Below are positions 1-21,941 of a DNA stretch of 21,941 nucleotides, piece after piece (the first letter of the stretch is position 1; each line of letters opens with the position of its first letter). This stretch comes from a virus. The DNA is taken from the IMG/VR virus record IMGVR_UViG_3300010885_018307, positions 1-21,941 of that record. One strand, 5' to 3'. Both the position numbers and the translations under genes were made by a program. The notes below the pieces were generated by a model. It was not told the origin of the DNA and did not search any database. It saw only the letters and a program-made list of their open reading frames with translations.

Positions 1-24
1 AAGTTCTTGAATTCGTTTGTTCAT
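1..24 (-). CDS. Start of a protein running off the left edge (partial)
   Basis: An ATG on the minus strand at 24-22 opens a frame (MNKRIQEL) that leaves the window after eight codons. It is preceded by a good ribosome-binding site, GGAG, five bases upstream. Its ATG overlaps the TGA of the SWIM gene as ATGA, the same coupling used repeatedly among the minus-strand genes here. Function cannot be judged from eight residues. Small phage proteins starting with a similar MN-x-RI-x-EL sequence are common in T4-like aquatic phages, which is from memory and not a search. Confidence 0.55.
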
Positions 25-338
25 ACTGACTCCAAATGTTTACAACTACCACGGAAATTAAACCCAGGGCAAGTACAGGTCTTGGCATTTGGATCTACAT
101 AATAAGTACTACCTTTACTGCCTTGTACAGCGATAGTATTAGATACTAGTTTAGTTTTAAATGGATTGGGTTTTACTTCTACAAACTTGCGACCACGCTT
201 GTCGAAACCTTTGATAGGGTTTTTAAAGTAAAAAGGCTTAGTGGTCTTATGTTGTATATAAGCCACAAGATTATTACTATCTAGCAGATAGATATGAGGG
301 TGGAAATCTCCACCAGTTGTTTCTTTGAGAGCTTGCAT
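21..338 (-). CDS. SWIM zinc-finger protein (105 aa)
   Basis: This small protein ends in a SWIM-type zinc finger. Cys88-x-Cys90, eight residues, then Cys99-x-His101 form the CxC...CxH pattern of that fold, which binds zinc and is usually tied to DNA or protein binding. The rest (residues 1-80) is basic and shows no recognised domain. A stretch around 44-61 is rich in Lys, Arg and Pro. SWIM modules are normally attached to larger enzymes, so a free-standing version suggests a small regulatory or nucleic-acid-binding phage protein; the partner is unknown. It has its own sigma70-like promoter (367-395), so it can be expressed early by host RNA polymerase, apart from the late Isc operon upstream. 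The next gene starts by ATGA overlap with its stop. Confidence 0.75.
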   Translation of the reverse strand: MQALKETTGGDFHPHIYLLDSNNLVAYIQHKTTKPFYFKNPIKGFDKRGRKFVEVKPNPFKTKLVSNTIAVQGSKGSTYYVDPNAKTCTCPGFNFRGSCKHLESV

Positions 339-366
339 GTTACGGCTTTTTGTTGAACATGTTATT

Positions 367-395
367 ATTATACAGTAATTTACCAGTTAAGTCAA
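367..395 (-). promoter_or_regulatory. Sigma70-like promoter for the SWIM gene
   Basis: On the minus strand TTGACT (395-390) and TATAAT (372-367) are separated by exactly 17 bases. That is a one-mismatch -35 box and a perfect -10 box at ideal spacing. A start near 360 would give a leader of about 20 bases before the ATG at 338. The -35 box overlaps the stop codon of the upstream small gene, so the promoter splits the minus-strand block into a late Isc operon and an independently expressed SWIM unit. Confidence 0.75.
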
Positions 396-637
396 CCGAG
401 TTCTATAACCAAAATTTGACTGTCATCCGGACCATTTATAATCTTTAATTTATTTTGGACTAGTGTTGGATATAGTAATGTGTGGGTCGCATAAATTTTA
501 CCAGTATCTGTCATCCAATGCAAAAATATTTTAGTGTTAGTCTGTGGTACAAATATAACTCCACTATCTGCATCAAATTCTTTAATTTCCCTAGCAGTAA
601 GGTTAATCGGATAATTTTTAAGATTCTTATAGTTCAT
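392..637 (-). CDS. Hypothetical protein, last gene of the Isc operon (81 aa)
   Basis: I do not recognise this protein. It is short and soluble, with no signal peptide, membrane segment or cysteine pattern, and it looks like an alternation of beta strands. It starts at an ATGA overlap with the stop of the ErpA-like gene, so it is translationally coupled to the Fe-S operon and is probably co-expressed with it. Its lack of cysteines argues against a cluster-carrying role. A link to Fe-S assembly rests only on the operon position. The sigma70-like promoter of the next gene overlaps its 3' end. Confidence 0.7.
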
Positions 638-960
638 ACAGAAAAACTACTACCACATCCGCAGGTGGATTCTGCATTTGGATTACGTATGACAAATTCA
701 CTGCTCATTAGATCTTCTTTGTAATCTATAATTGCACCTTGTAGATATTGATAACTCATAGAATCAATTAAGAATATAACTCCATCTTTGTTTAGATCAA
801 AGTCATCTTCATTTTGCACTTCGTCAAATGTAAAACCATATTGGAATCCACTACATCCCCCGCCCTGTACAAATACTCGTAATTTTAAGTGAGGGTTGCC
901 TTCATCTATTATAAGGTCTTTTATTTTTTCTATACAAGAATCAGTAATTTCAATTTGCAT
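634..960 (-). CDS. erpA: ErpA-like A-type iron-sulfur cluster carrier (108 aa)
   Basis: This is an A-type carrier of the IscA/ErpA/HesB family, which takes Fe-S clusters from a scaffold and delivers them, mainly as [4Fe-4S], to apo-enzymes. The three ligand cysteines are all present: Cys36 in [11 protein letters not shown], and Cys100 and Cys102 in the C-terminal CGCGSSF motif preceded by [15 protein letters not shown] and [10 protein letters not shown] are closer to ErpA than to IscA, hence the call. The length equals the family norm. I start at the ATG at 960, one base after the IscA stop. An in-frame extension to 1032 would run through the IscA coding region and lacks family similarity. 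The gene is third of three Fe-S genes in one overlapping operon. Confidence 0.9.
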
Positions 961-961
961 A

Positions 962-1285
962 TTATATCCTAAAACTTTCGCCGCAACCACAGCGGTCACG
1001 TTCATTGGGGTTAATAAAATCAAAACCCTCATTTAATCCCTTGCGTACATAATCCACTTTTGTATTCTTAAGGTATATATCATGTTTTATATCTACTAAT
1101 ACTGCAAATCCATTTTGGGCGTAATTGATTGTTCCCGGATCTGCTGTATATTCTTTAACATATTCTAATATATATGCAAGACCACTACAGCCTGTAGTTC
1201 TCACTCCTATACGAATACCTATATAGTCTTTGTCTTTTAATAATTTTTGTATTTTGTTTTTAGCTATATCAGTGAATAAAATCAT
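962..1285 (-). CDS. iscA: IscA-like A-type iron-sulfur cluster carrier (107 aa)
   Basis: This is a second A-type carrier. Ligand cysteines are Cys33 in TTGCSGLAY and Cys99 and Cys101 in the C-terminal CGCGESF motif. The length is identical to bacterial IscA. In bacteria IscA and ErpA act after IscU to build or pass on [4Fe-4S] clusters. Its ATG overlaps the end of iscU by 17 bases, so translation is likely coupled. It differs clearly from the ErpA-like neighbour, so the pair is not a recent duplication and was probably acquired as distinct genes. No cysteine desulfurase (IscS), ferredoxin or HscA/HscB gene is in the window, so sulfur would come from host IscS. Confidence 0.9.
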
Positions 1286-1652
1286 GTTTTTTACGATAGT
1301 CCTCTACTGCGGCTTTTATTGCATCTTCGGCGAGGATTGAGCAATGGATTTTAACAGGTGGAAGAGCCAACTCCTGGGCGATGTCACTGTTTTTAATAGT
1401 TGCCGCTTGGTCAAGAGACATGCCTTTGACAAGTTCTGTGATAAGACTGCTTGATGCAATTGCTGATCCGCATCCATATGTTTTGAATCTTGCATCTACA
1501 ATAATTCCTTCTTCTACTTTAATTTGTAATTTCATAACATCACCACATGCAGGTGCACCAACCATGCCTGTACCTATACTATCATCTATTTCAAATTTAC
1601 CTACATTACGAGGATTCTCGTAGTGATCGATTACTTTAGTTGAATAAGCCAT
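1269..1652 (-). CDS. iscU: IscU iron-sulfur cluster scaffold protein (127 aa)
   Basis: IscU is the scaffold on which [2Fe-2S] and [4Fe-4S] clusters are built from IscS-derived sulfur. All active residues are visible: Cys36, Asp38, Cys61, His103 and Cys104. The LPPVK motif (97-101), which the chaperone HscA recognises to release the cluster, is intact, followed by IHCSILAEDAI as in proteobacterial IscU. The protein is full length for the family and looks functional and able to work with the host Isc machinery. I start at the ATG at 1652, which begins MAYSTKVIDHYENPRNVG as in typical IscU; a longer frame to 1697 lies inside the upstream Cys-rich gene. It overlaps that gene by 17 bases and iscA by 17 bases. 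Confidence 0.93.
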   Translation of the reverse strand: MAYSTKVIDHYENPRNVGKFEIDDSIGTGMVGAPACGDVMKLQIKVEEGIIVDARFKTYGCGSAIASSSLITELVKGMSLDQAATIKNSDIAQELALPPVKIHCSILAEDAIKAAVEDYRKKHDFIH

Positions 1653-1797
1653 TTTGTTCTTTACAAGTTTTACATTCGCAATCTGTACAATTATCACAAT
1701 CTAAACAACTATGACCACAATGCGAGGGACAGCCACATGGACATTTAGTATTAGTATAGCGTTTATAACTATCGTAGTCATCCATGTATTCTTCCAT
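1636..1797 (-). CDS. Ten-cysteine mini-protein heading the Isc operon (53 aa)
   Basis: The protein has an acidic, Tyr/Asp-rich N-terminus (residues 1-17), then a dense cysteine block: ten cysteines at 19, 21, 23, 27, 31, 34, 37, 40, 42 and 45, plus His26 and His29. CxC and CxxC spacings dominate, as in metallothioneins and small zinc or iron-sulfur proteins, but I do not recognise a named family. No signal peptide is seen, so it should stay in the reducing cytoplasm, where such cysteines bind metal rather than form disulfides. The start at 1797 has the ribosome-binding site GGGAGA, and the TATAAATA box lies just upstream. Being first in the Isc operon and overlapping iscU suggests metal or iron handling for cluster assembly. 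That is inference from context. Confidence 0.75.
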   Translation of the reverse strand: MEEYMDDYDSYKRYTNTKCPCGCPSHCGHSCLDCDNCTDCECKTCKEQNGLFN

Positions 1798-1814
1798 AGT
1801 ATTTCTCCCTATGT

Positions 1815-1822
1815 TATTTATA
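1815..1822 (-). promoter_or_regulatory. T4-type late promoter of the Isc operon
   Basis: A perfect TATAAATA box lies on the minus strand. With the T4 geometry (box at -13 to -6) transcription would start at about 1809, giving a 12-base leader that begins with the ribosome-binding site GGGAGA and runs straight into the ATG at 1797. This places Fe-S genes under late, virion-phase expression. Confidence 0.7.
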
Positions 1823-1844
1823 GTGTAAATACTGCTAGATAACA

Positions 1845-1852
1845 AATAAATA
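1845..1852 (+). promoter_or_regulatory. T4-type late promoter of the fibre genes
   Basis: AATAAATA fits the NATAAATA late consensus of marine T4-like phages. A start near 1858 gives a short leader containing GGAG before the ATG at 1877. It lies back to back with the minus-strand TATAAATA box, with only 22 bases between the two. Confidence 0.6.
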
Positions 1853-1876
1853 TACAACTATTATGGAGTATGCCTA

Positions 1877-3529
1877 ATGGCCGCCAATGATAAAATTCTA
1901 GCATCAGCCTTTAACAATATAAGAACTAAAATTGATTCAGTTTTAGGTGTAGGTTCTGGTGATTACGGATATGGACAAACTCTGTACAGCACAGAAGTGA
2001 ACGGCCCTAGTAACAGCAAAAGTAGGGGCAAAAGTGATAAAATACACTCTGAATACTGGGATTTATTAAGGTATGATATTATATCAGCATACAAACATCA
2101 AAATGGTCAAAATCCCACAATTTCCGATATTGCTTCAGGCGGTCAAATTCAATGGTATTATGCAATCCAATACGATTTATTAGCTTCTAATATTGTAACA
2201 AATAAAGATCAAGCATTTATCGGAGCAACAGCAGGATCGTATACTAAACAATTAGAAGTTATTAATGGCGGAAGTACAGATTTGGATGCCGGTTGGGGTG
2301 TTAATACCGCTGGTCAACAAAACCAACAACAACAATATTTTGTAACATTTAATGATACAAATCATGCTAGATATTTTTTTAATTCAGGCGGATATCTAAG
2401 AATTACAATGTCTCACGAAAACGTAGTAGGAAGCCCTAATACAAAAACGGTAGGATGGAATAATGTTGTAACTAATATGAACAATCAACATTTTACATTT
2501 GACAATTCAAAATTTAGACAAGGATTAGCCGGAACACAAAAAGAATGGACATACATTAGATACGACCCCACTAATCCTTATTCAGAAAATTATGGATTGA
2601 TGAGATTTAAATATATCGATGCTAGAACTATAGAAGTTTTTGTGAGATTAGTTGATGCTGATACCGGAGATCACGACCTATGGAATAGTAACAATGTCCC
2701 CGACGAAGGAGATCCTGTATATTTTGGAAGGGGTGTTGATGAACCAATTCAATCAATTATATCCGCCGGATTAGAATATAGAAAATCGATAGATCAAGTT
2801 GTAATAGAATCTCCTAATTTTTCAGTAGCTCCGTGGGTAACTGAATATCAACCTAGTGCAAGATCCTATTCATCACCCGGAAACTATCAATGGATTGTTC
2901 CAGATGGACTTTCATCTGTTCAGGTATTGCTAGCTGGCGGTGGCGGTGGCGGTGGCGGTGGTAACAGCTATGAAGATCCAGAATACGGCTCTACTGTAAA
3001 TGCAGGTGGTGGTGGTGGTGGAGGTGAAGTAAAACAATTAACTTATAATGTAACACCGGGACAAACAATATATATCACCGTAGGAGCTGGTGGAACTGCT
3101 GGCCCTGCTGGTAGTAACGGTAGTGGTGGAACTATTACTACAATTAATGGCGGAATTACTGGATTAGTTACTGCTAATGGAGGTCTTGCCGGAACTAGTG
3201 CGGGAGTAGGCGGCAATAGTGGATCAGGCGGATTGGGAAGTGCATCAGGTGGTGGTGGTGGAGCCAGTAATGCTACTAGTGTTGTTGGAGGGCTTGGAGT
3301 AGATGCTAATGTGGTTGAGCGTATATATTCAGTCGGCGGTGGCGGTGGCGGTGGTAGAACAAATGCCGCAGGCGGTACTGGATTTAACGGCGGCGGCACA
3401 GGTGGTTCATCTAACACTATATTAGCCACACCAGGTACACCAGGAAGTGGCGGTGGTGGTGGTGGTGGTGGGACGCAAAGTTATCCCGGAGCACAAGGCG
3501 GTAGTGGTCGAGTAGTAATTTACGGATAA
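1877..3529 (+). CDS. Tail-fibre or adhesin-like protein with polyglycine C-terminal domain (550 aa)
   Basis: A virion surface protein in two parts. Residues 1 to about 310 match the next gene in order: a leader of the type A-x-N-x-IR-x-K, a GSGDYGYGQT motif, WDLLRYDI, KHQNG, ARYFFNSGG, KTVGW, then EYRKSID. Residues about 335-550 start with a PGNYQWIVPDG strand and then carry five main glycine runs of roughly five to nine residues, ending in GGSGRVVIYG. This is the glycine-rich domain seen at the tips of phage fibres, and polyglycine sandwich folds are known from adhesins of T2- and S16-like phages. It probably contributes to receptor binding. The start has GGAG upstream and a late promoter box. 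The alternative ATG at 1870 is out of frame. Confidence 0.75.
   Translation: MAANDKILASAFNNIRTKIDSVLGVGSGDYGYGQTLYSTEVNGPSNSKSRGKSDKIHSEYWDLLRYDIISAYKHQNGQNPTISDIASGGQIQWYYAIQYDLLASNIVTNKDQAFIGATAGSYTKQLEVINGGSTDLDAGWGVNTAGQQNQQQQYFVTFNDTNHARYFFNSGGYLRITMSHENVVGSPNTKTVGWNNVVTNMNNQHFTFDNSKFRQGLAGTQKEWTYIRYDPTNPYSENYGLMRFKYIDARTIEVFVRLVDADTGDHDLWNSNNVPDEGDPVYFGRGVDEPIQSIISAGLEYRKSIDQVVIESPNFSVAPWVTEYQPSARSYSSPGNYQWIVPDGLSSVQVLLAGGGGGGGGGNSYEDPEYGSTVNAGGGGGGGEVKQLTYNVTPGQTIYITVGAGGTAGPAGSNGSGGTITTINGGITGLVTANGGLAGTSAGVGGNSGSGGLGSASGGGGGASNATSVVGGLGVDANVVERIYSVGGGGGGGRTNAAGGTGFNGGGTGGSSNTILATPGTPGSGGGGGGGGTQSYPGAQGGSGRVVIYG
2936..3472 (+). repeat. GGN codon runs encoding polyglycine
   Basis: Five main runs of GGC/GGT codons punctuate the 3' part of the first fibre gene: nine Gly codons at 2936-2962, then about 3006-3026, 3248-3262, 3334-3354, and eight at 3449-3472. 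The runs are near-perfect trinucleotide or hexanucleotide repeats (GGCGGT), so polymerase slippage would change length without breaking the frame. The opposite strand reads as polyproline, which explains the long antisense frame there. Confidence 0.85.
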
Positions 3530-3540
3530 AGGAAATAACA

Positions 3541-4452
3541 ATGGCAATAGCAGATTTAATTTTGTCGAAAGCATATAATGATATAAGGGCTAAAGTTGTA
3601 TCAATATTAGGCGCAGGTTCTGGCGACAAAGGGTATGGGCAAACTTTACAAAGCTCTACTGTAGGAGTTGAAAAAATTACTGAAAGTCAATGGGATCAAC
3701 TAAGACAAGATATTGTTAAAACTCATAGACACCAAAACGGTGCAAGTCCTACTATAACTGATGTAACTACTGCTAATACTATTGCCTGGGCACATGCAGT
3801 TCAATACGACACATTAGCAGACGGGCTAATCACTAGTAAAGATACGATATATACCGGATCAACTATTGGTGCATATACTCAGCAAGCACAAACTGCTAAT
3901 CTGCAGACAAAAACCGTTGAAGGTTGGAATAGTACTAAGAGATATGCACAATTAGAAACTTATATTAGATGGGGCTCTGCTGATGCCGCACGGTACTTTT
4001 TCAATAGTGGGGGAAGAATTAGCCTTAGTACTAGCCTTACTACTAGCGGCACAGTTAACACCAAAACAGTGGGCTGGAGGGACGTAGTATGCCCAGGTAT
4101 GAGTCTAACTTATACTCCTACTGATTATAGGAGTCAATTAGGGGATCTTCCGCTTGCAACATATCCGTATATCTCTCAACTAACTTATGATACAACTAGT
4201 CCATATAAAGAAAATTATGGTTATCTAGCCATGCAATTACGAGATGCTAAAACATTAAGAATATTAATTCAATTTGTAGATGCCGATGCCGGCGATCAGG
4301 TAACGCCACCAGCTGGTAAAACTGCTGGCCCAGCAGTGGATGAAACAATACAAGGAACATTTTCTGCATTTATTAATTATAGGAAATCGATAAACGAAGT
4401 TACAGCTGATACTCCTTCAATAGACGATGTCGCCTTCACTGTGAATACTTAA
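3541..4452 (+). CDS. Tail-fibre-like structural protein, paralogue lacking the Gly domain (303 aa)
   Basis: This protein is collinear with the first about 310 residues of the upstream gene. Shared blocks include LGAGSGDKGYGQT, WDQLRQDIVKTHRHQNG, ARYFFNSGG, TKTVGW, YKENYGY, VDADAGD and INYRKSI. It stops where the neighbour turns into the polyglycine domain. The pair is a tandem duplication with gain or loss of a C-terminal adhesive domain. Its role is likely structural: a fibre shaft or base-attachment part, or a shorter alternative fibre. The ribosome-binding site AAAGGA lies just upstream, 11 bases after the previous stop, so it is co-transcribed. No chaperone-like gene is obvious nearby. 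Confidence 0.75.
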   Translation: MAIADLILSKAYNDIRAKVVSILGAGSGDKGYGQTLQSSTVGVEKITESQWDQLRQDIVKTHRHQNGASPTITDVTTANTIAWAHAVQYDTLADGLITSKDTIYTGSTIGAYTQQAQTANLQTKTVEGWNSTKRYAQLETYIRWGSADAARYFFNSGGRISLSTSLTTSGTVNTKTVGWRDVVCPGMSLTYTPTDYRSQLGDLPLATYPYISQLTYDTTSPYKENYGYLAMQLRDAKTLRILIQFVDADAGDQVTPPAGKTAGPAVDETIQGTFSAFINYRKSINEVTADTPSIDDVAFTVNT

Positions 4453-4453
4453 A

Positions 4454-4469
4454 TAAGTTCAAGGACTTA
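4454..4469 (+). promoter_or_regulatory. Leader hairpin with ribosome-binding site in the loop
   Basis: TAAGT (4454-4458) and ACTTA (4465-4469) form a five-base-pair stem whose six-base loop TCAAGG holds most of the AAGGA ribosome-binding site for the ATG at 4474. A CTTAAATA box (4448-4455, one mismatch to the late consensus) overlaps its left arm. The hairpin is short, so its effect is uncertain. Confidence 0.35.
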
Positions 4470-4473
4470 ATTT

Positions 4474-4809
4474 ATGGAAGATTTAGAGAAAGCATTAGAA
4501 TTTGCCAATTATCAATCTACACTAAAACAACAGAAAGATATTCTTAAACAAAAATTTAAAGACGACTGTATATATGCATATAATGGGGGATTATTTTCTC
4601 CGAACATAGAATGGCTATCGGCAATATACAATATCAAAGAAGAAAATCAATGGGTGATAGATATAAACGGTAATCCAATTTGGATAGAAAATATTAAAGA
4701 GTTTCATCGTTTAGCCTATGAAAATTTTATGTCAGCGATTGCAAAATTTGGCGAGACACACTCCGATATTAAAAAACAACGTTCTGTAAAATCATTGGTA
4801 GGTTTATGA
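4474..4809 (+). CDS. Conserved phage hypothetical protein (111 aa)
   Basis: I know no function for this protein. Residues 1-35 are a Lys/Gln-rich helix (ALEFANYQSTLKQQK), followed by a YNGGLFSPN turn and a more mixed C-terminal half. The layout, with an N-terminal helix, an xNGGxF motif and about 110 residues, recalls small proteins found after fibre genes in T4-like aquatic phages, where no function is assigned. There are no membrane segments and a single Cys. It has a well-spaced AAGGA ribosome-binding site, and its stop overlaps the ATG of the first glycosyltransferase by four bases. It therefore links the fibre genes to the modification genes in one transcription unit. Confidence 0.65.
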   Translation: MEDLEKALEFANYQSTLKQQKDILKQKFKDDCIYAYNGGLFSPNIEWLSAIYNIKEENQWVIDINGNPIWIENIKEFHRLAYENFMSAIAKFGETHSDIKKQRSVKSLVGL

Positions 4810-5615
4810 ATCAAGGATTTTTAGTTTTTGCTCACGATAATGAGCAGGTACAATATAGCCTTCTAGCAGGATGGCAAGCAAAAAGAATACATCACTGGTT
4901 AGACAAACCTGTGAGCATTGTTACAGATCATCAAACCTTAGAGAATTTAAAAAGATCAAATTTAGATAAAGAGTTTGACCATATTATTATCAACGATAGT
5001 ACCTCTAATCAAAAAAAGAAATATAGCGGTCAGAGTTTAAGTTTCCACAACATTGATAGATGTCTAAGTTGGGACCTTACACCCTACGACGAAACTATTG
5101 TAATAGATACCGATATAGCAATACAATCAGATAGATTAAACACATTATGGAATCATCAAGACGATATGTTGGTCTGTAGACAATCTAACGATTTATTTGG
5201 TCGTAAGTTTGTGGGATTTGATTATCTTTCTAATTACGGAATTAAATTTTATTGGGCAACTATATGTTACTTTAAAAAAACTGATACAACTAAAACATTT
5301 TTTGATACATGTTTGAGAATTAAACAAAATTATAATTGGTATTCATACGTTTACGATATCACATCTAATTACATTCGGAATGATCATATATGGTCTATAG
5401 CATTGCATGAGTTAGGCGGTAGTGCTAATTCTAATTGGGTATCAGATATACCGTTTAATCTTTACTATACATTAGATAAGGATAATATTGTATCGATGAC
5501 TGATAATTCTGTTATTGCTTTTGGTAATGATAAACTTGCTAAGATTGCTGATAGTGATTTACATGTAATGAATAAATTTAGTTTACTAGATAAAATTCAA
5601 AGAGAGCTAATATGA
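4806..5615 (+). CDS. GT-A-like glycosyltransferase, copy 1 of tandem pair (269 aa)
   Basis: A nucleotide-sugar-dependent transferase is suggested by the N-terminal beta strand GFLVFAHD and by a DxD-type metal and sugar-nucleotide motif, Asp101-Thr-Asp103, in ETIVIDTDIAI. In GT8-like and GT2-like enzymes this pair binds Mn2+ and the donor phosphate. The following gene shares the PYDET(I/V) strand before the DxD motif, a WNH motif after it, and a CYFKK motif, so the two arose by duplication. There is no signal peptide, so it acts in the cytoplasm. Acceptor and sugar are unknown; the neighbouring fibre genes make fibre or surface-glycan modification a reasonable guess. It starts and ends with four-base overlaps. 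Confidence 0.7.
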   Translation: MNQGFLVFAHDNEQVQYSLLAGWQAKRIHHWLDKPVSIVTDHQTLENLKRSNLDKEFDHIIINDSTSNQKKKYSGQSLSFHNIDRCLSWDLTPYDETIVIDTDIAIQSDRLNTLWNHQDDMLVCRQSNDLFGRKFVGFDYLSNYGIKFYWATICYFKKTDTTKTFFDTCLRIKQNYNWYSYVYDITSNYIRNDHIWSIALHELGGSANSNWVSDIPFNLYYTLDKDNIVSMTDNSVIAFGNDKLAKIADSDLHVMNKFSLLDKIQRELI

Positions 5616-6340
5616 GTCGAGGTTATCTAATATTTGCCCAAGGAAAATACATAGAGATGGCCAAACTTCTATCTAAAAGTATTTCTAAAACACAAAGCAA
5701 TATTACCAATGTTACTATTATTACAGAGTCATACAGTGATAATGTAATGCTTGATAGAACTAAAGCATATGAATTAAGTCCCTATGATGAAACAGTATTA
5801 TTAGATGCTGATATGATTTTCTTAGATGATGTTAGTCATTGGTGGAATCATTTGTCTAAATTTCCCTTGTTAATTACCAGTAAGGTTAAAACTTATAGAG
5901 ACGAATGGGTTATGTATAGTCCATATAGAAAAACGTTTGTTAGTAATGATTTACCTAATTGTTATAGTGCATTTTGTTATTTTAAAAAGGATCCTCAGGT
6001 CGCAGAGTTCTTTAAATTATTAGAAAGTATAATTTTAAATTGGGATGAATGGACTATGCTTTATGCTCTAGAGGACCGCCAACAATGGCCTAGTATAGAT
6101 CTTGCCATGGCAATTGCTGTTAAAATACTTGATTTAGATGTTACCAATAAGTTAGACTATCCTACATTTACACATATGAAATCGGGATGTCAGGGTTGGG
6201 GGTATTATGACGAAATATGGCGAAAACAACTAGGAATTTATATTTCTAATGATCGATTAAGATTGGGTAATTATTTGCAATCTGGAATATTGCATTATGT
6301 AGATAAGGAAGTATCAAATGAACTATTGCGTTTATTTTAA
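5612..6340 (+). CDS. GT-A-like glycosyltransferase, copy 2 of tandem pair (242 aa)
   Basis: The N-terminal strand GYLIFAQG is followed by a DxD motif, Asp65-Ala-Asp67, in ETVLLDADMIF. The protein is a divergent copy of the upstream gene, with SPYDET, WWNH and CYFKK in the same order, but it is shorter between the first strand and the DxD motif (64 residues before it against 100). A shorter insertion before the metal site suggests a different donor or acceptor. A late HMKSGCQGWG segment could carry the C-terminal histidine typical of GT8-like enzymes (family knowledge, not verified). Its ATG overlaps the previous stop by four bases. The next gene begins 23 bases before its stop. Confidence 0.7.
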   Translation: MSRGYLIFAQGKYIEMAKLLSKSISKTQSNITNVTIITESYSDNVMLDRTKAYELSPYDETVLLDADMIFLDDVSHWWNHLSKFPLLITSKVKTYRDEWVMYSPYRKTFVSNDLPNCYSAFCYFKKDPQVAEFFKLLESIILNWDEWTMLYALEDRQQWPSIDLAMAIAVKILDLDVTNKLDYPTFTHMKSGCQGWGYYDEIWRKQLGIYISNDRLRLGNYLQSGILHYVDKEVSNELLRLF

Positions 6341-6857
6341 AAGCTCGATGATGATAGAAAGAGTTACTTCCACACCGTTGGAAAGCAATGAACTGTCATA
6401 TATTATTATTTCTCCAGAAGAAACAGAAAACTTTCTCAGCGGTAACTGGTTATTAAGCAGTTATTTTGTTATATTAGATTCTCCGTTGGCTTATTCTGGA
6501 AAATTAGTAGACATTAGAAAATTCCGAGAAAAGAATAATGGTGTAGAAAATAAAATATATAGTATTCCAAAAAATGATAATACAACAAATATAAAAATTT
6601 ACCAAGATAAAACAAAAAAACAATGTACTATTAGAATAGACGATTGGACTAAACAACGTATCAATGCAGGTATTAACAATAACTTTATGGTTATAACTGC
6701 ATGTGTGATAGGTGATCCACATTTACCGTATTTTGTTTGGAATTTAAATCTCTCTGATCTAGTTGACAAAGATGTTAATATAACATATACAGGTACAGAT
6801 AACTTTGAATTCTTTACCAAAAAACTTTTTGATACATACTCACATGAATACATTTAA
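6318..6857 (+). CDS. Hypothetical protein between glycosyltransferases (179 aa)
   Basis: No family is recognised. The protein looks alpha/beta, lacks a DxD motif, membrane segments and cysteine clusters, and ends in an aromatic-rich segment (GDPHLPYFVWNLNL). I use the ATG at 6318 because AAGGAAG lies about six bases upstream, even though this overlaps the previous gene by 23 bases; later ATGs at 6345 and 6348 have no ribosome-binding site. Its 3' end overlaps the next glycosyltransferase by 14 bases. Its position inside a chain of overlapping transferase genes suggests an accessory role, such as an adaptor or acceptor-binding subunit. That is inference. Confidence 0.6.
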   Translation: MNYCVYFKSSMMIERVTSTPLESNELSYIIISPEETENFLSGNWLLSSYFVILDSPLAYSGKLVDIRKFREKNNGVENKIYSIPKNDNTTNIKIYQDKTKKQCTIRIDDWTKQRINAGINNNFMVITACVIGDPHLPYFVWNLNLSDLVDKDVNITYTGTDNFEFFTKKLFDTYSHEYI

Positions 6858-7749
6858 TCTAGCAGAAATAGACTGCATTTTCATCAGTTACGATGAACCT
6901 AATGCAGAAAAAAACTATGCAGACTTATTAAACAAGGCACCATGGGCTAAACGAGTGCATGGTGTTAAGGGCAGTGATGCCGCACACAAGGCAGCGGCTC
7001 AATTATCAGACACTGATCGATTTATTACTGTAGATGCCGATAATATTGTAGACCCTAATTTTTTTAACCTATCATTAGACGATAACGGCAAACAATTTTC
7101 ATGGTGCGGAAAGAATTATGTTAATGGGCTAGTATACGGCAATGGTGGTCTCAAATGTTGGACTAAAGATTATGTCATGAACATGCGAACTCATGAGGTA
7201 GCTGAAGATTCTTCTAGCCAGGTAGACTTTTGTTGGAACGAGCAATATCAACAAATGGCTAATGTATATTCAATAAGTTATATTAATAGTACCCCACTTC
7301 AGGCATGGAGGGCGGGATTCCGTGAAGGTGTTAAGATGACATTAGATAACGGGATAAAACAAAATTTAGTTAATCCTAAAAAACAAATTGTAAGACGTAA
7401 TTATCAACGATTGTTAATTTGGCAAACTATAGGAGCAGATGTTGATCAAGGTCTTTGGGCAATATATGGTGCTCGATTGGGTTGCTACATGACTAATTGT
7501 ACCGATTGGGATTACACTCAGGTTAGAGATTTTGAATATCTAAATGAGTTGTTTAAGGAAAAATCACAAGAAGACTTATTAGATAAAATACAAATGCTAG
7601 GCAACATTCTACAACAAAAATTAAACCTACCATTAAGTTTTTTTAATCCCATGCAAAGTAAATTTTTTAAAGACGTATGGACTAATCCTCCTAGGTACAA
7701 TCATATGGTCAAAGAGTTAGATACCAATTGGGATGTTCTTGACCTATGA
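6844..7749 (+). CDS. GT-A-like glycosyltransferase, single-domain copy (301 aa)
   Basis: The fold signature is IDCIFISYDEPNAEKNY near the start and a DxD-type motif, Asp64-Ala-Asp66-Asn, in ITVDADNIVDP. Between them lies KRVHGVKGSDAAHKAAA, repeated almost unchanged in the next gene (RINGVKGxxxAHMAAA), so the two are paralogues. A G(Y/N)GG(L/V)K loop and a W(R/K)(A/S)(G/A)FRE motif are also shared. I start at the ATG at 6844; the longer frame to 6805 would need a TTG start. No clear ribosome-binding site precedes it, which fits coupling to the overlapping upstream gene. Sugar and acceptor cannot be told. Confidence 0.7.
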   Translation: MNTFNLAEIDCIFISYDEPNAEKNYADLLNKAPWAKRVHGVKGSDAAHKAAAQLSDTDRFITVDADNIVDPNFFNLSLDDNGKQFSWCGKNYVNGLVYGNGGLKCWTKDYVMNMRTHEVAEDSSSQVDFCWNEQYQQMANVYSISYINSTPLQAWRAGFREGVKMTLDNGIKQNLVNPKKQIVRRNYQRLLIWQTIGADVDQGLWAIYGARLGCYMTNCTDWDYTQVRDFEYLNELFKEKSQEDLLDKIQMLGNILQQKLNLPLSFFNPMQSKFFKDVWTNPPRYNHMVKELDTNWDVLDL

Positions 7750-8918
7750 GAATAATTGATCCAGAACTTGTTGCATCGATAAAATGGAACGGTGACTCTA
7801 AAGCATATGATCAACAATTAAGTGAGTTATGTAAGGATGGTCAACATTTTATTATCATTAACCCAGAATTAAAAGGTGATGTGCTAAGTTTAATAAATGT
7901 AGATATTCCACTAAACGATAATTGTATAAAATATAAATCTGGTGAAGGATGGATAGCTAAAAGATTCCCCCCCAATTGGAACGGACGTACACAAATTATT
8001 CAGCTTAATGTTAAACCCGTTAGATCTATTATTAATAATTTTGTCGATTGGGATTCTCCAAGCCTAATAAACTATTCACCAAACGCTTGGGATTTAAAAT
8101 ACACTAACATATGGGTATACGATCATTCATTAACTGGCGGTAAGGATGTAGATGCTGTTATATACGAGTATATACCAACTTCTCAAGGAAGAAAGATAAT
8201 AGGTAAAATTAATACTCTTGATATTCCAAAAAAACATGATGTTTTCTTTTTAAGTTATAAAGAAAAGGATGCTGAAGATAACTGGCATAGATTACAATTC
8301 ATTTGCCCGGATGCAAAAAGAATAAACGGAGTAAAAGGAATTCTTAATGCACATATGGCGGCAGCAAACTCTTCTACTACTGATATGTTTTATGTAGTTG
8401 ATGCTGATGCATATATTGTAGATGATTTTAAATTTGATTTTGTTCCATATATACAGGATAGGAGACATGTACATATTTGGCATAGTATTAATCCTATTAA
8501 TGATTTAGAATACGGGTACGGAGGAGTTAAGTTATTTCCAAAGTGTGGTTTGTTAGATAACAAAAAAAACTTAATCGACGTTAGTACATCATTAGGCGAT
8601 GTACGTGTAATAGAAAAACTAGCCTGTGAAACAAAATTTAATACAGATCCGTTTAATACTTGGAAAAGTGCATTTAGAGAATGTGCTAAATTATCATCAA
8701 AAATTATTAAAAATCAAAAGAATACAGAAACAACATATCGATTAGAACAATGGATCAACAAAGGATCAAATAAACTATTTGGAGAATATAGTATAGCAGG
8801 CGCTATTGCAGGAAAAGAGTTTGGCGAGAATACAACCGACTTATTCCTCATTAACAATTTTGAATGGTTGCAGAAAAAATTCCTCAAACATTATCCTCAA
8901 GTAAATATTAGACTATGA
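7746..8918 (+). CDS. GT-A-like glycosyltransferase with N-terminal extension (390 aa)
   Basis: Residues from about 163 onward repeat the upstream gene: HDVFFLSYKEKDAEDNW, RINGVKG, Asp219-Ala-Asp221 in VVDADAYIVDD, GYGGVK and WKSAFRE. The first about 160 residues are extra, with no recognised domain. They contain several short beta-strand-like stretches and two Trp-rich patches, and may be an acceptor-binding or dimerisation module. A tandem duplication plus domain gain is the simplest reading. The two DxD proteins may add successive sugars to one acceptor (inference). Start and stop are both in four-base overlaps with neighbours. Confidence 0.7.
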   Translation: MRIIDPELVASIKWNGDSKAYDQQLSELCKDGQHFIIINPELKGDVLSLINVDIPLNDNCIKYKSGEGWIAKRFPPNWNGRTQIIQLNVKPVRSIINNFVDWDSPSLINYSPNAWDLKYTNIWVYDHSLTGGKDVDAVIYEYIPTSQGRKIIGKINTLDIPKKHDVFFLSYKEKDAEDNWHRLQFICPDAKRINGVKGILNAHMAAANSSTTDMFYVVDADAYIVDDFKFDFVPYIQDRRHVHIWHSINPINDLEYGYGGVKLFPKCGLLDNKKNLIDVSTSLGDVRVIEKLACETKFNTDPFNTWKSAFRECAKLSSKIIKNQKNTETTYRLEQWINKGSNKLFGEYSIAGAIAGKEFGENTTDLFLINNFEWLQKKFLKHYPQVNIRL

Positions 8919-10147
8919 ACATCCCACCAAAATTATGTGTACTTCCATGGATACACCTTAATATAGAACCATCGGGTATTGTACAGCCTTGTTGTATGAT
9001 GACAGATCAAAATTATATTGCAGGAGATCTTAATACACAAACTATAGAAGAAATATGGAATGATAAGCCATTAAAAAATCTAAGAAAAGAAATGTTAGCA
9101 GGAGAAGCTCCAAAAGCCTGTACTAAGTGTTACAACGCAGAAGCGGCTACTGGTCTTAGTAATAGAATACATAACAATAGGAATTTTAACTCTAAATTAA
9201 AATCTATTCCTATTATTACTAAAGAAGACGGCCACACCGACGATATAGATCTAAGATATTGGGACTTTAGATTCAGTAACATCTGTAATTATAAATGTAG
9301 AAGTTGCGGTCCACGATTCAGTTCTACATGGATACCTGATGCTATTAAATTAGGTTATTTCTCAGAGGAAGAAGGTAAAAAAGTTATTTCAATTACAGAA
9401 ATAGATAATCAATCTCATTTAGACTTTTTAGAAAAATATGTTAATGTAGTAGAACATATATATTTTGCCGGTGGGGAACCATTGATTATGGATGAACATT
9501 ACAAGATATTAGATATGCTTGTAGCTAAGAATAGATATGATGTTGTTATCAAATACAATACAAACTTATCAACATTTAAACATAAAAAATATAATGTGTT
9601 AGACTATTGGGATAAATGGGTGCCAAACTTACAAATTTGGCCAAGCATTGATGAGATTGGAGATCGTGCAGAGCTTATTCGTAGTGGAACTAATTGGAAT
9701 AATGTAGAACAAAATTTATGTACACTTGTTGAACACAAATTTAATGTTCGACCCGGTATTACTGTAGGTGCTTGGAATGTATTTAGACTGCCGGAAATAA
9801 TTCAACATTTAACTGATATAGGTGTAATAGTACCTAAACATAAAAACTTTTATTTTAATATGTTAGTTAATCCACAACAATATCATATGCAGATTCTCAG
9901 TGACGATCATAAATTAGAGATCCACAAAAAACTTTCAAAATTTATTGATTCGTATAATTCGACATATCAAACTAATATCGATCATGAGTTTTCATATGTT
10001 ATGTCTGAGCTTCAAAAACCACATATGCCTCTTATGGCTAGAAAGTTTGTTTACGTTAGCGATGAATTAGATCGTGTACGTAATGAAAGCATTTATAAAA
10101 CTATTCCGGAAATTGCATATTTAAAAGAACAATATGGAAATAGATAA
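8915..10147 (+). CDS. Twitch-domain radical SAM protein (410 aa)
   Basis: Residues 1-75 form a cysteine-rich twitch/SPASM-like segment: Cys8 in CVLPWIHL, Cys26-Cys27 after PSGIVQP, the GDL and EIW landmarks, then Cys69-x-x-Cys72. The radical SAM core follows with Cys124-x3-Cys128-x2-Cys131 binding the [4Fe-4S] cluster, and GGEP at 186-189 for SAM binding. The auxiliary segment is placed before the core instead of after it. Such enzymes modify peptides, sugars or cofactors through a 5'-deoxyadenosyl radical. Substrate is unknown. The gene sits between the glycosyltransferases and a methyltransferase-like gene, overlapping both. It would need Fe-S loading, for which the phage carries iscU, iscA and erpA-like genes. 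Confidence 0.85.
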   Translation: MNIPPKLCVLPWIHLNIEPSGIVQPCCMMTDQNYIAGDLNTQTIEEIWNDKPLKNLRKEMLAGEAPKACTKCYNAEAATGLSNRIHNNRNFNSKLKSIPIITKEDGHTDDIDLRYWDFRFSNICNYKCRSCGPRFSSTWIPDAIKLGYFSEEEGKKVISITEIDNQSHLDFLEKYVNVVEHIYFAGGEPLIMDEHYKILDMLVAKNRYDVVIKYNTNLSTFKHKKYNVLDYWDKWVPNLQIWPSIDEIGDRAELIRSGTNWNNVEQNLCTLVEHKFNVRPGITVGAWNVFRLPEIIQHLTDIGVIVPKHKNFYFNMLVNPQQYHMQILSDDHKLEIHKKLSKFIDSYNSTYQTNIDHEFSYVMSELQKPHMPLMARKFVYVSDELDRVRNESIYKTIPEIAYLKEQYGNR

Positions 10148-10679
10148 AGACGCATTTAGTAGTGGACAGATTACTAGTAAACTTTGGCTGTGCGAAGAAT
10201 TAGAATCCACAGGATGGAATAGTTTAGAAACTTGGATCTACGGAGGCTGGTACGGATTAACGGCTTTCTTATTGTTAAGCCGCGGAACCTTTATTGTTGA
10301 TAAGATTCGAAGTTATGATATAGATTTGTCCTGTGAACCAATTGCAGATATGATTAACGAAAATTGGGTATGGCAAGACTGGAAATTTAAAGCATTTAGT
10401 GAAGATTGTAATCAAACAATACCTTTAGCCTGTGACTTAATTATCAATACAGCTACTGAACATTTTGATAACATGGCATGGTGGAATAATATTCCCGTTG
10501 GCAAACGTATAGTTTTACAGGGAAACAATATGAGACATGAGCAACATGTAGATGTTACAAATACCTTAGAAGATTTTTATAAAAAATTTCCATTAGGAGA
10601 AGTTGTATTTCAAGGCGAGAAAGAATTTGTATATCCTGATTGGTCTTTTAAACGATTTATGTTAATAGGAAAAAAATAA
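10134..10679 (+). CDS. Small class I methyltransferase-like protein (181 aa)
   Basis: The sequence order fits a compact Rossmann methyltransferase. A glycine loop in YGGWYGLTAFLLL occupies the place of motif I. An acidic residue in RSYDIDLSCEPIADM marks the end of strand 2 that would hold the SAM ribose. NTATEHFDNMAWW follows, where motif IV would sit. The motif I glycine pattern is atypical, so SAM binding is not certain. No target-recognition domain is present, and at 181 residues it is a minimal fold. It starts 14 bases inside the radical SAM gene and its TAA overlaps the next ATG by one base, so it is part of the same chain and may act on the same product. Confidence 0.6.
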   Translation: MEIDKDAFSSGQITSKLWLCEELESTGWNSLETWIYGGWYGLTAFLLLSRGTFIVDKIRSYDIDLSCEPIADMINENWVWQDWKFKAFSEDCNQTIPLACDLIINTATEHFDNMAWWNNIPVGKRIVLQGNNMRHEQHVDVTNTLEDFYKKFPLGEVVFQGEKEFVYPDWSFKRFMLIGKK

Positions 10680-11374
10680 TGTTAATACCTCCAGGAATAA
10701 GTGGTCGTCCTCCAGTATTTGATGCATCTATTGTTGATTTAGAAACATTGGTATTAGAAACATCATTATTAGCGTTAGGAGATTTTGAACCATTAGATTA
10801 TAAAATTGATACCGCATTGTTTATGTCTGATATCAAACAGTATTCAAACGATTGGATAGATTATCTACCAAGAACTGATAGACCAAATAATCGAAAAGGA
10901 TTATCATTAACTAACTATCCGAGTTGGGGGCATACCAAGTGTCCTAGTGTTCCAGAAGCTATAATGGAACTGCAACGGATTCCCAGCGAGTTAGAATTTA
11001 GTGAAAAAACTGAGGTATACAATAACTGTAATAGTCTACATCATTTTTTAAATGATTGGGAACCATTAGGTAGGACATTTTTAGTTAAGTCAGACATAGG
11101 AGGCTATTTTGTTCCTCACAGAGATTATCCAACTATTCCCAGAACTTCATTTAGGTTAATTGCATTTCTTAATAATTGTGGACCCACTGATTATGATTGG
11201 TTAATGGATAGTCGTAAAGCTGAAATTGAACCAGGTAGGGTATATTATGTTAATACTAGAAAAACTCATAGAACAATTAGTTGGGTTAATGATAGTATAC
11301 ATTTAATATGTAATATACCGTTTACATCATCTAATGTATCTAAAGTAATAGCACATCTATTACATAGACATTAA
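10679..11374 (+). CDS. Aspartyl/asparaginyl beta-hydroxylase-like 2OG-Fe(II) oxygenase (231 aa)
   Basis: This is a cupin-fold oxygenase that uses Fe(II) and 2-oxoglutarate. The iron triad is visible as His147-x-Asp149 (VPHRDYP) and His197 (KTHRTISW). The segment between them (FRLIAFLNNCG, EIEPGRVYYVNTR) fits the beta-hydroxylase core. Family members hydroxylate Asp or Asn side chains or small molecules. The N-terminal about 100 residues are not recognised. It closes the plus-strand chain that begins at the fibre genes. Its TAA shares bases with the stop of the convergent 2OG gene on the other strand, so two enzymes of the same broad class face each other tail to tail. Confidence 0.75.
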   Translation: MLIPPGISGRPPVFDASIVDLETLVLETSLLALGDFEPLDYKIDTALFMSDIKQYSNDWIDYLPRTDRPNNRKGLSLTNYPSWGHTKCPSVPEAIMELQRIPSELEFSEKTEVYNNCNSLHHFLNDWEPLGRTFLVKSDIGGYFVPHRDYPTIPRTSFRLIAFLNNCGPTDYDWLMDSRKAEIEPGRVYYVNTRKTHRTISWVNDSIHLICNIPFTSSNVSKVIAHLLHRH

Positions 11375-11910
11375 GATGAACAAATAACTAGATGTATTCT
11401 AGGTTCTGATCCTGCGTTATAAACAAAATGTTTATGTCTGGTATCAATCTTATAAAAATGGCCATCTTTCGGAACGTGATAACATTTTGCTACTTCTTCT
11501 ACATCGTCTGTTGAGAATCCAAATAATGCTCCGGGATTGGTATCAAGTACAAGATGATATCGAATATCAAAATCAAAATGTATACTCAATCCAGTTTTAG
11601 GCATTTGCCTCATAAACCTAATTCTTCCGGTTTTAAAGTTTTCTAACTTTTCTAGTTCTTCTATAACAGTTTGTGTATATGTAGGGACTGGCCAATTCCA
11701 TAAAGAAAAATCACTTTCGTTGGCCAGCCGTTCTCCTGTTAGAGAAAACAACCCACCAATAGCATCTTTCCAAATATTATCAGCGTTAGGTCTATGTTTT
11801 ATACCTATTTGATTATGTGGTATCCAATTTCCTGTATTCAGGATATTATCTAAATCAGTTTGAACTTTATCTAAGTCTACGGCTAGATTAAGTTTTGTTA
11901 TATACATCAT
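11371..11910 (-). CDS. Second Asp/Asn beta-hydroxylase-like 2OG-Fe(II) oxygenase (179 aa)
   Basis: Iron ligands are His111-x-Asp113 (SIHFDFD) and His161 (HKHFVYNAG), and Arg171 (EPRIHLV) is placed to hold 2-oxoglutarate. This complete set suggests an active enzyme. It is shorter than the convergent neighbour and the two are not close copies, so separate substrates are likely. The N-terminal about 90 residues hold a GLFSLTGE segment of unknown role. Two ATGs in a row begin the frame; the first makes an ATGA overlap with the QueC-like gene upstream, so translation is coupled. It is the last gene of the long minus-strand block. Confidence 0.78.
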   Translation of the reverse strand: MMYITKLNLAVDLDKVQTDLDNILNTGNWIPHNQIGIKHRPNADNIWKDAIGGLFSLTGERLANESDFSLWNWPVPTYTQTVIEELEKLENFKTGRIRFMRQMPKTGLSIHFDFDIRYHLVLDTNPGALFGFSTDDVEEVAKCYHVPKDGHFYKIDTRHKHFVYNAGSEPRIHLVICSS

Positions 11911-12551
11911 AGTTGCCCAGAATCTTCTAAATTAAGTTGCTCTAATGCCCACGATCGTTCAATGCAATTAAAACATTTACCGCATCTGCCTAAAGTTTTT
12001 TCTGTGCAACTATGAGTTAATGATAGCAAATCCATTCTATCAAATATTCTATAAAGGTCCATGGTATTTCTTTTATCAACTAAGGCAAATGGGCAGTATG
12101 CCACAGAATAGTTTATTGAATCAGGTCTAGCAGGGTACTCCCAATCGATCTGTAGTTCATCTTTTGGGGGTACTTGTTGACTTCCATATACCACAAAATC
12201 TACTAGATTGGAAAGGAACGCTTCATCTCTTCCACTACTTACTCTCTGACTATGATGCAAGTTTGGATTTCCTACTATTGCCGGTGCCGGCATATCAAGT
12301 TCAAGCAGGTGATTTATATAACTTACTAATATAGTAGCGTAGGATTTTGCGCCGTCTTCAATTGGTACAGTAAGAGGAATAATCTCACTAGGATTATTAT
12401 TTTCTTTATTAAGTTTAGCTATTAGATATAATAAAATTGCGCTATCTGCTCCACCCGAAACCAACACACCAATTCTTTTAGCTGTTGGCAAATTAATTTC
12501 AATTGTCTTTTTAAAATGTCCAAACCCGGTTTCGACTACATAATTTTTCAT
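11907..12551 (-). CDS. QueC-like PP-loop ATPase (about 214 aa)
   Basis: The N-terminal PP-loop SGGADSA, preceded by the strand IGVLV, binds ATP and adenylates a carboxylate. The C-terminus carries a zinc site, a Cys in SCTEKTLGR and then CGKCFNC followed by Arg, as in 7-cyano-7-deazaguanine (preQ0) synthase QueC. Length also fits QueC, apart from about 20 extra N-terminal residues. QueC turns 7-carboxy-7-deazaguanine and ammonia into preQ0. No queD, queE, folE or transferase partner is in the window, so the real substrate may differ: another PP-loop amidation or sulfur-insertion reaction is possible. I use the ATG at 12551 because it gives the ATGA overlap usual here; the ATG at 12560 with GAGGAG close upstream is a real alternative. 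Confidence 0.7.
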   Translation of the reverse strand: MKNYVVETGFGHFKKTIEINLPTAKRIGVLVSGGADSAILLYLIAKLNKENNNPSEIIPLTVPIEDGAKSYATILVSYINHLLELDMPAPAIVGNPNLHHSQRVSSGRDEAFLSNLVDFVVYGSQQVPPKDELQIDWEYPARPDSINYSVAYCPFALVDKRNTMDLYRIFDRMDLLSLTHSCTEKTLGRCGKCFNCIERSWALEQLNLEDSGQL

Positions 12552-13249
12552 AATAACCATTTCTCCTCGGCATATCTTACCAATTTATCATATTTTTTAT
12601 TATAAATCAATTCTAGCTGTTTTATTATTTGTTTTAAAATTATAAAAGAATTGTTAATAAAAACATCGTTGGGAGTTTTAAACAATCTTAGGTTTTTCCA
12701 ATAAAATCCCAACGAGTCTTGTTCCCATTGACTTGTCATATTTAAACTAAGCAACATTGAGCCGCATCCATATTTGGCAGTCAATTCTGCCATATGTGGA
12801 AATACTATAGAAAATTGATTAATAAAATTGTGTATAATTGGCTCTGGATTAGAGGATGATATTACATCAAAAAACGCTGTGCCGGGTTCATTATTTGGTC
12901 TGTTAGTTTCTGTGTATAGATAATCTATACCATTATGATTAACAATATCTTCAGTGATGAATTGTTCTACTCTAAATTGACCGGTTTCTTTAGATATATT
13001 CATCATATCTTTAAGCATGGTGTTATCGTTTAGATGATACCATCGGACTAATCTAAATACTTTTCCATCTACAAGACTAAAGTAGGTAACACTGCTTTTT
13101 CCAAATATGTAGTAACCAGTTGAATCAATTTCCCAACTGTAATTACAATCGCCGCAATTATCATTAGGGCATCTAGGAAGATAATTGTAGAAAGCATCGA
13201 CTTCTTTAGTCTCGCACCTACTGAGCCTACGAAGTAATTCTGAAAGCAT
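12548..13249 (-). CDS. Unknown protein with N-terminal Cys cluster, paralogue of the gene at 13496 (233 aa)
   Basis: No family is recognised. The N-terminus has Cys12, Cys27, Cys32 and Cys35, the last three in a CPNDNCGDC block that could bind zinc. The C-terminal half shares a segment with the 256-residue protein encoded at 13496: a (T/E)KYG(C/T)G(S/T)M motif followed 20 or so residues later by SxG(F/Y)YW. I read this as distant paralogy. No membrane segments or catalytic signature are seen. It lies next to the QueC-like gene, so a role as its partner or substrate is possible but only inferred. The short gap (4 bases) to the upstream gene shows co-transcription. Confidence 0.65.
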   Translation of the reverse strand: MLSELLRRLSRCETKEVDAFYNYLPRCPNDNCGDCNYSWEIDSTGYYIFGKSSVTYFSLVDGKVFRLVRWYHLNDNTMLKDMMNISKETGQFRVEQFITEDIVNHNGIDYLYTETNRPNNEPGTAFFDVISSSNPEPIIHNFINQFSIVFPHMAELTAKYGCGSMLLSLNMTSQWEQDSLGFYWKNLRLFKTPNDVFINNSFIILKQIIKQLELIYNKKYDKLVRYAEEKWLL

Positions 13250-13253
13250 AATA

Positions 13254-13496
13254 TTAGGATTGGTTTGCGTCTTCTTCTACTATTGTTCTTAAATTCCACA
13301 TACCATCTGTACCTATTAGCCCGCTTATACCATCGGATGTCATTACTAATCCGGAATCAAATGTTGCACGAAGTTTGTAATTTAAATCGGGACCAGTCCA
13401 TTGACGGACAATATTTGTAATTAATAGTGTTGGGCATTGTTTATCAAAGACAAGTTGATCATCTTTAAAAACTTCTAATCTAAAGAAATTTTTCAT
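13254..13496 (-). CDS. Hypothetical protein (80 aa)
   Basis: Not recognised. It is a compact, mostly beta-strand sequence (KNFFRLEVFKDDQLVF) with one Cys and a Gly-rich C-terminal part (GISGLIGTDGMW). No signal peptide or membrane segment is seen. It lies between the two distant paralogues of 256 and 233 residues and overlaps the first by one base (TAATG), so the three may form a unit. CGGAG about nine bases before the ATG is a usable ribosome-binding site, and an AATAAATA late box lies 41 bases upstream. Confidence 0.65.
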   Translation of the reverse strand: MKNFFRLEVFKDDQLVFDKQCPTLLITNIVRQWTGPDLNYKLRATFDSGLVMTSDGISGLIGTDGMWNLRTIVEEDANQS

Positions 13497-14266
13497 TATT
13501 TTGACTCCGAAATTGAATTAAAAAATTGATCGACAATATTTATTGCAGTTTGTTTATGGTCAACAGCATCATTAGCAGATGCATTATTAATATCTAACAT
13601 CCCTTTAATTAGTTTATATTTTTTAGAATTTACATGTTTAGCATTAGCATATCCTATTCTAAGACATCTTTCATAGCTGTACGTGTAATCTGTTAAAAAT
13701 GTCCAATAGTAGCCTGACGAATTTTTTAATATATTCCCAGCACAAAATATTTTTGGAGTCATCCCCGTGCCATATTTTTCTGTGATAGTTTTTAAAGCAG
13801 TTATTATTGGTGCTTGTTCTATTAATGTACTAACAAATTCATCGGAGAATCCTTGATCTATACTTGTATCCCATATATTAACTCCGTATTCCCCGGTAGG
13901 AGGAGCTGTGACTATGAAACTCCAATATTCTTCATCTATCATTATAGTTTCTTGATAAAATGGAGCTTCTGTTCTAAATTTCTTTGATTCGTAGCCTGCA
14001 ACATATAATTCTCTAAATATATTCCAATCATGTATTCCAAAATTATTATATATAGAATAAGTTTGTCCTTCACTACCATACAAAGTGACTTCGGTGTACG
14101 TATAGTGGTCGCATAATACATACAGACCTTCCGAAGTTTCTTCCCATACTGTTGTCCATTTTCCTGTGGGACATTTAATTCCGCCATGAAAATCATCACG
14201 AACTTTAATCGATTTCCAATATTCTTTTTTAGTTTTTAAAGCATTTAATTCAGTTTCATACGGCAT
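13496..14266 (-). CDS. Unknown protein, distant paralogue of the gene at 12548 (256 aa)
   Basis: The sequence is rich in Tyr and Trp and looks beta-strand heavy (residues 30-110), with no catalytic motif I can name. EKYGTGMTPKIF and NSSGYYW correspond to segments in the 233-residue protein two genes downstream, but the N-terminal Cys cluster of that protein is absent here. The ribosome-binding site AGGA lies upstream of the ATG at 14266, with a GCTAAATA box 24-31 bases before it. A structural or binding role fits the composition, but this is a guess. Confidence 0.65.
   Translation of the reverse strand: MPYETELNALKTKKEYWKSIKVRDDFHGGIKCPTGKWTTVWEETSEGLYVLCDHYTYTEVTLYGSEGQTYSIYNNFGIHDWNIFRELYVAGYESKKFRTEAPFYQETIMIDEEYWSFIVTAPPTGEYGVNIWDTSIDQGFSDEFVSTLIEQAPIITALKTITEKYGTGMTPKIFCAGNILKNSSGYYWTFLTDYTYSYERCLRIGYANAKHVNSKKYKLIKGMLDINNASANDAVDHKQTAINIVDQFFNSISESK
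13537..13544 (-). promoter_or_regulatory. Possible late promoter before the 80-residue gene
   Basis: AATAAATA on the minus strand is a full match to NATAAATA, inside the 3' end of the upstream gene. A start near 13531 would give a leader of about 35 bases with CGGAG before the ATG at 13496. Chance matches are plausible in such AT-rich DNA. Confidence 0.4.
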
Positions 14267-14289
14267 AAAAATTCCTAGTTATGATACTA

Positions 14290-14297
14290 TATTTAGC
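14290..14297 (-). promoter_or_regulatory. Possible late promoter before the 256-residue gene
   Basis: GCTAAATA on the minus strand matches the late consensus at all but one position. It sits in one of the few intergenic gaps of the block, next to the stop of the glycosyltransferase gene. A start near 14284 gives a leader of about 17 bases with the AGGA site for the ATG at 14266. Confidence 0.4.
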
Positions 14298-14963
14298 TTA
14301 TCTATTACAACCTGTTGCAAGGTCTTTTTCAGTGAACCAAAGATCAGCCATTGGAGTTTGTGGATTAAAACACGGGGCTCCTAATGTATAATGAACAATT
14401 TTTGCAGAATTATTAACCCCATATTCGTCAGATAACCAATTCCATTCTTTTGGTAGTGCGCCTACACGATCATCGTTTAACCACGAGAAGCGGTGGAGTT
14501 CACTGCCCGAGGATTGTTGGATGAACTCGGGAGTAAGTTTCCTGTTAGGAAAGCTACTACAATTCCACAAAATAACACTAGACCAATTTTTTCGAGGATA
14601 GTCTTCATTTTTTGCTCCTAGGTATTTTACAGGCATCCGAGTTTTGTAATCGTGTTTGACCACTTGAACATCTTTGTAAAAATCTTTTAAATTCCATAAC
14701 TCTGTTATATCGGTATTAACTATAACATCACAATCCATATAGATTGCCCAGCCGGTGTAATTACATAGATAGGGTACTAAAAATCTACTATAACAAAATT
14801 CATTACTTGAATCGTTATGTGTTTCTTTATACTCTGTTAGTAGAGATAATTTTAATGGATTGATACTTAATGGTGTTGAGCTATTTCTAATTAAACTGTG
14901 ACTAGCTACAGAATAACAGATAGCTTCTTTTGGATCATATCCAATGAATACAGGGATTGTCAT
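14298..14963 (-). CDS. GT8-like glycosyltransferase (221 aa)
   Basis: IPVFIGYDPKEAICYSVASHSL at the N-terminus is the first strand and helix of many GT8-like phage and bacterial transferases. The DxD motif is Asp77-Cys-Asp79 in IYMDCDVIVNTDI, and the C-terminal KIVHYTLGAP supplies the late His that helps bind metal in this group. NWSSVILWNC in the middle is also typical. The enzyme would transfer a sugar from a nucleotide-sugar in the cytoplasm; acceptor unknown. It is not a close copy of the plus-strand transferases, so it probably came in separately. It lies between the putative internal head proteins and a pair of unknown genes. Confidence 0.8.
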   Translation of the reverse strand: MTIPVFIGYDPKEAICYSVASHSLIRNSSTPLSINPLKLSLLTEYKETHNDSSNEFCYSRFLVPYLCNYTGWAIYMDCDVIVNTDITELWNLKDFYKDVQVVKHDYKTRMPVKYLGAKNEDYPRKNWSSVILWNCSSFPNRKLTPEFIQQSSGSELHRFSWLNDDRVGALPKEWNWLSDEYGVNNSAKIVHYTLGAPCFNPQTPMADLWFTEKDLATGCNR

Positions 14964-14980
14964 AAAAGTACTTAGGTAAC

Positions 14981-15202
14981 TTACTTACCATCGTAGTCTT
15001 TGACATCTCCTCCATAATGAACTGATTTAGCCTTACGGCCTTTTAGATAATTCCCATGCCCGTCAGTATGGCCTTTACCTTTTGATTGATGTGGACGAAG
15101 CCCTTGACTTACACAACTAGAATAATCACTTCTGCCTAATCGTTTTGGACTTCGGCAAATTTTAGGGTTAGTTTTTTCAATGATAAATTCTGACGCTCTC
15201 AT
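14981..15202 (-). CDS. Small basic protein with a capsid-targeting-like leader (73 aa)
   Basis: The N-terminus reads MRASEFIIE. T4 internal head proteins begin MKTYQEFIAE, and the prohead protease gp21 cuts after (L/I)-x-E; here Ile-Ile-Glu fits that rule. The rest is strongly basic (many Lys, Arg and His) with the block GKGHTDGHGNYLKGRKAK and two cysteines, as expected of a DNA-associated protein packed in the head. I infer an internal head protein that is trimmed during prohead maturation and delivered with the DNA. It overlaps the related-leader gene upstream by four bases. No other domain is recognised. Confidence 0.55.
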   Translation of the reverse strand: MRASEFIIEKTNPKICRSPKRLGRSDYSSCVSQGLRPHQSKGKGHTDGHGNYLKGRKAKSVHYGGDVKDYDGK

Positions 15203-15903
15203 TTATTTTTCCCTGCTTTCATGTTAGCCATCCAATGTGCCAATTCGCCTTTACGGCCGCCTTGTTTGGCAACCTTGCGTAGTGTACCTACACTTGCTTT
15301 AGTAGGCACACTATATCTTTTGCTGTCGCCCTTATCTTCAGGATGACGCCCATCTGCAAAGTTTTCATCCATGATCCAGGTATCCGGCACCTCGTCATAC
15401 TGATCAACCCACATGTCGTGTAACTTCTGCCCGCTTATACCATGTGACTTAGCAATGCGTGTCATTAGTGTATCAATAATATCGTATACTTGATCTTCGC
15501 TGGCATGTTGTAGAGTTTCTTTCTTTGCCAACAATGCCGCTTTTAATTCTGGTACTGCTTGATTATCTTTAGCATGATCCATGTTCTCAATAATCATGTC
15601 TATCATGTGTTCAACACTTTCACAGTTCCAACGACGTAAGGCCAATGCTTTAGGAGTAGGCTTGCCATTGGGTTTTTTCATTGGGCCTTTGTTACCACTC
15701 ATTCTAGCGCAGAAGCTTTTTCTACGTTTAGCGGCTTTTGAGCCAGCTTTTAATTTACTAGGTTTAGTAGTTACCGCTGTTTGTAATTTGCTACCCGGAT
15801 GTTCTCTACGATAGGCATTAACAGCTTTTTGACTCAGGCCGTTAGTCTTGTCGTGGTGATTGACTTTGTTCCAATCTTCTGTAATAAATTCATGTGCTCT
15901 CAT
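15199..15903 (-). CDS. Modular basic protein with a capsid-targeting-like leader (234 aa)
   Basis: MRAHEFITE opens the protein, a second copy of the leader seen in the next gene, with Ile-Thr-Glu as a possible gp21-type cleavage site. Three modules follow. Residues about 22-92 are very basic (NGLSQKAVNAYRREHPG, KAAKRRKSFCARMSG, LALRRWNC) and resemble a small phage domain of unknown function. Residues about 120-180 are helical and acidic (EDQVYDIIDTLMTRIAKSHG, WVDQYDEVPDTW). Residues about 200-230 are basic again (TLRKVAKQGGRKGELAHW). This fits an injected DNA-binding internal protein, though an unrelated structural role is possible. No ribosome-binding site is seen, and a late box lies right before the ATG. 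Confidence 0.6.
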   Translation of the reverse strand: MRAHEFITEDWNKVNHHDKTNGLSQKAVNAYRREHPGSKLQTAVTTKPSKLKAGSKAAKRRKSFCARMSGNKGPMKKPNGKPTPKALALRRWNCESVEHMIDMIIENMDHAKDNQAVPELKAALLAKKETLQHASEDQVYDIIDTLMTRIAKSHGISGQKLHDMWVDQYDEVPDTWIMDENFADGRHPEDKGDSKRYSVPTKASVGTLRKVAKQGGRKGELAHWMANMKAGKNK

Positions 15904-15908
15904 GAATT

Positions 15909-15916
15909 TATTTATT
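15909..15916 (-). promoter_or_regulatory. Late promoter box abutting the start of the internal-protein gene
   Basis: AATAAATA on the minus strand overlaps the stop region of the holin-like gene. By T4 geometry transcription would begin at about 15903, which is the first base of the ATG. The mRNA would then be leaderless, matching the absence of a ribosome-binding site. Confidence 0.4.
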
Positions 15917-16232
15917 TGAATAAGATCAATCCCATAAGCAATGTTTGTGCGGCAAAACCCATAGAAATTGTAGCAATGTACAATCCGTTCCGATCAATTA
16001 GAGCTTTAAAAAATAACGTAATCAACGCACTCCAAACAAAGATCATCAAGTCTACCGGGGGTAGTCGATCACTTTGTCCCAATAAAACTGCTAATAATGT
16101 AGGGATACTAGCAAAATGCAATAACACTATGGTTATCCACCCCAATGTGTGTGCTGATATATTGCTAAGATGTTCACGTATTACAACTAATATATACTCT
16201 GGAGCTTTTTTGGCAATTTTAATAAAATCCAT
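15912..16232 (-). CDS. Small membrane protein, holin candidate (106 aa)
   Basis: Three hydrophobic segments are visible at about 30-52, 60-80 and 84-105, with a basic-amphipathic N-terminal helix (IKIAKKAPEYILVVIREHL). Size, segment number and position right after the endolysin gene fit a class I-type holin, which forms the membrane lesion that sets lysis time. Sequence motifs between segments one and two (LLGQSDRLPPVD) recur in small phage membrane proteins as I recall them, where no function is fixed. I choose the ATG at 16232, preceded by GTGAG; a GTG four codons earlier is the alternative. A general inner-membrane accessory protein cannot be excluded. Confidence 0.65.
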   Translation of the reverse strand: MDFIKIAKKAPEYILVVIREHLSNISAHTLGWITIVLLHFASIPTLLAVLLGQSDRLPPVDLMIFVWSALITLFFKALIDRNGLYIATISMGFAAQTLLMGLILFK

Positions 16233-16240
16233 ATTATTTC

Positions 16241-16822
16241 TCACTTATAAAATATATGTCGACCGATGTGTGCAATCTTTTCTTTCTTCCATCCTGGATT
16301 AATATAATCCCCATGAAAGTATAAAGCATTATTAAGACTGGGTAATCTAAAGTTTTCTAATAATACCTTTTTTGCCACAATCATACTTTCAGCATATACA
16401 GCAGAATCGACCGGACGAATAGCATTTGGTCTATCACATACCCAACTGAATTGGCATATAACTTTTGTATACACTATATTCTTTTGATATACAACTTGAC
16501 AAATATCATCTGGGAATTGAGATGCGGCGGCTCTGTTTAATGTTACTTGTGCAACTGCGACTTTTCCTTCAAACGGCTCACTACCTGCTTCATAATATAT
16601 GTTACGTGCCAAACAGGCTAATTGTTGTTCACGAATATCTGCAGTGACAGTAGATGCTGAAACTATAGTTAGTTGTGACATTTTTGATTTCACTGCCCAA
16701 TTTAATAGAGCAATGCTTAATAATAATCCTACTAACATCATAAAAACAGTAATATATCTCCCTGCTTTTTCTATAATGTCAGAGTCCAATACCTGGACAG
16801 GATTTAGAGTAGTAACAGACAT
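16241..16822 (-). CDS. SleB-type cell-wall hydrolase with N-terminal membrane anchor, endolysin (193 aa)
   Basis: Residues about 68-193 match the SleB/Hydrolase_2 domain, which cleaves peptidoglycan: NIYYEAGSEP with the likely catalytic Glu78, GKVAVAQVTLNR, CQFSW, YFHGDYINPGW and IGRHIFY. Residues 24-44 are a single hydrophobic segment after a short N-terminus without a cleavage site, so it may be a signal-anchor (SAR) endolysin or a membrane-tethered one. Export would use the host Sec system. A strong AGGAGG site lies five bases before the ATG at 16822. A sigma70-like promoter and a leader hairpin lie upstream. Together with the holin candidate it forms a lysis cassette. Confidence 0.88.
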   Translation of the reverse strand: MSVTTLNPVQVLDSDIIEKAGRYITVFMMLVGLLLSIALLNWAVKSKMSQLTIVSASTVTADIREQQLACLARNIYYEAGSEPFEGKVAVAQVTLNRAAASQFPDDICQVVYQKNIVYTKVICQFSWVCDRPNAIRPVDSAVYAESMIVAKKVLLENFRLPSLNNALYFHGDYINPGWKKEKIAHIGRHIFYK

Positions 16823-16844
16823 AACGTCCTCCTTTCTAAATTTA

Positions 16845-16864
16845 ATGCCATTTCACAATGGCGT
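16845..16864 (-). promoter_or_regulatory. Leader hairpin with GNRA-type loop upstream of the endolysin
   Basis: GCCATT and AATGGC (16847-16852 and 16857-16862) pair perfectly; one G-U and one A-U pair extend the stem to eight. Read as minus-strand RNA the loop is GUGA, a stable GNRA tetraloop. The hairpin lies in the untranslated leader, about 12 bases before the AGGAGG site. It has no T-run on either side, so it is not a simple terminator. It may protect the message or tune translation. Confidence 0.5.
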
Positions 16865-16920
16865 ATGGTTAATTAGTTATCATAATGAAAACTAGATACA
16901 ATACACTTCAATTATCACTT

Positions 16921-16949
16921 ATTTTAGACAGATTTCCTGATTTTGTCAA
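16921..16949 (-). promoter_or_regulatory. Sigma70-like promoter for the lysis and internal-protein operon
   Basis: TTGACA (16949-16944) and TAAAAT (16926-16921) on the minus strand are 17 bases apart. The -35 box is perfect and the -10 box has one mismatch. A start near 16914 gives a leader of about 92 bases that contains the GNRA hairpin. This predicts that host RNA polymerase can transcribe the endolysin genes without the late machinery. Confidence 0.65.
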
Positions 16950-16965
16950 GCCCATTGGCATTAAC

Positions 16966-16973
16966 ATTAAATA
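16966..16973 (+). promoter_or_regulatory. Weak late-promoter-like box before the GT9-like gene
   Basis: ATTAAATA differs from NATAAATA at one position. It is the only candidate in the divergent gap for the plus-strand genes that begin at 16997. The base composition makes a chance match quite possible. Confidence 0.25.
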
Positions 16974-16996
16974 TTAAAATACAATCTATCATCATT

Positions 16997-17761
16997 ATGA
17001 ATTCATTTAAACATTCCGGAACCACAGGCGATTTAATTTATAGTTTACCAATTGTGAAACATTTGAATGGTGGTAACTTTTATTTACACCTAGATCAAAT
17101 TAATACAATCGGTATGCATTACTACGGAAATGCTCCTCAAGGATATCATCAAGGAAGAATGAATAAAAAAGATTTAGAGTTCTTAACTCCGTTTATGAAT
17201 TACCAATCATACATTACAGAATTTAGAGAACTATTAAAGACTGATGAGATTACACATAATTTGGACAGATTTAGAAAACCATTTGTAGGGCATCCTGGAA
17301 ATTATGTAGATCTATACGCAGATGTTTTTGGAATTAAAGATATCGGAGTTAAAAAACAATTACGTACACAACCTTGGCTTACTGCTCCTGTTAGTAAAGA
17401 TTTTCAAGGACGTATTATTGTTAATCGAACAGGTAGATGGGTTCCGCAAGAACTTAATACCAAATGGCAAGAATGGCGAGATCAAGACCTTGATCAAAAA
17501 GCATTGTTCATAGGACATCATGATGAATATAAAAACTTTATTCTTCAAACTAAATGGAGAGCAGAATATTGGCCAACTACTTCATTATTAGATGTTGCTG
17601 AAGCAATAAACAGCAGTGACTTCTTTATAGGCAATCAGTCGGCGGCATTAGCTATAGCAATTGGATTGGGCAAGACTTTTTGGTGCGAGGCACGTAGAGA
17701 TTTACCCACAGAACGCAATGAGTGCTATTTTCCCGATCAACCCGATGGTAATTATTTTTAA
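16997..17761 (+). CDS. GT-B glycosyltransferase, family 9-like (254 aa)
   Basis: FKHSGTTGDLIYSLPIVKHL at the start is the glycine-loop signature of heptosyltransferase-type (GT9) enzymes. SSDFFIGNQSAALAIAIGLGK in the last quarter is the donor-binding loop with the conserved Asn/Gln-Ser region. The protein is shorter than bacterial GT9 enzymes (about 320-350 residues), with a reduced linker. It would transfer a heptose or another sugar from a nucleotide-sugar. I start at the ATG at 16997; the longer frame to 16943 would need a TTG and adds residues unlike the family. There is no ribosome-binding site of note. It heads the second plus-strand modification cluster. Confidence 0.75.
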   Translation: MNSFKHSGTTGDLIYSLPIVKHLNGGNFYLHLDQINTIGMHYYGNAPQGYHQGRMNKKDLEFLTPFMNYQSYITEFRELLKTDEITHNLDRFRKPFVGHPGNYVDLYADVFGIKDIGVKKQLRTQPWLTAPVSKDFQGRIIVNRTGRWVPQELNTKWQEWRDQDLDQKALFIGHHDEYKNFILQTKWRAEYWPTTSLLDVAEAINSSDFFIGNQSAALAIAIGLGKTFWCEARRDLPTERNECYFPDQPDGNYF

Positions 17762-17764
17762 ACT

Positions 17765-19309
17765 ATGCAATCACCTATAATTTTAAAACAAGAAAATACT
17801 GTAATTGATCAACTACCTAAAGGTCATGCAGTAATTCTTACAGGTTATTATGAATTAACAAATTATAGAGGAACAGGTGCTTATCGAATTGCCCACGTGT
17901 TACGAGAGCAAGGTTGGGATATTGAAGTATTGGACTACATCTTATTCATAGAATTAGAACAAATACGTCAATTTATGAAATCTAGAATAAGACCAGATAC
18001 TAAATGGATTGGCATTAGCTATTCTTGGTTAGTGATTAGTCCCAAAATAAATGAACTGATAAGAGAAATTAGATCCTGGTACCCCGATCTATTATTCATC
18101 GTAGGAGGCCAATTTAATTTTAGAGAAAGTTTAAATTGTGATTACTATGTCATGGGCTACGGCGAAAAGGCCATCAAGGCTATATTAGATTATAAATTTG
18201 GTAATGGAGAATTACCCAAAGCTGAAGCCAAATTTGAAGGACTATATATAGATGCTTATAAAGATTATCCGGCTACCCCTTATAAAGATTATAATGTTAC
18301 GTTTCAAGATAACGACTATATAGTTCCAGAAAATCATACTACTATTGAACTTAGTCGAGGTTGTAAATTTGCCTGCAAATTCTGTAGTTTTCCGTTTATT
18401 GGTATGAAAAATAGTACCACTGCCGAGGAAGAGTCACTGTATCGAGAATTAATGACCAACTACGACACGCACGGTCTCACCGTATATGCAATAGCAGATG
18501 ATACATTAAACGATCGAACAGAAAAACTTATCACTTTAAAAAACGTGGTAAATCGATTAGACTTTACTCCAGACTTCAAAGCATTTGTAAGATTAGATCT
18601 GTTGAAAGCACATCCTGAACACTTTGAACTACTTGCAGAAGCTAGAGTTTGGATGCACTTCTATGGTATAGAAACATTTAATAGGACTTCGGGTAAAATA
18701 ATAGGTAAGGGCATGGATCCCGATATTATGAAATCATTGCTGTTGAAAATGAAACAGTATATGAATACTAATGTTGGTATGTATAGAGCTACCGCTAGTT
18801 TAATTGCTGGTCTTCCACATGAGACCATTGACAGTATGGTTGAAACTAACAAATGGTTTGTAGACAATTGGAGTGATCAAAGTTATGGTTGGCAATTATT
18901 AACTCTTTACAAGGATCAAGACTCGTTATCTGCATTTAGTCTTGATATGGAAAAATTTGGGTATAGTGCTTATGACGAAGATGTTAGTACCGTTATACAA
19001 TCTGCTAACTTATCAGAATTTTCTTGGAAGAATCAATATACCAACATAAAAGAATGTGACGAACTTGTTAGTAAGTTTCAAAATAGACCAGAATATTTAG
19101 ATGTATTTGCCACAGCTAGATATCTTAGTTTATATAAACAAGATTATCAAAAGGTATTATCAATGGTACGTCCAATAGCGTTTTCTCGTAGAAATATCGG
19201 GACACACAGCACAGACTTAATGGACTACAGAAAACGTTCATTGACGTTGACCAGAGAATATATTTCTAAAAAGTTATCCTCAATAACGCTTAACAATAAA
19301 TTAATATAA
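17765..19309 (+). CDS. Radical SAM protein with B12-binding-like N-terminal domain (514 aa)
   Basis: Residues about 20-180 resemble a cobalamin-binding Rossmann fold: HAVILTGYYELTNYRGTGAYRIAHVL, then WIGISYSWLV and DLLFIVGGQFN. The radical SAM core begins near 195 with Cys200-x3-Cys204-x2-Cys207, followed by AIADDTLNDR and a partial TIM barrel to about 400 (FYGIETFNRTSGKIIGKGM, SLIAGLPHET). This is the architecture of class B methyltransferases and BchE-like enzymes. The DxHxxG motif that donates a lower ligand to B12 is not seen, as in many members. It could methylate carbon or phosphorus centres or rearrange rings; the target is unknown. It starts three bases after the GT9-like stop. Confidence 0.8.
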   Translation: MQSPIILKQENTVIDQLPKGHAVILTGYYELTNYRGTGAYRIAHVLREQGWDIEVLDYILFIELEQIRQFMKSRIRPDTKWIGISYSWLVISPKINELIREIRSWYPDLLFIVGGQFNFRESLNCDYYVMGYGEKAIKAILDYKFGNGELPKAEAKFEGLYIDAYKDYPATPYKDYNVTFQDNDYIVPENHTTIELSRGCKFACKFCSFPFIGMKNSTTAEEESLYRELMTNYDTHGLTVYAIADDTLNDRTEKLITLKNVVNRLDFTPDFKAFVRLDLLKAHPEHFELLAEARVWMHFYGIETFNRTSGKIIGKGMDPDIMKSLLLKMKQYMNTNVGMYRATASLIAGLPHETIDSMVETNKWFVDNWSDQSYGWQLLTLYKDQDSLSAFSLDMEKFGYSAYDEDVSTVIQSANLSEFSWKNQYTNIKECDELVSKFQNRPEYLDVFATARYLSLYKQDYQKVLSMVRPIAFSRRNIGTHSTDLMDYRKRSLTLTREYISKKLSSITLNNKLI

Positions 19310-19327
19310 TATAAAGGGATAATAGAA

Positions 19328-20098
19328 ATGAAAAAACCTATAGGTATTATACAAAGTCGAGGTCTAGGAGATATCCTAATGACCCTTCCTATAGCACGAT
19401 ATTATTTGGACCATTTGGACTACGATGAAGTAGTATGGCCAATCTGCGAAGAATTTTGGTCATCGGTAAAAGAAACGGCCAGTTGGGTGCATTGGATCCC
19501 AATCCCCACAGATACTAAAGGTGATTTCTTTTGGACAGAACCTAACAAACGTCTTAAAGCTCTTAATGTCTCAGACATAGTTTGTTTGTATCAAAGTCTT
19601 AATATACGTCCAGAACTGAGTAAGGTGCCTTTCTTCCAATTACAGAAATTTGATGAGTTTAAGTATTCTAAGGCAGGTGTTCCTTTTTTACGTAAATGGA
19701 CATTGGCTGAGTGTATTACTAGAAACCCAGAACGTGAAAAAAATCTTTACGATAAATTGGTTAAATCAGAGAAATACGCTGTGATACATTCAGAGGGTAG
19801 CACATTTAGTTTTAGACCAGACACTAGCAGTTTTCCCGAAGATTGGCAACAGATTGAGATCACAGAACAAACAGATTGTATATTTGACTGGCTTAAAATT
19901 ATTGAAGGTGCTGAAGCTGTAGTTATGATTGACTCAGTGTTTTCTAATATGGTTGATCAATTAAAAATTGAAGGTGACAAATATTGGTTGCCACGTAGTC
20001 ATATACATCTTACTCCGGTACTGGGCACAGAATGGACTATACTTGAACCACCACCCGGATCAACTGCCGCACAGAAGATATTCTCTGTGGGTGCTTGA
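19328..20098 (+). CDS. GT-B glycosyltransferase, family 9-like, second copy (256 aa)
   Basis: IGIIQSRGLGDILMTLPIARYYLD is a classic heptosyltransferase-type N-terminus, with the Gly-x-Gly-Asp loop. EAVVMIDSVFSNMVDQL near 200 corresponds to the donor-site loop of GT9 enzymes. At 256 residues it is again shorter than cellular relatives. It has a clear AAAGGGA ribosome-binding site, unlike its neighbours, so it may be translated at a different level. It is only distantly similar to the gene at 16997, so the two are unlikely to be redundant. Its TGA overlaps the next ATG by one base. Confidence 0.72.
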   Translation: MKKPIGIIQSRGLGDILMTLPIARYYLDHLDYDEVVWPICEEFWSSVKETASWVHWIPIPTDTKGDFFWTEPNKRLKALNVSDIVCLYQSLNIRPELSKVPFFQLQKFDEFKYSKAGVPFLRKWTLAECITRNPEREKNLYDKLVKSEKYAVIHSEGSTFSFRPDTSSFPEDWQQIEITEQTDCIFDWLKIIEGAEAVVMIDSVFSNMVDQLKIEGDKYWLPRSHIHLTPVLGTEWTILEPPPGSTAAQKIFSVGA

Positions 20099-21057
20099 TG
20101 ATACCTATCAAAAGCATAGAAAATACTACAGGGGTCATGCATCTCACTTGGATTATTAATAATATATGCAATAGGGCTTGTAATTATTGCCCGGATAGTT
20201 TACATAATGGTAAAAACCATCACTACGAATGGCATCACGTAGAGAAATTTATAACAACTTTACAGAGTCGACATGACCGTATACATGTAACCATCAGTGG
20301 GGGTGAACCCACTATGAGTCCTTGGCTTATTGATCTAATTGACCTACTAAGATCTAAAAACAATACTGTGGGTATTACCAGCAACGGAGCACGTACCCTA
20401 CGATATTACAAAGAACTAGCACCAAAATTACGTTATATATGTTTAAGTTACCATCCAGAAGAAGAAGACGCTGAGTTCTTGGAAAAAGCTATAGAATGTT
20501 CTAGATATACACTGACTAAAATTAATTTTATGATGCCGGCAACACATTGGGATCAATGTATAAAAATGTATGACCGAATTAAACAAGAATCTGCGTTGAC
20601 CTACGAACCTGTGAAGATCACAGAATGGCATCCACATCCACACGGGCTTGCCAGTAGAAATTATAGTCCAGAACAACTTGAATGGTTTAAAAATAATAAT
20701 GGAAAGTTTGCTTCTATAGAACTATGTAAACAATACGATCAACAGATTAATACTCCTACACCATTATTAAGTACAATTAACTTTCAAACAGGATCAGAAA
20801 GATTAGATCCCACATATTTGATTAATACCAATCAACATCATTTTACCGGATGGACCTGTTGGCAGGGCATAGAAAGTATATATGTGCAGTATACAGGACA
20901 GATCGGTGCTAGTAATTGTTACCAGAATCGTGATCTAGGATGGATACAACAACTCGACGACATCAAATGGATTCAAGAACCTGTAGAATGTAAACAGGTT
21001 GACTGTATATGTTCCAGCGACATTTTTATAACTAAAACAAATCCTATAACAATATGA
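20098..21057 (+). CDS. Radical SAM protein with C-terminal auxiliary Cys cluster (319 aa)
   Basis: The core motif is Cys24-x3-Cys28-x2-Cys31 (CNRACNYC), followed by SGGEPTMSPW, which binds SAM. Near the C-terminus come Cys residues in GWTCWQG, SNCYQN and the block ECKQVDCIC, enough to hold an auxiliary Fe-S cluster in a twitch/SPASM-like arrangement. This differs from the enzyme at 8915, whose cysteine segment is N-terminal. SPASM-type proteins often modify peptides, which makes a phage protein or a peptide product a candidate substrate. I use the ATG at 20098; one codon earlier is a TTG. It overlaps the gene after it by four bases. Confidence 0.85.
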   Translation: MIPIKSIENTTGVMHLTWIINNICNRACNYCPDSLHNGKNHHYEWHHVEKFITTLQSRHDRIHVTISGGEPTMSPWLIDLIDLLRSKNNTVGITSNGARTLRYYKELAPKLRYICLSYHPEEEDAEFLEKAIECSRYTLTKINFMMPATHWDQCIKMYDRIKQESALTYEPVKITEWHPHPHGLASRNYSPEQLEWFKNNNGKFASIELCKQYDQQINTPTPLLSTINFQTGSERLDPTYLINTNQHHFTGWTCWQGIESIYVQYTGQIGASNCYQNRDLGWIQQLDDIKWIQEPVECKQVDCICSSDIFITKTNPITI

Positions 21058-21659
21058 GCCATTTAAAATATAGACCCGACCTACCACATCCTCCCGAATG
21101 GGTTATTGCACAAGCGGAAAAAGAATGGCGTGAACGTGATATATTATTGGGCCCTGCTCAACTGACCAAAGATATTGTTAAAAATTTACCTTCAGAAGAT
21201 GATGGTATAAAATTTCGTAATCCGGACCCTGAAATTGATCTGGGTGATTGTGCAGAATTTTCTTTGATAAAGGCTGGAGAAGAAATTCAACAATGGTCTA
21301 AAGAATGGGTTGATCCCGAATGTAAGATTGGCATTGTTTTTATTAAAAATGGAATATACGTTGCACCACATCGAGATTTCCATCGTGTTCGTGCTATAAA
21401 TTATTGGATTAGTGTGGGCGGAGAACATGTAACCACTTGCTGGTGGAGAGAAACACTACCCAGATCTAGCAGTCTAAGTAAAGACATGCTGAGATTCTTT
21501 AGTAGACAATATCCTTACAGTAAATTGACAAAAATTGAAGAACATTGCATAGAAAATAATGTTTGGCATGAAATTGATGTTTCAGAGATACACTCTGTAG
21601 AAAATCTAGATATAAATCAATCACGTTGGGGATTGTCAATCAGTAAATTTGACCCCTAA
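21054..21659 (+). CDS. Third 2OG-Fe(II) oxygenase-like protein (201 aa)
   Basis: His106-Arg-Asp108 in VAPHRDFHRV and His180 in EIHSVEN can form the iron triad of a cupin-type oxygenase, and an Arg near 193 (QSRWGLSIS) could bind 2-oxoglutarate. The strand between them is INYWISVGGE. The overall pattern matches the Asp/Asn hydroxylase group loosely, so I hold this less firmly than the other two. The N-terminal about 90 residues are unassigned. It is the last gene of the second modification cluster and pairs with a radical SAM gene upstream, as in the first cluster. Confidence 0.65.
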   Translation: MSHLKYRPDLPHPPEWVIAQAEKEWRERDILLGPAQLTKDIVKNLPSEDDGIKFRNPDPEIDLGDCAEFSLIKAGEEIQQWSKEWVDPECKIGIVFIKNGIYVAPHRDFHRVRAINYWISVGGEHVTTCWWRETLPRSSSLSKDMLRFFSRQYPYSKLTKIEEHCIENNVWHEIDVSEIHSVENLDINQSRWGLSISKFDP

Positions 21660-21711
21660 AGACAGCATAGTCGTACAGAAGTTATTTCGCTCTGGCGCTT
21701 AATTATTCTAA

Positions 21712-21719
21712 GGTAAATA
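21712..21719 (+). promoter_or_regulatory. Late-promoter-like box before the last gene
   Basis: GGTAAATA differs from NATAAATA at one position. A start near 21725 falls inside the left arm of the following hairpin. It lies in the only gap between the second modification cluster and the next virion gene. Confidence 0.35.
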
Positions 21720-21741
21720 TGCTATAAGAGGTTATAGCATA
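21718..21741 (+). promoter_or_regulatory. Ten-base-pair leader hairpin with GAGG in the loop
   Basis: TATGCTATAA (21718-21727) and TTATAGCATA (21732-21741) are perfect inverted repeats around the four-base loop GAGG. That loop is the only ribosome-binding-like sequence before the ATG at 21743. There is no T-run after it. The hairpin can form only in transcripts that start upstream of it. Confidence 0.65.
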
Positions 21742-21742
21742 C

Positions 21743-21941
21743 ATGTCATTTTCTTCTAGCGGGCCTATTAGTTTTAGTCAAATTAATATAGAATTAGGTA
21801 AACCCTATAATTCTACAATATCCCCATCAGATCCTACCGTTATTGAACAATTAAAGGTTGTAACAGGTAACACCACTGCTACAACAACATCCATTTTTAA
21901 CGTTAGTGATTTAAAAGGTCAAGGATATGGATTTGGAACAA
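21743..21941 (+). CDS. Start of a virion structural protein (partial, 66 codons seen)
   Basis: The frame stays open to the right edge. The N-terminus SSGPISFSQINIELGKPYNS, followed about 35 residues later by SIFNVSDLKGQGYG, matches a pattern common at the start of phage tail-fibre and virion proteins: GxIS(L/F)SxxNxELG followed by a SxSDLxG element. The sequence is rich in Ser and Thr. It would put a further fibre-type gene right after the modification cluster, so the cluster is flanked by virion genes on both sides. The full product is not visible. Confidence 0.65.
   Translation, partial: MSFSSSGPISFSQINIELGKPYNSTISPSDPTVIEQLKVVTGNTTATTTSIFNVSDLKGQGYGFGT

Follow-up and report, generated by a model that had tools for sequence, protein, structure and literature searches.

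Glycosyltransferase, radical-SAM, and 2OG-oxygenase-like genes beside the tail fibres of an uncultivated phage: a candidate fibre glycan system

Gene content and layout of the island

We analyzed the whole 21,941-nucleotide stretch (the window) from positions 1 to 21,941 of the IMG/VR virus record IMGVR_UViG_3300010885_018307, a 21.9 kb fragment of an uncultivated phage. Tightly packed operons adjoining the fibre genes encode three radical-SAM, three 2OG-oxygenase-like, seven glycosyltransferase (GT)-like, one methyltransferase-like, and one QueC-like protein (Table 1). Eleven genes, g06 to g16, lie on the same strand with all gaps at most 21 nt and overlaps at 8 of the 10 junctions, which confirms the chains of overlapping genes reported in the preliminary description. 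That description had also treated 4806-21659 as a single block; however, non-island genes for a DUF6321 protein, a three-segment membrane protein, and a SleB-type hydrolase interrupt it at 14981-16822. The virion gene that it placed on the right is a virion-like ORF that falls beyond that span, at 21743-21940, and is truncated by the window end. Promoter-like and terminator-like sites in the window were not more frequent than in shuffles.

Table 1. Island and neighboring genes, with the evidence for each assignment.
Gene	Assignment	Position	Strand	Evidence
IscU and two IscA-like	Fe-S assembly genes	637..1697	-	PF01592 E 1e-51; PF01521 E 3e-18, 2e-14; kept in sister contig
g06	Fibre protein, C-terminal glycine-rich domain	1877..3529	+	Pfam Gly_rich_2 E 1e-16; PHROG tail families
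g07	Fibre paralogue, family F at -5 of conserved cassette	3541..4452	+	Profile matches in 75 loci
g08	Small fibre-linked protein	4474..4809	+	Conserved in 86 loci; alignment A12
g09	Glycogenin-like GT, GT8-type, DTD motif	4806..5615	+	Profile A4 vs glycogenin-1; conserved position
g10	Glycogenin-like GT, DAD motif, g09 paralogue	5612..6340	+	Profile vs PDB
g11	Conserved protein directly upstream of g12	6318..6857	+	That place in 75/85 loci
g12	GT-A-fold protein, cassette anchor	6847..7749	+	AF2 model; conserved DxD
g13	g12 paralogue	7746..8918	+	Fused to g12 in sister contig
g14	Radical-SAM enzyme, N-terminal twitch domain	8915..10147	+	NF033640 N_Twi_rSAM E 3e-106
g15	Methyltransferase-like protein	10134..10679	+	Motifs GGWYG, DID, INTSCEH (alignment A7); found in 36 loci
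g16	2OG-oxygenase-like	10679..11374	+	HRD...H motif, read directly
g17	Aspartyl/asparaginyl beta-hydroxylase-like 2OG oxygenase	11371..11910	-	PF05118 Asp_Arg_Hydrox E 1.9e-9
g18	QueC-like PP-loop ATPase, zinc-type cysteines	11907..12560	-	PF06508 25.6 bits (cut-off 22)
g19	g21 paralogue	12548..13249	-	Alignment A8
g20	Small protein	13254..13496	-	Kept in sister contig
g21		13496..14266	-	Relatives in sister contig and L041; alignment A8
g22	GT8 glycosyltransferase	14298..14963	-	PF01501 E 5e-8
g27	GT9-like, motif only	16994..17761	+	Motif read directly
g28	B12-binding radical-SAM enzyme	17765..19309	+	PF02310 E 8e-10; PF04055 E 8e-11
g29	GT9-like, motif only	19328..20098	+	Motif read directly; relative in L046 only
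g30	Radical-SAM enzyme, C-terminal cysteine cluster	20095..21057	+	PF04055 E 9e-11
g31	2OG-oxygenase-like	21054..21659	+	HRD...H motif, read directly

The enzyme counts given earlier hold in outline. Family models matched all three radical-SAM proteins (g14, g28, and g30). Among the 2OG oxygenases, g17 was recognized by a family model, whereas g16 and g31 were recognized by the HxD...H motif only, and the single sequence of g31 gave no Pfam match and nothing usable against PDB. The GT calls comprise g22 by Pfam GT8 and, with indirect support, g09 and g10 by profile and g12 and g13 by the GT-A fold; however, g27 and g29 were called by motif only, and their single sequences had no Pfam or usable PDB match. 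The methyltransferase-like motifs are present in g15, although g15 had no Pfam match and its profile gave nothing usable against PDB. Finally, g18 passed the Pfam QueC cut-off with a match at the superfamily level only, but fell below the QueC equivalog TIGR00364 (18.5 bits vs 150.3).

Proposed editing enzymes

The twitch protein g14 is a clear member of NF033640, with 355.9 bits (cut-off 170) over residues 5-402 of 410. The CxxxCxxC motif is kept in 258/258 g14 relatives; in alignment A10, C124, C128, and C131 are invariant, and C8, C26, C27, C69, and C72 are nearly so. Relatives of g28 adjoin QueC-like and twitch genes, and those of g30 come after g16-g18 in other phages; the QueE-like matches of g30 were weak (45.7 bits vs a cut-off of 260). 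The g16 protein shares 54-61% identity with conserved phage proteins whose genes adjoin QueC-like genes. The g18 profile (A9) matched QueC, ThiI, and Cap9 structures, and g18 relatives in viral contigs were found by alignment search, with none by single-sequence search. The IscU/IscA-like genes are a plausible source of clusters for the radical-SAM enzymes.

Glycosyltransferases and fibre-linked proteins

Glycogenin is a protein-priming GT. The g09/g10 profile matched glycogenin-1 in PDB (best E 3.4e-8, profile positions 5-110) with the DxD present, and no Pfam GT8 match was found among 39 members of this family. A g10 relative adjoins tail genes in cyanophage ACG-2014f.

For g12, an alignment of 8 sequences gave a poor model (pLDDT 57), and the final AF2 model was obtained from a 92-sequence alignment (pLDDT 92), in which both aspartates of D63xD65 are invariant. 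Residues 2-147 of this predicted model matched GT-A structures in VIA-align with Z up to 11.3, the value reached with B4GALNT1 (rmsd 3.0, 139 residues). Foldseek placed the peptide S-glycosyltransferases SunS/ThuS and the Che8 GT of a mycobacteriophage among the neighbours of g12, and VIA-align further matched the PBCV-1 capsid GT and R699, the collagen GT of mimivirus. Nucleotidyltransferases share the GT-A fold and are also present among the structural matches. According to the model, g12 adopts a GT-A fold with a DxD at the nucleotide-sugar site and is a candidate GT. A Pfam scan of 41 g12/g13 members returned no GT family; its single match, OKR_DC_1, was taken as chance.

Judging from position only, g08 may be chaperone-like. 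The g11 profile matched nothing usable in PDB. In the fibres, Gly-X-Y repeats are essentially absent, with no long runs.

Conservation across phages and bacteria

At least 587 viral relatives of g12 were found in IMG/VR, and neither g12 nor g09 had a match in the isolate-phage collection. The exact g08–g12 order is kept in 62 of the 75 g12 loci with enough flank, and fibre family F plus g08 stands ahead of g09 in 51/70 loci. In 35 of 45 viral loci, twitch radical-SAM genes occur no more than 8 kb downstream of g12; on the upstream side, 0 of 39 loci have them. Certain relatives harbor 17–20 of these genes per record; arrays of up to about 20 genes per phage record are unusual. In most loci, these arrays accompany GT and nucleotide-sugar genes. 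Of 22 related records, 9 contained T4-like gp23. Judged from this gene order, the set is not a chance collection: the fibre–g08–g09–g10–g11–g12 block is kept in distant phages. The g16(2OG)–g18(QueC-like) pair forms a second unit, which in other phages stands alone, apart from the GT cassette.

The cargo in relatives includes UDP-glucose/GDP-mannose dehydrogenase, GDP-mannose dehydratase, cytidylyltransferases, DegT aminotransferase, hexapeptide transferase, and O-methyltransferase. Membrane segments were predicted for 318 distinct cargo proteins, and just one protein had two segments; no flippases, polymerases, undecaprenyl-phosphate transferases, or GtrA/GtrB/Gtr proteins were found in this phage cargo.

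In a check of g12 contigs binned to bacterial MAGs, three Bdellovibrionota contigs carry g12, g15, and twitch genes and lack fibres and g08-g11; GT2 and other glycan genes lie beside such enzyme sets in Bdellovibrionota. A QueC-like gene is present in two and an Asp/Arg-hydroxylase-like gene in one. One contig was assigned to a chromosome on the basis of its flanks, which were judged by eye to be lysine and pyrimidine biosynthesis genes. Since fibres are missing from this set, the link between the editing enzymes and fibres is not obligatory. Several other MAG contigs contain the complete fibre cassette and probably belong to phages.

Comparison with known systems

The preliminary description knew of no characterized phage pathway with this set. 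This is right for function; however, a 2020 study had already described pelagimyophage host recognition clusters with tail fibres, GT8 genes, and radical-SAM cassettes (PMC7029224). In T4-like marine phages infecting SAR11, such a cluster is a large variable island by the tail fibres, bordered by VrlC and gp14 of the T4-like genome, rich in GT8, and containing radical-SAM cassettes, rfaE, and UDP-glucose dehydrogenase (PMC7029224). Our 21.9 kb fragment likewise has tail fibres, radical-SAM genes, and GTs together in a single island, but differs from the cluster, as far as that description extends (PMC7029224), in its fixed fibre-g08-g09-g10-g11-g12 core, one-sided twitch arrays, and separate g16-g18 unit.

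In Che8-type virion glycosylation of mycobacteriophages, phage-encoded GTs decorate virion proteins, the described targets being the capsid and tail tube (PMC12619734). As noted above, the Che8 GT was among the structural neighbours found for g12. To our knowledge, that system has no radical-SAM, 2OG, or QueC-like enzymes, unlike the island described here. On mimivirus collagen, a fibre-like viral protein, a 2OG hydroxylase acts together with GTs (PMC9546862). R699 structurally matches the g12 GT-A domain, although mimivirus is a eukaryotic virus with collagen repeats and no radical-SAM enzyme in the system, whereas long Gly-X-Y repeats are absent from the fibres of our phage. Phage seroconversion gtr operons encode GTs that act on glycans and require membrane GtrA/GtrB/Gtr proteins, unlike our cargo, where such proteins were not found.

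Proposed function and alternatives

The multi-step modification system proposed in the preliminary description is well supported. That description had named a lack of conserved co-occurrence in other phages among the results that would count against it; instead, both the cassette and the palette of enzymes turn up again in other phages. Its candidate targets are fibre proteins, surface glycans, and a peptide or nucleoside product. The reading we prefer, which we rate a little short of probable, is that a phage-encoded system in the cytoplasm assembles a sugar chain and subsequently alters its chemistry, with the tail fibre encoded alongside as the most likely carrier. We infer the following substrate and order of steps. 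The fibre (g06/g07) would be produced together with g08, and the glycogenin-like g09/g10 would prime the protein with its initial sugars. Chain extension would be carried out by the GT-A enzymes g12/g13 and later by g22, g27, and g29, after which g14, g28, g30, g15, the 2OG enzymes g16/g17/g31, and g18 would alter the sugars, with g18 perhaps amidating a carboxylated sugar. All this would take place in the cytoplasm during fibre assembly, where the phage IscU/IscA may provide iron-sulphur clusters, and the purpose would be altered receptor binding or fibre shielding.

This model is supported by the conserved fibre-linked order, the compact single-strand run from g06 to g16 in the window, the one-sided twitch genes, the glycogenin match, the GT-A fold, and the soluble cargo with its nucleotide-sugar enzymes. 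Counting against it are the fibre-less Bdellovibrionota sets, the lone g16-g18 pair, the occurrence of the GT-A fold in nucleotidyltransferases, and the motif-based calls for two of three 2OG enzymes, the methyltransferase, and two GTs. A more specific claim, possible but distinctly doubtful, is that widespread uncultivated T4-like phages combine a fibre-linked GT cassette with diverging radical-SAM arrays (about 20 per record at most), 2OG oxygenases, and a QueC-like ligase to make a phage-specific, radical-edited fibre glycan.

Alternatively, though we consider it unlikely, the enzymes could modify a glycan on the surface of the infected host cell (lipopolysaccharide or capsule) and thereby keep competing phages from adsorbing. 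The GT8-rich, radical-SAM-containing host recognition cluster of pelagimyophages has been read in this way (PMC7029224), and both the nucleotide-sugar enzymes in the cargo and the Bdellovibrionota sets beside glycan genes agree with it. However, the near-absence of membrane proteins in the cargo argues against O-antigen assembly, even if soluble enzymes could still use lipid-linked intermediates; moreover, the closest conserved neighbours are fibre genes and the priming GTs are glycogenin-like. The evidence leans toward a glycan carried by the fibre or by some other virion protein in the cytoplasm.

Twitch/SPASM and B12 radical-SAM enzymes with 2OG enzymes are a typical peptide tailoring set. 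It is conceivable, if rather improbable, that here the radical-SAM, 2OG, and QueC-like enzymes act directly on the side chains of amino acids in the fibre or in a small peptide, as in ribosomal peptide tailoring, with the GTs as a separate layer. The relationship of g17 to aspartyl/asparaginyl hydroxylases and the occurrence of g16-g18 away from GTs would fit, but neither a precursor peptide nor a leader-binding protein was recognized, and the twitch arrays mostly travel with GT and nucleotide-sugar genes. That the fibre-side locus is a loose hotspot, gathering unrelated metabolic genes with no shared pathway, seems very improbable: the cargo varies widely among relatives and non-island genes break up the island, but the g08-g12 order is fixed, twitch placement is one-sided, and the same enzyme families are reused repeatedly. 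Least probable is a modified nucleobase or hypermodified DNA that protects against host nucleases. Phage DNA hypermodification employs GTs and 2OG enzymes, g18 recalls QueC, and g30 weakly recalls QueE, but g18 scores far below the QueC equivalog, QueD, FolE, and transglycosylase are absent among the window's family matches, Tet_JBP matched 0/22 relatives in a search run without a positive control, and the island adjoins fibres.

If true, the radical-edited fibre glycan would provide the first case of a viral glycoprotein edited by radical-SAM enzymes and would allow combinatorial variation of fibre surfaces with the fibre sequence unchanged. Phage host range is usually credited to fibre sequence; fibre-side glycan enzymes would add a chemical layer to recognition and shielding that would escape sequence-only models. 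The island is also an entry point to an uncharacterized twitch radical-SAM family, with long phage arrays and the same partners in Bdellovibrionota. Part of the set occurs in isolates, namely a radical-SAM array in Vibrio phages K566/K567 and g10-like, 2OG, and methyltransferase genes in cyanophage ACG-2014f, and the hypothesis is therefore testable.

Gene content of the island

The window is the whole IMG/VR entry, a linear fragment of 21,941 bp whose genes are numbered g01 to g31 from the left, and a DNA search found no close match to it in isolate phages. The enzyme island had been drawn in the preliminary description as 4806-21659 with a virion gene at its right. It is not continuous, as other genes interrupt it. 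A virion-like ORF does lie at the right. The proposed overlapping chains were confirmed from the fibre gene g06 to g16: these genes share a strand, no gap between them exceeds 21 nt, and most of them overlap.

All three radical-SAM genes were borne out by family models: g14 is a full-length NF033640 (twitch) member, g28 has a B12-binding domain besides its radical-SAM domain, and g30 carries a cysteine cluster at its C-terminus. The QueC-like g18 matched the QueC family at the C-terminal zinc site. Among the three supposed 2-oxoglutarate (2OG) oxygenases, g17 was assigned by family match as a relative of aspartyl/asparaginyl-hydroxylase; g16 and g31, with no Pfam model matched, are candidates by their HxD...H residues. 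Of the seven supposed glycosyltransferases (GTs), g22 is a GT8 enzyme; by their motifs, g27 and g29 look GT9-like, and the proposed methyltransferase g15 looks methyltransferase-like.

Two further gene groups were observed. The membrane protein and hydrolase within the interruption look like a lysis pair. The IscU adjoining the island is 70-80% identical to IscU of Acinetobacter-labelled and Salmonella-labelled phage records, and these IscU/IscA-like proteins may be a source of Fe-S clusters for the island's radical-SAM enzymes.

Features in the window and in related loci
Feature	Location	Content
IscU/IscA-like genes	window 637-1697	phage IscU; two IscA-like proteins with ORFs that, as called, overlap each other
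Island interruption	window 14981-16822	DUF6321 protein, three-segment membrane protein, SleB-type hydrolase
Membrane protein and hydrolase	window 15912-16822	small three-segment membrane protein overlapping SleB-type cell wall hydrolase, mid-island
Virion-like ORF	window, from 21743	runs past window end
Fused g12 and g13	L004:6477-8210 (sister contig)	one 577-aa ORF
Protein family of ~400 aa	L057:10390-11601 and relatives	no Pfam match
Bdellovibrionota counterpart	L130, L131, L132; G024:C9:75-99 kb	g12, g15 and twitch radical-SAM genes
g16-like and g18-like genes	L151-L166, L192 (other phage group), around 7-9.5 kb	adjoining, downstream of ClpX-, HSP20- and ClpS-like genes
Vibrio phage K566	L040, 9316-26713	isolated phage; five radical-SAM genes of the twitch type in the neighbourhood of nicotinamide and lipid A (PagP) genes
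Cyanophage ACG-2014f	L137, 10763-15762	tail genes, then 2OG oxygenase, protein annotated as DNA methyltransferase, g10-like GT

Conserved cassette and twitch arrays

The arrangement is real, organised and widespread. Alignment searches found at least 587 relatives of g12 among viral contigs and 16 in GTDB genomes, and none in the isolate-phage collection. Most of the island is also present in the sister contig, at protein identities of roughly 35-77% and with g12 and its paralogue g13 fused, and farther phages retain fibre-g08-g09-g10-g11-g12 with the remainder swapped. Across 87 distinct g12 loci, g11 stood directly upstream of g12 in 75/85, the exact order g08-g09-g10-g11 preceded it in 62/75, and fibre plus g08 did so in 51/70. 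Because most loci were picked by g12 or g14 similarity alone, this upstream order is independent evidence. T4-like gp23 occurred in 9/22 cassette-type or twitch-array records.

Among viral loci, 35 of 45 had twitch radical-SAM genes in the 8 kb downstream of g12, a count slightly inflated by a minority of about ten loci that entered via g14, whereas 0 of 39 had them in the 8 kb upstream. The contrast is independent of those loci. With both flanks present (21 loci), twitch genes were downstream only in 14 and upstream in none. The CxxxCxxC motif was kept in 258/258 full-length members, most of them only about 17-40% identical to g14, a pattern that fits a diversity of substrates and not redundancy. 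Searches across whole records gave 17 (69 kb), 20 (59 kb), 19 (103 kb) and 20 (246 kb) twitch matches, of which some weak ones may be other radical-SAM genes and two can come from one gene; cassette records with no twitch match also occurred, most of them of the g13 type. The family of about 400 residues was present in 26 twitch-array loci and absent from the window.

Proposed acceptor and role

Building and editing of a glycan on the fibre is the leading reading, tentatively held. The g09/g10 profile matches glycogenin (3.4e-8); glycogenin glucosylates itself to start glycogen, which suggests that g09/g10 may act in protein priming. The predicted g12 structure (mean pLDDT 92) has a GT-A domain (residues 2-147) and a helical C-terminal part, and D63 and D65 do not vary across 92 sequences. 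Its best Foldseek matches were the peptide S-glycosyltransferases SunS/ThuS and chondroitin polymerase. VIA-align gave Z 11.3 to B4GALNT1 and Z 9-10 to WrtF, the PBCV-1 capsid GT and mimivirus R699, with nucleotidyltransferases likewise among the matches.

The variable cargo of relatives includes families for sugar nucleotides and sugar tailoring (UDP-glucose/GDP-mannose dehydrogenase, GDP-mannose dehydratase/epimerase, cytidylyltransferases, DegT aminotransferase, hexapeptide transferase, O-methyltransferase, carbamoyltransferase, more 2OG oxygenases). A change of the host-surface glycan is the next most likely role. O-antigen-rebuilding systems require membrane proteins, and two membrane segments were predicted in only one cargo protein out of 318 distinct ones. 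A cytoplasmic acceptor such as a fibre is therefore more likely, although the soluble cargo enzymes may still modify lipid-linked intermediates.

The fibre as sole target is less certain, since the editing enzymes are not bound to fibre genes. On Bdellovibrionota MAG contigs, g12 occurs without fibres or g08-g11, and two of these contigs have a QueC-like gene; one contig (328 kb) has an Asp/Arg-hydroxylase-like gene and is flanked by genes that look like those for lysine and pyrimidine biosynthesis. In other phages, relatives of g16 (54-61% identical) and g18 (45-48%) stand side by side where the GT cassette is missing, in some cases with a g30-like radical-SAM gene next to them downstream, and a radical-SAM gene was nearby in 28/58 distinct QueC-like loci. 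Thus, the window joins units that also work apart.

Relation to known systems

The closest known kind is the large host recognition cluster of pelagimyophages, reported in 2020 with tail fibres, GT8 enzymes, radical-SAM cassettes, rfaE and UDP-glucose dehydrogenase, from which its authors inferred a change of the host O-chain (PMC7029224). To that account the present analysis adds the fixed core order, one-sided twitch arrays, protein-priming-like GTs, soluble cargo, g16-g18 unit and bacterial counterpart. Virion glycosylation is described for mycobacteriophages (PMC12619734), and mimivirus collagen glycosylation is a functional parallel (PMC9546862). The island of Vibrio phages K566/K567, which covers most of the K566 region tabulated, has been called a replaced anti-defence island (PMC12028318). 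The cyanophage ACG-2014f region is possibly a reduced version of the island in an isolate.

Follow-up and report, generated by a model that had tools for sequence, protein, structure and literature searches.

Two adjacent genes with a common leader

The window, by which we mean the whole 21,941-bp stretch of DNA analysed, carries two adjacent genes on its minus strand whose products begin with an EFIxE leader. ORF 1 (15199-15903, 234 aa) starts MRAHEFITE/DWNK, the slash marking a predicted cleavage site, and ORF 2 (14981-15202, 73 aa) starts MRASEFIIE/KTNP. The leaders lie at 15877-15903 and 15176-15202, with predicted cuts at E9/D10 and E9/K10, respectively, and the two reading frames overlap by ATGA. 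The pattern ATGMGNGCNNNNGARTTYATHNNNGAR matched the window at exactly two places and was absent from all 100 dinucleotide shuffles, which bears out the sequence-only reading that two neighbouring proteins share this start. A looser leader pattern matched no further ORF in the window.

ORF 1 is predicted to be an internal head polyprotein, in which the leader is followed by three modules and cuts are expected after E9, E106 and E180. Module 1 (15586-15876, minus strand) consists of DUF6321 (residues 10-94) and a linker to residue 106, and is basic (pI 10.5). The second predicted cut, E106/N107 (MIIE/NMDH), leads to module 2 (15364-15585, minus strand; residues 107-180), which is of the NMDH or KLHDxWV type and acidic (pI 4.7). 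The third, E180/N181 (WIMDE/NFADG), leads to module 3 (15202-15363, minus strand; residues 181-234), which runs NFADG...LAHWMANMKAG and is basic (pI 10.4). ORF 2 has one small basic Cys-containing module behind its leader. Both proteins had been called basic from the sequence. This is true of the whole chains (pI 9.7 for ORF 1 and 9.9 for ORF 2) but not of module 2.

DUF6321 (PF19846; residues 16-92, 61.1 bits against a curated cut-off of 28.5) was the sole domain that Pfam and PHROG searches recognised in ORF 1. ORF 2 matched no Pfam or PHROG family and had no relatives among deposited phages; a homologue with the leader was found at locus L167 (MRAFEFITEKTDPKVCRSPKRLGRSD). No known enzymatic effector domain was found in either protein by the family searches. 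A PDB sequence search returned nothing useful, and the structure model of the DUF6321 module (pLDDT 71, pTM 0.43) had too little confidence to support a fold search.

The window is a 21.9-kb fragment of a genome. It gave no match to an S77 protease, and no capsid gene was named among the window proteins scanned. Genes at 16822-15912 encode a SleB-type cell wall hydrolase (PF07486) and then, directly upstream of ORF 1, a small membrane-like protein, and the two are possibly a lysis pair. At 1697-634 there are an IscU-like and two IscA-like iron-sulphur assembly genes, one of which matches an unknown PHROG.

A T4-late-promoter-like motif (AATAAATA, 15909-15916, minus strand) is located 5 nt 5' of the ORF 1 start. 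In these phages, motifs of this type stand ahead of genes in a strand-specific manner. The idea of a late promoter tied specifically to the leader was rejected, because NATAAATA was no commoner upstream of leader genes (26/191) than of other ORFs (233/1504). NATAAATA often ends 4-7 nt 5' of the start codon (15909-15916 in the window, and many other loci), a spacing that would give nearly leaderless late transcripts.

The leader is carried by unrelated proteins

When IMG/VR was scanned with the leader pattern, at least 120 stretches were matched, compared with 10 for an order-permuted control of the same residues. The matches were gene starts of otherwise unrelated proteins. The loci retrieved gave 187 different leader proteins, which formed 31 single-linkage cargo clusters. 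The proposal that the leader could be used for mining was thus well founded, and the suggested search of relatives gave many cargo proteins, with ORF 1 and ORF 2 as the only ones in the window. In 184 of the 187 proteins, an in-frame stop was present shortly upstream of the leader start. Among the leaders, every one of the four Ala and three Ile codons was in use, as were both Glu and both Phe codons. Since synonymous codons vary freely across 31 unrelated cargo clusters, selection acts on the leader peptide and not on the DNA. Those relatives of ORF 1 that were picked without using the leader begin with it or with MKIxELLxE.

The cargo included GH19 lysozymes and a ParB-like domain, together with weak kinase-like and GNAT-like matches. 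One leader family, with members of about 125 aa that frequently occur as tandem pairs, was very common (L090-L209, e.g. L157:366-752), and it was unmatched in deposited phages, Pfam and PHROGs.

The leader had been likened to the capsid-targeting sequence (CTS) of T4, ending at a gp21-type [IL]xE site, and our comparison supports this. Its F, I and E match CTS positions 7, 8 and 10, residues shown to be important by mutation (PMC9026906), and all three are kept in both window leaders. The aromatic residue at CTS position 4 is replaced by Ala in the window leaders and is present in the cyanophage form MKxFxxFLxE. As a positive control, an equivalent pattern was run on T4 and found only ipII, ipIII and the unassigned gene 61.1. 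The product of gene 61.1 (NC_000866 18966-19130, L472) starts MKTFKEFIKE/DMVAGDSGG and has a lysine-rich tail. It is possible that this is an unrecognised T4 internal protein.

Cleavage-type sites at module junctions

Sites of the same type were found inside the proteins. The DUF6321 module, which starts DWNK, was directly preceded by Glu in 54 of 60 distinct contexts, and in five more the Glu stood two residues earlier. P3 was I, L or V in most of the 60, whether a leader or an unrelated domain lay upstream, and [ILVF]xE, the form that includes the leader site of ORF 1, likewise preceded the module in most of them. We then counted [ILVM]xE directly before internal copies of nine modules, whose seeds were picked after the junctions had been seen: SINC 14/14, KASR 7/7, DUF6321 21/31, NFADG 17/23, AYGPG 5/8, RKWF 3/6, KLHDL 2/3, KGQKD 1/1 and KDACY 1/5, compared with 0.6-2.8% at other offsets. 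The rule was weak for KDACY and RKWF. At the junctions Glu at P1 was more constant than the hydrophobic P3; for the NFADG module, Glu preceded all 23 internal copies. In the five best-sampled modules, identity was 6-9% upstream of the junction and 54-82% downstream of it.

The presence of the same [ILV]xE between unrelated modules as after the leader leads to a polyprotein reading. The leader then looks like one case of a broader pattern, in which the modular cargo of aquatic T4-like phages is made as polyproteins for the prohead protease. The earlier reading missed that a cleavage-type site also parts internal modules, and this pattern points to polyproteins more than to effectors that are individually tagged with a leader.

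A DNA word at many joints

Many joints in relatives contain a 16-18-bp DNA word, AGCAAGGTGTGGCGGAAG, which encodes Q-G-V-A-E and hardly varies, even at synonymous positions. The word was not found in the window. An IMG/VR scan gave up to four copies per stretch among the matches listed, and a synonymous spelling gave 30 single matches. In the longest open frame, all 174 word copies among the matches listed were read as QGVAE; they had 149 distinct upstream flanks, and conservation was gone beyond about 20 bp. In 84,980 prokaryote genomes the word occurred only as 24 scattered single copies. Dispersed copies were seen in L033 (e.g. L033:8258), L032, L169, L063 and L502-L617, with up to seven per 20-kb stretch.

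In L147, QGVAE/NMDHSKDGRAVEELK stands at the place of MIIE/NMDHAKDNQAVPELK in the window, and QGVAE/NMDHSKDGRAVEELKAAL is the reading at the position of E106/N107. The QGVAE box showed a weak positive association with strict leaders (10/78 versus 38/783, Fisher p 0.008). A literature text search with the QGVAE peptide and the DNA words gave no phage report among the matches listed. We tentatively propose, at somewhat less than an even chance, that in aquatic T4-like phages the word is an exchangeable joint, which encodes a protease site and by its constant DNA sequence offers recombination a foothold. Modules of head cargo would in this way be reassorted into polyproteins that bear a CTS, and the maturing head would cut these into separate injected domains. 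A part for the word in recombination is our inference.

Prohead protease and gp23 in relatives

The presence of a gp21-type protease had been named as a check on the leader idea, and such proteases were found in relatives. An S77 protease was present in 11/11 leader records of at least 140 kb in the pattern sample, and every leader or box record of at least 140 kb with gp23 also had a gp21-type S77. When gp23 and S77 were jointly checked in 21 large records, 15 had both genes and 6 had neither. Three further records had both, giving a total of 18 leader, DUF6321 or box records. We relied on this agreement, which partly reflects the adjacency of the two genes, instead of a background S77 rate, because unselected large contigs were too few; the S77-centred sample consisted mostly of short contigs. 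Peptidase_S78 was found in 0/30 records tested.

In G005 (73 kb), gp23 lies at most 1.5 kb from the contig end and S77 was not found, as expected if the contig stops between the two genes. S77 was missing from most of the smaller leader contigs. This is in keeping with most complete cases, in which tens of kilobases lie between the leader genes and the head cluster. The leader was in turn missing from several S77-bearing phages, so only some S77 phages have it.

The His and Ser of the relatives' S77 proteases align with the catalytic His and Ser of T4 gp21. In S77-bearing relatives, gp23 reads LIE/SATAGATSAGN or LQE/SASAGATSAGN. The SASAGATSAGN stretch is closely matched past the site of several cargo proteins (L163, L153), e.g. 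MRANEFIKE/TASAGATTSGN.

Leader and DUF6321 proteins in cyanophage virions

The virion proteome of cyanophage S-CREM2 contains ORF137 (4 peptides, 4.1% coverage), and the protease was likewise detected in purified virions (PMC10665884, Table 3). ORF137 is a DUF6321 protein and a homologue of ORF 1, without the EFIxE leader. Leader-like starts were seen on the virion enzymes of this phage: the SAM hydrolase starts MKDFDSFLEE, the kinase MKRFDAFLTE and the cytidylyltransferase MKNFSSFLTE. Hypothetical ORF13 starts MKDLHSFLTE and ORF136 starts MQTFSMFFSE. The Cas9-like nuclease (OR473000 7704-10313), reported in virions, has a CTS-like LRFASFMAE near residue 20.

The motif was carried by 3/4 named virion enzymes and by seven of 217 proteins in total (hypergeometric p 8e-5, post hoc, as the motif follows the T4 mutational data but was set after seeing the sequences). 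Virion and non-virion proteins of S-CREM2 could not be told apart by the looser [ILV]xE within residues 6-18 (p 0.10); only the aromatic-x-x-aromatic form of the motif did. The T4-GC190 cytidylyltransferase family is a virion protein in S-SM1 (PMC3037559). We found the leader on this family in S-SSM5, and on annotated cytidyltransferases of P-TIM68 and DSL-LC02. Modules related to those studied here are annotated as structural protein in S-P4.

Discussion

It is quite probable that ORF 1 and ORF 2 belong to the internal proteins of the head in a T4-like aquatic phage, with a capsid-targeting leader, S77 cuts at the leader and the module joints, and products kept with the DNA. As the equivalent of T4 MKTYQEFIAE, the nine-residue leader would serve as a capsid-targeting propeptide that docks each protein onto the prohead core late in infection. 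There the gp21-type S77 prohead protease would cleave after the Glu of [ILV]-x-E and free the cargo of its leader. The same protease would cleave between modules, giving three small mature domains from ORF 1 and one from ORF 2. The mostly basic products may remain with the packaged DNA and would probably accompany it into the next host. The sequence-only interpretation, taken as a whole, is partly supported by these results.

The role of the cargo can be read in two ways. The leader may be a cleavable tag for binding the prohead core, and the mature modules may merely condense DNA or balance charge as structural components and not effectors. We put this at an even chance, with condensation of DNA and an effector function about equally likely for the cargo. 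The DUF6321, NFADG and ORF 2 modules have a pI of about 10, DUF6321 genes are flanked by scaffold and capsid genes in T7-like phages and adjoin terminase genes in cyanophage isolates, and no defence-related matches were found for the modules of ORF 1 and ORF 2, all of which suits a structural role. The acidic module 2 does not, and the enzyme-like cargo on other leaders (GH19 lysozyme, ParB, kinase-like, GNAT) is better suited to delivered effectors.

The [ILV]xE at module borders could instead be a structural cap or a linker habit that is left uncut, as the greater constancy of P1 Glu over P3 and a helix from residue 2, near the junction, in the low-confidence DUF6321 model might indicate. 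We consider this improbable, since the site is common to several unrelated modules and the mature N-terminus of gp23 is matched after it. In addition, the DUF6321 protein of seven smaller phages (T7-like and other podovirus-type) starts at the module, and the leader or site was present in 0/7. To our knowledge, T7-like phages lack S77. Among cargo proteins that do not belong to the large polyprotein cluster, [ILV]xE was also rarer than its mirror Ex[ILV]; harm from stray sites would lead one to expect this difference, which is largely one family's effect. Finally, the location at gene starts and the DNA-level repeats at junctions of related phages could point to a DNA or translation signal, or to one ancestral domain, in place of a peptide tag, but this is very improbable given the synonymous variation of the Ala, Glu, Phe and Ile codons, the 31 unrelated cargo clusters and the recurrence of [ILV]xE within proteins.

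T4 internal proteins inhibit GmrSD restriction enzymes, and many of the T-even ones were discovered via the leader (PMC12373910). A leader valid in freshwater and marine phages would let the head-loaded proteins of numerous uncultured phages be listed directly. It could further account for the kinase, SAM hydrolase, cytidylyltransferase and perhaps the Cas9-like nuclease in virions of cyanophages. Provided that the joints are cut, the phage head would be a compartment for polyprotein processing, and each predicted fragment would have an exact N-terminus.

Comparison with known systems

The Pfam model of DUF6321 (PF19846), which ORF 1 matches, is silent on the leader, the junctions and the function. 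Head propeptides of SPN3US and phiKZ are similarly removed by a gp21-like protease after x-x-E and were proposed to serve head targeting; they differ in being mostly long, following an AxE rule and having no short leader common across cargo (PMC5694885).

Polyvalent proteins (Iyer et al. 2017, PMC5512222) are shuffled multi-domain proteins predicted to be codelivered with DNA, and their ParB, kinase, GNAT and lysozyme domains overlap with the cargo found here. The trait of several shuffled domains per polypeptide is seen in ORF 1, whose three modules each occur elsewhere in other company. The paper ascribes processing to zincin or to built-in assemblin-like peptidases, and in its available part neither prohead-protease sites at module joints nor a CTS leader is described.

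The closest likeness is to the CTS of T4 IPI-III (MKTYQEFIAE), which is also a short N-terminal EFIxE with a gp21-type site on unrelated cargo. The window leader has nine residues instead of ten, with Ala-x in place of Tyr-x ahead of EFI. The L/I-x-E rule is held in common with gp23 and gp24, the substrates of T4 gp21 (Peptidase_S77) (PMC9026906), and the T4 gp24 start MAKINELLRE/STT resembles the MKINELLNE leader variants of relatives. At P3, T4 gp21 prefers L or I, whereas V is common here and T or Q occurs at some cyanophage junctions. The cargo of the aquatic phages is much wider than IPI-III, and multi-module with more internal sites. In T4, internal proteins shed a propeptide and core proteins are cut to pieces, whereas the site seems to serve here as a link between cargo modules.
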